NCBI GenBank assembly: GCA_027603945.1
Contig: JADIIU010000001.1
Span: forward strand, 456,120-520,119
DNA length: 64,000 bases
Source: Terramyces sp. JEL0728
Taxonomy: Eukaryota > Chytridiomycota > Chytridiomycetes > Rhizophydiales > Terramycetaceae
Direction of reading: 5' to 3'
In this document: positions 1 through 64,000 of the stretch, one piece after another
How positions within the stretch are numbered: position 1 is the first letter of the stretch
Layout of the letters: each line of letters starts with the position of its first letter
Translations under genes and position numbers: made by a program
The notes under the pieces: generated by a model
Databases searched by the model: none
The model's input: only the letters and a program-made list of their open reading frames with translations
What the model was told of the DNA's origin: nothing

Positions 1-2512
1 TATTTCGTTGGTTTGCCACGGTTTAGGAGGACTCTACGCCAGATATGCTCTGATGTTGCTTCACAAACAAAACGTTATCCCAGGAGATGTTACACCGCTT
101 AATTTTATTACCATCGCTACACACCATTTAGGATCTCGATATTATTACAATACGCTGGGAAAAGATCTGCAGGCGTTTGTGTTTGGAATCATCCTTGGAC
201 AGACCGGCAAAGAATTGCTGCTCAGGGACGATGAAAATAACCCTATACTACTACAAATGACAAAGCGAGAGTTCTTGGTCCCATTGGATTTGTTTGAGAA
301 ACGTGTTACATATTCCTACTGCAAAAGCAACTCTTCGTCTCAATACCGCACATCTTCACTGAAAAGACGAAGTACGCTTAATTTATCTGGCCAGAAACCT
401 GTCGAGTCTTCTCAGCCACATATAGTAATAGATACAGAAAAAGAAATGATGGAAGATCCAGAGGAAGATAATCACGAAAATACGATTCTCAATGCTCTAG
501 AAAGACTGGATTGGATAAGAATGGCCATCGTTTCTGGAAAATCCATTTTCTCCAGTGTAGATATGTCAAAGTCCGAGTTTTGGAAAACCAAGAATGCATA
601 TCCTGTAATGCAATCTGTTGCAAGCCAGTTCGAAAGCCATTTAATTGACGACAAGGAATTGGAAAAGCCAGCGATACCTCCAAAAGGCGATGTGCATCTG
701 GTGGTGCTGATTCATGGGCTGGATGGATTCAATACGGATCTCGCGTTTATTGGTGCTAGACTAAAAAGCCGATTTCTTGGTCCACTGTTTAAATTATTAG
801 CTCCAGAATGCAATCATGGAAGAACTTATGACGGCATCCTGGCTGGAGCAACAAGGATCTATCAGTGTGTCCAGGAAGAAATAAAGCAAACAAATGTGAA
901 ATTCATATCCGTCGTTGGACATAGTTTGGGGGGAATGTATGGAAGATGTCTAATAGGGCTAATGTATCAAGATGGTCTTATTCCCAACAAAATCCAGCCA
1001 ATCAATTATATTTCCTTGGCAACTCCCCATCTAGGATCTCGAGAACACGGAAAGATATTTGGAGAAAACGTTACATCTGCTGTGCTGGGAACATTTATCG
1101 GCAATACTGGTAGAGGTTGAATTGTTTTAACAAAAGAGTTAATGCTGGCAGATGGAAATGAGTCGCAAGTTCCATTTTTATTAAAAATGGTCGAAGAGCC
1201 GTTCATCAAACCGCTCACGTACTTTGTCAAATTGATTGTATACTCTAATGTACGGCATGACGCTTCAGTTCATTATTCAACTGCAGCAATTAGAAAACTA
1301 GGCCAATTTCGAACAAAAGTTGACGTGAGTCTTCTTTCGCTGCCTGCTATTATTCCAGACGTTGCAGAAGAAGAAATCCCTGTAGTACCCCCTTACACTG
1401 CAAACGGAAAACTCCCTTGGGAAGCTCTAATGTTAAATACGTTAATTACGCTGCCATGGAAGCGGTACGCGGTAATTCCTACACGACCGCTTCTCGCACA
1501 CATTGATATTATTATTAAATCGGAATTCCTAAATAGAAAGCACGGGTTTCCTATCATTACCCACCTGGTTGATCATTTTCGTCAACCGATTGATGGCCCG
1601 CCAGATAATATCGAAGAAGAACTGCCATCACCTGTGCAACAATCTAAGGTACACTTGATTCTACTTCTTCATGGAATAGACGGAGTTGGCCATGACATGA
1701 TTTTCCTGGCAGAAAAACTACGAGACAAATTCCCACGGCCAAATTACAAAATTTCAATTCCAACGTGCAATGATCATAAAACAAACGACGGTATTGTTGC
1801 TGCATCTACAAGGTTGCTCAGTTGGATACTTGAAGAAACAGAAAAGAGCAACGCTGATAAAATATCTTTTGTATGTTATTCGATTGGAGGGTTATACACC
1901 CGCTACTTACTAAAAATGTTGGAGGATGAGCAAGTTATTCCAAACAAGTTACAGCCAATCTTCTTTATTACAATCGACACTCCACATTTAGGGTTTCAGC
2001 AAAGTTCGATCTCTAATACACTTTTATCGTACAAATGGCTCAAACCACTCATATCCGTCACTGGATGCGAATTAAATTTAATTGACAGTTTCTTGACTGA
2101 AGATGGAGCAGAGCAGCACATCCTGGAATATCTCACCAATGCTGATTATGTTGAACCACTTGGGCATTTTCAATATTTAGTGTTATATGGGAACATGTAT
2201 CAAGAGCGGTCCCTATACCCAACGTATTGTATTGGAACCAATCAGTACATCCCACTAATACCCCAAACCAAATTTCATCAGATCTGCACTGTTCCCTTGA
2301 CCACAAAACCAGATTATAATGACAGCAGAGAGCACAAGATGGCTTCTGTTCTTTCACAACTCGCCTGGAAACGATTTATAATTGTGCCCGCGAAAACAAT
2401 AATTCCTACTCCCCCAGATCAATATTTTATTGACAACTCTGACCATCCTCTCGCTGACCATATTGTTACTTTTATGACAAACAATATTGATCGACCTAGG
2501 TCACCGATATAG
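1..2512 (+). CDS. Tandem DUF676 (putative serine esterase/lipase-like) protein, 5'-truncated
   Basis: The coding frame is open from the window edge, so the N-terminus is missing. Two exons are joined across a 21-nt intron (1116-1136): the first ends in frame ...GNTGR and continues ELMLADGNE, matching GQTGKELLLRDDENN of the previous repeat. The protein has three copies of a DUF676 / alpha-beta hydrolase unit, as in ROG1-type lipases and FAM135. Nucleophile elbows are seen as CHGLGG (near the start), GHSLGG (about 915) and CYSIGG (about 1880). The first unit has Gly in place of the catalytic Ser and the third lacks the first Gly, so only the middle unit has a canonical GxSxG. Function as a lipid ester hydrolase is inferred from family. 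It ends 13 nt before the convergent stop of the next gene. Confidence 0.75.
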
Positions 2513-2525
2513 GAATAAATCTTTT

Positions 2526-3579
2526 TTATTCTAATAGTAATTCTTTTGCCAGTAGATTAATCTCGCCATCAACCTGTTGCAACTTGGAAAACAGTACAGA
2601 TTGGGCTGGATACAATTGCTTTTTTTCTTTTCTTTCCATTTGTAAATTCTCCAACAGCTTAATCAGCAGCTCTTCATCTGGCTTAACTTTCTTTTTTTTC
2701 GTCTTGGTATTGGAGCTTGACCTTGACCTTGTTGGCGTTCTGCTTGGCGTTCTGCTGGTAGATTTGATTGGTGTTTGCGAATTTGATTTAGATTTGAGCA
2801 TTGATTCGTATTCATTCTTTAATATTCTTCGTACTTGCTGTTTTTGAGCGTACTCCATCATTTTTTCTCGTTTATTCGATTGGTGTGGTTGCGGTTTCGT
2901 TACACCCAGCCCTTTTACGTGCTCTTTCCAATTGGTAATCTGCTTGATTTGGGTCTGGAGAGATAGGATCTTTTGGTCCTGTTTGCGCTTTTCCTGGACC
3001 ATTAGCATCACTGTTTCCTCTGCGCCATTGAGTTTTTTGGCGAGTGAGAGAGCTAGATTCTCTGAAGTCTGTCTCTGTTTTTCAGTCTTAGCTAATCTTT
3101 GTTTTAACAACTCTCGCTCTGCTTGTTGATGTGATATTAAATGATGTTGGTTTAGTAGGATAGTTCTAACATCAGACATTGACTTTAGAGTTGAAGATGC
3201 CCAGTCAATCAAACGCTGGTTAGAGACAATATGTCTAGAATCTAATCTAGCCACAGACCCTCTTGCCTGTGTAAGAGCATCCAGTGTAGAATCGTAACGC
3301 GATAACAATGACTGGAGAATTGCCAGAGTAGTTTCGACATGGAATGATGGCATATCCGGGCCATTCTGATTTGGAATTTGAAAAGAGTGGAACAAATCTA
3401 TTAAATTATCCAGTGGAGCTTTTAGATTTACGACATGCGATAAATCGATATCCTGTTCATCCTGCCATCTATGTAAAGTTGTCTCGCGTTTAATGCCTTG
3501 TTACCTGAAAGTCTGCTTCCAAATGTAATAATTTTGCATGTGCATCCATGCAGTTGTTGTCTAGCTTTGTATCTTTCAT
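2526..3579 (-). CDS. Coiled-coil protein of unknown function
   Basis: The model starts at the ATG at 3579; 25 codons are joined across a 22-nt intron (3483-3504) to one long exon. The joined frame reads ...LHLEADFQ then TTLHRWQDEQ with no stop, which supports the splice. The protein is about 344 residues: a helical N-terminal half, a Lys/Glu/Gln-rich coiled coil (about residues 150-240), a Ser/Thr/Arg-rich linker with repeated TPSRTPTR-like motifs, a run of Lys, and a short C-terminal helix ending KELLLE. I recognise no family. The TPSRTPT repeats look like proline-directed kinase sites (inference). It is convergent with the DUF676 gene. Confidence 0.6.
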
Positions 3580-3821
3580 TTCAGAATTGTGAAAATGACA
3601 TCACCCATAGCAACGGCCTATGTAGGAAGCTGCCTGTTACGACGCTAGCGAGCAACTTGCTGTCGTAATCTTAAACTTTTGATAGCTCGACCAGGTTTGA
3701 TTTTCATGCAGTGACAGCCAAACCAACCGAAATTAAATATCGATTTGCACATGCGGGTATCATTGAAATATTCTTTATTGCGATAATTAATCCACTGATA
3801 ACTGCAGAATTTCCACTCAAA

Positions 3822-4757
3822 ATGTCAATCTCAATTTTAAAAAATTTCAAACCTGTTGGAAATACAATTCTACTCTTCATTTCAAACCAGTTCAATAAAT
3901 CACAAATATATGAGTTGCACAAACAAATATATTCGGAATTCAAACCACAGTATTTAATTGGAGGAGTAATTGATTCACCTGGCGTTCAAATCACATCCCT
4001 CAATGCCAAAGGATTCTATTCCCCTCCTGGAATAACTAGGAAACAAAAGAGTGTTGGTAGGTGGCATAATGATGCAGACGGGACTTTGGTTCACGACTCC
4101 ACAAATTTTGTTTCTATTTCCAAGAGCAGTCAAGATATAAATTCAACGGTGATTCCAGATATAGAATTTAAAGGAGGTGTGTTTTCTCTCTCTGATAGCG
4201 AGCCTTACGATTTAATGCGTTATTTAACTAACCAGCGGGTGGGATTGGTTGCCAGCCGTACACCGTTCATAAACGCACTACCGTTTACATTATTCTACAA
4301 CGATGAAATCAAGAGCGCAGGATCAGTCGGGATAGTACATCCAAATTCCGATCAAATACAAATTTCCCACCAATTAAAGCCAATATCAAAGGAATTTACG
4401 ATAACCAATTGCCTTGGGAATTTGATTTTGAATCTTGATTCTCTGTCAGCGTCAAAAACCCTTGTTGGAGCTTACAAGAACCAGCCGAATCAAATGTATT
4501 GTAAGATTACCCAGGAAAACAAATCTGGATTTTTTAAGATTCTTGGTGGTGACTTGACAAAAGGAAGTATTGCTATAGATACAATGATGGATTTGAAACC
4601 GGAAAGTCGTATCCAGTTTATGATTGGCGAAGGAATTTCGAAATTGTCGTTCATGGATATGAATCTGGAATCTGAAGTTGGAATATACTGCGGTGGTGAA
4701 GATGTACTAGATGGATTCCAATTTACAAACGTTCCAACAGTTTCTTTTAAAATATAA
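3822..4757 (+). CDS. FIST-domain-like protein
   Basis: No intron is needed. The frame is open from about 3700, but the first in-frame ATG is at 3822 (MSISILKNFKP). The pattern fits the FIST sensory domain: an N-terminal strand (NTILLFISNQF), LIGGV about 50 residues later, a second block FSLSDSEPYDLMRYL...VGLVAS, then GSVGIV, and a FIST_C-like entry (HQLKPISKEFTITNC followed by an I-L-LD repeat). FIST domains are proposed to bind small ligands and occur in bacteria and in eukaryotic FBXO22; no F-box is visible here. The length (311 aa) is close to a stand-alone FIST_N+FIST_C protein. The family call comes from motif order only. Confidence 0.55.
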   Translation: MSISILKNFKPVGNTILLFISNQFNKSQIYELHKQIYSEFKPQYLIGGVIDSPGVQITSLNAKGFYSPPGITRKQKSVGRWHNDADGTLVHDSTNFVSISKSSQDINSTVIPDIEFKGGVFSLSDSEPYDLMRYLTNQRVGLVASRTPFINALPFTLFYNDEIKSAGSVGIVHPNSDQIQISHQLKPISKEFTITNCLGNLILNLDSLSASKTLVGAYKNQPNQMYCKITQENKSGFFKILGGDLTKGSIAIDTMMDLKPESRIQFMIGEGISKLSFMDMNLESEVGIYCGGEDVLDGFQFTNVPTVSFKI

Positions 4758-4878
4758 TCTTATTGCGAGTTTAAATTTCTATTTGATTTGGGCTAGCTTT
4801 GTCGTCTAGACTGTTCTTTAGTAATCCAGTGTCGACGGTATCACCAAGCTTCTTAACTCCGAAAAAGCGAATCACAGA

Positions 4879-5763
4879 ATGAATCCTGAAGACCGACTAT
4901 TAAATGCAGTAAAATATTACATACAGTCAATAGGACATCCAAAGCCGTTCCCAGACCTGGAAAATGTTCCTTCTATTGGCCAATCAGTATTTACTTTCGA
5001 CACAGTTTGCATTGAAGTGGGTGAGCAAATTGTTATCTCCAACGAATCGAGACATATGCTCACACTTGACATATTTGGATTTCTGGATATGATGCAACAC
5101 TGCGGGAGGTTCGGATCGACTCCGTTATCCATATTTTTATCATTTGGAGATGAGAGTTTTTGTTACACACCAATTTGTTCCACTTCGTTTATGGTAGAAT
5201 TAATGTATGAAGGGTATCTGCCTATATTTCAAGGAGGGTTAATTCCAAAGCTACATGCAGAACGATGCTTAATGATCCCAGACTTGCATATTCCTAAAAA
5301 GGCTTACAAGAATAGGAAAAAGTATAAATTAACTATCAATACAGATTTCGATGGAGTGGTCAGCGGTGTCGACGAGCAACATCATTCGTGGTTCAAAAAA
5401 TCTGTTTATAAAGGATTGGTAGGATACCAGCATCCATATTTTAAATTCTACAGCATCGAGCTGTGGAAGAATGATGAATTGGTTGCAGGGGACTTGGGAT
5501 ATACCGTAGGCAGTGTATATACTTCGATGACGGGGTTTTATAGGGAAGATGGAGCAGGAACGGTCCTCTTGACAGCGATAAAGAGAATGCTCGTAAAAGG
5601 AGGGCTTGTCCTATGGGACTTGGGAATGGGGATGAAGTACAAGATGGCGATGGGTGCTAAGTTGTATTCCCGAGCTATGTTCTTGGCACATTTAAGGCGG
5701 AACAGAAAAGATGTAAAGCACTTGCAGACAGATTCCCTGGAACAGTTATTTGCAAAGATGTAG
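4879..5763 (+). CDS. Leucyl/phenylalanyl-tRNA--protein transferase (Aat)-like protein
   Basis: Single exon, 294 aa, from the ATG at 4879. The C-terminal half has the layout of bacterial Aat: YEGYLPIFQGG near residue 115, a WFKKSVYKGLVGYQ segment, then ELVAGDLGYTVGSVYTSMTG, then a helix and LVLWDLGM...MAMGAKLYSR, equivalent to the bacterial block that ends near SLGA-EIPR. Bacterial Aat moves Leu/Phe from tRNA to N-terminal Arg/Lys of proteins (N-degron pathway). Eukaryotic homologues exist in some algae, plants and protists, but the enzyme is not a standard fungal gene. The N-terminal 110 residues are less recognisable. Base use matches the neighbours, and I see no sign of recent transfer. Confidence 0.7.
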   Translation: MNPEDRLLNAVKYYIQSIGHPKPFPDLENVPSIGQSVFTFDTVCIEVGEQIVISNESRHMLTLDIFGFLDMMQHCGRFGSTPLSIFLSFGDESFCYTPICSTSFMVELMYEGYLPIFQGGLIPKLHAERCLMIPDLHIPKKAYKNRKKYKLTINTDFDGVVSGVDEQHHSWFKKSVYKGLVGYQHPYFKFYSIELWKNDELVAGDLGYTVGSVYTSMTGFYREDGAGTVLLTAIKRMLVKGGLVLWDLGMGMKYKMAMGAKLYSRAMFLAHLRRNRKDVKHLQTDSLEQLFAKM

Positions 5764-5920
5764 GATGTGGATCAAAATAAATTTGTATAAACAAAATCAT
5801 TTCAAAGTATCCATTGATATTCCATGGCTAACCAATTCACTATTTTTAAACAAATAGTGAATAACTGGTGGACACACTCCTCGAGGGATCCAAATCTCGA
5901 TTCGTTTAGTCCAAGTGACC

Positions 5921-6170
5921 ATGGGGAAATTTAAAATTCTCCAATATACAAGAATCCCTATTGTTGCAGATTGCAGAATTTGTAACTTGTATGAATGTGC
6001 CCTTTCTTTCGACCGATTCACTCATTGGAAACCTAGTGAGGCGGAGATACCGAAGGGCGTTTGAGAAGTGTTGCTCTTCAATAACCTGGAGGCTCGGTCT
6101 TCACAAATCCGACCAGCCAAAGCAGATTACTGTTCAAAGTTGAAAATTTTCAAGAAAAAAAAATGAAATA
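5921..6170 (+). other. Interval 5764-6185: possible small gene, unresolved
   Basis: This stretch of about 420 nt separates the Aat-like gene from the end of the next minus-strand gene. A plus-strand ATG at 5921 opens 47 codons containing a CRIC / YECALSFDRF stretch. A 33-nt GT...AG interval (6062-6094) could join it to a Lys-rich C-terminus ending near 6160. A second ATG at 5824 opens 36 codons (MANQFTIFKQ). A weaker minus-strand frame covers 5797-6021. None resembles a family I know and the exon model is uncertain. A CACGTG hexamer lies at 6178-6183. Confidence 0.25.
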
Positions 6171-6185
6171 ACAGAGTCACGTGAT

Positions 6186-6935
6186 CTACTTTTCACAAAT
6201 ATCCAACCAAATAGTAAATATCTCAAAGAACACCGCAGACAATTTGTCCTTTTGTTCCATCGCAACGTCCACTGCCCTATCAATTGATTTTTTCAGTGCG
6301 TCTTCTGACATGCCCATCAATCTATCTTAGTTTCAATTACTGTGCTGCTTGAAAATCAATCTTGTTCAAAAAGAACACTCTACACTGGTTCAGATCGCAA
6401 TCTTTGTCGTTCTGGAATTCTTTGGTGATGTCATATAGAGATTCAAATAAATCTATGTTAGCAATCGTCTACTGTAGTTTGTTAAATAGCTGACAAAGTA
6501 TTTCCTGAACAACCCGACTTCTGTGGGCTGCATCGACAGCACTAGGTTTCGGATATTCATTGCGGTATTGTCATTCTTGTATATTATCGCGTTACAAAAC
6601 AGTTCAAAGGTTATGCTGGGAATATCAGGCGATACTAGTTCTGCGAATTGATGGACTTCGAATGCTGAATAATTTGATAAATGAACAATATCCAGCAATT
6701 TCATCGCAAAGCACTTGCGGTTATACGGAGTTGCGTTGATATACTGGTATTCCCTCCCTAGAATATGCTCTCCTCGATTGGCCTTGTCAAAATACTGATG
6801 TAGAAACAGAACTTTGTTTACCGGTTTTTTCAGTCTAATTAAATGGAGCGCATCTTGAATGTAATACTCCAGAGAGTGCTTTATGATGTATTCAAATGAT
6901 GTCTGATAGACTTTTGCAGAGTCAAAGCTGGCCAT
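6186..6935 (-). CDS. CSTPP1: CSTPP1 (C11orf49) homologue, centriolar-satellite/cilium-associated protein
   Basis: The ATG is at 6935; three exons are joined across a 20-nt intron (6453-6472) and a 19-nt intron (6322-6340), with the stop at 6186. The N-terminal block (residues about 13-75) closely follows animal CSTPP1: EYIIKHSLEYYIQDA, then a QYFDKANRGEHILGREYQY segment, then INATPYNRKCF, the order and spacing I know from the human protein. In animals CSTPP1 is a centriolar satellite protein linked to the tubulin polyglutamylase complex. The splices restore the frame into NLFESLYDITKEF and then QLMGMSEDALKK. The gene shares a 136-bp divergent promoter with CSN4. It is one of several genes here expected only in an organism with centrioles or cilia. 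Confidence 0.75.
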
Positions 6936-7071
6936 GTTGGTCGCGAAAAGTACTTTTTCGTGGAATCAATCGTCTTGTATGATTACCCTTTCCAATTATC
7001 TGCCCATTCTTTTGATGTCTGGTTTGTTGAGTTAGTTTGACAATTTGGAGAAAAACCTTGAAATTTACATC

Positions 7072-8237
7072 ATGAATCTTGAGCAGCTAACGCAAGTTCC
7101 AGCCAAAGACAAACCAGCAGCTTACAAGCATTACATCCAGACAATCCTAGCAAATCAACCACTCGATCAAATCAAATCATTTCTGCACCATTCGATCCAA
7201 GACAGTTTAGGACTTGTACTTTCCCGACAGATTTTCAACGACTTTATCGCTACATTTGATTCAACAAGGGATAAAAGTATTTGGGTTTATGCTCTTGAAC
7301 AACTATCGTCTCGTCAAGTTCCATTTGAAGAACAAATTTCAGTGATTAGGGAAAAATTGGCTGATATCTACCAGGAAGACGAAAACTGGCAAGAAGCTGC
7401 AAATGTATTACAAGGAATCCCAATGGAATCAAGCTCAAGAACGATTTCCGAAGATTACAAGATCAAGATTTATTTGAGAATTGTGCAATTGTTGCTGGAA
7501 GTTGAAGATAACGTTAGTGCCGATGCCTATTTGAATAGGTAATTTTGTTTAATGGTAGAGCTACGTTATTGAACCCCCAGGATAAGCAAATGGCTATATT
7601 GTTGCTCGCATTGCAGGCAAGATCGCTGGACTTTAAGAGGCAATTTGTGCCTTCAGCATTAAAATATTTGGAGCTGTCATACATGGTGGAAGTTGACATC
7701 GGAGAACGATTGGCCGCCCTAAAAAGTGCGATTACATGTGCTATTTTGGCAGGAGCTGGACCCCAAAGATCAAGACTTTTGGCAACGTTGTACAAGGATG
7801 AACGTGTCAGAGAATACAGTGAGATGAAAGAAGGCGGAGTTGCAGATATTCTGGAAAGAATGTATTTGGGAAGATTGTGTAACGATCAGCAAGTTGCTGA
7901 ATTCAGAAGCACGCTAAAAACCCATCAGCTTGCCCAACTAGCCGATGGATCTACAGTTCTCGATAAAGCAGTAATGGAGCACAATCTATTATCAGCATCC
8001 AGACTTTACAATAACATTACTTTCCGCGAGCTGGGCAATCTGCTCTCGATTTCTCCTGAACAAGCAGAAACTGTCGCTAGAAAAATGATTTCAGAAAAGA
8101 GAATGTCTGGGCAGATTGACCAAATTGATCAGTTGATTTACTTTACAAAGACCAATCCATTGGAAACTTGGGATTCCCATATTGCTGGGTTGTGCCACCA
8201 ATTGGATGGTATTGTCGGTGAAATATGGAGAAAGTAA
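7072..8237 (+). CDS. CSN4: COP9 signalosome complex subunit 4
   Basis: The ATG at 7072 ([10 protein letters not shown]) is preferred over upstream non-ATG codons. A 20-nt intron (7539-7558) interrupts the conserved motif: exon 1 ends AYLNR and exon 2 continues ATLLNPQDK. The protein (about 382 aa) has helical TPR-like repeats followed by a PCI/winged-helix domain ([22 protein letters not shown]), typical of CSN4. CSN4 is a scaffold subunit of the deneddylase that acts on cullin-RING ligases. Length and motif order match the family. It is divergent from CSTPP1 and convergent with the RhoGAP gene. Confidence 0.88.
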
Positions 8238-8314
8238 CATATGCCTAACTTAGATACCCAGACTGGAAAGGAAACGCTGTCTAATATAACATTAAATAAA
8301 ACTGTTTGTTTATT

Positions 8315-10569
8315 CTATGAATCGGTTTCAAAAATATGGTCAAACTTTGAAATTACAATTTCAATAATTTTGCTTTGGTGTTTTAGATCATTAGGGTCAG
8401 GGATACCGCCAGAATCTATTAAAGTAGGTCCCCAAACGATACCAAGGTTCGCGGGGCTCATTTTGTTCTCGCTGTCCAGAGCAGCTACTTTTGACAAGTG
8501 GAGTGTGAGGTATTTAAGAGTTGCATAGTTTGCATCGTGTAATTCATTAATAATTTCGTGAATATGGATTAGTTTTGAGGTTGGTTCTTCAATCCCTAAT
8601 ATTAAAAGCAAATTACTTGCTGCATCCAGCAATCGTTTGTAAGCAGCTCTTGGGAATAGCGGGTCAGCCAATTCTCTAAAGAATAGCTTCAAGACACCAG
8701 TTACCGCATGGACATCTTTAACGATATTTTCCAAAGGGAAATTAGGCTCCTTGTCTAAGGATTGCTTTGCTTGTTGAATCTCTGACCCGCTTCCAGAAAG
8801 TCTATACAATCCTTCTTGCCCCAGTCCACTGGCCTCAATGTACTCGATACAATTCATTACCAGCCTTGGAGTAGGTTCTTGTGTTGGATGGGCTTCCATT
8901 AAGTCAACTAAAGTAGCGCCAAAATATTTGTTTGCAATTTGTGCTTTGGGTGAATATGATGTTGGCGTAAGAGGTACGTTTGGCAAGCTGGTGTGGGTTT
9001 TCTATTGTTAAACCAGAAATACGTATGGGACATATTGGTGATCGGATTTGTTTACAGGTTGTTTTCTGCTCAAAGAGTAGTGGTCAAGGAATCCTTGGAA
9101 ATCTTGAGAATTGTCAATCGCCTCAACCCTTTGCAATAATCCGACTTGCATTAATCCAAAATTACTTTCACTAGTTTGATCTAGAGGACTAAGAGTGGTG
9201 GCTTCCACCATGACGAGCGACTCAACGCATTTGGCGTACTTTACCAAATACTTTTGAAGTCCGTCATCACAATCTGCGTTGGTTTCTTTGAGCAACTACA
9301 ATTAATCGTGAACTACTCTAACATAACGAGGCAAATGGTTTTGAAAGTACTGCTGGCGGGCTACATTTGCTTTTTGCAACCACATTTTATAGTTTTCATT
9401 TGCAGAAGAGGCTTTATGGCGAGCTTCTTCCTCACTACGAGGTCTTTTAACTTCTTGCTGGATCCGATTTTTCAACATCAAGAATGGATTTTCTTTCGGT
9501 CCGTTGTTTGACTTTTTCGCAAATGGATTGACGTGAGCATCGGGGTTTTGGGCCCTTTCCCAATCTTCCGAAGAAGATTCAAACTTGGACCGTGCTTTTT
9601 CCAGCCCAGCTTCAATGTCGAGCAATTCCTTGTGTTGTTTTGCAGCCCCATCCTTCAACTACCGTTAGGATATAGGCGATACCTGCTTGCGGCTTCTTTC
9701 AGTGTTTTTGTATAAAACTTGAATGTTATCTGCCATTTCTGATATCGAAGAAGCAAATTGAAGCCGTAACTCTCCAAGACGGTGATGCATTTTGCCAAAG
9801 TCATTCCAATTAGATTCATATGAACCCCCTTTTCCTTTTTCACCAAACTGGTTTACTTTCTGGAAAGTACCCAGCCTCATCATTTGGTGAGCATACTCTG
9901 TCTCGACCTGTGCTCTCCTTTTCAAAAAAGCTGAAGCGTCTTTTGCACTGACCATGCTTTCTTTAACTCTATTAAGCAGCAATTGAAACCCATCCTAGAA
10001 TTACGCTCTAGTTACTTCATAATCGCATAAAAGCTTGATGACTTGGTCTTCCCTCTCTTCAGCTTCTTCGGCGTGCAACTTTGCCATTGAAACTTCAAAT
10101 TCCAGCGGAGACTTTGCAGTTGCCTCTGCAGAAGACATGCGTTGTGGCAATGGAGGTCTTGGACTGGTACTTGAAAGTGGGCCAGCGCTCTGTCTTGAAG
10201 GTATTTGAACTGACAATGGTGACGGCTTCTTATCAATCGATAGAGCTTTAACTGTCGACTCGATATCCTTTGTTGCCAAATCAGTCCCGAATAAATATGA
10301 ACCAACAATAGACTGTCTCTTTAAAGTATTTTCAAAAGATTCTTCGGCTGCAGTCGATACTTGCGGAATTACTATATAAATCCAAAAATACCTTCCTCTA
10401 TTGGCAAATGGCTGGTAGATTCACTGACGTTCAAGTATCCAGAATATAGTTTGCTTTTCTGCTTTTCTTCTTCCAAATATGAGCGTGTAGAATATGAATC
10501 TGTAAACTCTGCGTCTTCGCTGTTGGAAATCCTTGGTGATGGCGGTGCTTTATCCCTTCCTGAAATCAT
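8315..10569 (-). CDS. F-BAR and RhoGAP domain protein (Rgd1-like)
   Basis: Six exons run from the ATG at 10569; introns are at 10372-10391 (20 nt), 9995-10015 (21), 9659-9682 (24), 9296-9316 (21) and 9002-9022 (21). The order is a Ser/Pro-rich N-terminus with EDAEFTDS-type acidic patches, an F-BAR domain (DGFQLLLNRVKES ... FLKRRAQVETEYA ... YFQNHLPRYVRLLKE), and a C-terminal RhoGAP domain whose catalytic Arg is in GLYRLSGSGSE. The order F-BAR then RhoGAP is that of yeast Rgd1, which binds curved membranes and turns off Rho GTPases at polarity sites. Each splice restores the F-BAR reading frame. All four introns of length divisible by three carry an in-frame stop. Confidence 0.85.
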
Positions 10570-11048
10570 TTTCAAAAAAGTTTAACATTTCAAAGCCATT
10601 TTGAACTCTTGGCTAATGTGGCGTTTTGCTAGCTGGTAAGTGATCCAAAAGACTCTTAGTTTCAAGGGGAAATCAGGGAGTGATCAGCGAACTGGATACG
10701 CCTTATAAACGCTTGCTAACGTTATGCTACAGTACTAGTTTCTCATTTTATGCATAATTAGCTTAGTGGTAGCACAGAGGCAAATGACCATCAAAGAAAA
10801 GGATTTTATCTTTATACTGCCATTCAACGCTATGCGAATGAGTGCTGGAATAAATATAGCTAGGCGTTGAGTTTGATGGACTGAAGCCATCCGAGAAGCA
10901 TAGGAAACAGCGCACTCTCAGAAATGCGATTGCCTTTCAGTGGTATTTTTATTTGGAATAGTTGCTGGAGAGCAATAGTAACCAAATAGCTGTGAGATTA
11001 TATATCCACGTGAGTCTGAAAATCGAGAAAAAAAAGTTGGAATTGAAA
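10570..11048. other. 479-bp divergent intergenic region
   Basis: This separates the F-BAR/RhoGAP start from the mL67 start and is one of the longer gaps. A tRNA A-box-like string (TAGCTTAGTGG) lies at 10759-10769, but no B box or acceptor partner follows, so I do not call a tRNA. A small hairpin (GATGG/CCATC) sits near 10880. CACGTG at 11007-11012 is 37 bp upstream of the mL67 ATG and is the likeliest regulatory site. I see no coding potential. Confidence 0.4.
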
Positions 11049-11819
11049 ATGTCAGTAACAACAAACATTTACCTTTTTCGCAATATGATTACCAACAAAG
11101 TACTGGTGAGTCCAAAATTCAACATGCAAAATTCAGTTTTAAAGCAGATTGGAGAGCACCGCAATCAATTAAAAATCAGACCAGATCATTGGGTGCCATT
11201 CGCAGTTGTTTCTGGGATAAAAAGAGTTCAGACTGTAGCAAATATCATTCAAAAATGCACCAAATTAATTCCAAGACCGTTAGGATACTACCGCCTACCA
11301 CTTGCCAATCCAGATGCAGAACATTCTCAATTTCCCGGATGGAAGATTCCAGAGGCAGTTACAGACACTACAACCAAATTATCCGATGCCTTGAATAATG
11401 AAAATGTTTTGGAAAAGGAAGAAATGCAGCCAGAGGATGTCATTACCATTCACTGGGAAAGGGATGAATATCAATACATTTCCGCCAATTGGCCGTTATT
11501 CATTCAGCACGAGAAATTGCAATTAATCAGGAATAGATATCCTGTTGTTCCTGGATTTAATAACAAAACCAGATCCGATATCTTGACTGCAGAAGAACTT
11601 GAAATCAAGGCTAGCGTTCCTGTGCCTACACCCAAATTGAAAGATTTCTTGAAAAAGCCTAGCACATGGAAAACAAAGAACGAAATGCCCCCACCAGGAA
11701 CCAAGATTCACCGCTATGGTTCAAAATGGGGCAAGAGCTTCCCGATTTTGAAAAAGGACAACACCGAGAAATTCAAGAAACTAAGAGAATTGAAATTATT
11801 GAAAAAGAATAAAAAGTAA
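11049..11819 (+). CDS. Mitochondrial large-subunit ribosomal protein mL67 (Mhr1/MRPL67-like)
   Basis: Single exon, 256 aa, from the ATG at 11049; upstream codons in frame lack a Met. The N-terminus (VTTNIYLFRNMITNKVLVS ... LKQIGEHRNQLKIRPDHWVPF) has the pattern of fungal Mhr1/mL67, in which a short strand of the form xYLFRN-xTNxV is followed by a Lys/Arg-rich helix and a W-P motif. The C-terminus is highly basic (KKFKKLRELKLLKKNKK in part), as expected for an rRNA-binding protein. In yeast the protein is both a mitoribosomal subunit and a recombination factor. Because mL67 is typical of Fungi, it supports a fungal affiliation. CACGTG lies just upstream. Confidence 0.7.
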   Translation: MSVTTNIYLFRNMITNKVLVSPKFNMQNSVLKQIGEHRNQLKIRPDHWVPFAVVSGIKRVQTVANIIQKCTKLIPRPLGYYRLPLANPDAEHSQFPGWKIPEAVTDTTTKLSDALNNENVLEKEEMQPEDVITIHWERDEYQYISANWPLFIQHEKLQLIRNRYPVVPGFNNKTRSDILTAEELEIKASVPVPTPKLKDFLKKPSTWKTKNEMPPPGTKIHRYGSKWGKSFPILKKDNTEKFKKLRELKLLKKNKK

Positions 11820-11854
11820 ATATTGTTTCAGCGAAACGCCTCCAATTTTTTCTT

Positions 11855-12187
11855 ATGAATGAAGAATTGGAAATGCAGCATCAAGAAATTCCTATACCGA
11901 ATGAGCTGCAGGAACAAGCAGAATCAATAGAAACAGAATACGAAGAACAATATGACGACCCAGAACCGTACACTTTGTTTGCAACTGAGGAAACCCCATT
12001 GTTGCTTGATTTCACAGAACCTCCGCCAGAATATGACGATAGCGATCCATTACCCACCTACCAGCAGGTACAGCAAGAAAACGGGTATTATGAAGACGAC
12101 AGGATGGATTGCTCCTCATTCATTTTCCTAATAATAATGTGTGCCATAGTAGTTGTTACAATTTTACCTGTAATGATACCAAACTAA
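11855..12187 (+). CDS. Small tail-anchored membrane protein with PY motifs
   Basis: This 110-aa single-exon gene starts 35 nt after the mL67 stop on the same strand. It is strongly acidic (EEQYDDPEPY, YYEDDRMD). The centre carries PPEY followed nine residues later by LPTY, the PY motifs bound by WW domains of NEDD4/Rsp5 ubiquitin ligases. The C-terminal 22 residues are one hydrophobic helix (FIFLIIMCAIVVVTILPVM), so the protein is probably tail-anchored with the PY motifs in the cytosol. The arrangement suggests a Rsp5/NEDD4 adaptor like Bsd2 or NDFIP (inference); I find no clear homologue. AATAAA overlaps the stop. Confidence 0.6.
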   Translation: MNEELEMQHQEIPIPNELQEQAESIETEYEEQYDDPEPYTLFATEETPLLLDFTEPPPEYDDSDPLPTYQQVQQENGYYEDDRMDCSSFIFLIIMCAIVVVTILPVMIPN

Positions 12188-12250
12188 TAAATTGTATATT
12201 ATTTTATTTCAATTCTTGGTTCTTGGATTTGAAGAATGTGTAATGCAGTG

Positions 12251-12944
12251 TTATTTCTTCAACGTCCTTCTGAGGTTAGCTACAGTTACCATCCATGGAT
12301 CTGTAGAGAACTCTGGGTCAATGAAAAAGAAGACGGGCATGTCAATCTCATCTCCTGCCTGCAGCATCTGTTCCTCAAAGCAAAAGCATTGGATCTTGTT
12401 GAAATACTGCGCGGCTTTGTACGGTATAACGGAATAGGTTGATATCCCTATTATATCTTCCTTTGTAGGGTTCTTGGCTTTGAAAAAAGTAAGAGCAGTT
12501 TCCCTGTATAAGTAATATTTACCCAGGAACGACTGTAATCCGTTTAACTTCTGGGGTAAATGACCACGGCATTTCGTCAGAAACGCTAGAGTCAAAATGT
12601 ATCTTGATTGGTCTTGCATACTTTGTTGGCGACAATTCCTTCAGATCAAATTTAGTCCCTGCACCAGTCTTTGGTGTTCCATCGTATCCCGTAGTTGTAC
12701 CTGAATAAAAATCAAATTACAGAATAATTGGTACAGCGGGACTGCTGCAAATGAAGCTCCAAGAAAAAAGATTATTATTGACACTCCATAATTTACTGTT
12801 GTTTGAATTGATTTTGCTGGGTTAGAAAATTGCACCTTTGTCTGGATGAATTCTGGACGAATAGAATTGCGGTTTGATTAATGGTTTTTGGAATTGGCTG
12901 ATAAATAATGGAGATTTATGAATTGCTCTCGTTAATCGAAACAT
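12251..12944 (-). CDS. COX11: Cytochrome c oxidase assembly protein COX11
   Basis: Four exons run from the ATG at 12944; introns are at 12817-12835 (19 nt), 12701-12720 (20) and 12504-12522 (19). The model begins with an Arg/Lys-rich, acid-poor presequence (MFRLTRAIHKSPLF), then one membrane helix ending AAVPLYQLFC, and an intermembrane-space domain with WSFTPEV, VVPGETALTFFKAKNP and the copper-binding FNKIQCFCFEEQ. The invariant CFCF cysteines are present. COX11 delivers copper to the CuB site of COX1. The plain ORF view breaks the gene in three places; the spliced protein follows the family end to end. CACGTG at 13104-13109 is upstream of the start. Confidence 0.93.
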
Positions 12945-13137
12945 TTTTGAAAATTTAAAAAATTTTAGTCAATTCCGCTCATTTATTAGAATTGAATGAT
13001 TTCATCTCTTGTTTCTAATAGATGTTATTCTTTGACGGAACTGCCTGGTTTCTCAAGCCTTACTTTGCTGGACTGATAGCACTTTTAAATACTTTGTGTG
13101 ATTCACGTGTTTATAAAATGGAACAAGAACGACTTTA

Positions 13138-14443
13138 TTAACAAAGGGGAGGAACGTCAGGGTCATCGACAAAATCAGTTTCAACCCTTCTTAGCCTCGG
13201 CTTCTCAAAAATCTTTCCCTTCTTTTCATTAACGATATTCTTGTAATCTACACTACCAGCAAGCACAAACTTTTCAAATCTGCCTCTTACTTTTCTTGGT
13301 TCCTCCTTCTTGACCGGCTTGATATCAATCTTTTCTTTGCCTGCTTTTTCCAAATCGATTATCCCTGAAAATGTGCTTCTGGTGACTGTTATTGCTAATT
13401 GGCCAGTTAGTTTACTTCGTTCCAAGTACTGCGAATCGGGGTTTACTGGATATTCAAACAATAATTGAAGGATTTTTTCTTTGATTGAAATGCATACATA
13501 GGCAGGCTGTACATCTACTTTAATCAAGCTGGTATCCAAGTATTTCGATATGTCCACAGTCAATTTAATCCATTCAGCAGTCACTTGCCAGTCAAACAAC
13601 CATTTCCCCTCGTTTTTTTGATAAATCCTTCCATCTGGCCCAACCAAGATCTTTTTCTTTGGCTCCTTCTTTTCCAAATGCTTCTTGTCTTTATTTCGAA
13701 GTAAATCCAATTCTCTAGCTGCTTTTAACCGTTCTTCAGGGGAATGTCCTACCAACTGGTTTTGGAACTCTGCTTTTTTAAGTTCTAAACTAAGGGTTAA
13801 TTGTGGTTACTCTGCATCTGGTTCTTCTTGTGGTAGCTCTTGGTTTGATATTTCATCTTTTTCTACTTTTAATAGTCTGTCTCGAATGGATTTGTATTGC
13901 TGGTTAGCCAAGATTCTTTCTGATCGCTTGATTTCCTGTCCATCCAGAGTCTGCATCAGTTTATTGTACCTGTAATTGCGGTAGAGTTGCGATAACAAAA
14001 GATCTGTATCCTTCAATGTCTGTACAAGGGTTTCCAGTGAGGTACAACTGTCGCAACATATCATTATTCTTTAGGTTTTCCAGACAAACCAAATCCTCAA
14101 CGAAATTTACAGTCAAATCCAGTTTCTCTAAAGATTCACATCCTTCCAAATTCTCTATTTTTGTAATATTGTTCAATGAAAGTTGAAGATATTTCAAGGC
14201 TTTCAACTTGTTTAGGTTTTCTGTATTAATAGAGAGTACCGATTTTCAGTATTTGATTACACTGCAAGTACAAGATTTCCAAGTTTCTACAGTATTTATC
14301 CAAGTTTTCGATTTTTTCTATATCAAACTGATGGAGCGAGACTTCTTTTAGAGTAGTGAGTTCGCCATCGTTGTGTTCTGATCGTCTTCTTAGCAGCGCT
14401 TCGTCGACTATTGATCAGTCTGGAATTTACTTTGTTGTACCAT
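13138..14443 (-). CDS. DNAAF11: DNAAF11/LRRC6 (tilB) homologue, dynein axonemal assembly factor
   Basis: Five exons run from the ATG at 14443; introns are at 14408-14430 (23 nt), 14221-14239 (19), 13951-13969 (19) and 13790-13810 (21). N-terminal leucine-rich repeats read [20 protein letters not shown] and [15 protein letters not shown], then [18 protein letters not shown] and [14 protein letters not shown], all in the order of animal LRRC6. A basic coiled coil and a CS/p23-like domain follow ([22 protein letters not shown]), ending DPDVPPLC. The protein is needed in the cytoplasm to pre-assemble dynein arms, so motile cilia are implied. Two adjacent stop-region TAAs create AATAAA. Confidence 0.92.
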
Positions 14444-14508
14444 GGTTTCGTTTTGTGAAAACGCGTCGCAACAAAATTGAATTTGTCTGACAGATAAATG
14501 CGTTTTAT

Positions 14509-15219
14509 TTAGTTTTGAAAGTGCGGCCTTGGAATATCATAACCGGATTTTGTAGAGCCATATCTTATACCACCCAGCCGTGAAACAACATTGTATTTGC
14601 CGATATTAACAGTACCATCTTCATCCAACACGGAATCTTTAGCATGAATCATTACAATTTCACCCAGTACCACACCAGCGCTAGTTTCTCCTTTTGCATT
14701 AGTTAAATAATTGATTGTATTTAATCTGCATTCAAACGAAACGGCACTCTGCTCGACTCTTGGTGGTACAACAACATGGCTCTTCAAAGCAGTTAGTCCA
14801 GACTGTTCAAGTTCCGAAACATCATAAGGGAGATTACCAGATGTGTGATTCGCGCTTTCTACAAACCATTCCGACATCATATTAACCACGAATTCCTTGT
14901 TTTGAATAATATTTTTCAAGGTATCTTTTGGTTCTCCGCCTTGATAGTTTATACTAACTACCAAAGTTGCAGGATCGTGACAAACTACATTGAAATAGCT
15001 GAATGGGGCTACATTGATAATACCGGTTTCCTTGTTGATTGTAGATATTAGTGCGATTGGTCGGGGTACTACTGATGAAATCAAGAATTTATATATTCTA
15101 GATTTTTCCATTGTATTTGGATTGAATTGCTGAAAAGCTCCTTCCATTGGCGGCTGGGTAGTTCCGACTTTCCACGAAGGGTCTGGAGAGTTGGTTTTGG
15201 TGAATATCGATTTAGACAT
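14509..15219 (-). CDS. Flavin reductase-like (FMN-binding split barrel) protein
   Basis: Single exon, 236 aa, from the ATG at 15219 (MSKSIFTKTN). It has the flavin reductase-like fold seen in flavoredoxin-type proteins: SSVVPRPIALISTINKETG, NVAPFSYFNVVCHDPATLVVS near residue 70, and the C-terminal VVLGEIVMIHAKD ... NVVSRLGGIRYG. Fungal proteins of this family are about 230-260 aa, a good match. The partner reductase or substrate cannot be told from sequence. AATAAA starts one base after the stop. Confidence 0.85.
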   Translation of the reverse strand: MSKSIFTKTNSPDPSWKVGTTQPPMEGAFQQFNPNTMEKSRIYKFLISSVVPRPIALISTINKETGIINVAPFSYFNVVCHDPATLVVSINYQGGEPKDTLKNIIQNKEFVVNMMSEWFVESANHTSGNLPYDVSELEQSGLTALKSHVVVPPRVEQSAVSFECRLNTINYLTNAKGETSAGVVLGEIVMIHAKDSVLDEDGTVNIGKYNVVSRLGGIRYGSTKSGYDIPRPHFQN

Positions 15220-15349
15220 TTTTGCAAACAATTCTAAAAATATATTTCTGGTTCAAATCATTGTGGTCAACTTAAACTTACAATCTCGAACAATGCCAAT
15301 AGAACACAGGTATGTATATCGCTGATACTTTAACAGGTTCGTTTATTTA

Positions 15350-16324
15350 TCAATATCGGTACACTTGACTCCATTTGTCATGAATGAAATCTCCAAAGCA
15401 CTGGGTGGTGATTTCCGTCTCTCTGGTTCCTTTAAATCCTCCTTGAGACTGATCTTTGTAAAACGACAAATTGCCAGATTGGAATGCAGGCGTTTTACAG
15501 TTGTATGAGGGATATGCAAAGTAAACAAATGAAGCACGTTCTGTTTTGGTAGATACTACCCGATGGTATGGTGAAAGGCAGGATCCATTTGTCGCCATAG
15601 CTAGAAAATCTCCTGCGTTAACAATAAACCAAGGGGAAGGATCTGTTTCTCCCTCCGGCATTGCAGGTATACTATGCCAAGTAAGTTTTCCATCTGCCTC
15701 GCTCGCTATTTGCAACGCAGGTTCATACTCTGATGCTTTTATGAGAGTCAAGAAACCCCAATCTGTATGCGGCGACGAACCAATCGATTCAGGCTCGCTG
15801 CACGCAAAGTATTTGAATATTCGCATTAGAGAAATACTGTATCCTCCTTCTACAATTTCAGTCCATGATTCTTCAGATTTGGTTAAAAGAATGGCAAGTA
15901 ATTTGGAGATTTGCAGCGTAATTCTATTGCATACCTTGTAGAACTCTTGTAGATTTGTTTTGTCCTTTAAATCAAGTGAATCTGGCCATTTGTTGTCTCC
16001 TTCCAGCTTATTAGTTGGAGGTGTTGTCAAAGTAGCTCCATAGGAGAATGCTTCCTTCATTTCTGTTAGATCTGACCCAGACTCTCCTCCTAGCCGAATA
16101 AATCCACGGGTAAATCCTCCTGGGCGGATGGAAAGATGTTCTTTATCCTTATTAGATGTACGAAACAAGCCAGATGCACTTTCAAAAAGGCGAGTGTGAT
16201 TCTTGTAACCTGTTTTCACATAGAATGCTCCGTATTTCGATATCGCTTCCCTCAATGTGTCTAGCGTATCCAGAGTTTTTTCTGGTTTTGTCAAGTCTAT
16301 TTTTGGGAGTTGGATTGCAGACAT
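15350..16324 (-). CDS. 2-oxoglutarate/Fe(II)-dependent dioxygenase (isopenicillin-N-synthase-like)
   Basis: Single exon, 324 aa, from the ATG at 16324. The N-terminus (QLPKIDLTKPE ... YGAFYV) is the DIOX_N pattern. The double-stranded beta-helix holds the iron facial triad in SPHTDWGFLT (His, Asp) and LSPYHRVV (distal His), with the 2OG-binding Arg in ERASFVYF. This family oxidises small molecules; the substrate is unknown. It shares a 93-bp divergent promoter with the FN3 gene. Confidence 0.9.
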   Translation of the reverse strand: MSAIQLPKIDLTKPEKTLDTLDTLREAISKYGAFYVKTGYKNHTRLFESASGLFRTSNKDKEHLSIRPGGFTRGFIRLGGESGSDLTEMKEAFSYGATLTTPPTNKLEGDNKWPDSLDLKDKTNLQEFYKVCNRITLQISKLLAILLTKSEESWTEIVEGGYSISLMRIFKYFACSEPESIGSSPHTDWGFLTLIKASEYEPALQIASEADGKLTWHSIPAMPEGETDPSPWFIVNAGDFLAMATNGSCLSPYHRVVSTKTERASFVYFAYPSYNCKTPAFQSGNLSFYKDQSQGGFKGTRETEITTQCFGDFIHDKWSQVYRY

Positions 16325-16417
16325 TTGGGAAAATATTATTCATTGTGGAATTCAAAGTCAGACTGCACTTCAAATTTGAACGAGGAGATTTTGAAAATTA
16401 CGTAGTGTTCTCCCCTA

Positions 16418-19147
16418 ATGACTGACGTTCACGAGGATTTGGAAGCAGCAAAGTCAAAGATATATGGAGTCCCAAATCCAAATAAAGCAAAGCACTATAA
16501 AAAGAACCATATATTACCTCCGGTAGAAGGGGGAGACAACCATTCTCGCGCCAATTCTGCAAACAAGCCCGTCAACAATTTGGTTGACTTGCAAGCAATA
16601 CAGGGAAAGGTAGATAGAATGCGTGCATTGCTAAGAGAAAGAGAGTTGGAAAATAATAGATTAAAGATGGAGAATTCAATATTGAGACAGGTAGTTTTCG
16701 ATTTACCGCAGCGCGAAAGGAGACACCAAAAAGACATTGACGAATTGGAAGAAACCACACATGATGCGCCAAGAATTATCAAAACGTTGAGAGAGGAGAT
16801 ACATAGCCATAAGGTAAATTCCGGAATAATTCCAGGCGAAAATACGGTCATATTTTTGCCAGATTGGGGACGACTCTAGAGTAATCAGACAGATGCACGA
16901 AGAAAGATCAAGATTGGCCGAAGAAAAACGTAAACTGGAACAGATAATAGCGCAAGGGAAATTAGTGGGTAAAACAAGGTTAATTTCAGAACAAAGTAAC
17001 CTTGCTGCCGATTACGAGAAAATCACAAAGAAATATACCGCTCTGGAGGCTTCTCATAAGGTACATGCCAAGTTAAACTCAGGACACCCTAAGGAATTTG
17101 GAATTGATTGAGAGAAACTTGTCAACTGATAACAGACAACTAAGAGGAAAGATTCATTTCTTAGAAAGAGAGAAATTGCTATTCAACGAGCAAATCGAGA
17201 AGCTGGAAGATAACATTAAAGTAATATTTATTTTATTTTAGGAAAGAGAGAAAGATATCGCTTCACTCTCAATTTATCGTTACAACGCTATTCATCGCAA
17301 AGTTGATGTGTGCAAAGCTTGTGCAAAACGACAAAAGGATGAAGCCGAAACTAAACGAAAGAATGAAATAAGAGGTAGCCGTTTATTAAATGTTGAAAAA
17401 TTGCCAAGCTTTGAAATTAAAGATGTGCATGTAGTTTCAGCAACTTCAGCCGAGGTGCTTTTCCAATTTGGCGCCGAACCTCCTGCAGATGCGCAATACG
17501 AGTACTCTTCAATGATTCTAAAGTATTCGGATGACCCAGCAATGGTCGACAGACTTTCGAAAAAGAAATTGGATGTCGCTGCTTTCCAAAAGTCTCTCAA
17601 AAAACCAGTACTGATTGAAGAATTGATACCTGGAAAAGTTTACCACTTTAACATTACAGTAGGACATGATGGGGTTTATGGACCTCCATCCAAACCATTT
17701 TCAATTTTAGTTGACGTCCTGCCCAACTCTCCTACCTCAGTAACTGCAGAAATAGTTGAAAATCCTACAGCCTTCAAAATTTCATTTGAAGAACCAGGAT
17801 CAAACCAAGGATCAGAGATTCTGCGCTACAAAGTGTATCATTCGAGCACACCGGATTTCAAGGAAAAATTTCTGGCTTTGGATGTTCCCAAAGATCAAGT
17901 CGAGTCAGATAAGAATCATCGACTTGGTATTGTGCTTCCAGATCCACATTATACTGTCCCATATTACTTTAAAATATCTGCTGTAAACTCCATGGGGGAA
18001 AGTCCACTTGGCGAGCCTAGCCCTGTAGTCCTCATAGGTATATTTGCTATTAATTTCAGATTTCCCGCCAAATGCTCCGTTGAAACCAAAAGTAAAACGA
18101 GCGTCCTCTTCTACCATACAGATTGCAACATCTTGCGGGATCGGAAAGTATTCTCCCCCAACATCATTCAAGGTTTCAATGTATAAAGTGAACAAGGACG
18201 TTGAACCACCAGAATTATTCGATATGCAGGAGTTTACAGTGTCCGCCGTTAGCACCTTCTCTGAGCACAAAGAAATGAATCTGACAATTGACATGCTTGC
18301 TCCAGGCACGACTTTTAAATTCCAAGTAGTCGCGCTAAACTCTGTGGGTACGTCCCCCGAGAGTGAGTGGAGTGATGAAGTTGATATTGGTAATTACCAA
18401 GTAATTTAGAACACCTAGTTCCAGCTCTTTCCGGCCTATCGGTTGAAATATTATCTCTCGATTCTATTCTCGTAAAGCTTCCATCTTCTGCAGAAATTAT
18501 CAAGCCAACGATCATTGGGTACAAGGTTAGATGGTACATTTCACATGATATGCACGATCTAGTTGGACAGTCCGATTTAATTCCAGTGGTGGAAAATAGT
18601 TACACGATATCAAATTTAATTCAAGGAGGAACATATTATATAATAGGATGTTACGTTGGCGAAACTGAAGAGGGAATGTCCTGTTTCCCGATATATACGC
18701 CACTTGCAGGTAGATGATAATTAATCTTTAGCATCAGTTGCATTGCCCCCTTCCCCTGTCCCTGAACCACACACTGGAGATTCGCAAACTTTACCAGAGA
18801 TAGATGATAGCACCAGTTCAAATGGCGCGCTTCGAAAAAACAGTCTGCACAGTTCAAACTTGTCTATTAACCAAAGAGTTGCAAATATGCATCACGGTAT
18901 GCCTGCCTATCACGAGCCTCCGATTGAACACCTCTCGAGACAAAATAGCAAACCACACCTGGAAGCTATTTCTAGACAGAGCAGTTTCAAGAATTCAACG
19001 GATGAATTAAGCAACAGCAGCAAAAACGATTTGAGAAAAAAGAAAATTAACAGAAGAAAGTCGGAAGTTCGGATTGTAGACCCGGTATCCCGCCAGGGAA
19101 GTTTGCCGCACCTATTACATACGAATAGTCACAAACAATTGAGTTAA
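16418..19147 (+). CDS. Coiled-coil and fibronectin type III repeat protein
   Basis: Seven exons; introns are at 16814-16835 (22 nt), 17061-17082 (22), 17221-17241 (21), 18038-18059 (22), 18390-18409 (20) and 18710-18731 (22). The first third is a long coiled coil (LRERELENNRLKMENSILRQ and following). Then come three or four FN3-like units, seen from GKVYHFNITVGHDGVYGPPS, YYFKISAVNSMGESPLGEPS, FKFQVVALNSVGTSPES and TYYIIGCYVGETEEG. The C-terminal tail is disordered and carries three SRQxS motifs (SRQNSKPHL, SRQSSFKN, SRQGSLPHL). It abuts TTC16 tail to tail with a 7-bp gap. A cytoskeletal or ciliary role would fit but is only inferred. Confidence 0.8.
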
Positions 19148-19159
19148 TAAAATTTTATT
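19146..19159. terminator. Palindromic bidirectional poly(A) signal
   Basis: A 14-bp perfect palindrome, AATAAAATTTTATT, spans the 7-bp gap between the stop codons of the FN3 gene (plus, stop ends 19147) and TTC16 (minus, stop ends 19155). It offers AATAAA to both transcripts and overlaps both stop codons. Function as a shared signal is inferred from position. Confidence 0.6.
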
Positions 19160-20960
19160 TCGCTACTTTTAGATCCGACATTGATGTTCTCGGTTGCAAT
19201 TTTGGAGCTTTGATTTTTCCCAAGCGCGGTGTTTCTTCAATTAATGGGACATGAACTTTTGGACCTTTTGCAATTAGATCTTTCATGAATTTCTTTTCTC
19301 TAATCGTGTTTGGCCCGCCTTCTTCTGGCGGCAGTTTTGGCAAACGGTCAACTGGTATTGTAACATTATGGTACAATAGAGCACTTTTTGGATATTTTTG
19401 TTGAGGATGGTTTTCAACAAAGGCGTTCCTGATCCTCTCAAAGAATGATAGATTGCGAATACTGCCTTGACTTTTAAAAGGCTGGAATTCGTGATTGGTG
19501 GGAAGTTTGGAATATAGGGACAATAAAGCATGCGCATGCGGATGGCTTGGGTTGCAAGCAATGCAAGTTTCCAAGCTTTCTTTCATTCCTTCTAAATCCT
19601 GTTTCAAATTAAAGTTACCTGGACGTAAAAGCAGCATCTTGCCCTATCGAAATGTAAATCTGCAGACCCATCGATATACTCTAAAGACTGCGAGTCAAAA
19701 ACAACTACCTTTTCATAATTTTTTATCGCCTGTCGATAATTCTCTTTTTCGTACGCTTTCATACCCAAAGTGATATAAATATTGGCAAATCTCTTGTGTA
19801 CATCCATATCCTCTTTGTTGTTGGCTTTAACGTTTTCCAAATCCTGTAATGCTTGGCTGTATGCTTCCAATGCAAGGTATGATTCTGCTCTGTTTTTCCT
19901 TATAACAGAATCATTAGGATTGAAATTTAGAGCGATGGTGAATCGTTGTACTGCTTCCAAATAGCTTCTGTCCTTGTATAAATCTATAGCAGCTTGGTTG
20001 TGGAGGGTAGAAATATGATTCTTAATCTCTTCTTCTCTTTCGCCGTCACGACTCTGATTTCCAAGCACCTCCATTAAATCAACCAATCCGCTCTCATAAT
20101 TCGATTGTTCTCCCAAAATTATCCCCCTGAATAAACTACAATGAACCTCAACATTAATGTACTCCAATCTTCCGGATCCAATTCGACGGCTTGATTCAAA
20201 TACCAGACTCCTAAATTGTAATCTTTTCGCAGAATCTGCTCGGATGCTTTGTTTTTGAAATCAACTGCATACTCCAATACGTTCCTTTTTAGCAATTCTA
20301 TTTCCAGATGATCTGGCTTCATTCCAACTGCATCTCTCAAGTCCAAATTTGCAAAGAATATATTTTTTTGAAGATAGTACAGCTTTGAGCGTAATATATA
20401 CACATCCGCATCGGTGCAGTGATTATTGATAATTTCAAACAATTGATGCATACTTTCATCTAAATCTCCTGTTGCCAGCTTTGATATGGCCCTTGAATTA
20501 CGATAATATTACAATCTCAACCTCGCAGAATCCTCTTTGAATTTTAATTTCAAGACTGTTTCGAAAATATCTGATGCCTCCTTAAACCTGCTTTGGTCAA
20601 ACAAGCATTGTCCCCAAATGTATAAAGCCGAGGCGTATCTCATGTTGACAACATATCTCATATCCCCAGTGTAGTTGAAGCTTGCAGCTTTTAGCTTTGA
20701 GTCTTGCAGTAAAATGTACTGTCTGTAGTTTAAAATTGCGCTGTCAAAATCAGTCAACTCTAGATAAGCTTCCGCCCTGTGCCAGTAATAGGATGGTTCA
20801 TCTATTCAGAAAACTAGTACCTGGCTGGACAAATATTGCCCGAGTAAAACAGGCAATGGCTTGAATATAGTTTTTTGCGCTGAATAAATTAGACAACCCC
20901 TGCAAATTGCTTGGTTAGGAAAACCTACTGTTCTTCCGCAGACTTTTCTGCAAGCATCAT
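19155..20960 (-). CDS. TTC16: TTC16 homologue, tetratricopeptide-repeat protein
   Basis: Six exons run from ATG 20960; introns are at 20910-20928 (19 nt), 20802-20820 (19), 20492-20512 (21), 20127-20146 (20) and 19599-19618 (20). The spliced protein is a run of TPRs: AIACFTRAIFVQPDEPSYYW, HRAEAYLELTDFDSAILNYR, then IWGQCLFDQSRFKEA, CTDADVYILRSKLYYLQKN and further units ending NPSHPHAHALLS. The QCLF(D/E)Q and DADVYI(L/F)R signatures follow mammalian TTC16, a protein expressed in ciliated and sperm cells. Without splicing the gene falls into six fragments. The function is undefined; a flagellar link is inferred from the family and from neighbouring cilium genes. Confidence 0.8.
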
Positions 20961-21313
20961 TATAGATATTGAGGCGCGCTCAACGAAAACAATCCTGTGG
21001 AAGCAAAACGCTTTATCCAAGATTTTCGAGGTGCATAATAGCCCGATGATTAATACTTTTTTAAAATCGCATTGTTACCTTGAGGGGTTCCATGCCGTAA
21101 AGAACACAAGGGGGTGATGAAACCCAAAATTTGTTTGGGGCTTGTACAGGCCATTCTCTAACATCAAGCCTCTGGAGCCTCGTTATAAATAGCAAATCAA
21201 GCACAATCAAACTTGCGTATTTATTTTCAAGGTAAATATCTCAAATAGGTGGCTTGAACATTCGCCAGCATTTTTTTTATAGAACAGAAAACTCATCTTT
21301 TAGACATTATTTG
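20961..21313. promoter_or_regulatory. 353-bp divergent promoter region of TTC16 and the PSP1-domain gene
   Basis: I see no coding potential. A TATAAATA element lies near 21183. A GC-richer stretch (about 21100-21180) contains GGGGTGATGAAACCC, which resembles a C box of a box C/D RNA, but no D box follows, so no ncRNA is called. Confidence 0.35.
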
Positions 21314-23010
21314 ATGCCATCCCCTGTAGAAATTAAACAAAGTAATCTTTCATCTAAATCAGATTCACCAATGTCTGAACAGAAAACTGAACTCCCACAT
21401 ATGAACGTCACCGCAGAAGCATGGAAAGTGGTAGGAAGTCCTGCCAGAAGGGCATCCATCAATCCAGAAACCCAGCCAGATTTATCGGAATTAACTTCTC
21501 CTGATTTCACTGCAAGAGCAAGAGCTGCTTCAATCCCTGGATTTTCATTTCAAGTTGAACACCACGATGGACCGCCACCACCTGGATTGGGGGAAAGCTC
21601 CAGTCCTACATCTGCAAATCCTGTAGTTGCGTACCCTTCGACTTGGAACGGAAACAACGGATCTATTTGGTCTACTGGTGCAAATGGTTCACCAATTGTA
21701 AGCGCCAAACTAACGCTAGGTAAATGATAATGTGCGAGATATTTTCTCTAATGCCAACGCAGCTGATGCTCCTGAAATTTCTATCATGACCGAGGAAGAA
21801 TACAATGCCATGCCAAAAGGTCGTTCCCGTTCAAAGTCGTCTTCGGCGATTTTCGATGCTGAAGAAGATCCTTTTGATCCAAAAGCAATGCCTGACATGA
21901 GCTCGATTTGGACAAATCCCGGAAACCAGGGACAAAATCTCCTTCACAGAAGAGCATCTACTCAGCCATCGCAACAGACTCTCATGTGGGAAGCTCTTCG
22001 TGCTGCACAATTGGCAACTCCTGATGATATGAACGGTGTCAATACAGACGAGCTTATGGAACGTTTCAAGCAAGAACAAGCAGCAAACCTTCGAAGATTT
22101 TCAGTTGCTCCTTCCATGGTAAACAGATTCATGGCCAGGTAATCCATTTTTAACGGCAGAAACGTCGACCCTGCCCCAGAAGCCAGCTCAGTATTGCAAG
22201 TCCCTACCAACTTTGACCAAGTTCGCCGTCGTCACTCAATGGCTGGGCCAATGTTTGATCGCAAATTGAATACCAAATTCTTGAGTGAAGGGTTTGAAGC
22301 TTTGGGTTTGAACGATGCCTCCCAGCAGCTTGAAAGAATCGACGACTACTTTGAAAACACAGAGTCCAGAACCAGAGCTTTCGTGGAAGCTGGAAAGAAC
22401 TTGCAGGCTATCCAAGACACACTCACACCGGTTACTCCATCCCCTCTCCCATCAACCACCTACAGATGGCCTTTGTACGTAGTGGAATTCAAAGCTGGAA
22501 GAACCGACTACTTTTACATTCCTGAAGACAGCGAAAATTTGGTATTGAATATTGGCGATCTTGCTATAGTCGAGGCTGACCGTGGTAAGGATTTAGGCAA
22601 AGTAATTGAAACCAGTATCAACTCTTTATCGGAATTGCAAATGTACCAGGCCACCCATCAAGACCCTCTTGTCGATTCCCATAATGCCGTTGGAAAAGAA
22701 ATCCAGCCTAAGCGTATATTTAGAATCGCCGAGCCATCTGAAGTTGCCATGCTTCTCTCCAAATCGCAAGATGAAGCTAAAGCAAACGGAGTTTGTCAGA
22801 TCAAAATCAGACAAAAGAAACTTCCTATGGAAATCGTAGATGCAGAATATCAATGGGATCGTAGAAAGCTTACATTCTACTTTGTAGCAGATAGACGAAT
22901 TGATTTCCGCGAACTTGTCAGAGAGTTGTTCAAAATCTACAAAACCAGAATTTGGATGTAAGTTGTTTTTTAATTTTAGGTGCGCAGTCAACCCTCTCAC
23001 TCCTCAATAG
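21314..23010 (+). CDS. PSP1 C-terminal domain protein
   Basis: The ATG at 21314 (MPSPVEIKQ) starts four exons; introns are at 21720-21738 (19 nt), 22139-22159 (21) and 22959-22980 (22). The N-terminal half is Ser/Pro-rich and disordered, with repeated RRxS-type sites (ARRASINPE, RRASTQPS, LRRFSVAP, RRRHSMAG) that resemble basophilic kinase targets. The C-terminal PSP1 domain runs from RWPLYVVEFKAGRTDYFYI to RKLTFYFVADRRIDFRELVREL. The last splice adds CAVNPLTPQ and restores the conserved end of the domain. PSP1 domains occur in yeast Psp1 and in bacterial and trypanosomatid proteins; the biochemical role is uncertain. Confidence 0.85.
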
Positions 23011-23125
23011 AAGCAAGACTAGAACCTGTATTATTATTGCTCTCTAGATTATTATTGCCTTATTGCGTTTAAAATATAAGAAATTTTTAGTTGTTCCAAA
23101 TTTTTGTCCAGACTTTCAAGATCTA

Positions 23126-25309
23126 ATGTCAGACTCTGAAGTTGAAGAAATAACACTCTTGGAACCTCTAAATTCTCCGCCCAAGAAAACAGATAAGCGA
23201 AAAACTAGAGCAAGCATTGGGAATTTCACGACAAACTACAAATCTTTTTCTTTCAGAGATAAAGTGTATTCGATTGGAGAATGTTTATACATAGAAAGTG
23301 ACGAAGCTGTAAATGAACCGAATTTGATTAGAGTCACAGAGATTAAAACAGTCGAAGAAGGAGAACCAATTATCAATGGTGTATGGCTGAGAAGCTGGTA
23401 CGAAAAGGAAAAGTTTGGCACAAAGATTAAAACCCTAAAAGAATATCTGGGGGTACAGAGAGACGAGGTGATCTTAACCACTGAGGACGATCCCATCATA
23501 CCGGATACCATTGTTGGAAAATGTAAAGTTGTAGCAAAGGAAGAGTTTGACCAGAAATTTCCAAAAGGATTCACGACAAACAAGTCTGGGTTATACGCTG
23601 CAAATGGGGATGAACGATATTATTACTGCTACAGGAAATGTGTATCTCTTACAAAAAAGAGGTTCGAACAGGTAGATTGGAATAGCTCTCTGGCGGGTGC
23701 AGCAGCCATATATCCCAAGGTTGAAAAAACCAAAACCAAACGGCCTTTAGAAACTAGCAAGCCAATCAAAAAAGTGAAGTCAGGAAACGACCCGCACCAA
23801 AAAGTATATATTGCTTAATCCAGGTAAATCGAGAAGTCGAATCTGAAATTTCAGAGAGTGAATCTGAAATGGAACAGGATTCAGATGATTTTAACGACGC
23901 TGGCAATGTTTCAGAGTCTGACGAAGGATCAGGGGAAGAATCAGAGCAAGACATCCCAAGTGAACCAGAATCGGAAGATCTGCCTAAAAAACGCGTTGCT
24001 AAAATCAAAGTGCTGAAGAAAAAGATACAGGGCAAAGCTAGAGTTATCAGGAAAAGAATCGCACCGGTTAGTTTAAGCAGTAGAAGCGTTTCCAAATATT
24101 CAAATGGAGATACATTTCAAAAAGCAAGTGAAAGGTTGCATGTTTCTGCGGTACCTGATGTCCTTCCTTGTAGAGAAAATGAATTTGATGAGCTATACAC
24201 TCACGTAATAAGCGCAATTGAAGACTGTTCTGGAAGTTGCATTTGTAAGCTATTTTTCATCTAGATATTTCTGGTGTGCCAGGAACAGGTAAAACAGCGA
24301 CAGTAAAAGCCGTTATTAGGTCACTGCAGGAATCTGCAAAAAATGAAGTAAATCAATTTAATTTAAGGATATAAATGACTTTGATTTTATTGAAATAAAT
24401 GGAATGAAGCTGACCGAACCAAAGCAGGCATACAGTATTCTGTGGAAAGGACTAACAGGTAATCAAGTATCACCAACGCATGCTGAAAACCTCTTGCTTA
24501 CCAGATTCAAGACCCCTAGTCCAAAACGGCAAACTTGTGTGGTGTTAATGGACGAATTAGATTTGCTAGTGACCAAAAAGCAAACAGTGGTATACAACTT
24601 TTTTGATTGGCCCAACCTCGCGCATTCCAGATTAATTGTTATCGCTGTAGCAAATACTATGGATTTGCCTGAACGCATGCTTTCCAACAAGGTCTCTAGT
24701 AGATTAGGGCTGACTAGAATGACTTTCCATCCGTACAAACACACTCAATTAATTGAAATTGTGAAATCCAGATTGGAAGGACTGGAAACCTTTAGTCCAA
24801 AAGCAGTAGAATTTTGTGCGCGGAAAGTTGGGTCAGTGTCTGGAGATGCAAGACGTTGCTTGGACATTTGCCGCAGAGCTGTGGAAATATTCATGGAAAC
24901 ACGGGATGGGAATGAAGTTAACGAAACACACATCGACCTGGCTATTAAAGAAATGTTTAATTCTGCCGCGATTCACAGCGTCCAACTCTGCAGCCAACAG
25001 CAGCGACTATTTTTAGTGTCTTGTATCAAAGAATACCGCAAAACTGGCCAAGAAGAATTGCAGTTTGGGAATATTGTCGAAGAGCACCATATCCTTTGCC
25101 AGACCTTTAATTTCAAACCGCCAAATACCACCATGCTTTGCAATCTCTGTACACTGCTTGGAATGAGTCAACTGCTTTTAATCGAAAAGCCAAAAATTGG
25201 TGACCCAAGTCAGAAAATCAAATTGAGTGTTTGCGAACAGGATGTGTTTAGCGGGATCAAGAAATCTGGGGACGAGAGACTCATCAAAGTTATCGATCGT
25301 ATGCAATAA
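23126..25309 (+). CDS. ORC1: Origin recognition complex subunit 1
   Basis: The ATG at 23126 (MSDSEVEE) starts four exons; introns are at 23804-23823, 24245-24264 and 24348-24367, all 20 nt. The N-terminal BAH domain covers about residues 45-190 (GECLYIESDE, GVWLRSWYEKEKFG, YYCYRKCVSL). An acidic linker follows (SESESEMEQDSDD and similar), then an AAA+ ATPase with Walker A GVPGTGKT, Walker B VVLMDELDLL and sensor-1 VIAVANTMDLPER, and a C-terminal winged helix. The second splice falls inside the Walker A strand (SCI|YISGVPGTGKT). BAH plus AAA+ is the ORC1 architecture. ORC1 marks replication origins. Confidence 0.95.
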
Positions 25310-25399
25310 AGTATTAGCTTGTCTTAATATACTGCTGATTAATAACTAGTACCCCCGTCGCTTTATCTCACTCATACCGCACCCTGCCTCTTTGAAAAA

Positions 25400-25412
25400 A
25401 AGCATTTAAATA
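25400..25412 (+). promoter_or_regulatory. TATA-like element of the 25441 gene
   Basis: A GCATTTAAATACC string ends about 28 nt before the ATG. Its placement resembles TATAAA elements 30-31 nt ahead of two other start codons in the window (35215, 60254), implying a very short 5' leader. Confidence 0.35.
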
Positions 25413-25440
25413 CCGGTACCGCTCTGCAATAGTTGGTACA

Positions 25441-26106
25441 ATGTCTCTTCCTGGTAACGATGACCAGGCTGCTAGACGAAAGCAGATGCGCCGCGGAATT
25501 ATAAAAATGATCATGATGAACATTGTATTTCCAATCATCATCTACTCCATCTTGGAAGGCCGGGTTTCGTTGGTACTGGCTTTAGCACTCTCTGGCATTC
25601 CTCCTGCCATCGAAGGATTGCAAAATATTTGGAAATACAAAAAGGTGGATGCTATTGCTGGCATTGTCATTGTTTCCATCATATTTTCTATCGTGGTTGT
25701 CCTCCTCACTGCTGACGCCAAACTAATTCTCTTGAAAGATTCAATTCAAACTGTATTCTTTGGCATCGGGTTTGGCGGTTCAGTTTTCCTGTCAGAAAAC
25801 ATTATCTGGAGATACCAACGGCAATTCTCTGGTGCGGATCCAGAAGTTCAAGCAAATTTAGATCGACAGTATGCTCAACCTAAAGTTCGTGAAGTTACCA
25901 ATTTCATGTGCATCGTATGGGCAGTTGGGTTTATCCTTGAGGCAGCAATTCGAATAACACTGATTTACACAATTCCTACCGACATTTTGGGATATCTCTC
26001 GCCATTGATTCTATTGGCTGTTTTGGGAACATTGGCAGTATGGAGTTACCTCTATGTCGCTTATGCCCGAAAAAAGCATTTTGGTAAAGAACCCGACGCT
26101 GCATGA
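25441..26106 (+). CDS. Multi-pass membrane protein, VC0807-like, family member 1
   Basis: Single exon, 221 aa. Six predicted membrane helices are visible as hydrophobic runs. Conserved marks shared with the copies at 32962, 33926 and 35215 are RRGIIKMIMMNIVFP, LALALSGIPPAIEG, the KLILLKDSI loop and IIWRYQRQFSG, then VWAVGFILEAAIRI and TLIYTIPTD. The SGIPP...D-loop and LLLKDS layout resembles bacterial VC0807-family membrane proteins of unknown function. It sits about 6 kb from the other four copies, separated by RTC4, eL15, TRM82 and the golgin. Confidence 0.7.
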   Translation: MSLPGNDDQAARRKQMRRGIIKMIMMNIVFPIIIYSILEGRVSLVLALALSGIPPAIEGLQNIWKYKKVDAIAGIVIVSIIFSIVVVLLTADAKLILLKDSIQTVFFGIGFGGSVFLSENIIWRYQRQFSGADPEVQANLDRQYAQPKVREVTNFMCIVWAVGFILEAAIRITLIYTIPTDILGYLSPLILLAVLGTLAVWSYLYVAYARKKHFGKEPDAA

Positions 26107-26210
26107 TTAATAAATTCCATTTTCATTTGCTCCGCTTGCAATGTATTCTGTTTGGCGTATGATATTCATTTGAAGTCTGTCCGAAAATGTTTTCAGATTC
26201 AAATTCTTAA

Positions 26211-27621
26211 ATGACCAGACAACCCACAACAATAGACGTTCCAACGAATAAGCCTCCGTTATACAACAGCAAGAAATACAGCAGCACCAAGTCGGCCGCT
26301 AACAAAAAACTGCCGCCAGCTCTAAATGACCCGACCGACTTTATATCCCAGTTGACTTCAATGGCGACGGACGTTACTCCTAAAAGTAGTTCAAATTCAA
26401 AATTGGATTTCTTTGACATGGATCGCAGTTCAAAACGGAATTCAAAAAAGGATTTCATAAAGAACATCAGCAATATTGACAAGAATGCACTCGAGAATCA
26501 ACATACGAATGACCGAGTCTACAGGAAATCAGACATAACCAAAGAGAAAGGAAAGAAAGCGAGGAAATCTCCCAAAAAGTCGCCAAAGAAATCAAATCCC
26601 TTGGATAATTTTGATTTTGAATCCTCAGGGAAAACTTCCAGAAGTGATCGTTCATCTGGAAGATTATCTACAAAATTTGGGCAATACGCAGAGTCGTCTG
26701 ATGACTCTGAAGTTGAAAGAAAGCGAAAGAGAACAAAGAAAGATTCCGACAATAAAGAGTATGGAAAGGTAAAGAAGGAGAAACCAAAAATGAAGCTGGA
26801 CGATCTTTTATTTGAAATACCCACAAAAATGTCCAATTTCAGCCAAGAGTTGACGCTGGATATCGCTCCAATAGCAATTTCATCCCAAGAGGTTATTGGA
26901 AAAGACTCTGTTAAATGCCCTGCGGATCCACTATGCGGAAAAGTGTTGAAGGAACCATTCTCGAAACAACTACAGCATCTTCATGATGAATACCAGAAAC
27001 TTAAAGACAATCCTCGCTCTAAAATGACAGCGCGGCATAGGTTCTGTGCTTATCACAATGCAGAGCAAGACATCATCCCAAATGGAATAAAATTAGGATA
27101 CCGACATGAAATAGACTTTAAAGAGCTGTCTGAGAGAATCCAGAAAGGAAATATAAGAAAGAGGCTGGAGAAGATCGTTTCAGGACAAATCAAGTCAAAG
27201 CTCAGAGAGTCCATCTTGGAAACCTTCAATGCTGAAGGCGCGTGGAAGGCACAAGGTATATTCGGATTTATCCAGGCAATGCAACTAAATTCTTAAAGAT
27301 AGAACAAGCCCAGTGCGGATACTATGGATGGGTAAACCGAATTTTATTTAGACTGGATCGAATTTTATCTTTAAAGCACTAATTGGCATGTTTAAAAGTC
27401 AAAAATCGATATTGACCGCTGATAGAGTATATCCACAAACAATTAATGATTACATCCAACTGGTGCTAGTGCCAGAGACAGCCTTGTGTTTGATTGCTGA
27501 GGATTTTGACTACGATCTCGACCAGCGCGACCCACTGAAGAATGCAGAGCGCATCCTGCGACAGTCGAGCGAATTTGGAAATATTGTTCATGGCATGGAC
27601 GCAAATTTTACTGATGAATAG
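26211..27621 (+). CDS. RTC4: RTC4-domain protein
   Basis: Three exons from ATG 26211; introns are at 27256-27275 and 27332-27351, both 20 nt. The first 210 residues are a basic, disordered region with SPKKSPKKS motifs and nuclear-localisation-like KRKRTKK. The C-terminal RTC4 domain has KCPADPLCGKVL, RHRFCAYHNAEQDIIP, HEIDFKELSERI, then across the introns QCGYYGW|TGSNFIFKAL and the closing LVPETALCLIAEDFDYD. Yeast Rtc4 was linked to telomere capping; the domain is found in many fungal chromatin proteins. The two splices rebuild the conserved GYYG block, and without them the domain is cut. Confidence 0.85.
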
Positions 27622-27790
27622 TTAATAAACATGTAATGGAAAGTATTGCACGTGACTTCGGGGGATTTCTACCAGCCTTACCAAGCCTGGGCTTGCAAGA
27701 AAAAAAAAGAGAAAAAATCTTTACTTTACCAAGGTAAGAGTTGGGCATGCTCAATTGATTCATCATACAGGACAGAATTAACAATTAGAA

Positions 27791-28405
27791 ATGGGTGCCT
27801 ACAAATATCTCGAAGAACTTTACAAAAAGAAGCAATCTGATGTCTTACGTTTCCTCCTCAGAGTAAGATGTTGGGAATACCGTCAATTGAACGTTATTCA
27901 CAGAGCTTCCCGCCCATCCCGCCCAGACAAGGCTCGCCGTTTAGGATACAAGGCTAAACAAGGATACGTTGTCTACCGTGTTAGAGTCCGCAGAGGTAAC
28001 AGAAAGCGCATGGCCAAGAAGGGTGCTACTTACGGTAAGCCAGTCAACCAAGGTGTTTCCCAACTCAAATTCCAACGTTCATTGCGTTCAGTTGCTGAAG
28101 AACGTGTTGGAAAGAGATGTCCTAACTTGCGTGTGTTGAACTCTTACTGGGTAAACCAAGATGCCACCTACAAGTTCTTTGAAGTCATCCTTGTTGATCC
28201 ATCCCACAAGGCTATCCGCCGTGATGCCCGTATTAACTGGATCGCCAACCCAGTTCACAAGCACCGTGAAATGCGTGGACTTACTGCTGTTGGAAAGAAG
28301 AACCGTGGTATTGCCAAGGGTCACAGATTCAACAAGACTATCGGTGGTGGTCGCTATGCTTCATGGCTCCGTCGCAACACTTTGTCTCTCCGCAGATATC
28401 GTTAA
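27791..28405 (+). CDS. RPL15: 60S ribosomal protein eL15
   Basis: Single exon, 204 aa, from ATG 27791: [17 protein letters not shown], the canonical eL15 start, through [31 protein letters not shown] and [19 protein letters not shown] to LSLRRYR. Length equals the family norm. Codon use is strongly biased (many C-ending codons) compared with the neighbours, as expected for high expression. Upstream, CACGTG lies at 27649-27654. A GT...CAG interval (27733-27769) before the ATG could be a leader intron. Confidence 0.98.
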
Positions 28406-28476
28406 AGTGTTGCTTCGATTTGTTGTTTATTACAATAAATGCTCCGTTACTATACATCTAATAACCATCAGTTTTA

Positions 28477-29742
28477 TTAAATTTGTTCACCAGCTTCTTT
28501 TTCGGCAGCAATCTTGGCTTTTTTTTCTTTTTGTTTCTGCCCACCTCGTCTAGTCTTTTTCTTATTCTCTTCCTTTTCAATGTCGTGTTCCAGTGCAGCT
28601 TGTCTCTTTTGTCTCAAGCTATAGTTTGGATCTGGTTGCCATCTGCTCCATTTTCGCATATGCCCAACCTCATACAACTCAAACATTTCCTCGACTGAAT
28701 TAGACTAGAATTACCTTCTTCGGTTTGTACTTGATTGGCTTGTTTCAACAAAGGCACGTCGGTTACGATGCCAGTGTCTTTTGACAAGAAATCGACTTTA
28801 TGGTCGCTAGAGTTATTCGCGATCCAGATGTTACCAGCTGAATCAAAGGCAAAGCTCAATGGTTCTCTTTCAAGTTTGACAATCTTTTTTTGCTTGATGT
28901 TGGTTGGATCTGCAGTGTCAAAAAGCAGAATATAATTCAACCTGCGGTTAGTTTCAAGTACTTTTCTAGTAATACTGCAAGAGTGTGCGATTGCTGGTGC
29001 GCTTTGAGTGCAATGACGGTTGGCTTTGTATCTCCCAATTCCAATCCAGAAACAATATCCAGTTTCTGTAATAATTTACCTGTGGTATAGTTCCATACCC
29101 CCAACCAATCATCACCACCTCCTGAGATCAAGGTTTCTTTGTTTTCCAGTGTGATGATTTTAGAAACAAACACAGTGTGCCCTAGCAAGAACTGGTGGAT
29201 ATCGTACGTTTCTGGATACTTGTTTACTCTGATTTTTTCATCTCTATCGGATGTAATCAAGTACTTTGAATCGCTTGTAAATGCCATGTCGGTAAGAATA
29301 GATACATGGCCAATCAAAAGCAACGCTTTCGCTCCCGGATTATCGACAGCCAGCTTGTACATATCTCCAAATTTATCAGCTACCATGAGATACGTTGCGT
29401 CTTTAGAAAATTGTAAACCTATATTACGACTGAATTACAGGTTGCCCGTTTCAAAATCGTTCGCTTGTTTATCACTTTTAGTGTTTGCGCATCCCAAATT
29501 TGCAATTCCTTGTCATCCGATACAAATGCCAAGAGTTTCTTTCCTGGATGGTAGACGATTGTCCTTAATTGCTTCTGTGCATGCTGTCCTGCTGGGATTA
29601 CGGTGGCAGCAGCTCCTAGTCCTTCTGAAATTGTTGTGATTTTCCCAGTTTTTGATTCAAGGATAACGATTTTGGAACCAGTAACGAATAATAGTTTATC
29701 CAACCCTGTTAAAGAAATCACCAAATGATATGGAAGACGCAT
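28477..29742 (-). CDS. TRM82: tRNA (guanine-N7) methyltransferase non-catalytic subunit TRM82/WDR4
   Basis: Four exons from ATG 29742; introns are at 29419-29438, 28942-28961 and 28695-28714, all 20 nt. WD-repeat signatures of Trm82/WDR4 are clear: VADKFGDMYKL, LLIGHVSILTDMAFTSD, YLITSDRDEKIRVNKYPETY, LLGHTVFVSKI and ISGGGDDWLGVWNY. The last exon gives a Lys/Glu-rich tail (KKKTRRGGQKQKEKKAK). The protein holds the Trm8/METTL1 catalytic subunit on tRNA for m7G46 formation. A TAATAAA overlaps the stop. It is convergent with RPL15. Confidence 0.92.
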
Positions 29743-29778
29743 TTTTTTAAAAAAAAATAATCTGAATGCAATGATAAT

Positions 29779-32045
29779 TTATTTGTTAATTTTCTTGTTT
29801 GCACTGATGCGAGATCGCACTAACTCTCTAATGACGTCGGCACTGCCTGTATTTGGATCTTGCAAGATGGTCTTGGTTTGTTCGCTCAATCCATTTAGCT
29901 CAATTATAGTTTCTTCCCTGCTTTTGCTGAAATCGCTAGGTTTGATGTGCTGCAAAAGGTAGTTGTTGGTTCTATGGTTAACAAATATTACTTTGAAAGC
30001 TCTGTTATTACTTTCACGAAATCTGCTGTGGAAGTAAGGGATGAAGTTTTGTTGAGGTCTTGCATATTTGAAATTACTTGGTTTGCTGCTGATTCTAAAT
30101 AATGTAATTTGTCCAAGATTGGCGATTGTATTTCAATTTTCAATCGATCCAAGTCCGAACTAATCTGGGTAATATCAAAGTTATATCTTGGTGAGGTCCG
30201 CTCCTTCTGTCCAAGTTCCTTTTGTCTCTGGGTCAATTCTGCTTCCAAATGATCAAGGTATTCTTGCCGACGTTGTAAATCTTGGTTGAAAAATTCCAAA
30301 CTTTGGTATTTCAGCTCCATTTCAGCAACTACTTTTTCACGCTTTTCCAATTCAGAATATTTCGCTCTCTGTCCGTCAATTTGTTTTTGAGCTTCTTCTC
30401 GCAGTAATTGGAATTGGCGTTTTTCATTCTGCAATTCTTGGTTAGAGTACTCAAGGTCTTGGCACTTTCTTTTGTATTCATTAGCATACTGATCCAATTC
30501 GTCTTTGTTTTGTCCGTTAAAGTTCAAGGCGTCCAATCTGCTTTGTTCCCTGTTACGGTATTCTTCAAAGCTGCGTTGTTGCAATTCAAATGCATCTTCA
30601 AGCTGAGCAAACTCTTGCTTTTCTTTGTCAAACATGCGGATTGCCTCATGATACGACTTTTCCCTTTCTTCCATTACTCTCTGTGCTTCTTTGATTTCAG
30701 CCCATTTTTGTTGATCAGTTCCGACAATTTCGATATTAGAGTTTAACTTTGTTTGCCACTGTTCTTGCATTTCCAATTCGAGTTTGTCCAGCCTTTGCTT
30801 TTCAGCATACTGAATGTTTTCAAACTGTTGCTTTTGCAACTTGAACTGTGCCTGTGCATCCTGCAACTCTTTGCGTTCTCTTTCCAGCACCTGAATAGCT
30901 TCGTTATAATGGGCAGCAGTATCTGATGCGGCAGCCTCGTCTTTTAATCTTGCGAGCGCTATTTGGTCATGCTGCAACTGTTGTTGTCCGTTTCTCAACT
31001 CTTGTTCTTCAAGCTTAAGCCATTCCTTTGCCTGGCCAAGCTTTTCTTGTTCACCATAGAATTCTTCTTGCACATGCTTTAATTCAAGTTGGTCATGGTT
31101 AAACTTTTTATATGCTTCGCGTAAACTAGTATCTTCGGCGTAAATCCTTTGATTTTCTTTTGTGAGCTCTAGTGCATAGTTTTGCAGTCTTTCCTCTTCC
31201 AGTTGGCACCATTCCAGTTTACTTTGAAGCTCCGAAGCTATAGCAGGCGAAACTGAGGTATTTCTGCTTAGCAATTCGTCTCTGGTATTGTTATATAATT
31301 GTCGAATATGGCCAAGCTCACTATTTACAGACTGGAAAGCATCCTGGGATTCTTGCAGCTGGATGGCAAGAACTGAATTTGCCGCAACTACTTGTTGATA
31401 CATGTCAGAGTAGTATTGGCACTGACCTTCCAAGGACAAATTCTGGATTTCTATAGCATCGCCATCCTTTTGCCAAGTAATATCGTCATTTTGATAGTTG
31501 GGATAGGACTCGTATCCAGAATTTGAAGGCTGGTACTGTTCACCTCCTTGGTAATGCTGATCAGGTTGGTATTGATCATTCATATGCTGCTCCAAAACTT
31601 TTTCAATTTCAGAATTTGCAGGAAGTTCCTCATCGAATTGGCTGCTTTGCATCAATGGAGTGTTGGTATTTGAATTTTGATCAACCTGTGCAGATAGTAA
31701 TGGCGGCTGGGTAGGTGACTTATTTACTCCTTGCTCTATAGGTGGTGAAGCAATTTTGCTGGTGCTTCTATCAGAAACAACCATCCTTGGCTGATTCTGC
31801 AAATCCGGCGAAATTCCAGAATTCTGTCTTTTCTCTGAAGAAATAGCTGTTGTTTCACTGACTTGTCCAATAGATTTGGTTGGAGATACCATTGTAATAT
31901 TTTCCCTTTGTACCTGAATTTCAGGAACAGCGATCTCAGTTGACAAAGATTGTTCCTTTTTCTTCTTTTGAAACTTTGCTAGCTATGGTTATTCATCAAT
32001 TGCCTTTGATTTTGCCAGTTGCAGCTTTGCTTCCCTGTCTGTCAT
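29779..32045 (-). CDS. Golgin-like coiled-coil protein (GM130/Bug1 type)
   Basis: Three exons run from ATG 32045, with a 21-nt GC-AG intron (31983-32003) and a 20-nt GT-AG intron (29972-29991). The N-terminus MTDREAKLQLAKSK|LAKFQKKKKEQ resembles golgin N-termini of the KLAxAKKKLKEFQ type. After a Gln/Ser-rich linker, about 420 residues of Gln/Glu/Lys heptad repeats follow with periodic blocks (KEQAREWLKLEEQEL-like, REREELQ-like). Golgins tether vesicles at the cis-Golgi. Ordinary coiled-coil similarity limits confidence in the exact orthologue. Stop TAA lies inside AATAAA. Confidence 0.65.
31983..32003 (-). other. GC-AG mini-intron (21 nt) in the golgin gene
   Basis: Between codons for ...LAKSK and LAKFQKKKK the interval begins GCAATTG and ends AACCATAG. 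No GT is available nearby. Removing 21 nt gives a continuous frame; retaining it introduces TAA in frame at the branch site (GAATAACC). Confidence 0.7.
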
Positions 32046-32274
32046 TTGATGCTTTTTTGGAGAATGTAAAAATCCAGAAAACCTGACACATTTGGGGCAG
32101 CATGTAAGAGCTTGACAGGTTAGGAGACGAAAACTCCTGGGCTATCTGCGGAAAGTAATTCCAAGATAGTTGCGAATAGCTTGAATTTCGTTCCATGAAG
32201 CTCAACTTTTCTATATCTTGAATTGTAGGAATTCATAGCTCTGGTAATTGGAACCAGGTTTACCAAAAACGCGA

Positions 32275-32931
32275 ATGAAGGAACAACCAAAAAAGGAAGA
32301 GCCAAAACAACATGGGTTTTGCAGAAACATATTTTTGAATTTTATACTTCCAAGTATTCTCTACAGTATTTTGATTCATCATGTATCAAATGTTGCTGCA
32401 ATACTAATTTCAGCATCATTTCCAGTGATTCAATTTGTCACGGAATTGTACAAGACCAAAGAAATCGACTGGTTTTCGCTTGTGGTTGTAACATCTACTG
32501 TGATAACAGCCATAATAGCAGCTGCAAGCCAAAATCCCAACGTTGCTGATTTCAAAGACTCGATTCAAAACTATCTTTTATCAGTCTCAATGTTCTTTTC
32601 ATCGTACTGTAGAGTTGATTTCCTGGGACATTATTACTCCAAAGATAGAGTGTTTGAAGATTTACAAAACAAGGAGCAGTTGCAAGAGGATTACGAAAAT
32701 ATCCCCAACGTATTGACACAGGTATGGACAGTCGCGTTCTTTTTGGAAGCCTCGATCAACTTGATTCTCGCATTCACCGTTCCAAACATTCTTGTTTTTA
32801 TCGTTCCAGCTCTGACGGTGATTGTCATGTCTGTTCTTTCCCTGGTTTACAAGTACCTTGTCAGCAAAGTGAAGGCTGAACCGCGCGAATCAACAGCTAC
32901 GATTGATACTTCAAGTATTTCTCAAGAATAA
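32275..32931 (+). CDS. Multi-pass membrane protein, divergent family member 2
   Basis: Single exon from ATG 32275 (MKEQPKKEEPK), 218 aa. It keeps the family skeleton: an N-terminal basic stretch, NFILPSILYSIL, ISASFPVIQFV in place of LSGIPPALEG, a KDSIQNYLL loop and VWTVAFFLEASINL in place of VWAVGFLIEAGIRI. The IIWRYxRQFSG motif is lost (CRVDFLGHYYS). The tail is Ser/Thr-rich. It is the most diverged of the five copies and is convergent with member 3, with 30 nt between stops. Confidence 0.6.
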   Translation: MKEQPKKEEPKQHGFCRNIFLNFILPSILYSILIHHVSNVAAILISASFPVIQFVTELYKTKEIDWFSLVVVTSTVITAIIAAASQNPNVADFKDSIQNYLLSVSMFFSSYCRVDFLGHYYSKDRVFEDLQNKEQLQEDYENIPNVLTQVWTVAFFLEASINLILAFTVPNILVFIVPALTVIVMSVLSLVYKYLVSKVKAEPRESTATIDTSSISQE

Positions 32932-32961
32932 TTTTTGTTTTAACTGTTAAATTACATTTTA

Positions 32962-33636
32962 TTATTGAGAAACTTGGTTGCTTTGAGCTGCATACTTTTG
33001 TCGAGCAGCTTTGACGTAAAGCACTGTGGACAAAGCCAGCGTGCCCAGCACCACGACTAGCAGACATGGCGAGATATAGCCAAGCGTATCGGTAGGAATA
33101 GTGTAAATCAACACAATTCTTACACCAGCTTCAAACAGAAACCCAACAGCCCAAATAATACACAAAGTGTTTGTGGTTTGTTTTACACGAGGATCCTGCC
33201 ATCTTTCATCCAATTCCTTTTGGATTTCAGGATGATGTCCAGAGAATTGTCTGTTGTACCTCCAAATCAGATTCTCTTGCATATAAATTGAAGTCCCAAA
33301 CAATATTGCCAAAAGAATAGTTTGAAACGAGTCTTTGAGCAGAATCAATTTTGGGTCTGATGTGAGTATTACTACTACGATGGAAAAGATGATTGAAATG
33401 ATTACCATTGCTGCGATGGCATCAATTTGCTTTGTTTTGTGGATGTTTTGGATTCCTTCAAGTGCTGGAGGAATACCTGATAGTGCCAGAGCCAATACTA
33501 ATGAAACTCGACCTTGGAGCACTGAATATATAACGAGTGGCAGGACAATATTCATCATCACCATCTTGTAAATACCTCTCTTCATTTGTTTCCTGGCTGC
33601 AGCTTCATCCTGTTGTCTTGAGATATTTGCGTTCAT
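32962..33636 (-). CDS. Multi-pass membrane protein, VC0807-like, family member 3
   Basis: Single exon, 224 aa, from ATG 33636. Signatures: RKQMKRGIYKMVMMNIVLP, LALALSGIPPALEGIQNI, KLILLKDSFQTILL, NLIWRYNRQFSGHHPE, IIWAVGFLFEAGVRIVLI and a cytosolic basic tail. It is closest to member 4, which is tandem on the same strand 289 bp upstream, suggesting a recent duplication. The stop overlaps AATAAA. Confidence 0.7.
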   Translation of the reverse strand: MNANISRQQDEAAARKQMKRGIYKMVMMNIVLPLVIYSVLQGRVSLVLALALSGIPPALEGIQNIHKTKQIDAIAAMVIISIIFSIVVVILTSDPKLILLKDSFQTILLAILFGTSIYMQENLIWRYNRQFSGHHPEIQKELDERWQDPRVKQTTNTLCIIWAVGFLFEAGVRIVLIYTIPTDTLGYISPCLLVVVLGTLALSTVLYVKAARQKYAAQSNQVSQ

Positions 33637-33925
33637 TTATGTTTTCAAGAGGAATCTGGCCCTTTTATTGCTTGGTTTCGGTTATAGCGAAGCTTGTGCC
33701 CAGCCATGGAATTAGTTCGGATTCGCTTTTACCGAATAATCTATTTAGTTCATCAAAGAGATTTCTGCCCATCAAGCAAATTATTCCTGCCCATCAAGCA
33801 AATCATTCCTGCATCCCCAGCGTCTTGGGATATAAATCTATTGCTTGGTATCGATTCTAGTACGGCCACTTTAACAGCTCGCTGGAATTCTTTTCTTAAT
33901 TGTAATATGATGAGATTTAAATTAT
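33637..33925. repeat. Promoter region with 22-bp direct repeats and CAAGCAA motifs
   Basis: Two tandem 22-bp copies lie at 33765-33786 and 33787-33808 (CTGCCCATCAAGCAAAT followed by TATTC or CATTC). The core CAAGCAA also occurs inverted as TTGCTTGG near 33672, 33840 and, upstream of member 4, near 34820. This clustering next to the promoters of members 3 and 4 suggests shared factor sites. Confidence 0.45.
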
Positions 33926-34642
33926 TTATTGCTGGGTTTGATTAACGGCTGCAAACTTGCTCCTGACGTGTTTGACGTACTGAACGCTGAACAAAGCCAG
34001 CACACCAAGAATTACAATCAACAAGCACGGAGAAATATACCCCAAGGTTCCGGTTGGAATGGTATAGATCAGAATGATTCTAATTCCAGCTTCTATCAAG
34101 AACCCAATTGCCCATACGATACACAAGATATTTGTGGTTTGTTTTACTCGCGGATTCTTCCATTGTTCATCCAACTCTTTTTGAGTGTCAGGGTTATGGC
34201 CAGAAAACTGTCTGTTGTACCTCCAAATCAGGTTTTCCTGCATGAATATTGAAGTGCCAAATAGTAGACCCAATAAAATGGTTTGGATCGAGTCTTTTAG
34301 CAGTATTAATTTCGCATCAGATGTAACTAGAACCACGACAATAGAGAAAATAATTGAAATAACCACCATTACCGCAATTGCGTCGATTTGTTTGGTTTTG
34401 TAGATATTGTAGAGTCCTTCTAATGCTGGTGGGATACCTGATAATGCCAGAGCCAAAACAAGGGAAACCCTTCCTTCCAAGATAGAGTAGATTACGATAG
34501 GGAGAATGATATTCATCATCACCATCTGTAAAATTCCTCTTCTCATTTGTTTTCTGGCTGCTGCTTCATCTTGTTCTCTTGTGGTATTTGCTAATACTGC
34601 AGTACTAGAGTTAGTTTCACTGGAATTATTTCCGTTGGACAT
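33926..34642 (-). CDS. Multi-pass membrane protein, VC0807-like, family member 4
   Basis: Single exon, 238 aa, from ATG 34642. A Ser/Thr/Asn-rich head (MSNGNNSSETNSSTAV) precedes the shared core: EAAARKQMRRGILQMVMMN, LSGIPPALEGLYNIYKTKQ, KLILLKDSIQTILLGLL, LIWRYNRQFSGHNPD and IVWAIGFLIEAGIRI. It is the closest relative of member 3. Hydrophobicity indicates about six membrane helices. The function is unknown. Confidence 0.7.
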   Translation of the reverse strand: MSNGNNSSETNSSTAVLANTTREQDEAAARKQMRRGILQMVMMNIILPIVIYSILEGRVSLVLALALSGIPPALEGLYNIYKTKQIDAIAVMVVISIIFSIVVVLVTSDAKLILLKDSIQTILLGLLFGTSIFMQENLIWRYNRQFSGHNPDTQKELDEQWKNPRVKQTTNILCIVWAIGFLIEAGIRIILIYTIPTGTLGYISPCLLIVILGVLALFSVQYVKHVRSKFAAVNQTQQ

Positions 34643-35214
34643 TTTAGTATCAGAGTTCTATTTGGGAGAAATGTTTCTGCTTTTAAGGTGCAATTCGGGA
34701 AAAGCGAGTTGCGCCATCAAAGGCTTATTTGGCGTAGGATGTGCAGGCAGTGATAAATAGATTCTCAAGCTCAATCCTACTGCATTATTTAGCATATCCG
34801 CTTGTTTCCCTCCTTCGATTGCTTGGCGCCACTGTTTGTGTTGTATGCTATTTGTATGCTTGTAATATGGCAGCCAGCGTGTTTCTGCAGACTGGAGGAA
34901 CAATAATCTCCCTCATGCTATGTAGACATCCTTTATGCTGGTGGATTTCATCGGACAAATATCGTGGCTTGCAGCACCATGAAGAGATTATGGCGCTTCA
35001 AAGGTGCACCAAACAAAGGATGTTTCTATTAAAAGAAAGAATTTGTTTAGTTGAACTTGACTGGCTGAAATCTTGCTTCTTTGTGAAACAACGGCCTTTA
35101 TGTTTTCTTTGGATCGGATAAAAGGCTGCCTAGCCCGAACCAGCTTGACAACGGCCGTTCCTGTGGCTCAAGTTCCTCGTCTTTATAAATCAAAAAAATC
35201 CAACCTTCAAAGTA
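34643..35214. promoter_or_regulatory. 572-bp divergent region between family members 4 and 5
   Basis: A 126-codon frame at 34741-35121 lacks an ATG near its start, has atypical Cys/Leu-rich content and matches nothing; I treat it as chance. A TATAAAT at 35184-35190 is 31 nt before the ATG of member 5. A TTGCTTGG motif near 34820 repeats the one seen upstream of member 3. No RNA gene is seen. Confidence 0.45.
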
Positions 35215-35952
35215 ATGACCAAAGACACAGCAATTGATATTCCCATGAAGGAGTTGAACAAGAAAGAGCCGGAAAATGGAGTGCCGAATAGTAAATATGC
35301 TAGAAAACTGCGAAATGGAATCATTCGTACTGTAACAATCAATTTTATCTTGCCGTTAATTATATACGGAATCCTGTCGCAAAAAATCGCTCTTGTATGG
35401 GCATTGATTTTATCCGGAATCCCCTCTACTCTAGATGGAATGTATTATATCTACAAGACCAGAAAAGTCGATGCACTAGCTTCGATTGTAGTTTTATCAA
35501 TTGTATTCTCTATTGCAGTAGTAATTGCTACTGACGATCCGAAACTGATCCTACTCAAAGATTCTATCATGACTCTGTTCTTTTCAGCTGGCTTTTGGCT
35601 TTCTTTGTTTTCGAAGGAAGATTTGGTTTGGGGATTCTATCGCCAGCTGAGTGGTAACCATCCAGTCACTGTGCACACATTGGATAAAATGTACCAAAAT
35701 TCATTTGTGCGAAAAACAACAAGGGTTATGTGTATGGTCTGGGGAACTGGCTTGTTATTCGAAGCTGCTGCCAGGATTATACTGATTTATACAATCTCTA
35801 CTTACGTCCTAGGATATGTGTCGTATTTCCTCTTCTTTGGAGCCATGTCTGGTCTCTCTTGCTGGACCTTTTGGTACATTCAAAAAACACAAGTCCTAAA
35901 AATGAACCCAGAGCAAGAAAAACAAATAGAAGAAGTAACCGAAGATGTATAA
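35215..35952 (+). CDS. Multi-pass membrane protein, VC0807-like, family member 5
   Basis: Single exon, 245 aa, from ATG 35215. Conserved marks: RKLRNGIIRTVTINFILP, LALILSG-type LILSGIPSTLDGMYYI, KLILLKDSIMTLFF, LVWGFYRQLSGNHPV and VWGTGLLFEAAARI. The N-terminus is longer and charged, and the C-terminus is acidic (PEQEKQIEEVTEDV). It ends 16 nt before the convergent SAS-6-like stop. Confidence 0.7.
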   Translation: MTKDTAIDIPMKELNKKEPENGVPNSKYARKLRNGIIRTVTINFILPLIIYGILSQKIALVWALILSGIPSTLDGMYYIYKTRKVDALASIVVLSIVFSIAVVIATDDPKLILLKDSIMTLFFSAGFWLSLFSKEDLVWGFYRQLSGNHPVTVHTLDKMYQNSFVRKTTRVMCMVWGTGLLFEAAARIILIYTISTYVLGYVSYFLFFGAMSGLSCWTFWYIQKTQVLKMNPEQEKQIEEVTEDV

Positions 35953-35968
35953 TATATAATAATTAATA

Positions 35969-37896
35969 TTATCTTTGTCTAGAATTTGACCTTGTGTTTC
36001 TAATCTGCTGCCCTCTTTCACCTTGAACCGGAATCTTGTTGTAGTAGTAAACTGGTCTTGATGGGATTACTGCGATATTCGGTTTCTTGTCGGCAGTCCG
36101 TTCCGGTTTGGGAATAGGAATATTCTGGTTATTAACAAACACTGAATCCGTATTATAAAAGCTGTATTCGTAACCATGGCCGTGTGACGAATCTGTCCTT
36201 GGAATGCTTTCTTTTTCAAGCTTGCTGTTCTTGTGTGGCCGATCTAAAAGTACATATAATCCATGGTTGCGCAGTCTAACTAAACTCAAGATTGATTCCA
36301 GTCTCTTTCTACAAGTTCCGATTTGGTGCTTTATCGAACTGTACTTTTTCCTTATAATTTCTTGGAATAGTCGTAAATCTGTGGAATGGAAATCGATAGA
36401 TATACCTGACCGGAGTTGAAAGTACAAGTATTCTGAAAAAGTAAGTTTGGCTCTTAATTCGTCTGGATTATGCTCTTTTTTCATCATGCCACAGCATTCT
36501 TTTTCTTCTTCCTTTTCCTTCTGCAATTCTATTACCAGTTGAACGTTGAACCTCTCTCTTTGTTCTACACAGCCAGACATGTAATCTCCACTAATCACCC
36601 CAATGACACCTTCTATTCCTTTCGGATCATGAAACCCTACTTTGGAATTCTTGTGGTTAGTTGCAACGTGGTGTTCTTTAAATAACCCTATAGTACGTGA
36701 TAGCAGCGGGGCTATCGTCTTTTTAGTTTGGTACTGTTCGTCCAATTCAATACCGCTGATCATTTCATAGAATACTTGCGGTGTAATTTCAATTGAAGTA
36801 AAATGAAGGAAAATATCACTAGGATCTGTTATAGTTATTCGGTAAACAGGCGGCTTCTTTTCGTAATTCAAAGATTAGTCAGTAATTACCAAGTAGTAGA
36901 AAGTAAATGTCAATTGACGGGTTTCTTCTCGTCCGTTTGGCAATATCGTTGGTACTGGAATTGTTTTTGAATGTACAGGATCTGAAACTACTTCTTCGTC
37001 CGTATCGATATCCATCTTTTTCGTAGTTGCAGCAAATTTCCCGTTTCTCTGCAGATAATCGATATTCACATCGTGGTTGTACAGTTCAGACGAAGATAGT
37101 AATATTGCTGGTTGGTGTATAGAGACTGTATTCATTACTTGTATCAAATTATCGTTGATTTCATCATATTCATTCTAAATTAACGAAAAAGTACTTGGAT
37201 TGATTTTGTGTACTCTAAAATATCCTTCTTTACCTCTGTCCATTCCGACGGGGTTAATTCGAGTTCCATCAATTCTATTTTTCGATATTCTTTAACTATC
37301 TCAGAGAACTTTAGAGTTGCCAGCTGTTCGTTTGAGCTTATTTGCATTACAGCTTTGAACGAGTTTGGATTATTTACAACGCTATTTGATATTTGCTGAA
37401 CCATATATCCAAACCTCCTAAAAGTTTCCTGGAATCCGTTTCCCGCCAGCGAAGGGAGTTTCCATTTCATCTGCTTTAGAATGGTTTTAAACGAAAACGG
37501 ATTACAGTTGAATGTCCAGTGAAAGAAAATATCATCGATTGGATCCATTATTATGATTTTATGTGCTTGTGGAAATGGCTTGTCAAATTCAGAGACGAGT
37601 ATCAACCGTACGTGTTTCTGATATTCTACTGGCACTTGCTGGCCATTTTTTATTTCCAATTTTTGTACAATTACCGGAATATCAAGTGTCCATCTATTGG
37701 CATTGAATAACGTCGATGATATACCAATTTCAGGATGCAGTTCGTGTTCGATTTCTTCGCTTTTTACTCTGGAAGAGAAAAAGGACACTGGCTCGTTGGA
37801 TAATTTACTCCCAGGAACTACCACTGGTTTGGGAGGATAAATACTTTGGAGTGGGAGAACTTTGTGTATCGGCTGAACTTCAAATAACGGGTTCAT
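35969..37896 (-). CDS. SAS-6-like protein with two XRCC4/SAS-6-type head domains
   Basis: From ATG 37896; intron 1 is 20 nt (37175-37194) and intron 2 is ambiguous (21 nt with TG border, or 33 nt with AG; see separate entry). The first head domain ends ATLKFSEIVKEYRKIELMEL then ELTPSEWTEVKKDILEY, close to the SAS-6 N-terminal pattern in which an L-I-E strand precedes HLSLKL-type residues and the coiled coil. A second related unit follows (PPVYRITITDPSDIFLHF ... AKLTFSEYLYFQLRSGISID ... IRKKYSSIKHQI). The C-terminus is basic and disordered. SAS-6 builds the centriole cartwheel. Two heads in one chain is unusual, so this may be a SAS6-like paralogue. Family assignment is moderate. Confidence 0.5.
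36857..36889 (-). other. Ambiguous intron in the SAS-6-like gene (21 nt GT-TG or 33 nt GT-AG)
   Basis: The 5' border GTAATTACTG is normal. A branch-like GACTAAT is followed by CTTTG, where other introns here have an AG. Ending at TG gives 21 nt (36869-36889), typical length, phase 0. The next AG gives 33 nt (36857-36889), also phase 0, removing four more codons. Both keep the frame to KPPVYRITI. Confidence 0.5.
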
Positions 37897-38026
37897 AGTA
37901 CGCGAAGAAATAAATAAAATTCTCACACTTCACAGCTCTTGTATTCAAGTAATATTCTCATAGATCCTTTTCGAATTTATCTTGCTTGCGAGCCAAATTT
38001 TTTTGCGTTGAACTTTAAACCCAATT

Positions 38027-39062
38027 ATGCTAGCCAGTGCGGAAAAAATACAGTCCCCATTCGCAGAGATTGTGTCCGTCCTGTTTATGGTCTTTTCGCT
38101 GTTTTCGGTTTTGGTGGGAGGGATATTTATGACCATCTACTGCTTGTATGCTCACTGGACAACCAGGCTATTCGCACTCCTTTACCTTACATGGATTTGG
38201 TATGACAGAAAGACAGTGGATTATGGTAGATATCAGCCAGCCTTAATCAAAAATATCAGGGAATGGCAGGTGTGGGAGAATGTCAGATCTTACTTTTCCG
38301 CCAAGCTGATCAAGACAGCCGACTTGGATCCCAAGAAAGCATACATTTTTGCATGGTAATACTGATTTAACTCGAGCCATCCCCATGGAGTCTATTGCTT
38401 TTCGTATTTTATCAACATCTTCTTTAATCCCCGATTTTACCAAATGTTTAGTGGGATCCGCTTGTTTCAGTGTACTCTGCCTGTCAACTTCTTGATTCCG
38501 GGATGGAGAGACTATATCTTGTCTATTGGCACGGTTGGATCTTCAAAAGCAGCAATTTCCAACGCTCTAGTACCAGGCACAGCGCTAGCCCTATTTGTTG
38601 GCGGTGCCAGGGAATTCCAGCATATGAAAAGAGGTAGGCGTTTCTAACCAAGGCACTATGGATCTAGTATTAAACAGCAGAAAAGGCTTTGTCAAGATAG
38701 CTTTGGTTCAAGGCGCTTCGTTAGTCCCAGTGCTTGGGTTTGGTGAAAATGACATTTTTGACAGGGTTGATAATCCAAACTTTACAATATTACACAAGCT
38801 GGCAAAGTTGGGTAAAATGGCAGCACCTTTGTTTGCCGGTAGATATGTAGTTCTTCCTCACAAGGTCCCGCTGGTTACTGTCGGTAATTTGGCCTAATTT
38901 GTAGTTGGAGAACCAATCCATGTAGAAAAAAATGTGAATCCAACTCAAAAGGATATCGACGACCTGCACGAAAAGTACTGTCAATCGTTACAGAATATCT
39001 ACGATAAATACAAGGATGAATATCACGCGGATAGAGTGAGCGCAATGAGATTCATTTCATAA
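38027..39062 (+). CDS. DGAT2: Diacylglycerol O-acyltransferase (DGAT2 family)
   Basis: Four exons from ATG 38027; introns are at 38356-38376 (21 nt), 38634-38652 (19) and 38884-38904 (21). Two close N-terminal membrane helices (VSVLFMVFSLFSVLVGGIF and following) lead to YLTWIWYDRKT and KTADLDPKKAYIFA. The first splice then rebuilds the catalytic HPHG (CHPHGVYCF). VGGAREFQHM corresponds to the GGA-E block, and GASLVPVLGFGENDIFD matches the downstream G-F-GEN(D/E) motif. DGAT2 makes triacylglycerol in the ER and lipid droplets. The stop TAA is part of TAATAAA. Confidence 0.93.
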
Positions 39063-39089
39063 TAAATTTTTGAAAATTTTTCAATCAGA

Positions 39090-39465
39090 ATGTTGAGATT
39101 AAGAACACTAAATAAAACTTTATACCGACCAAAACCAATTCTAGGAATGAGATTAGGATCAGGAGCTGCACACCATGACGACCACCATCACCACGACGGA
39201 GAGGAACCAAGCGGACGTTTCTTGGGACTAAAAGTAATTTTCAATTAATTCAAAAGGCTGGAAGACCATTTTACTTTTGGGAACCAATTTGGTATGTAGG
39301 GTTTTATGGATCATTTGCAGTATTCTTTGCATTGGAATATTTCTCACCTAAAAAAGGGTAATTTTGAATTAAATTAGACCAAACGAGTTGGCTAGAATTG
39401 AAGCCAACAAGAGACTTGAAGCCAGAGGAGAAAGCTCTACTTCTTGGCCATTCCCTGCTAAATAA
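39090..39465 (+). CDS. Small mitochondrial membrane protein, possibly complex I subunit ESSS/NDUFB11
   Basis: This gene is too broken by introns for a normal ORF scan. The ATG at 39090 starts 28 nt after the DGAT2 stop, with three exons; introns are at 39234-39256 (23 nt) and 39358-39377 (20). The product is about 110 aa: a basic presequence (MLRLRTLNKTLYRPKP), a His-rich stretch, one membrane helix (IWYVGFYGSFAVFFALEYF) and a C-terminal helix NELARIEANKRLEARGE. One central helix followed by an A-R-ExxKRLxARG helix is the plan of NDUFB11/ESSS accessory subunits. If right, complex I is retained. The assignment is tentative. Confidence 0.6.
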
Positions 39466-39495
39466 ATATATTCAAATTAAATCGGTTTACAATAT

Positions 39496-40283
39496 TCAGA
39501 TTTCTGTTGGAAGAAACATTTGATCAAATGTAACCATCTCAGACACTCCATCTTCCAGATATTTAATCGCAACTTGTTTCTATGTTACTAAAACTTACTG
39601 AGAAAACCCGAGCAATGGTAGCTTGAAAGAATTCGGTAATGTTATGGCCACCTTCCAGCCGCATTGCCCACACAGTATCGCCGATTCCCAGCTCGTTCGT
39701 CTCGTATATCTTTCGATGATTAACCATCTTTTTTGCAGGAACTTTCCATGTAGCGAGATCCAACTTGTTACTTAGCTGGACCACGGTATATTCCTTGTTA
39801 GCAACCCAATACTTTTGTATTCTCATCGTAATCTGTAGTACGCACAAGATAGCAGCTTTCTTTTGACGCTTTGGTAAAATCTGGGACAAATGCAGCGATG
39901 ACTTGGCCAATCTTGTAATCCTGCTCTACTTTTTGTTTCTTGAACAAGTTTGGCACAGTGACTTGCTCTTCCTTCTTTTCCTCTCCATCAAACATCCTCT
40001 TTAGATCGTCCTTTATCCTGTTTCGTAAATGCGAGGAATCCAGATACTTTCTGGAAATCATATTAAATTCCTTTAGAATCTCAGAATTCCCAAGTTTTGC
40101 CACCAGCGATCCTTGAGTTTGTGCATTTATTCCAGAACAGCTATCTTGCAGTTTGGATATCAACTCCCTGCATTCGGGAGACGATGAAAACTCTTCCAAA
40201 ACCAATCTTCTAACCGAGTCAAAGTTTCCGCTCCTCTTAAATTCAGTGAGGATTTCTTTTGGTGCCATATTCGTTAGATTCAT
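39496..40283 (-). CDS. SHG1/BOD1-like and tandem-tudor (SGF29-like) chromatin protein
   Basis: Three exons from ATG 40283; introns are at 39794-39812 and 39580-39598, both 19 nt. Residues about 5-40 (EILTEFKRSGNFDSVRRLV) match the COMPASS-Shg1/BOD1 helix pattern. The C-terminal half (IGQVIAAFVPDF, ESCYLVRTTDY, KEYTVVQLSNK, GDTVWAMRLEG, FFQATIARVF, VAIKYLEDG) reads like the tandem tudor fold of SGF29 that binds H3K4me3. One protein with both a COMPASS-type and an SGF29-type module would join H3K4 methylation writing and reading. The domain calls come from motif pattern only. Confidence 0.5.
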
Positions 40284-40443
40284 TTTAAAATGAAAAAAAT
40301 CGAGGGTATATCACAGATGGAATATCCGGCTGAGGATTCGCGTTTGTGTAATGACATTTTTAGTATTGTCTGTTGAGTGAACGGCTATTGTCAGCATTTA
40401 TTTACACCTGTCAACAAAAACTTGCAATACCAACAATAAACAA

Positions 40444-41238
40444 ATGAGGGATTTAGAAAGCGAACTACACCAATACAATCAAAGCAAGGCGCCTTCGCCC
40501 ACAGAGCCAAGATCTTCAATATCCACATACCTAAAAAGGGTTTCCTGGTCGAAAGAAAATGACCCAGAGCGTGTAAATACCGTTAATTGAAGGAGCCATT
40601 ATATAACAGCCATCAAACATTAAAAGATGATGATGATATTGAGCAAGTTAAGGTGAATTTGGATGAGACAAGCAATGCATTACACGGCACTTTGGGGAAA
40701 TTATTGCATCGCGGCGAAGATTTGGAGGAAATCCAAAACAAGTCAGGTACAATGAATCTAACAAAGACGAGCTTGGGAATGTCAGTGGAATGTTCAAGAA
40801 AAGCAGTAAAAAGGTTTATCATAAAACAATTATAGCCAAGATAGCAGTAACCTCTGGTTGACAGTAGCAAAACATTTGCATAGTGATGTCTGCAATTACA
40901 CTATTGATTCTGATAGGAGGTGCGTTTTGCTAACCTAGTTATATTGTATGCCCTTGGAGTATGGCTCAAAGGTGTGCTATTCCCAAATAAGCCTGTTGCA
41001 CCCATGTAACAAATTACTAATGCTTAGACCACCGCCTGCACCTGCACCACCTGCACCAACAACTCCAGCTCCAGCTCCGTTGCCGCCGTTCTCTTGCCCA
41101 CAAGTTTCTTGCAACTGTATGTGCCCTCCTCCTACAGTCATATATTACCCAGTGCCTCCTGGATATCCAATTCCAGGCAACCCACTCCCAACGTCAATTC
41201 CACCACCTAACATCCCCGTTCCATCTCATTTAGCTTAA
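40444..41238 (+). CDS. R-SNARE (VAMP/synaptobrevin-like) with proline-rich C-terminal extension
   Basis: Six exons; introns are at 40573-40592 (20 nt), 40747-40766 (20), 40847-40867 (21), 40920-40938 (19) and 41006-41027 (22). The SNARE motif runs VKVNLDETSNALHGTLGKLL, then HRGEDLEEIQNKSDELGN; the Arg in LHRGEDL is the zero-layer residue. It is followed by KKVYHKTIIAK and a membrane helix (ICIVMSAITLLILIG and on). Normally a VAMP ends here; this one continues about 75 residues with PPPAPAPPAPTTPAPAPLPP, a four-Cys segment (SCPQVSCNCMCPPP) and a Pro/Tyr tail that would lie in the lumen. It shares a 160-bp divergent promoter with the SHG1/tudor gene. Confidence 0.75.
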
Positions 41239-41253
41239 AAGGACTTGAAGAGG

Positions 41254-41265
41254 AATAAATTTATT
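41254..41265. terminator. Palindromic bidirectional poly(A) signal
   Basis: The perfect 12-bp palindrome AATAAATTTATT lies between the convergent R-SNARE stop (41238) and THYN1 stop (41268). It gives AATAAA to both strands. This is the second such palindrome in the window. Confidence 0.55.
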
Positions 41266-41267
41266 AA

Positions 41268-41839
41268 TCATTCCAGTTCTTCTGGAGTGTCAATTATGTT
41301 CATTATGAAATCGAAACTCGGTTTATCCACTGAAATTACAGACAACCTGGAGCGCTTAAGCAGTGCAAAGTCTCTAAGCTCTTTATCCTTGAATTTTTGC
41401 AACTCTTTTAGCGAAATGAATTTCAGCTTCTTTTCAAACTGCACATCCACCTGCATTACCGAATATTACCATATACCATTTCGGATCTAGTTTATCTGAT
41501 TTCGGGTCATAGTAGGGATGCGATTTGTCGAACGCAGTGTGATCAACATAAGCTTCCTTTACAACCCGAGCTAGCCCAGCAATTCCAGGAACCTTGCAAC
41601 TTGAATGGTAAAAGAAACACTGAGATTAAGAGCAGAGTACCAAATCATCTACCTTCATCTTTTTCATATTATTCCTTGCTTCATAATTACGGACCTACAT
41701 TAGTGCACAGTACTCCTTCCCAAGCTGTTTTTTGACTGATTTCCAAGTCATCGATAGAGAATTTAACATCCACACCATTCTCTATCCTCGACTCTGGTTC
41801 TGCTTTTATCAAGTAGTAGTTTGTCGATTTTGCTTTCAT
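41268..41839 (-). CDS. THYN1: EVE-domain protein, THYN1 homologue
   Basis: Four exons from ATG 41839; introns are at 41695-41713 (19 nt), 41620-41640 (21) and 41451-41469 (19). Spliced, it follows the EVE domain closely: YYLIKAEPESRIENGVDVKF, TAWEGVRNYEARNNMKKM, CFFYHSSCKVPGIAGLAR, VVKEAYVDHTAFD, YYDPKSDKLDPKWYM|VDVQF and LLKRSRLSVISVDKP. EVE domains resemble the YTH/PUA fold and bind modified bases. Length (about 170 aa) is typical of the bare domain. All three splice points fall in conserved blocks and are needed to see the family. Confidence 0.92.
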
Positions 41840-42007
41840 TCAGAAAAAGAAAAGTTAAAACTTGAGTGATAAGTGATATCAAATGCAGATTTAATTGATT
41901 AGCATAGCTGGCTCTATTATATTTCGCCCGTATGTCAGCATGTGATGGTACGATACCGGCCGTACCGAGCAAATATAAGGTGGATCAAACCAAAATATTT
42001 TTCAAGA

Positions 42008-43613
42008 ATGGCCAAACAGTTCACACGTCAAGAAGTTGCTTCGCACAACACCCACAAGGACGCATGGGTCGTCATTGATACCGTAGTCTACGATATCACT
42101 AAATTCGCATCCCTTCATCCTGGTGGTGAGTTGTTGCTGCTTGATTATGCAGGAAAGGATGTAACAAGTAAATTCTATCTAATAATCAGAGGAATTTTAT
42201 GGATTTCACCGCCAAGAAGTATTGCGAAAGTACAAGAAACTGGAAATTGGAGCTATTGTAAATGAAAAACCACAGATCTTGCTCAACTCGCCTGATAGTT
42301 TCTCCAAAGTCCCGTATGCCGAGCCGTCTCATTTGCAAGGATTCCATTCACCATACTACAAGTATTTCTAGTTTAACCTAGCAAATCTCATATTGAATAT
42401 CGCAAGGCTGTCAGAAAATTCATCAGAACTGAAATCCATCACGATGGATTACAAAAAGATGATTCTAACCCTCCTGCATCAAAGGAGGTCTATCAACTAT
42501 GCGGGAAAACCGGGCTCTTGGCCGCTAATGTCGGCCCAGGAAAACATTTGGATGGATTCCCTCAGCTTTCAGATGTTAAACCATCTGAATTTGACTATTT
42601 CCACGAATTGATTGTGCACGAAGAATTCACCAACAACGGTTTGCCCGGATACACTGATTCTCTTGGATCTGGGCTGGTTATTGGTTTGCCGCCAGTTATT
42701 AATTTTGGATCCGCAGCATTGAAGGCTAGAGTTGTCCCTGAAGTATTGCGTGGTGACAAAGTAATTTGTTTGGCCATCAGCGAGCCTGGCGCAGGAAGTG
42801 ATGTAGCAGGTATGTTGACCACTGCCCGCAAAACACCTGATGGCAAGCATTACATTGTAAATGGTGTAAAGAAATGGATTACTAACGGCACTTTCTCTGA
42901 CTATTTCACCACTGCTGTCCGCACTGGAACTGGAAAGGGTGCTGGAGACATCTCCATGCTGTTGATTGAAAGAAAACATGGCGTTGAAACTAAAGCTATT
43001 AAAACATCTCATAACGTTACTACTGGCACAGCATATGTCACCTTTGAAAACTGCTTGGTCCCTGTAGAAAACTTGCTTGGCAAAGTAGGTGGTGGTTTCC
43101 AAGTAATCATGTACAACTTTAACCACGAAAGATGGGTGATGATTGTCTGCTGTACCGCTGCTACTCGTCTTGTTATCGAAGAATGCTTTAAATGGGCCAA
43201 CCAGAGAGAAGTATTTGGCAAGAAACTCATTGAACAGCCTGTTATCAGAAACAAACTGGCTCATATGGTTTCAAAAGTCGAAGCTGTTCACAGTTGGTTG
43301 GAAAACATTACCTTCCAAATGAACAACATGTCCTACAAGGAGCAGTCGGTTAAATTAGCCGGACCTATCGCTTTGGGAAAACTGCTGGCCACCAGAGTTG
43401 CCCACGAAGTCAGTGACGATGCCACTCAAATCTTTGGTGGAAGAGGTATTACCAAAACTGGTATGGGTAGAATCATTGAAAGTTTCCAAAGAACCTACAA
43501 ATTCCAAGCTATCTTGGGTGGATCAGAAGAAATTCTTGCCGACCTTGGTATTCGTCAAGCAATGGTAAGCTTTAGATTAATTTTAGCGTTCGTTCCCAAA
43601 TGCTCGTTTGTAA
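42008..43613 (+). CDS. Cytochrome b5 / acyl-CoA dehydrogenase fusion with peroxisomal signal
   Basis: Four exons from ATG 42008; introns are at 42168-42189 (22 nt), 42362-42381 (20) and 43565-43586 (22). An N-terminal cytochrome b5 domain carries the heme HPGGE motif and pairs with FHRQE after the first splice. A full acyl-CoA dehydrogenase follows (AISEPGAGSDVAGM, VNGVKKWITNG, NNERW-like FNHERWVMI, QIFGGRGITKTGMGR, GGSEEILADLGIRQAM). The last intron leads to a seven-residue exon ending ARL, a PTS1-type tripeptide. This b5-ACAD fusion is common in fungi and is usually peroxisomal. Retaining the last intron instead gives a long hydrophobic tail without PTS1. Confidence 0.9.
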
Positions 43614-43649
43614 TTTCAATAAACCTTTCTTTATCGCAAAAGCAAAAAA

Positions 43650-46600
43650 CTATTTATTTTCATTTAGGCTGGTGTTTGAAGAAGCTCTCCTTCTTCCCAG
43701 TTTGAGAATTCCAGAATACATACTGTTGTTCGAATTGATCCTTTTTGGGAGGGGTTCATCTGTAGCAATCTTTTCAAAAGCGATACGAAGCTGGCCACCA
43801 CTAAAACCTTTCATTTCAAACCAATCATCTACTGAATCTGTATGCGCTAATAACTCGCCCAAGTGAAGTTCCACATATCCAAGCTCCACATCATTGCTGA
43901 TCAAGTTCTTGTCATATACTGTAAACTTCAAAGCTTCAATAGTAGCCGGGATGGCGAACTTTTCATCGTGCCAGATTGGACTGAGCGATTTCTTGATAAC
44001 TGCAGTTTTGTAGATACTCTTCTTGACTTCGGGAGTGGTAACTTTAACATATGGATCTGAAGTGCCCCCACGATCAACCCCTTGCAAGTTTCTGGCAGAG
44101 TGAATGTGAAAGTTTATTCTATTCCCGCCAGACAACGATCGAAGAGATGCAATAGATGCTATGTTAACTATTTTTACCCCTTTCCAAATCATGCGGAGAG
44201 GGACTAGGCGACTTGACTCTTATGTCAGGAACACTTGCAGAAGTATTCTTATTCGAAATTGAGTCTCTTCCTGGGATAAATTCTTCAACTATTTTGATAT
44301 CTTCAATAGGGAGGGTATTACTAACAGGAATTTCTTTGTTAGGCTCTGCAGCATTTCCCTCTGTTGGCGGCGCTTGCGGTTTCTGGGTATTGTTATCGGT
44401 ATTTTTTGGTCTTTGGGGTCTTCTTGATTCTAGCCCATAATTTTTAGCAGGAGCATCGGGACTTGGAGGTTCTGGCCCATCGATTATGGACAGCCCTTCG
44501 TGTGAAGAGAGCGGAGAAATCGCACTTTTTACTGCTCCTGCTGATTTCTTTTTGCCAGTCATCAAATGTCCTAGTCCAGTAACTTGCGAGGTAAGCCCTC
44601 TTCCAAATTTGCCCAAAGCAGTAGTTTCAGTAGCCAACCGGGATTCAGTATCATTTGCAAGTAGCGGCTTGGTTATTTCTTTAGGTTGGAATATAAAGCA
44701 GACACTTACAGTTCCTTGGCTGGTTTCCAACGGAATCGTCATGTTTACGACTTCATCTGGGACAATTGTCGACAGAGGTATTCTGCAGTGCCCCAAGGAG
44801 ACGTTATGAGTAAACTGATTGTAGTCTTTCAAATGTAGGTCGATAGTTGACTTCATTCTGGAATAAATGTCAATGAAAATCCGCTCGTCAAATACAGGGT
44901 TGAGTATCTTTTTATGGATTTTGGACTTGTGCACGTTGGTACCATTGAGAGTTACAATGCAGTACGGATCGCTAAACCCGTTGGAATCAGCCGCTGGCAA
45001 GTTTGTAGCAGACAGCAAATCAAATTGCAACACACCGGTATCTACAGTTAGTATTAATTACCGTATTTGTCGTTAACCGCAACATCCAGTTCAACAGGAT
45101 AAAATGAAAATCCAAGATTGATGCGACAAGTGACTGGCAGATTATCGCGATTAGTTTCACGGGATGAATATTGGTGGAAGTGGACCCAATTGTTCTTTTT
45201 GCCCAGTAGCTCTCCAATAAAGTCTCCTCTCCATACTCCCAAAATATAATCTTTGTCCGATGGTGTTTCGCCAGTTTGATCTCGAACATAGATGATAAAA
45301 TTGGTAGAAACAATATCGGTTATAAACCTATCATTTGCTGGTTGTCAAGTTGGAATTACCTGCGTGCCAGTACACGATGCTTTTTGGAGTAGGCGGGGCA
45401 TAGGAAGTAGATAGAACCTTTTCATCTCCATGTACGGACGAAAATGTAACATACGGCCGCACTCTTCGGTTGAACTCACCAGATTTAATCTTGATGGACA
45501 AAATACCAGTTTTGTAAGTAGACACCTTATCAATCAAGTTTTCAAAAGTGTTTTCTATCACAGTTAAGCTTTCATTTGAGCCCAAAGGATTGTCTGCCGT
45601 CGAATTACGCATGGTTGAGTTTCTTTCCGCTGGAACATCTGATTTTGGGGTACCGTCTGCACTTTTCCCTGGTGTTTCTTGAGTAGCTGAGGCTGGTTCT
45701 CCTGGAACTGGCGGGATAGTCGCTTTGACAGGCGTGTCATTCATAGACTTGCGCATAGCGTATAAAACATCATGTGCCTCAATAGAATAGTCTTGCAATA
45801 TATGGAATAGCGTAATTTCAAAATGAATATGCCCTTTTTGCTTTACTTTACCGGCTCTGATATCTTGAGTAAAGCTAGTCAAGTTTGCTTTAGTTTTCTT
45901 GAAGAAGCTCTTCCCTAGCGAGTCGCGCGCTGCTGGCTCTTTTTCATCTACGTCGGCCTCTGTTTCTACGATCGTGTTCAAGTAAATTGGTGCCCACACA
46001 TCCAATGTTTGGCTGTCCTTGACGGTCACAGTGAGTCCATCCAATTCAAATTTCCCGATTTCGTTCATATCTTGTGTTGAGCGAGATGGATTTAAGAAGG
46101 CCAGTATCGGACCAATCGGGAGTTCGGCTTTTCCCAATGGCTTGTCTTTGGCCAAATTGTTAAAGTCAAAGACTTCCATTTGCAACTGCTCTTTGAGTGA
46201 ATAAGACATTGTGTAGAACATCTCATTCCAAACTGGAGCAAGAGTGTTCTCTCTATGGGCAGTGATACCAACATTGCGGCCCTGCAGGAATACTCTGACA
46301 TATGGGTCTGATTTTCTTCCAAGAATTTCTGTATTTTCCAACTCTTTTGCTCCAAGAACGGTAATCCTAACTAGTCCTAACGGCTCTTGATTTGCAATTT
46401 TGGTTCGGTCTATTGTAGTTTGGCCAACATCCAATTGTGTAAATTTTACGCTGATACGTACTTTTCCAACCGAGTTTCCAAACAACTTGTACCAGTCATC
46501 TGTTGCCTTGATAGCGTGAGCCAAGTTAATCTTTACTTCTCCGATACTCTCGCCCTTGTTTAGAATTTTGAAAATATAGTTTGCAATTCCAATGTCAGGA

Positions 46601-48480
46601 CAATAAAACACATTTTTGTATTCCCAACTAGGATTGGAAGTGCGTTTTCTATGAGGAGTTTTGAACATTTCCTCTCCATCAAAGAATGCAGCACATTCAA
46701 GGACTGATGAATGGATGCTGGATTTCATCAATTCTTTAGCTTGGTGAATATATACGGTAATAATACCAGCCTTGTGGCCCAGATTTAATTGTTCCATGTC
46801 GGTTACATTTTCAGTGCCAAGAACAGGGAAATAGGAAAGGTTTACCCTCAAAGAGCCGCTAGATTTCTTGCCCGGTGAAAGCAATCTTTTCCAAATTTCG
46901 GCACTGTAGGTTTCCATTGGCGAACCCCATTCCAATAACAGATTTTCTTTTTCTTCTGGGGTTAATTCTTCCTCTGGTGCATCCTTATTTTCTTCTGGCA
47001 GCTCCAACAGTTTGATCCATCTTTGTAATTTCAATGTGCTTGTAATACCCAGGCTCTTTGAACCAATTGGTGCAACATGGAAGACTTCGAATTTCAATTC
47101 GTCGGCTTTGCTGTCTAATTGTGTCAATGTTGATTTGTAAATCACTATGTGGAAGACTTCGTTCCATTTTGGATCCAAAGTATTATCAATAACTCTGGTC
47201 CTGACAATTTCAGTTCCGCCAAGTCTGATTATAGTTGCTGGATCACTAATACCAGTGACATCTTTGTTTTTCAGTCCTTTAGCCTCTGCGACAGTTACTA
47301 GATATCAAATCAGAAATACTTCTTAGTACACCGACTGGGGTTTCAGTTTGCCCTGCAGAAGCATCAAACCACTGTCCAATCGGAAAGTTCATCTTTACTG
47401 GATTTACCAGAATGGAGGCAACGATTCCATCCACAGTTGTCCGAATGTAATCACCTAATCCACCAAGTTTGTTTATGTCACCTGTTCCTAAAGGCACTAG
47501 TTTGAAATCCATGCTTGGCGTGCTAACGAATCCAATATCTACCGATTGAATATGTGGAAACCCATTGGAAAATTTCAATTGGACGCGTATCTAAATTAAT
47601 TATGTTTACTCTGCCATTCAGGTACAATTCTTTGATTGCAACTGTCAACGGGAGTAAAGCAAGGGTTGCCTTTAGCACGACACTCACATTTCGCAAATCT
47701 CTTAAATTTCTCTCCAATTGAGACACACTCTGGTCATCAAAAGGCATGAACGTCAAATCCCAATCCATAATCAATGTTTCGTCATCTGTGCCTGCGAATG
47801 TCTTGATTGCTTCAATTCGCGGAGCTTGACTTCCTGAAATTAAAAACACGAGCACCTAAACAGAAATCAGTCAGCACCAATTCTTCTAAAAAGCTTGGCT
47901 TGTAATGCTCTAAAGAGGAATCAATTACCCCTTTAATTGTAGCTGATAATGACGGCTCGTAATTCATCCAGAATCTCCTCAGGAACTGGTTAAACCATTC
48001 CACTTTTTCTTGATCTACATCAAGCTGGTTTAAAGAATAGTCTTTGAGAGCTTGATTACGAACTATTTTGTAATATCTACCAGTGTTTCGAGAAAATATG
48101 AGTGAAATCAACCACAACGCAACCAAATACCAGCCGAATGCGAATTTAAAGTAAGTGATAACCCAAGTCCAGAGCATCGTGATTACAATAATCCCAGATG
48201 AAGAAATATGCTGCCATGACCCAAAGCTGTCGACCTTTTGTGCGATTTGTTCGATTTTACTTTCGATTTGTGGTAATAATCCCAGTTCGGATTCTAATTT
48301 TTTGATGGGAGCGCTTGAGAGCCAATCTTCAGGTAATGGATTTTCCTTTCTATCTTTGAGGTTTGGGGGCGGTTCATAGAATGGTTCGACCATTGTATGA
48401 TTTCCAAAGTTTTTGGTGAGTGAAAACAGCTCGGGATCCCAGTGTGAACGAGTTATTCCAACCACAAAGGAAAGATACAT
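43650..48480 (-). CDS. Tricalbin / extended-synaptotagmin-like protein (SMP and multiple C2 domains)
   Basis: Seven exons; introns are at 47834-47855 (22 nt), 47591-47609 (19), 47298-47319 (22), 45338-45359 (22), 45042-45061 (20) and 44159-44177 (19). A membrane hairpin (IIVITMLWTWVITYFKF and following) precedes an SMP lipid-transfer domain (EKVEWFNQFLRRFW, CLGSQAPRIEAIKTF, TPSMDFKLVPLGTGDINKLG). Then come at least five C2 domains, with Asp-rich Ca2+ loops such as GRKSDPYVRVFLQG, NGFSDPYCIVTL and RGGTSDPYVKVTTPE. The protein tethers ER to plasma membrane and moves lipids. The start may be 48480 or the Met at 48393. At about 1,530 aa it is the longest gene here. The stop region holds AATAAA. 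Confidence 0.9.
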
Positions 48481-48529
48481 ATAGTCAGATCATTAGTAAT
48501 GCAATAGAAAAGGCAAGCAGTTATTTTAT

Positions 48530-48826
48530 TTACAAATCAGTCAACGCACGTACCGAACCATCTTTTTCAATATAAACGCCTTCAACGACTACGCTGTTCA
48601 ATACGGAATCCGGAATTTCAACTTTAGCGATATTTGAGATTGTATATCTATATCAGCAGTAAGTTACTGTTCCAAAATCTTTCCTCCTGCTTTTGTGATT
48701 GATTCCAGTGATTTTTTGAAATAAGATTCTGCGTAGTTGTCCTTGAGAGTAATCAGGTAGACTGGTTAACGACTGCTTACTATTATTGGCTGCTAATACA
48801 GTTGTGAGGAGCGAAACGAATTTCAT
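48530..48826 (-). CDS. Secreted peptidase-inhibitor I9-like small protein
   Basis: This short gene has three exons, invisible as a single ORF. ATG 48826, introns at 48762-48780 (19 nt) and 48648-48667 (20), stop ending at 48530. It encodes about 85 aa: a signal peptide (MKFVSLLTTVLAA), then YLITLKDNYAESYFKKSLES, ITKAGGKILEQ|YTISNIAKVEI, PDSVLNSVVVEGVYIEKDGSV. The I9 layout (strand, helix, GGKI, strand, helix, strand ending in a V-EKDG turn) matches subtilisin propeptides and yeast Pbi2. No protease domain is attached, so it would be a free inhibitor or chaperone. A signal peptide on a Pbi2-type protein is unusual. Confidence 0.65.
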
Positions 48827-49286
48827 TTTGGGGGAAAAACTGAGCCAGAAAATATCAATATTTGTGCCGAAAAATGTTTACGGCCTGGTGCTTTTAACTG
48901 CATCTCTCGGTATATATCTGCCAATCCTGTGGTCACAACCAAAGTATCACCAGCGAAATAATTGCAGAGATTATATTGAGGAAAACGTCTGGAACCTCAT
49001 TTGATGTCGCAAAAGAAATGCCGCAGGATTCTATTGAAGCCCTCTGGAAATTAAACAAGAACGAGATGGTGCATTCAAAACTGGGTATCCGTTCATTCTA
49101 GATCACGTTGGAAATTCACCTAAATGAAAAAGTTCAAGCAATACAGCCTAGTAATCTACCTGAATTCTCTGCTGAGACTGAGTCTCTGGTTCTATTTATT
49201 TCGACTATTAGCCAGATTGCAGATTAGGGCTAGGGCTATTTTTTTTTCTTCCAATTTTTCTTCTGTGGTTGTTCACTTTTTACAAC
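48827..49286 (+). other. Unresolved small gene and RACK1 leader region
   Basis: Coding-like sequence is present but the exon model fails. One plus-strand frame (48885-48963) reads VYGLVLLTASLGIYLPILWS, a membrane helix. A second frame (about 48975-49101) reads KTSGTSFDVAKEM then PQDSIEALWKLNKNEM and ends at a TAG. A GT-AG pair near 48906 and 48963 (58 nt) would join the two in frame, but I find no in-frame ATG upstream. The last 90 nt before RACK1 are T-rich leader. Confidence 0.35.
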
Positions 49287-50712
49287 ATGGCAGAAGCATT
49301 AGTATTCAGAGGAACTCTCAAGGGACACAGTGGATGGGTTACTTCCATCGCTACCTCAGCTGAAGCTCCAAACACTATTTTATCCTCATCTCGTGGTACG
49401 TAATGCACAGATTCAACTGGATACTGCGATTGTTGAATTTGAATTGAAGAATAGATTAATCATAGACAAGAAAATCATCGTCTGGCACTTGACTCGTGAC
49501 GAAGAAAACTATGGTGTTGCTCACCGTGCTCTTACTGGACACAACCACTTTGTTCAAGATGTTGTCATCTCCTCAGATGGCCAATTCGCTCTTTCCGCCT
49601 CATGGGGTAAGTAATCTCAGTGTTCGATGAAGAGTTTTATTTCATGCGTGTCATCAGATTGGATTTTGTGTTTGCAATTCAATAGTTTTTATTGGATTGC
49701 AGGTGCCTTTTCTGCTTATGCTGCAAAAAACTATGCCTCTTTCTAATCAATTGGGGTCTGAGGACATTTTTAGTTGAACAGGACTAATTCTTTAGACAAG
49801 ACCCTCCGTCTTTGGGACATTGCCACTGGTAAGACCACCAGACGTTTCGTTGGACACACCAACGATGTTATGTCTGTTGCTTTCTCCCCAGACAACCGTC
49901 AAATCGTTTCCTCATCCCGTGACAAGTCCATCAAGTTGTGGAACACTTTGGGCGAATGCAAATTCACTCTTACCGAAGAAGGCCACACTGAATGGGTCTC
50001 TGCTGTCCGTTTCTCGCCAAACTCTGCCAACCCGCTTATTGTTTCTTCTGGATGGGACAAACTTGTAAAGGTAATTAATATTTGTGTTGGCTTAGGCTTA
50101 ATACAAGGTCTTTTACATTAAACCGTAAATGGGGGCAGGGAAGTCGCTTTCGCGAATGGACTCTATCCAGACGCTGCTCCGCCTTTTAAAGGTCTTTTGC
50201 AGTCTGTCGCTGTAAATGGGGGCAGGGAAGTCGCTTTCGCGAATGGAATCAATCCAGACGCTGCCCCACCTTTCAGAGCCGTTCTAACTTTCTAGGTTTG
50301 GGATTTATCCAAATGCAAGCTCAAGACCAACCACTATGGACACAGTGGCTACGTTTCTGCCATCACCATCTCCCCAGATGGTTCTATCTTTGCTTCTGGT
50401 GGTAAAGACTCTGTTGCTATGCTTTGGGACTTGAACGAAGACAAGCACTTGTACTCTCTTGAAGCTGGTTCAGCAATCAACGCTCTTTCCTTCTCTCCAA
50501 ACAGATACTGGTTGGTTGCTGCTACTGCCAACTCTATCAAGATTTGGGATTTGGAATCCAAGAGCGTTATTGACGACCTCAAGATCAACACTGATGTTAA
50601 AGGAAAGGCTCTTCCACCACAATTCATCTCCCTTGCATGGTCTGCTGATGGTCAAACCCTCTTTGCTGGTTCTACTGATGGAAACATCTATGTCTGGACC
50701 GTCCACGCATAA
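49287..50712 (+). CDS. RACK1: RACK1 / guanine nucleotide-binding protein beta-like (ASC1)
   Basis: Four exons from ATG 49287; introns are at 49396-49465 (70 nt), 49607-49795 (189) and 50071-50295 (225). Seven WD repeats are complete: [114 protein letters not shown] and [12 protein letters not shown]1 sits on the 40S subunit near the mRNA exit. Exons show the C-ending codon bias of highly expressed genes. Its introns are 3-11 times longer than almost all others here, and RACK1/ASC1 introns are known snoRNA hosts in yeast (U24) and mammals. Confidence 0.97.
50125..50273 (+). repeat. Tandem structured elements in RACK1 intron 3
   Basis: Two 62-nt copies (50125-50186, 50212-50273) differ at four positions. 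Each can fold as a three-way junction: an outer 7-bp stem GGGGCAG (50132-50138) with CTGCTCC (50174-50180), hairpin TCGC-TTTC-GCGA and hairpin TGGA-loop-TCCA. Two differences lie in the last loop, one turns an outer G-U pair into G-C, and one is just outside the stem. A flanking AAGGTCTTTT is repeated too. This looks like a duplicated, structure-constrained RNA such as an intronic small RNA, but it has no clear box C/D or H/ACA signature. Confidence 0.5.
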
Positions 50713-50833
50713 ATATACATTTGGCCTTAATAAATTGTTTTTTTACAATTTGATTGCAAGTTGAATTTCTCTGTTCAAAGCATGTTTCAAGTGAACAATG
50801 TCGGTTTGCCCGATTTTTCTTGTCCTCATTTGA

Positions 50834-51698
50834 ATGCAAATCATTCCTTCAAGTTTCTACCAAACCCAACCTTGGGCAAGCCTCAAGTTACTACCCCAAA
50901 ATGGAGATCAGATTTTGCTCTCAGCTATATTCTTTCAAACGGTATACTTGATCGGAGGGGCATTATCCAACTACAGCAATTCCTACAGAAATCTAAAGAG
51001 CTCAAAGCAAGCAAGTTGGGCAATTCACATAGGTACACTCAATTTAATTCAGTTTCAATGATTTTCTCAGTTATAATTGTAACACTAGCTTATCCATTAT
51101 TCTACGACGAAGCAATTACGAGCGACAAACTATTTGGGTACAGTGACTATTCAAGATCAGTGTATGCAATTACTTGCGGATACTTTTTGTGGGATACATT
51201 GATTTCAATTTATTATATCGGGGAAACTGGGATTCCGTTTGTATTCCATGGATCGGCTTGTTTCTGTGTGTTTTTCCTTTCTTATGTAAGCAAGAAATAA
51301 CCCTAGTTGCCGTACGTACAGCATTATGGAGCAGCGTTTTTGATGTTTGAATTGAGGTTGGTGGATAGCTAACTTAGTACGGTGTTCCTCAATGTTCACT
51401 GGTTCTGTGACAAGACTGGGTTAACTGGATCCAAGCTGCAGTGGATCAACGGAATGGTTCTATTGGCGGTTTTCTTTAGTGTTAGATGCTGTTTTGGAAC
51501 TTACAAGATGCTGGACTTTATCAGTATATATTTTTAATGGTAGTAACTGCATTCCCACATAGAGATAAAGTACCTTTTGGTGTTTTTTATACTTATGCGA
51601 CTGCTGCGACTGGTTTAGGCTCTTTGAATTTCTACTGGTTCGCAACAATGATTCGGTCTGTAATGTCCCGATTCAAGGAAGAAAAGAAAACCCAATAA
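50834..51698 (+). CDS. TLC-domain membrane protein (TLCD4/TMEM56-like)
   Basis: Five exons; introns are at 51033-51052 (20 nt), 51286-51306 (21), 51357-51377 (21) and 51524-51543 (20). ATG 50834 is the first Met in the frame that joins; the start is uncertain because another open frame overlaps upstream. The protein shows several membrane helices and TLC features: SKQASWAIHI|VSMIFSVI, YFLWDTLISIYYIG, IPFVFHGSACFCVFFLSY, VQHYGAAFLMFELS|TVFLNV and HWFCDKTGLTGS, ending LNFYWFATMIRSVMSRF. TLC proteins include ceramide synthases and lipid-regulating membrane proteins; the TMEM56/TLCD4 branch fits best. The stop TAA lies in AATAAA. Confidence 0.78.
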
Positions 51699-52313
51699 AC
51701 TAGTGTTTTGTCTGACAATAAGCAGTCAGGTTTGTGACGCTTAATAATCTGATTTAGATAACAGCCGCGACTTTCGTGGTTTATACTAAAGATCCGCAAT
51801 CAAATATACAGCCGATTAGACTTGCCCGATATACCTATCGATAGTCGAAGGTTCAACAATCGTGCAGGTCCAACAATCACCTGCCTAAATAACTGTGAAT
51901 CATATGGATTTGATTTGTGATTTCGCGAGGGGTAGGGGACCTGACGGTTTCAAATTAATCAATCGTAAATTAAATTCTCGTAGTATACTTGGTTTCAATC
52001 TAAATTGGGATTAAGCGGCAGGGTTCACCAAATTTAATTTGCAAGTCTTTGACAACCAAAGACTCGGCCATTGCGGTTTGCATTAAGCCAGTTAGGTCCC
52101 TGGTTGTGACACTGGTAAACTCATACGAGTACAAGATTGGCTGTCAAATGATTACATGAGTTGAGCCCATTGATTGAATTATGCAATCGAAAGCATATTT
52201 GGTCATGATAATGACAGGTGCTTTCAAAGTGAAATTGACGTCATCGAGTCTTTCGTTCAGATAGAGCCATCTTCAATACAGTCAAAATGATATGAGTTTA
52301 TTAAAAAATGTAG
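51699..52313. other. 615-bp convergent gap, possible structured RNA
   Basis: Both flanking genes end here, yet other convergent gaps in the window are mostly 7-80 bp. There is no coding frame of note. A perfect 8-bp stem with a 5-nt loop (AGTCTTTG-ACAAC-CAAAGACT) lies at 52044-52064, flanked by GCAA/TTGC. A second hairpin GCAGGT/ACCTGC sits near 51864. A CRE palindrome TGACGTCA is at 52236-52243. I cannot match it to U1, U2, U4, U5, U6, SRP or RNase P. Confidence 0.35.
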
Positions 52314-53363
52314 TTACTCAGCAAAACCAGCAATATAGCAGGCACTAGTTATTCTGGCAGTATGGCGTTTTAATGCATCCTAAGATAAAACAATAATTAC
52401 CATTCTAGAGAATCTTTTTCCACATCTTTGACAACCAAACGGTTTGACATCTGAATGCAAACTTCTTTGATGCCTCTTCAAATCATGAGATCTTCTAAAT
52501 GCTGTACCACATTCTTGGCAAGCGTAATTTCTTTCTGTATGGTGTATTCTCGAGTGTGATTTCAGGTTTGTTTGTTTAGTGAAAATCTTTTGACATCCAG
52601 GAAAAGTGCATTTAAACGCACCTTCCTGCTGTTGCTGTGCCTGCCATTCGTTTGGGTTGTATGAGGAGTTTGTGTTGTTGGTAGACCATGAGGCTAGGGA
52701 TGAATCGGAACCAGAGTGTTTAAGAGATTTACCATTGAACTTTAGCGGATTTACTCTAGTATGAGGCATGAGGTTTGGCGAGTAATTATGAGGTTGTTCG
52801 TGATATTGCTCTTGAAACTGTACTTGATTTTCCATTTTCATCCAAGCGTATTGTCCTTGTTCGGATGGAGAATATCCAGCAGAATAATTTCCATCGAAAC
52901 TGGCAGAGTGTTGTCCGTCGTAACCGGCAGGTTGCTGCGGTTCATATCCAGCTGAATGTTGGCCATCGTGGTATAGGTTACTATTTTCATGGATGGCGCC
53001 AAGGTATAATGAGTTTCCATAATTACTTTCATTTTCATATGCTGACTGTGGTTCTGGAATCATATCATAACTTTGCATGTGGTTGGTTTGAATCGCAAAA
53101 GGATTTAACCTTTCAGCTGGCGTAACAGGTGGTGAAATTAAACTTTGAAAGTCGGGCATTCCATTAACTTCAAAGTGTGCTGATAGAGGTACATCAGAGC
53201 GCATTAGTGGTGCACTCATTGGCATATATCTGAGCGAAGGGTCGCCATTCTTGTCAGCAGAGTTTGGAGAAATTGGGGCTGTATTTACGTTTACATTTAG
53301 CGGTGCTAAAAATTTGGATTCCCAATTATTTAGCATTTCGTTGCTACCCAAATCCATTTGCAT
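52314..53363 (-). CDS. C2H2 zinc-finger transcription factor
   Basis: Two exons from ATG 53363, with an intron at 52380-52400 (21 nt). The N-terminal 230 residues are Asn/Gln/Ser/Tyr-rich with repeated blocks of the type AGYEPQQP, AGYDGQHS and ASFDGNYS. Three fingers follow: CTFPGCQKIFTKQTNLKSH, CQECGTAFRRSHDLKRH and CQRCGKRFSRM|DALKRH. The splice supplies the helix of finger 3; without it the finger is cut. Finger 3 has a Cys rather than a second His in the expected zone (HTARITSAC). The layout resembles fungal Crz1-like factors, but the orthologue is not certain. Confidence 0.8.
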
Positions 53364-53883
53364 TTTAACGAGGCTGTCGGTAAGTTAAATGTGTTGGTTT
53401 TAAAGGTCAGAGTTTTTCGCTTGGGCTGTTTTATTAAGCCACTCTGTGTCACACTCCATCTAAGCCTGGAACAATAACGAAAGCCTCGAGGTCCCAATCT
53501 CCACGAGAAAGTATGATTGGTATTTGAAGAAGCCACCTAACTCTGGCGGGATCAGGCTTAGGATCAAAAATCAACGTCATCTCGCCCATGTCCGCAGCAC
53601 GCAGGATTTAAGCAAAATATTAATTCATGGTAAGCAATATAGCTTAATATGGTTGCGATATTAAAAAGATTCTACTTGGAAAAAAGACTTGCAGTGCCAA
53701 GTCACAAATATCTGAAACACCAGGAATACTTTTCTAATTGGACTAGAATGAGGCAACTGCTGGCCGCTTATGTCATTTATTCAACACATGTTGATTGATA
53801 TGGAGGCACTGTGGTTGATGGACACGGAAACTACTGACTGCCAAAGCTGAGCAGACTGTGCGTCAATGGAATATAAGCGAGAT
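53364..53883. promoter_or_regulatory. 520-bp upstream region of the zinc-finger gene
   Basis: The region lies between the start of the zinc-finger gene and the stop of MED11 on the same strand. No protein frame with family similarity is present. It holds a TCTGGCGGGAT GC-rich patch near 53535 and AT-rich tracts at 53620-53680. Its length is large for this genome and suits a regulated transcription-factor promoter. Confidence 0.35.
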
Positions 53884-54258
53884 TTACAATGGTCGTTTTA
53901 TTGCGTCCAGCAGCATTTCTATACCTCTTGCTTGGATCTCCAAGTCTTTTTCATCGCCAGCACTCGAATAAGCGTAAGGAAATGTATTATTTTCGCGATT
54001 GACTAGCAATCCTTGATCTTCTAATTTCTTGAGTGTAAGGCGGAAACCGGCTTGAACGTCCATTATGGTTTGGCCTAGCGTAGTGCAATACTCTTCAAAC
54101 TGAGATTTAATTTCCTCTGTATTTCTGTTTGAATTTATTAGCTCTACTGATCGCGCCGATATCTCTAGTATTGAAATCAGTTTCTATTATTAGCGAGCAG
54201 GTTCCTTTTCGTAGCTGTATAGATTCTCTATTAGTTGTTCTGATGTTCCTTTTTGCAT
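53884..54258 (-). CDS. MED11: Mediator subunit MED11-like protein
   Basis: The main exon (about 54183-53884) encodes LISILEISARSVELINSNRN, then FEEYCTTLGQTIMDVQAGFR and FPYAYSSAGDEKD, ending GIEMLLDAIKRPL. It lacks an ATG, so an upstream exon is needed: ATG 54258, MQKGTSEQLIENLYSYEK. The joined length (about 118 aa) and helix order, with an N-terminal LE-YEK helix, a central helix pair, a P-Y-SS turn and a final R-E helix, fit MED11. The joining intron has non-canonical borders (see separate entry). MED11 is in the Mediator head. It is divergent from PCF11. Confidence 0.6.
54184..54204 (-). other. Non-canonical mini-intron in the MED11-like gene (21 nt GA-AG or 15 nt GC-AG)
   Basis: The interval ends CTAATAATAG, a normal branch/3' site for this genome, but no GT lies within reach upstream. 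A 21-nt interval would start GAACC; a 15-nt interval would start GCTCG (54184-54198). Both are phase 0 and both contain TAA in frame. Confidence 0.45.
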
Positions 54259-54550
54259 TTTGTAAAATTTTTGTAGACTTTTGCACTTGCAAGCTAATTG
54301 GATTCATTGAATGGCGAATACAGAGACTTGGTAGTGGTCTTCTTTGTAGTAACTGCGAGAGCTGGCGGCTTTTCAGAGCCTGGATCTATTCCAAATAGTC
54401 ATTCCTAATGTACGCAGATGGCAGTACCAACTAGTAGAAGACTGGATTCACTTGCTGTGCTTTCTACTTGTGGCGTTGGTGGATGGATTGTTTTTCTCTA
54501 TTTTTCCAAAAGGTAATCGGCAATTGACAATAGATTCCAATCGATACCAA

Positions 54551-56329
54551 ATGGATGCACTCAGGAACCAGTATCTCAGCTCACTACAGGAACTTACATT
54601 CAATTCCAAACCAATTATCACAAATTTAACAATAATTGCCGAAGAAAATCTCGCCAATGCCCCTGTAATTGTACAAGCGATAGAACAGCAACTTAGTAAT
54701 GTAAGTAGTTTAATAGAAATCTATGTTTAATTTTACAATTCAGTTTCCCTATAAAAATATATATTTATTCTAGGCACAACCTGGGTTTGTAATACCTCTG
54801 CTCTACCTGATGGATTCGATCCTAAAGAATGTGGGAAAAGGTTACGTTGCTGCATTTCAAAAGAACCTGGTTCGGGTGTTCTCTGATGCGTATACTAAAG
54901 TCAATGATGCCGACAAAGCAAGATTTCAGGTTGGAATAAAATGTTTTTTAATTTCTAGAGGACACTGCAGACTTGGAAGGCGACTCCTGGCGGTTACTTG
55001 TTTCCATCGCACGTTATTGCTGGAATAGAACGAGCGATTAATGTTGCAAATCTACCTCCTGTTGGCTACATTATGAATGTAATTGATACATAACGATAGA
55101 ACGGACAGAGACCTCCGGCTCCATTGCATTCTCAGGCTGCTAAACCTCCGTTGACCCAAGCTCAAGTTCTGCAAAGATTGACCAACTTGTTGGGCCAAAA
55201 GAATGCGCTGATGATAGGCAATCCTAATAACTATCAGCGGGGAAACGAAATAAATATTTTGACACAGGTTGCGATAATATTAACCGTAGCTTTTAGAAGT
55301 GGTGCAATCCACGGCTTTAGATCCAAACACATTAGGGCAAATAAATTCAAAAATAGATAATATGGCACTAGCAGTTCAGAAAACACCTCCAGTTTCTGCC
55401 ACATTGGTTACATCCTCAATGATTTCTGGTCGCAACGGTAATCATTTGCCTATTTCAAATACCTTGGGGATAGGGCTAAACAAGAATGGAATAGCTGGTT
55501 TAGGATCTACAGGACTTGTAGCGCAACTAGGATCAACGGCTGGTTTGAATGGACTTGCGGGAGAAACTGCTGGATTATTAGGACAAAGCATTTCAGCAAA
55601 TACATCAGGATTAGGAATGTTATCAAGCACACTAAACACATCACTACTTTCAAATCTTAATTCATCCTCACTAACAGGGCTGCTTTCAACTCTAAATAGC
55701 TCTGCACTACTTTCAATGACAAAATCAGATCAAACGGTTCCTGTGATTCAAATGACACAATCTGAAATCACAAAGCCAATAAAGAAACTTTATAATATTT
55801 TGTACGACGATATCAGATTGCAGTGCAAGCAGTGCGCGCTTCGATTCCCTGGCGAAAACGGCAAAGAAGAATTAACAGCTCATCTTGATTGGCACTTTCG
55901 AAAGAATAGGAGAAAGCATGAAAAAAAAAAAACTTCAAGTAGAGAATGGTACTTGACCGATCCAGAATGGGTTATCGAACAGCCAATCGAGCCAACTGAA
56001 AATCAAGGTTACGCACTACTAATAATAGCCGCTCCTGTGTTTTTTGATCAAAGTAAAGAGCCAGAAGTCGAAGTACAAGCGTGTATCCCCACGTCAGACC
56101 CAATTAACAAGTGCGAGATATGTAAAGAAACTATTGAAAAGTTTTACGACGATGATCATGACGGATGGATGCTTCGCGGTGCCGTTAAGTTCAATGAATT
56201 GGTAATTGTAGCTGATTTTAGTATTATCATCAAACGTGTTACAATGACAAGCAAGAAACCCCCTCGCTTCCAAAAAGAACTCTTGATAACGAAGATATGG
56301 AGCAAAGTAAAAAAATCCGTGTTCAATAA
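54551..56329 (+). CDS. PCF11: mRNA cleavage and termination factor PCF11
   Basis: Six exons from ATG 54551; introns are at 54701-54773 (73 nt), 54930-54958 (29), 55079-55099 (21), 55268-55289 (22) and 56202-56221 (20). The N-terminal CID reads LQELTFNSKPIITNLTIIAE, LLYLMDSILKNVGKGY and QTWKATPGGYLFPSHVI. A Leu/Gly/Ser/Thr low-complexity stretch follows. Zinc modules are then LQCKQCALRFPGENG, LDWHFRKNRRKHE, SREWYLTDPEW and CEICKETIEKFYDDDHDGW, completed by YYHQTCYND after the last intron. PCF11 binds Pol II CTD phosphorylated on Ser2 and couples 3' processing to termination, of interest in a genome with almost no 3' UTR space. A leader intron may lie at 54511-54531. Confidence 0.93.
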
Positions 56330-56468
56330 ATATAATTGCAAGTAAGCTGCCTCATTAACTTTACTTTTCTGCTTTAAAAGGACTAAATTTCATTGCACAG
56401 CTTGTTCCTTTCGTGATCCTATTAGTAGCATATAGTCCTTGTCATCTGGCCATTTCCAACCTGACATC

Positions 56469-58223
56469 ATGTCACGAAAGGATATCGCTCGACAGTTTAG
56501 CTTTGCAAACAAATTGATTGAAGTTTCAGATAGCGAGGCAGTTTTGGATTGGCCAGAACCTATTATACCTCCTAAACACGTTTTGCCGGATTCAAACGAA
56601 CGCGACTACCTACCGTTAATATTGAATGCAAGGGTATACGACGTTGCAGACGAAACTCCGCTTACCCATGCACGCAAAGTATTTGGTTGTTAATGTAGCT
56701 GTCCAATCGATTGGGTAATATGATTTATATCAAGAGGGAAGACACACAACCAATTTTTTCGTTTAAATGCAGGGGAGCATTTAATAAAATGTTCAACTTG
56801 ACTAAAGAACAAAAGATCAAAGGTGTCTGTTGTGTATCTGCAGGCAATCATGCGCAAGGTACTTTTAATTGACAAAAGGAGTAGCATTGGCAGCCCAGAA
56901 ACTAGGCATCTCGGCAAAAATTGTGATGCCAACATTTGCTCCAGAAATCAAAGTAGAAAACGTAAAGAGATTGGGGGCTAATGTCATCTTGTTTGGAAAT
57001 AACTTTGACGAAGCTAAAAAAGAATGTATGAGAATATGCAAAGCCGAGGATTTGACATTTGTCCCTCCCTTTGACGATCCATACGTAATTGCTGGTCAGG
57101 GGACGGTTGGAATGGAAATTTTGAATCAGATTAGACAAACTAGGCTAGATGCCATCTTTGTGTGCTGTGGAGGCGGCGGGTTGATTTCTGGCATTGCTGC
57201 ATATGTCAAAAGAGTTCGACCAGAAGTAAAGATTATCGGCGTGAACACCATTGATTCTGATAGTATGTACCAGTCATTGTTGAAAGGATCTGCAGTGGAA
57301 ATCAAACAAGCTGGACTGTTCTCTGACGGAACATCCGTACGACTTGTCGGATCTGAATGTGCAAGGATCTGCAAACGAAGCGTAGACGACATGATTCTAG
57401 TTTCAAACGAGTAAATTTAATTAACCGCAGTGAAATCTGTGCAGCAATCAAAGATGCGTTTGACGACTGTAGAGCAGTCCTCGAGCCTGCTGGTGCATTG
57501 GGCATAGCAGGGTTAAAGAAATACCTCATACAATACCCAGAGCTACGAGGCGGTGTGTTTGTTGCTGTTGCATCAGGTGCTAACATGAACTTTGATAGAC
57601 TTCGATTTGTCACTGAAAGAGCATCCATGGGCCAAGGAAAGGAAGCATTATTATCTGTAGTAATCCCAGAAAGGTCTGGAGCACTTCGTGATTTGCACAA
57701 TGTTGTTACACCACGTTCGGTGACCGAGTTGTCTTACCGATACTCTACTTCAAAATTTGCCCATATATTTTTAGGGTTTGACACTAAAACTCCAGATGAG
57801 GTATTCGAAATTTAAAATAGGCGTTCCCAGTTATTGATCAAATCAACTGCATGGAAGGATACGAGGCCATCAACATCAGTGAAAATGATATGGCTAACCA
57901 ACATATTAGGTACCTGTCAGGTGGCAGATCAAATATTGAAAATGAAGTCTTGTGTAGATTCAAGTTACCAGAACGACCAGGTGCGCTAAAAGATTTCTTT
58001 GCCATTGTCCCTTCCGAATCAAACATCACACTTTTCCATTGTAAATATAACTAATTCAGATCGCAATCATGGGTCAGATTTTGGAAGGGTTTTGGTTGGA
58101 TTCCAATTCAGAACATATGATGTGAAAAAGAAACTAGAATTCTTTACGAAAATGAAGGAAGCAGGCTACACGGATGTGGTAGATGAAGGAATGAATCCGG
58201 TGTACAAGCATTTCCTCTTGTAA
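56469..58223 (+). CDS. ILV1: Threonine ammonia-lyase (threonine deaminase)
   Basis: Six exons from ATG 56469; introns are at 56679-56698, 56859-56878, 57411-57430 and 57801-57820 (20 nt each) and 58041-58059 (19). The PLP-lysine block is [27 protein letters not shown] and the glycine loop [10 protein letters not shown] bind phosphate. Two C-terminal ACT-like regulatory units follow ([33 protein letters not shown]). It makes 2-oxobutanoate, the first step to isoleucine; the ACT domains imply feedback control. I see no strong presequence at this start. Every splice restores a conserved block. Confidence 0.95.
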
Positions 58224-58403
58224 AGTGAATAAATTTTATTGTCCCAGCAACATCGAAGCTCCAAAGAGCTTTCTCTACTCCCAGGAGTTTCCATCTGCTG
58301 GATCAATCTTACTCTGGTATTAAGCCATCATTTGCAATCCGATTTGATAAAATAATATGGCTGATTGCACAATAGAGTAAAAATGAGATTTTTATTAATG
58401 AGA

Positions 58404-59720
58404 TTAAGCGTCAGAGACAGAAAAGGTCATACCAGCATTTCTTAAACGGATAGCATATGCCAATCCCATAGCAGCAGCTGGTGTGACAACTCCACCTTCG
58501 TGTAATTTGAATTGTCCAACAATAGAAGGATCCTTGAACTTTCCTTGATCCAAGACAAGTGTGAGAGCAGCTTCAGAAATCATTTTTGCAGTTTCAGCGT
58601 ACCCTGGATCATCAACGCCTTTGACTACTGCTAATGCTCCGATATTCTTTCCGGTGTTCTATTATTAAATTTCAATTACATCAGTAGCTTCGCCAAATAA
58701 TTTGCAGGTAAAGTGCCCGTTCTTTCTAGCCTTTTCACTTGGGCCAGTACCAGGCGGCATGAGGTAGTTTACTAATCTTCTAGCTGGTCTTAACAACATC
58801 AATAATGCGACACTGTAGAAAATCACTGTAGCAAAAGCAGCAACCACAACGTTTGGAGCTCTGGTTCCTTCACAATATTGGAAGCTTGGGCCGTATTCCA
58901 AGAGATAATTGGATCTTCTGACATTTCTCAAGTTTGCAATTTCCATAAAGAATGGAAATTGCCAAACCTTGAGTCCTTTGTCATAGTACAGCCCAGCACT
59001 ATTCCAAGTGGTTTTGTTTGGTTGTTTAGGAGTAAGATAATCTGGGTTTGAAGATAGTTGCATCAATTCCTTGAGAGAAAGTTCATCAATCATGTTGGTA
59101 CCAGAAGCCAAAGTACCACCAGAAGCTCCGCCAGAGATTTTCCATGCAGAATACCTTACATTGTTGGTAGTGAGCCCTTTTGATCTAAAGTGGTTGGTAA
59201 TCAGCAAAGTTCCGATATCAGATGGGACAGAATCAAATCCAGATGAATTGATAATTAAAGTCTTGTTTTCAACAGCTTTTTCATGATACAAATCAACTAT
59301 CTTTTTAACAAAATGAGGTTCGCCAGTCAAGTCCAAGTAATGTGTTTTGAAACGAACACAGGCATCCACTAATGTTAATTCAAAAAACCTAATGGAAAAC
59401 CGTACTTGGCATAAGGACCTACAGTGGTAATAACTACTTTGGCTTGAGCAACAAGCGCGTCCAATGATTTCTGATCTGCAGAGTCGGCAACAAGTGTCGG
59501 AACACCGTTGGCAAATCTCTCTACTTTATCAAGTGGTTTGATCATATCTGCGATTTCAGAAAGCTTGGATTTACTTCTCCCGGCGATTGCAAAAGTTACT
59601 TGCTTTGGTGCATGAACTGTAAGATATTCTGCAACTAGCCGTCCTATTATGAGTATGCTGATTGCCTGTGAATCCTGTAGCTCCCCATACAATAATATCG
59701 TAGCTTCTTTTTTCAGACAT
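58404..59720 (-). CDS. Saccharopine dehydrogenase-like oxidoreductase (SCCPDH family)
   Basis: Four exons from ATG 59720; a GC-AG intron (59644-59665, 22 nt), then GT-AG introns at 59369-59388 (20) and 58659-58679 (21). The Rossmann start IIVWGATGFTG|RLVAEYL is rebuilt by the first splice; VVITTVGPYAKYG, THYLDLTGEPHFV and INSSGFDSVPSDIG are SCCPDH signatures. A membrane helix (VVAAFATVIFYSVALLML) precedes the C-terminus. The family sits on ER/lipid droplets in animals and plants; it lacks proven saccharopine dehydrogenase activity. Confidence 0.9.
59644..59665 (-). other. GC-AG mini-intron (22 nt) in the SCCPDH-like gene
   Basis: The border after GATGFTG begins GCAATCAG and ends CTCATAATAG. 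Removal gives GRLVAEYL, as in the family; retention shifts the frame. This is the second GC-AG case among about 87 mini-introns. Confidence 0.8.
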
Positions 59721-60253
59721 TTGATATTTTCGCCAATTTTTCCCCTCTTATATTTTCACACGGACGCACAAAAGCGAAAGATGGAACAGTCGGCCGCATA
59801 TTAGCTACTGCTGCCTAAACTTGTCATACCAAAGTTTTGAAATGTTAAGCTCGAACCAGCCGGTGAATCCAAGGGAAATGCTTATATTCGAATTTTTTCG
59901 CTGTGGTTGAAATTTGATAAATTCACACAAAGCCATTCGCAAATTCGCAATTCGCAATGCTGTCTCGTAGGATGGTTGCATGAATACCAATGGGTCATCT
60001 TTATTCTCATCCTTAATCATAGTCCGCCCGCGAGATTTTCAGCCAAAATTCAAAATTTGCACTAATTAAAGTTACAGGTAAAATGCCACCACCGACCTAA
60101 TCACATTGAGCTAGCGATGCTAGAGTGCTTTTATTCCGTTAAATTTGGCGCAAATCGAGTGTTTTTACTTTTTTATTTGTTTGAAATTCATTAAAGTTTT
60201 CCATTTTCCGTCCGCGCTCAGAATATAAAAGGCACAGAAATTGATATTCCCCA
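59721..60253. promoter_or_regulatory. 533-bp divergent region of SCCPDH-like and OLE1, with a possible small ORF
   Basis: A minus-strand ATG frame at 59805-60020 (71 codons, MIKDENKDDPLVFMQ...) has no known relatives and may be chance. TATAAAA at 60224-60230 lies 30 nt before the OLE1 ATG. On the other strand AATATAAG near 59747 is about 25 nt before the SCCPDH start. No RNA gene is seen. Confidence 0.45.
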
Positions 60254-61486
60254 ATGTCAACAGAGCAGGAACAAGCGGATAGGCCAGAAGTAAAGCCACA
60301 GAAGAAAGTGTGGTACGAAGTCGTTATCATCCTCACATTTGTCCACTTGGTTTCCATCTATGCATTGATTTATCATACTCCAAAACCAGCTACCCTTTGG
60401 TTGACTTTCTTGACTTGGGTGTTTGGAGGACTTGGCATTACCATGGGTTACCACAGACTTTGGTCTCACAATTCATATAAGGCTGCATTCCCTGTTAGGT
60501 TGGCACTAGCTCTTATGGGGACACTGGCATTTGAAGGATCCATTAAATGGTGGTCTCTTCGACATCGTTTGCACCACAGGTACGTTAAATATTAACAGCA
60601 GATACACTGATACCGAGCATGATCCTTATGATGCCACCAGAGGTTTTTGGTACTCTCATATGGGATGGATGTTTGAAAAGAAAACCTATCCAAGAATGAA
60701 ATGGATTGACCAATCGGATTTGAATGAAGACAAAGTTGTCCAGTGGCAACACAAGCATTTTCCTACTCTTGCCCTTGTTTTGGGACTGGTGTTACCAACT
60801 GCCTTGGGATATTCTTGGGGTGATGCGCTAGGAGGATTCTTGTATGGCGGCTACATTACCAGAATCATATTATGGCACACTACATGGTTCATTAATTCTT
60901 TGGCACACAGCTGGGGAGAACAAGAATATTCCAATGAAAACACATCAAGAGGCAACCTTATATTGGCGCTCTTCACAATGGGCGAAGGACATCACAACTA
61001 TCACCATGAATTCCCAAGAGACTACAGAAACGGTATCAGAGCTTTGGACTGGGATCCAACAAAGTGGACGATTGCCTTTTTCTCGTTATTCGGAGCTACT
61101 TACAATCTCACCACTATTCCAGATCAAGTAGTTCTCAAAGGTACTTTACATTAACATTAGCAAGGATCAACACTGCTCAAGATGAGATCAACAGGCTGCG
61201 AAAACTATGTATCTGGAGCGACGAGGCTGCCTTCCCAACTTGGACACTGGAAGAATTCCACAAAGAATGCGAATTAAACGAGCTTGTCATTATTGACGGA
61301 TTTGCTGTTGATGTGTCTGAATTCAAGGATGAACATCCTGGGGGTGAGAAGCTCTTGACAAACTATCTCGGTAAAGATGCTACCAAATCGTTCCATGGTG
61401 TGCTTAATAACCACAGCAAGAGTGCGCGTCAATTGATGGGAGATTTGCGTGTTGCCAAGGTTCAACCTAAATTCAAGGAAGAATAA
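60254..61486 (+). CDS. OLE1: Stearoyl-CoA (delta-9) desaturase with C-terminal cytochrome b5
   Basis: Three exons from ATG 60254; introns are at 60580-60601 (22 nt) and 61141-61160 (20). The three His boxes are HRLWSH, HRLHHRYTD (rebuilt by the first splice) and HNYHHEF. Membrane helices flank them. After the second splice a cytochrome b5 domain follows with the heme motif HPGGEKLL and distal FHGVLNNHS. The desaturase-b5 order is the fungal Ole1 arrangement, which supplies its own electrons for 18:0 to 18:1 conversion in the ER. The stop TAA forms AATAAA. Confidence 0.95.
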
Positions 61487-61952
61487 ATCTGTAAACTTTT
61501 TTAATTCGCCATGACAAATCGTTTGGGCTGGTTAATTCATAAATTGAAAATGCAGTCAGAGACGTATAATTTATTTTCGAGCTTGCAAGACATGTAGCGC
61601 TTCTCTTTCTTGTTCAGTTCCATGATTTTCAATTTCTCTGACCAATGCTGGGTAGCAATCGTATTGTGGTGCATCGTGTGGGAGAGTAAGTACAGACCCA
61701 GATCCAAGAGCCCCCGCAGTGTTAGTCTTGTTGATTGAATCTCTTAATACTTGTGGGTGAGTGTCCATTTTGATGATTCAGCTGGTGTGTGGATGGTTTT
61801 ATACCTTTTGATTTGTCAGCATGAGTAATTTTCCATGCATACACATGTGCTGATGATGAATCACTGAATCGAATAGTTTGCAACTTGGATGGGTCCTCAA
61901 ATAATCTTGCATATAACTGAATCAAAAATATATTGCGTATAATTTAATCAAA
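61487..61952 (-). other. Gap with one or two possible small minus-strand ORFs
   Basis: ATG 61770 opens a 65-codon frame ending 61571 (MDTHPQVLRDSINKTN ... EREALHVLQARK) followed by AAAATAAA-like sequence; it looks coding. Upstream, 61800-61925 holds another open frame, KLQTIRFSDSSSAHVYAWKI, without an ATG, which might be a separate exon or gene. I could not join the two in frame. I recognise no family. Confidence 0.4.
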
Positions 61953-63587
<1,635 letters not shown>

Positions 63588-63640
63588 TAAAAAAGATAGG
63601 ATTTTTGTTTCTAAAATACACTTTGAAAAAAAAAATTATT

Positions 63641-64000
63641 AGCCAATCAAATCGCGGCTGGGAAAGCTAAATTTTGCTGGTGTTTCAAAACTGTGGATCT
63701 GGATCAAATTGCTTCTGCCCATTGAAACATTGCTATATGCTGTTAAATCTTCCTTGTGGAGAGTCCTTGTTCAAGTAGAGCACATTTCTCTGCCAGCTGG
63801 AGCACCAGTCGACATGAGAATGGTGACTGCATTGTTTTTCAATGCACAGAATTACAGGTCTGATTCGTAAATGGCCTTATGCTCGATTAGCTGGCAATTA
63901 GGCTGCAAATACTCATTATCATTGGAATGCAAATACTCATTATCGTTGGACAGACTACTTTGGAAGAAGTTTTTGTGAAGCTCATCAACGAAGCAGATGC
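63641..64000 (+). other. Window edge: possible start of an unresolved gene and 24-bp tandem repeat
   Basis: From about 63900 a plus-strand frame reads QILIIIGMQILIIVGQTTLEE then VFVKLINEAD to the window end. TTLEEVFVKL resembles a conserved block after the nucleotide-binding domain of ABCA-type transporters, but no other ABC motif is present here. Two 24-bp near-identical units (63906-63953) underlie the duplicated ILII. Upstream frames (DMRMVTALFFNAQNYRS) are short. I do not call a gene. Confidence 0.25.

Follow-up and report, generated by a model that had tools for sequence, protein, structure and literature searches.

Predicted near-minimal spliceosomal introns of 19–22 nt in a chytrid fungus, Terramyces sp. 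JEL0728

We found that the predicted short introns in a 64-kb stretch of nuclear DNA from the chytrid Terramyces sp. JEL0728 (the whole stretch analyzed; hereafter, the window) are, judged from the sequence, very probably U2-type spliceosomal introns of near-minimal length (19–22 nt, mode 20). The gene model was trained without a splice motif, from a flat start with intron length uniform over 12–100 nt; GTA...YAG borders and lengths of 19–22 nt emerged unprompted from this motif-free EM in the window, with the borders one base out of register. These lengths accounted for 92.8 of the 122.8 expected introns (19 nt, 15.9; 20 nt, 35.6; 21 nt, 30.9; 22 nt, 10.4), the next length being 16 nt (5.2), and 90 introns had a posterior above 0.5. 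A later run predicted 100 introns at this threshold in the window, 91 of them 19–24 nt long with GT/GC-AG borders. With borders clamped towards GT/GC-AG, the figures were 98 and 92, and 77 of the 81 introns with a posterior above 0.9 were 19–24 nt long. Among 43 non-redundant gene models, 33 carried introns, and 93 of the 97 introns were 19–24 nt long, which bears out a preliminary description of this DNA that had placed 87 introns of 19–24 nt in 30 genes (Table 1). A larger sample, analyzed with clamped borders, covered 299 kb (~2% of the 15.0-Mb assembly), at about 1.3 predicted introns per kb. At a posterior above 0.9, 320 of its 332 introns were 19–22 nt long (mode 20; 245 of 251 outside the window), the pattern of an ultrashort-intron genome, in which nearly all lengths fall within a few nt and below ~25 nt, with the qualification that the model under-detects long introns.

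Table 1. Predicted genes and introns in the window (window positions; intron lengths in brackets, nt).
Gene	Position	Strand	Introns	Support or remark
Gene model, cut at window edge	2..2509	+	1116-1136 (21, unusual 5' end)	posterior 0.90
Gene model	2529..3579	-	3483-3504 (22)	
Gene model	6189..6935	-	6322-6340 (19), 6453-6472 (20)	
Gene model	7072..8281	+	7539-7558 (20), 8234-8253 (20)	both also in motif scan
F-BAR/RhoGAP gene	8318..10569	-	8596-8616, 9002-9022, 9145-9165, 9296-9316, 9659-9682, 9995-10015, 10372-10391 (7 introns, 20-24)	model and homolog alignment
COX11 gene	12207..12944	-	12270-12289, 12504-12522, 12701-12720, 12817-12835 (19-20)	model and Pfam
DNAAF11 gene (axonemal)	13141..14443	-	13790-13810, 13951-13969, 14221-14239, 14408-14430 (19-23)	model and Pfam
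Gene model	16418..19144	+	16691-16711, 16814-16835, 16969-16989, 17061-17082, 17221-17241, 18038-18059, 18390-18409, 18710-18731 (8 introns, 20-22)	
Gene model	19158..20960	-	19599-19618, 20127-20146, 20492-20512, 20802-20820, 20910-20928 (19-21)	
Gene model	21314..23007	+	21342-21362, 21698-21719, 22139-22159, 22958-22979 (21-22)	
Gene model	23126..26103	+	23804-23823, 24245-24264, 24348-24367 (20 each); 25299-25402 (104)	104-nt call doubtful
Gene model	26211..27618	+	27256-27275, 27332-27351 (20)	
Gene model	28480..29742	-	28695-28714, 28942-28961, 29419-29438 (20)	
Gene model	29782..32045	-	29972-29991 (20), 31983-32003 (21, GC-AG)	
Gene model	35972..37896	-	36869-36889 (border uncertain), 37175-37194 (20)	
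Gene model	38444..39059	+	38634-38652 (19), 38884-38904 (21)	
Gene model	39090..39462	+	39234-39253 (border uncertain), 39358-39377 (20)	
Gene model	39499..40283	-	39580-39598 (19), 39794-39812 (19, weak)	posterior 1.0 and 0.59
Gene model	40444..41235	+	40573-40592, 40747-40766, 40847-40867, 40920-40938, 41006-41027 (19-22)	
THYN1-like EVE-domain gene	41271..41839	-	41451-41469, 41620-41640, 41695-41713 (19-21)	model and Pfam
Cytochrome b5 / acyl-CoA dehydrogenase gene	42008..43610	+	42168-42189 (22), 42362-42381 (20), 43565-43586 (22)	deposited protein and homologs
Large C2-domain gene, presumably tricalbin-like	43653..48393	-	44159-44177, 45042-45061, 45338-45359, 47298-47319, 47591-47609, 47834-47855 (19-22)	
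Small gene model	48533..48826	-	48648-48667 (20), 48762-48780 (19)	
RACK1 gene (presumed)	49287..50712	+	49396-49465 (70), 49607-49795 (189), 50071-50295 (225)	long introns, hand-placed
Gene model	51058..51369	+	51286-51306 (21)	
Gene model	52147..53363	-	52380-52400 (21), 52271-52317 (47-nt call)	
PCF11-like gene (presumed)	54551..56326	+	54701-54773 (73), 55079-55099 (21), 55271-55289 (19, GC-AG), 56202-56221 (20)	
ILV1 threonine deaminase gene	56469..58220	+	56679-56698, 56859-56878, 57411-57430, 57801-57820 (20 each), 58041-58059 (19)	Pfam and homologs
Gene model	58407..59720	-	58659-58679, 59369-59388, 59644-59665 (20-22)	
Fatty acid desaturase + cytochrome b5 gene	60254..61483	+	60580-60601 (22), 61141-61160 (20)	model and Pfam
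Gene, which we take to be DEAD-box helicase-like	61956..63587	-	62351-62371, 63262-63282 (21)	

The same EM procedure applied to 50 kb of E. coli DNA returned 24 'introns' above 0.5, with other borders and without a length peak; by our own reading, 21 of the 24 lay between genes, at an annotated gene end or no more than 20 nt from one, whereas 3 lay inside genes. Three intron-free simulations yielded 0, 0 and 1 introns. Individual calls below a posterior of about 0.9 are each uncertain. The counts above include at least one false intron, a 22-nt call at 49338-49359 (posterior 0.90; 0.72 clamped) that is coding in the RACK1 reading, and a 76-nt AT-AG call at 4754-4829, which joins two genes, is probably an artefact. 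In-frame stops within introns were counted and are given no interpretation, as an intron that contains a stop is easier for the model to detect.

The borders and interiors of the introns were highly regular. When the model was seeded with GT-AG and left unclamped, 283 of 291 introns in 264 kb were GT-AG and 2 were GC-AG; with clamped borders, 328 of 332 in 299 kb were GT-AG and 3 were GC-AG. The 5' site consensus was GTA(A)(T)T and the 3' end was YAG. A YTNAY-like branch motif was present in 318 of 324 introns (177 expected from shuffles) and was concentrated at one place: 13 or 14 nt preceded the branch A in 268 of the 318, whereas 200 shuffles of the interiors gave a mean of 39.7 and a maximum of 58. 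The tail after the branch A was mostly 5 or 6 nt and ended in YAG, so that the 19–22 nt length range is nearly the sum of two narrow spacings. In the window, the motif GTAA-N7/8-TAAY-N1-4-AG occurred 33 times against 1.85 by chance, a count reached in none of 100 shuffles, whereas neighboring spacings were near chance (shorter, 4 vs 4.80; longer, 24 vs 19.03), and 31 of the 33 exact-spacing motifs began at model introns. These results agree with the GTA... start and the TTAAC/CTAAT-like sequence shortly before the AG that had been described earlier. U12-type (minor) introns, which carry the 5' site [AG]TATCCTT and a long branch motif, were rejected as an assignment, given the 5' consensus and short branch motif seen here.

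The 19–22 nt intervals might instead be fragments of longer true introns, or have been produced by the length prior. A trained model does prefer the lengths on which it was trained, and ours overlooked or misread the introns of the presumed RACK1 gene (70, 189 and 225 nt), which, when spliced by hand, has a single open frame and reads as a complete RACK1-like protein. We nevertheless consider this reading very improbable: training began with all lengths equally likely and still gave the peak, exons align to homologs over most of the junctions tested, and one spliced protein equals a deposited protein. The earlier statement that short introns occur throughout the window was slightly too strong, since the RACK1 introns and a 73-nt intron of the PCF11-like gene are longer, and its main content holds. 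These few long introns suggest that longer introns can still be removed by the splicing machinery. The PCF11-like gene was split into two in the non-redundant set, and reading by eye gave a 29-nt GT-AG intron (54930-54958) where the model placed an AT-AG border (54936-54958). RACK1 also contains a repeat (identity 58/62).

Splicing of the cytochrome b5 / acyl-CoA dehydrogenase gene gave a protein identical at 513/513 residues to HDV01_000255 of Terramyces sp. JEL0728, a deposited predicted protein, not an mRNA. In pairwise alignments, its junctions were gap-free in 114/115, 116/118 and 34/91 spanning homologs, the weak one lying at aa 505, and those of ILV1 in 114/115, 119/119, 119/120, 85/116 and 115/116, the weaker one lying at aa 424. 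The spliced F-BAR/RhoGAP protein matched Boothiomyces P0241 (701 vs 700 aa, 92%) with no internal gap and all 7 junctions gap-free; in the more distant relatives P0242-P0244, 5/7, 3/7 and 4/7 were gap-free. Pfam domains confirmed after splicing uphold the names COX11, THYN1 (EVE domain), ILV1 and DNAAF11 proposed from the sequence, and reading by eye agrees with PCF11. The organism had been called flagellated and fungus-like; the axonemal DNAAF11 supports the former, whereas the 513/513 identity makes it a true chytrid (Rhizophydiales, Fungi) and not merely fungus-like.

Indels introduced by sequencing or assembly could in principle mimic such introns when bridged by the gene model, and so could decayed genes; assembly errors can yield short interruptions of a reading frame. 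Two contigs bear on this. Two weak matches from a U6 snRNA search were rejected as two alleles of one coding gene, which made an allele test possible. Over 9.9 kb of this contig pair, none of 7 indels fell in 7312 exon nt, 2 (both 1 nt) in 247 intron nt and 5 in 2337 other nt; the test covers one pair with two intron indels, and BLAST opened 13 gaps compared with 7 in our alignment. Introns were predicted at the same 12 places in both contigs, and the protein sequence flanking the intervals is conserved. Errors would not share GTA...TNAY...YAG at a fixed 13–14 nt spacing, nor would a sharp 19–22 nt length be expected of them, and we regard this explanation as exceedingly improbable.

We also looked for several of the spliceosome components that the preliminary description had proposed for a search. 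A U2 snRNA (140.2 bits) with an intact branch-binding GUAGUA segment was present, as were the genes for SF1, Slu7 and Prp18, whose Pfam domains are complete or almost so once their own 19–21 nt introns are removed. Short ciliate IESs fall in a similar size range, and the putative removal from RNA rests on sequence evidence, so excision from DNA or bypassing in translation might be considered; we know of no such process in fungi, and the GT-AG borders, the branch motif, the U2 snRNA and the splicing factors indicate splicing, leaving this reading hardly any probability. U1 snRNA was not found in the genome with the Rfam U1 model, the exact 5' end or a loop pattern, searches that each have blind spots: two assume conserved sequence, and the covariance search scored 41 of 233 first-look candidates without a positive control. 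Four exact-5'-end matches were rejected as U1 after Rfam scan, sequence inspection and gene modelling. Rfam gave no match at E <= 1 in the window and two chance-level matches in RACK1, and nothing reached the gathering score in 24 other stretches; 5.8S rRNA (RF00002) was searched for and not found, and no relatives in viral contigs were confirmed.

The early spliceosome may have been re-engineered, with U1 absent or strongly divergent and direct recognition of the 5' site by U6/U5 together with intron length. A +5 G usually pairs with U1, and this position held G in only 63 of 324 introns and T in 150. U1 was likewise not found in three chlorarachniophyte nucleomorphs, where the authors allow that it could have escaped detection (PMC4494063). 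However, the U1 searches are limited as described, U6 was missed too (its two sub-threshold matches both lay inside the coding gene), and the SF1, Slu7 and Prp18 domains are standard. We therefore judge this reading to be distinctly unlikely.

Under the preferred reading of near-minimal U2-type introns, a spliceosome that is largely standard would act on the pre-mRNA by intron definition, and the fixed spacing from 5' site to branch may help it to recognize an intron. Introns this short would leave no space for a polypyrimidine tract, and U2AF is therefore probably replaced or differently used, its role perhaps being taken by, e.g., RBM17/SPF45. Deletion pressure may have shrunk the introns until they were close to the minimum on which the 5'-site and branch helices still fit together. 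A simple scheme in which a short tail makes second-step factors unnecessary is at odds with the presence of Slu7 and Prp18.

Comparable introns are known from other lineages. The earlier comparison with nucleomorphs and ciliates was right (PMC4494063, PMC9505925), and mikrocytids belong in it as well (PMC10245619). Chlorarachniophyte nucleomorphs (Bigelowiella, Lotharella, Amorphochlora) have mostly 18–23 nt GT-AG introns, 1.6–3.2 per gene, with 35.8% at 20 nt in L. vacuolata (PMC4494063). They resemble Terramyces in borders, narrow length range and rare longer introns, but are relict nuclei in which U4, and in three of the genomes also U1, was not found (PMC4494063); in Terramyces, Slu7, Prp18 and SF1 are present and the fungal assembly spans 15 Mb. 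The heterotrich ciliate Stentor has AT-rich 15–16 nt introns most often starting with GUAAUU, with the branch A at the 10th or 11th nt and a 5-nt tail (PMC9505925). The branch A is nearly fixed in both, with 9–10 nt before it in Stentor and 13–14 in Terramyces, and Slu7 and Prp18, present in Terramyces, are listed as not found for Stentor in a table of the same paper (PMC9505925). Mikrocytid nuclear introns are, like those of Terramyces, extremely uniform (16–17 nt), but belong to a parasite with 224 introns and 17–19 identified spliceosomal proteins (PMC10245619). Paramecium has very short introns genome-wide that are longer than those of Terramyces (P. bursaria median, about 24 nt; PMC12862383), and strong pressure acts on its 3n introns, which contain many in-frame stops (PMC5014332). 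A gap of about 21 nt separates the two helices in the B complex of human, and human extracts require a 5'-site-to-branch distance of about 50 nt (PMC6692369). The Terramyces spacing falls below both values, so assembly intermediates would be arranged differently, or the 5' site and branch would not be held simultaneously as in human. Human short introns that need SMU1/RED or SPF45 pose the same physical problem, because space is scant there too, either for a polypyrimidine tract or from the 5' site to the branch.

We found no report in the literature of introns of similar size in Fungi. Introns of ~15–23 nt have been described for mikrocytid parasites, heterotrich ciliates and relict nuclei, to which the predicted introns would add a chytrid fungus, a member of a group kept in culture and of a kingdom whose spliceosome is among the best studied. 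The smallest usable intron and the dispensability of U2AF, RBM17, SMU1/RED and U1 thereby become testable. Aligners and gene finders with a larger minimum intron size will misread such genomes; for example, the full-length own ILV1 protein is absent among the 120 best database matches. It is possible, though rather doubtful, that the early spliceosome of this lineage works chiefly as a ruler (13–14 nt to the branch, then 5–6 nt), with U1 divergent or dispensable, no reading of a polypyrimidine tract and Slu7 and Prp18 kept, a minimal geometry in an otherwise ordinary fungal nucleus. With predicted introns close to the shortest known, Terramyces is a candidate for testing the lower intron-size limit of the splicing machinery.

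We built a two-strand gene model in which intron length is represented explicitly and trained it by expectation-maximisation (EM) on the window, which lies at the end (456120–520119) of contig JADIIU010000001.1 in an assembly of 15,016,339 bases and 231 contigs. From a flat start, with no splice motif, intron lengths of 12–100 equally likely and codon usage taken from 18 long ORFs, EM converged on introns of 19–22 nt (92.8 of 122.8 expected introns); 90 introns reached a posterior above 0.5. Their ends read GTA...YAG in a register off by one base, a shift that is possible because G precedes many introns and either register then gives an identical product. Applied to 50 kb of E. coli, the same procedure returned 24 short "introns" above 0.5; these showed no length peak, had different borders, and most sat at gene ends or close to them. 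Three intron-free simulations yielded 0, 0 and 1. The intron signal has statistical support without assuming splice sites. Moreover, a scan of the window independent of the gene model found GTAA-N7/8-TAAY-N1-4-AG 33 times versus 1.85 expected, with model introns beginning at 31 of these 33 matches, while other spacings of the motif were close to chance (N2-6, 4 vs. 4.80; N9-28, 24 vs. 19.03).

The sample was enlarged to 264 kb (the window plus one 10-kb stretch from each of 20 contigs), and with GT..AG seeding the 291 introns at posterior >0.9 comprised 283 GT-AG, 2 GC-AG and 6 with other borders. In the final sample of 299,068 bases, with nine further loci and clamped borders, 332 introns exceeded 0.9, with lengths of 19 nt (78), 20 nt (146), 21 nt (64), 22 nt (32), 23 nt (2), 24 nt (2) and longer (8); outside the window, 245 of 251 were 19–22 nt long. 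At posterior >0.5 there were 402 introns (approximately 1.34 per kb), and rough scaling from this sample (approximately 2%) would put the total at around 20,000 for the whole assembly, which holds at least one allelic duplication. The preliminary description of GT/GC-AG introns of 19–24 nt, with TTAAC/CTAAT-like sequence before the AG, was right in substance in both observation and interpretation: length and borders agree, and a YTNAY-like motif occurred in 318 of 324 introns of 19–24 nt (177 predicted by shuffles).

Most of the introns follow a two-part spacing rule, that is, 13–14 nt before the branch A and a tail of 5–6 nt after it. Among the 318 with the motif, 13 nt preceded the A in 126 and 14 nt in 142, and 5 nt followed it in 142 and 6 nt in 119; interior shuffles gave 39.7 ± 5.6 for 13 and 14 nt together and 39.8 ± 5.5 for 5 and 6 nt together, with a maximum of 58 in 200 shuffles. 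At the 5′ site, GTA is followed by A (+4) in approximately 60% of introns, and position +5 is most often T, not G (T 150, A 69, G 63, C 42; n = 324). G+C content was 30% in these introns versus 40% in the window.

Features discussed, in window positions
Feature	Position	Strand	Observation
F-BAR/RhoGAP gene	8318–10569	−	seven introns
Three adjacent models	32965–33636, 33929–34642, 35215–35949	both strands	no predicted introns
Cytochrome b5 / acyl-CoA dehydrogenase gene	42008–43610	+	three junctions compared
Gene that we take, once spliced, to be RACK1	49287–50712		introns of 70, 189 and 225 nt required; start-to-stop open frame once spliced
False intron in RACK1	49338–49359		22 nt, called by the model
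RACK1 second intron	49607–49795		C-like box, CTGA and 7-bp closing stem by eye
Part of RACK1 third intron	50125–50273		62-nt element in two copies
ILV1 (threonine deaminase)	56469–58220	+	completely encoded; five predicted introns of 19–20 nt

Protein comparisons bear on individual junctions. The spliced cytochrome b5 / acyl-CoA dehydrogenase protein is identical (513/513 residues) to HDV01_000255 of Terramyces sp. JEL0728 (Fungi, Chytridiomycota, Rhizophydiales, Terramycetaceae). Counting homologs that span a junction without a gap within 6 residues, its junctions scored 114/115, 116/118 and 34/91, and those of ILV1 114/115, 119/119, 119/120, 85/116 and 115/116; the two low values (34/91, 85/116) belong to junctions close to the C terminus and within a region of poor conservation. 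The F-BAR/RhoGAP gene is 92% identical to a Boothiomyces protein with no internal gap and 7/7 junctions intact, and 5/7, 3/7 and 4/7 are intact in the more distant relatives P0242, P0243 and P0244. No full-length ILV1 protein of the organism itself was found among the best 120 database matches, which suggests that some tiny introns are overlooked in the deposited annotation; it may miss or break this gene.

The claim that such introns occur throughout is slightly overstated: 19–22 nt predominates, but RACK1 needs far longer ones, and in a PCF11-like gene one intron measures 73 nt and another probably 29 nt. These cases indicate that longer introns exist and are under-detected by the model. By eye, the long RACK1 introns also terminate in a TNAY motif and AG. 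The two 62-nt copies (58/62 positions equal) share one predicted fold, a closed multi-arm hairpin (−19.6 and −22.6 kcal/mol), with stabilities not clearly above chance (z −0.9 and −2.1). The element reached threshold with no Rfam family and did not occur a third time in the window, nor was its core found in 36 sampled loci. The second intron had no Rfam match and its predicted fold does not form the closing stem seen by eye, so that a C/D-box RNA is only a guess. Separately, the three adjacent intronless models appear by eye to encode similar small membrane-type proteins, a local family.

Among the splicing components that the preliminary description had singled out, we found a U2 snRNA gene (140 bits, branch-binding segment intact) and genes for SF1, Slu7 and Prp18, with full or nearly full Pfam domains once predicted introns are spliced out (19–21 nt in SF1, 20–21 nt in Slu7, and one of 20 nt in Prp18 with a GC-AG border, posterior 0.82). 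U1, and likewise U6, were not found in genome searches, which do not prove absence. The 15 Mb assembly gave no match to 5.8S rRNA either, and rDNA may be missing from it. Two weak U6 matches were rejected because they correspond to a single coding region that is present once on contig C199 and once on contig C111.

These copies (C199:1-10000 and C111:30001-40000) are 98.6% identical over 9.9 kb, and the same 12 introns were predicted in both. The model classed 9896 bases of one copy as 7312 exon, 247 intron and 2337 other. Substitutions numbered 72, 1 and 29, respectively, and the seven indels fell 0 in exons, 2 in introns and 5 elsewhere (BLAST, with different gap scoring, opened 13 gaps over the same stretch). 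A 1-nt indel in coding DNA breaks the frame; both intron indels are of 1 nt and merely turn a 21-nt intron into one of 20 nt. This support for the introns is real but small, because it comes from a single contig pair. The contigs are probably allelic, and the assembly may contain both haplotypes in places, inflating genome size and gene counts.

Elsewhere, introns are mostly 18–23 nt in chlorarachniophyte nucleomorphs (PMC4494063), 15–16 nt in Stentor (PMC9505925) and 16–17 nt in mikrocytids (PMC10245619), with a shortest intron of 23 nt in Trichomonas (PMC12316389) and a median of approximately 24 nt in Paramecium bursaria (PMC12862383). Slu7 and Prp18 are tabulated as not found in Stentor (PMC9505925), whereas Terramyces keeps both. 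Searches of the open-licence literature, including word searches within chytrid papers, found no description of introns this small in Fungi. Beyond the preliminary description, our analysis adds the spacing rule, allele and homolog support, the U2, SF1, Slu7 and Prp18 genes, the long-intron exceptions and statistics that presuppose no splice sites.

In Terramyces the intron geometry is fixed, the borders are canonical, and U2 is present together with three splicing factors; we infer that a U2-type spliceosome removes the introns under intron definition. Of the 13–14 nt before the branch A, approximately six would be taken up by pairing at the 5′ site and a few more by pairing with U2, so that only a few would stay free. 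In the human B complex the two helices lie approximately 21 nt apart, and efficient splicing requires approximately 50 nt from 5′ site to branch (PMC6692369); therefore, the human arrangement is not simply transferable. Likewise, U2AF65 is described as recognising eight or nine pyrimidines (PMC8363638), for which a tail of 5–6 nt is too short.
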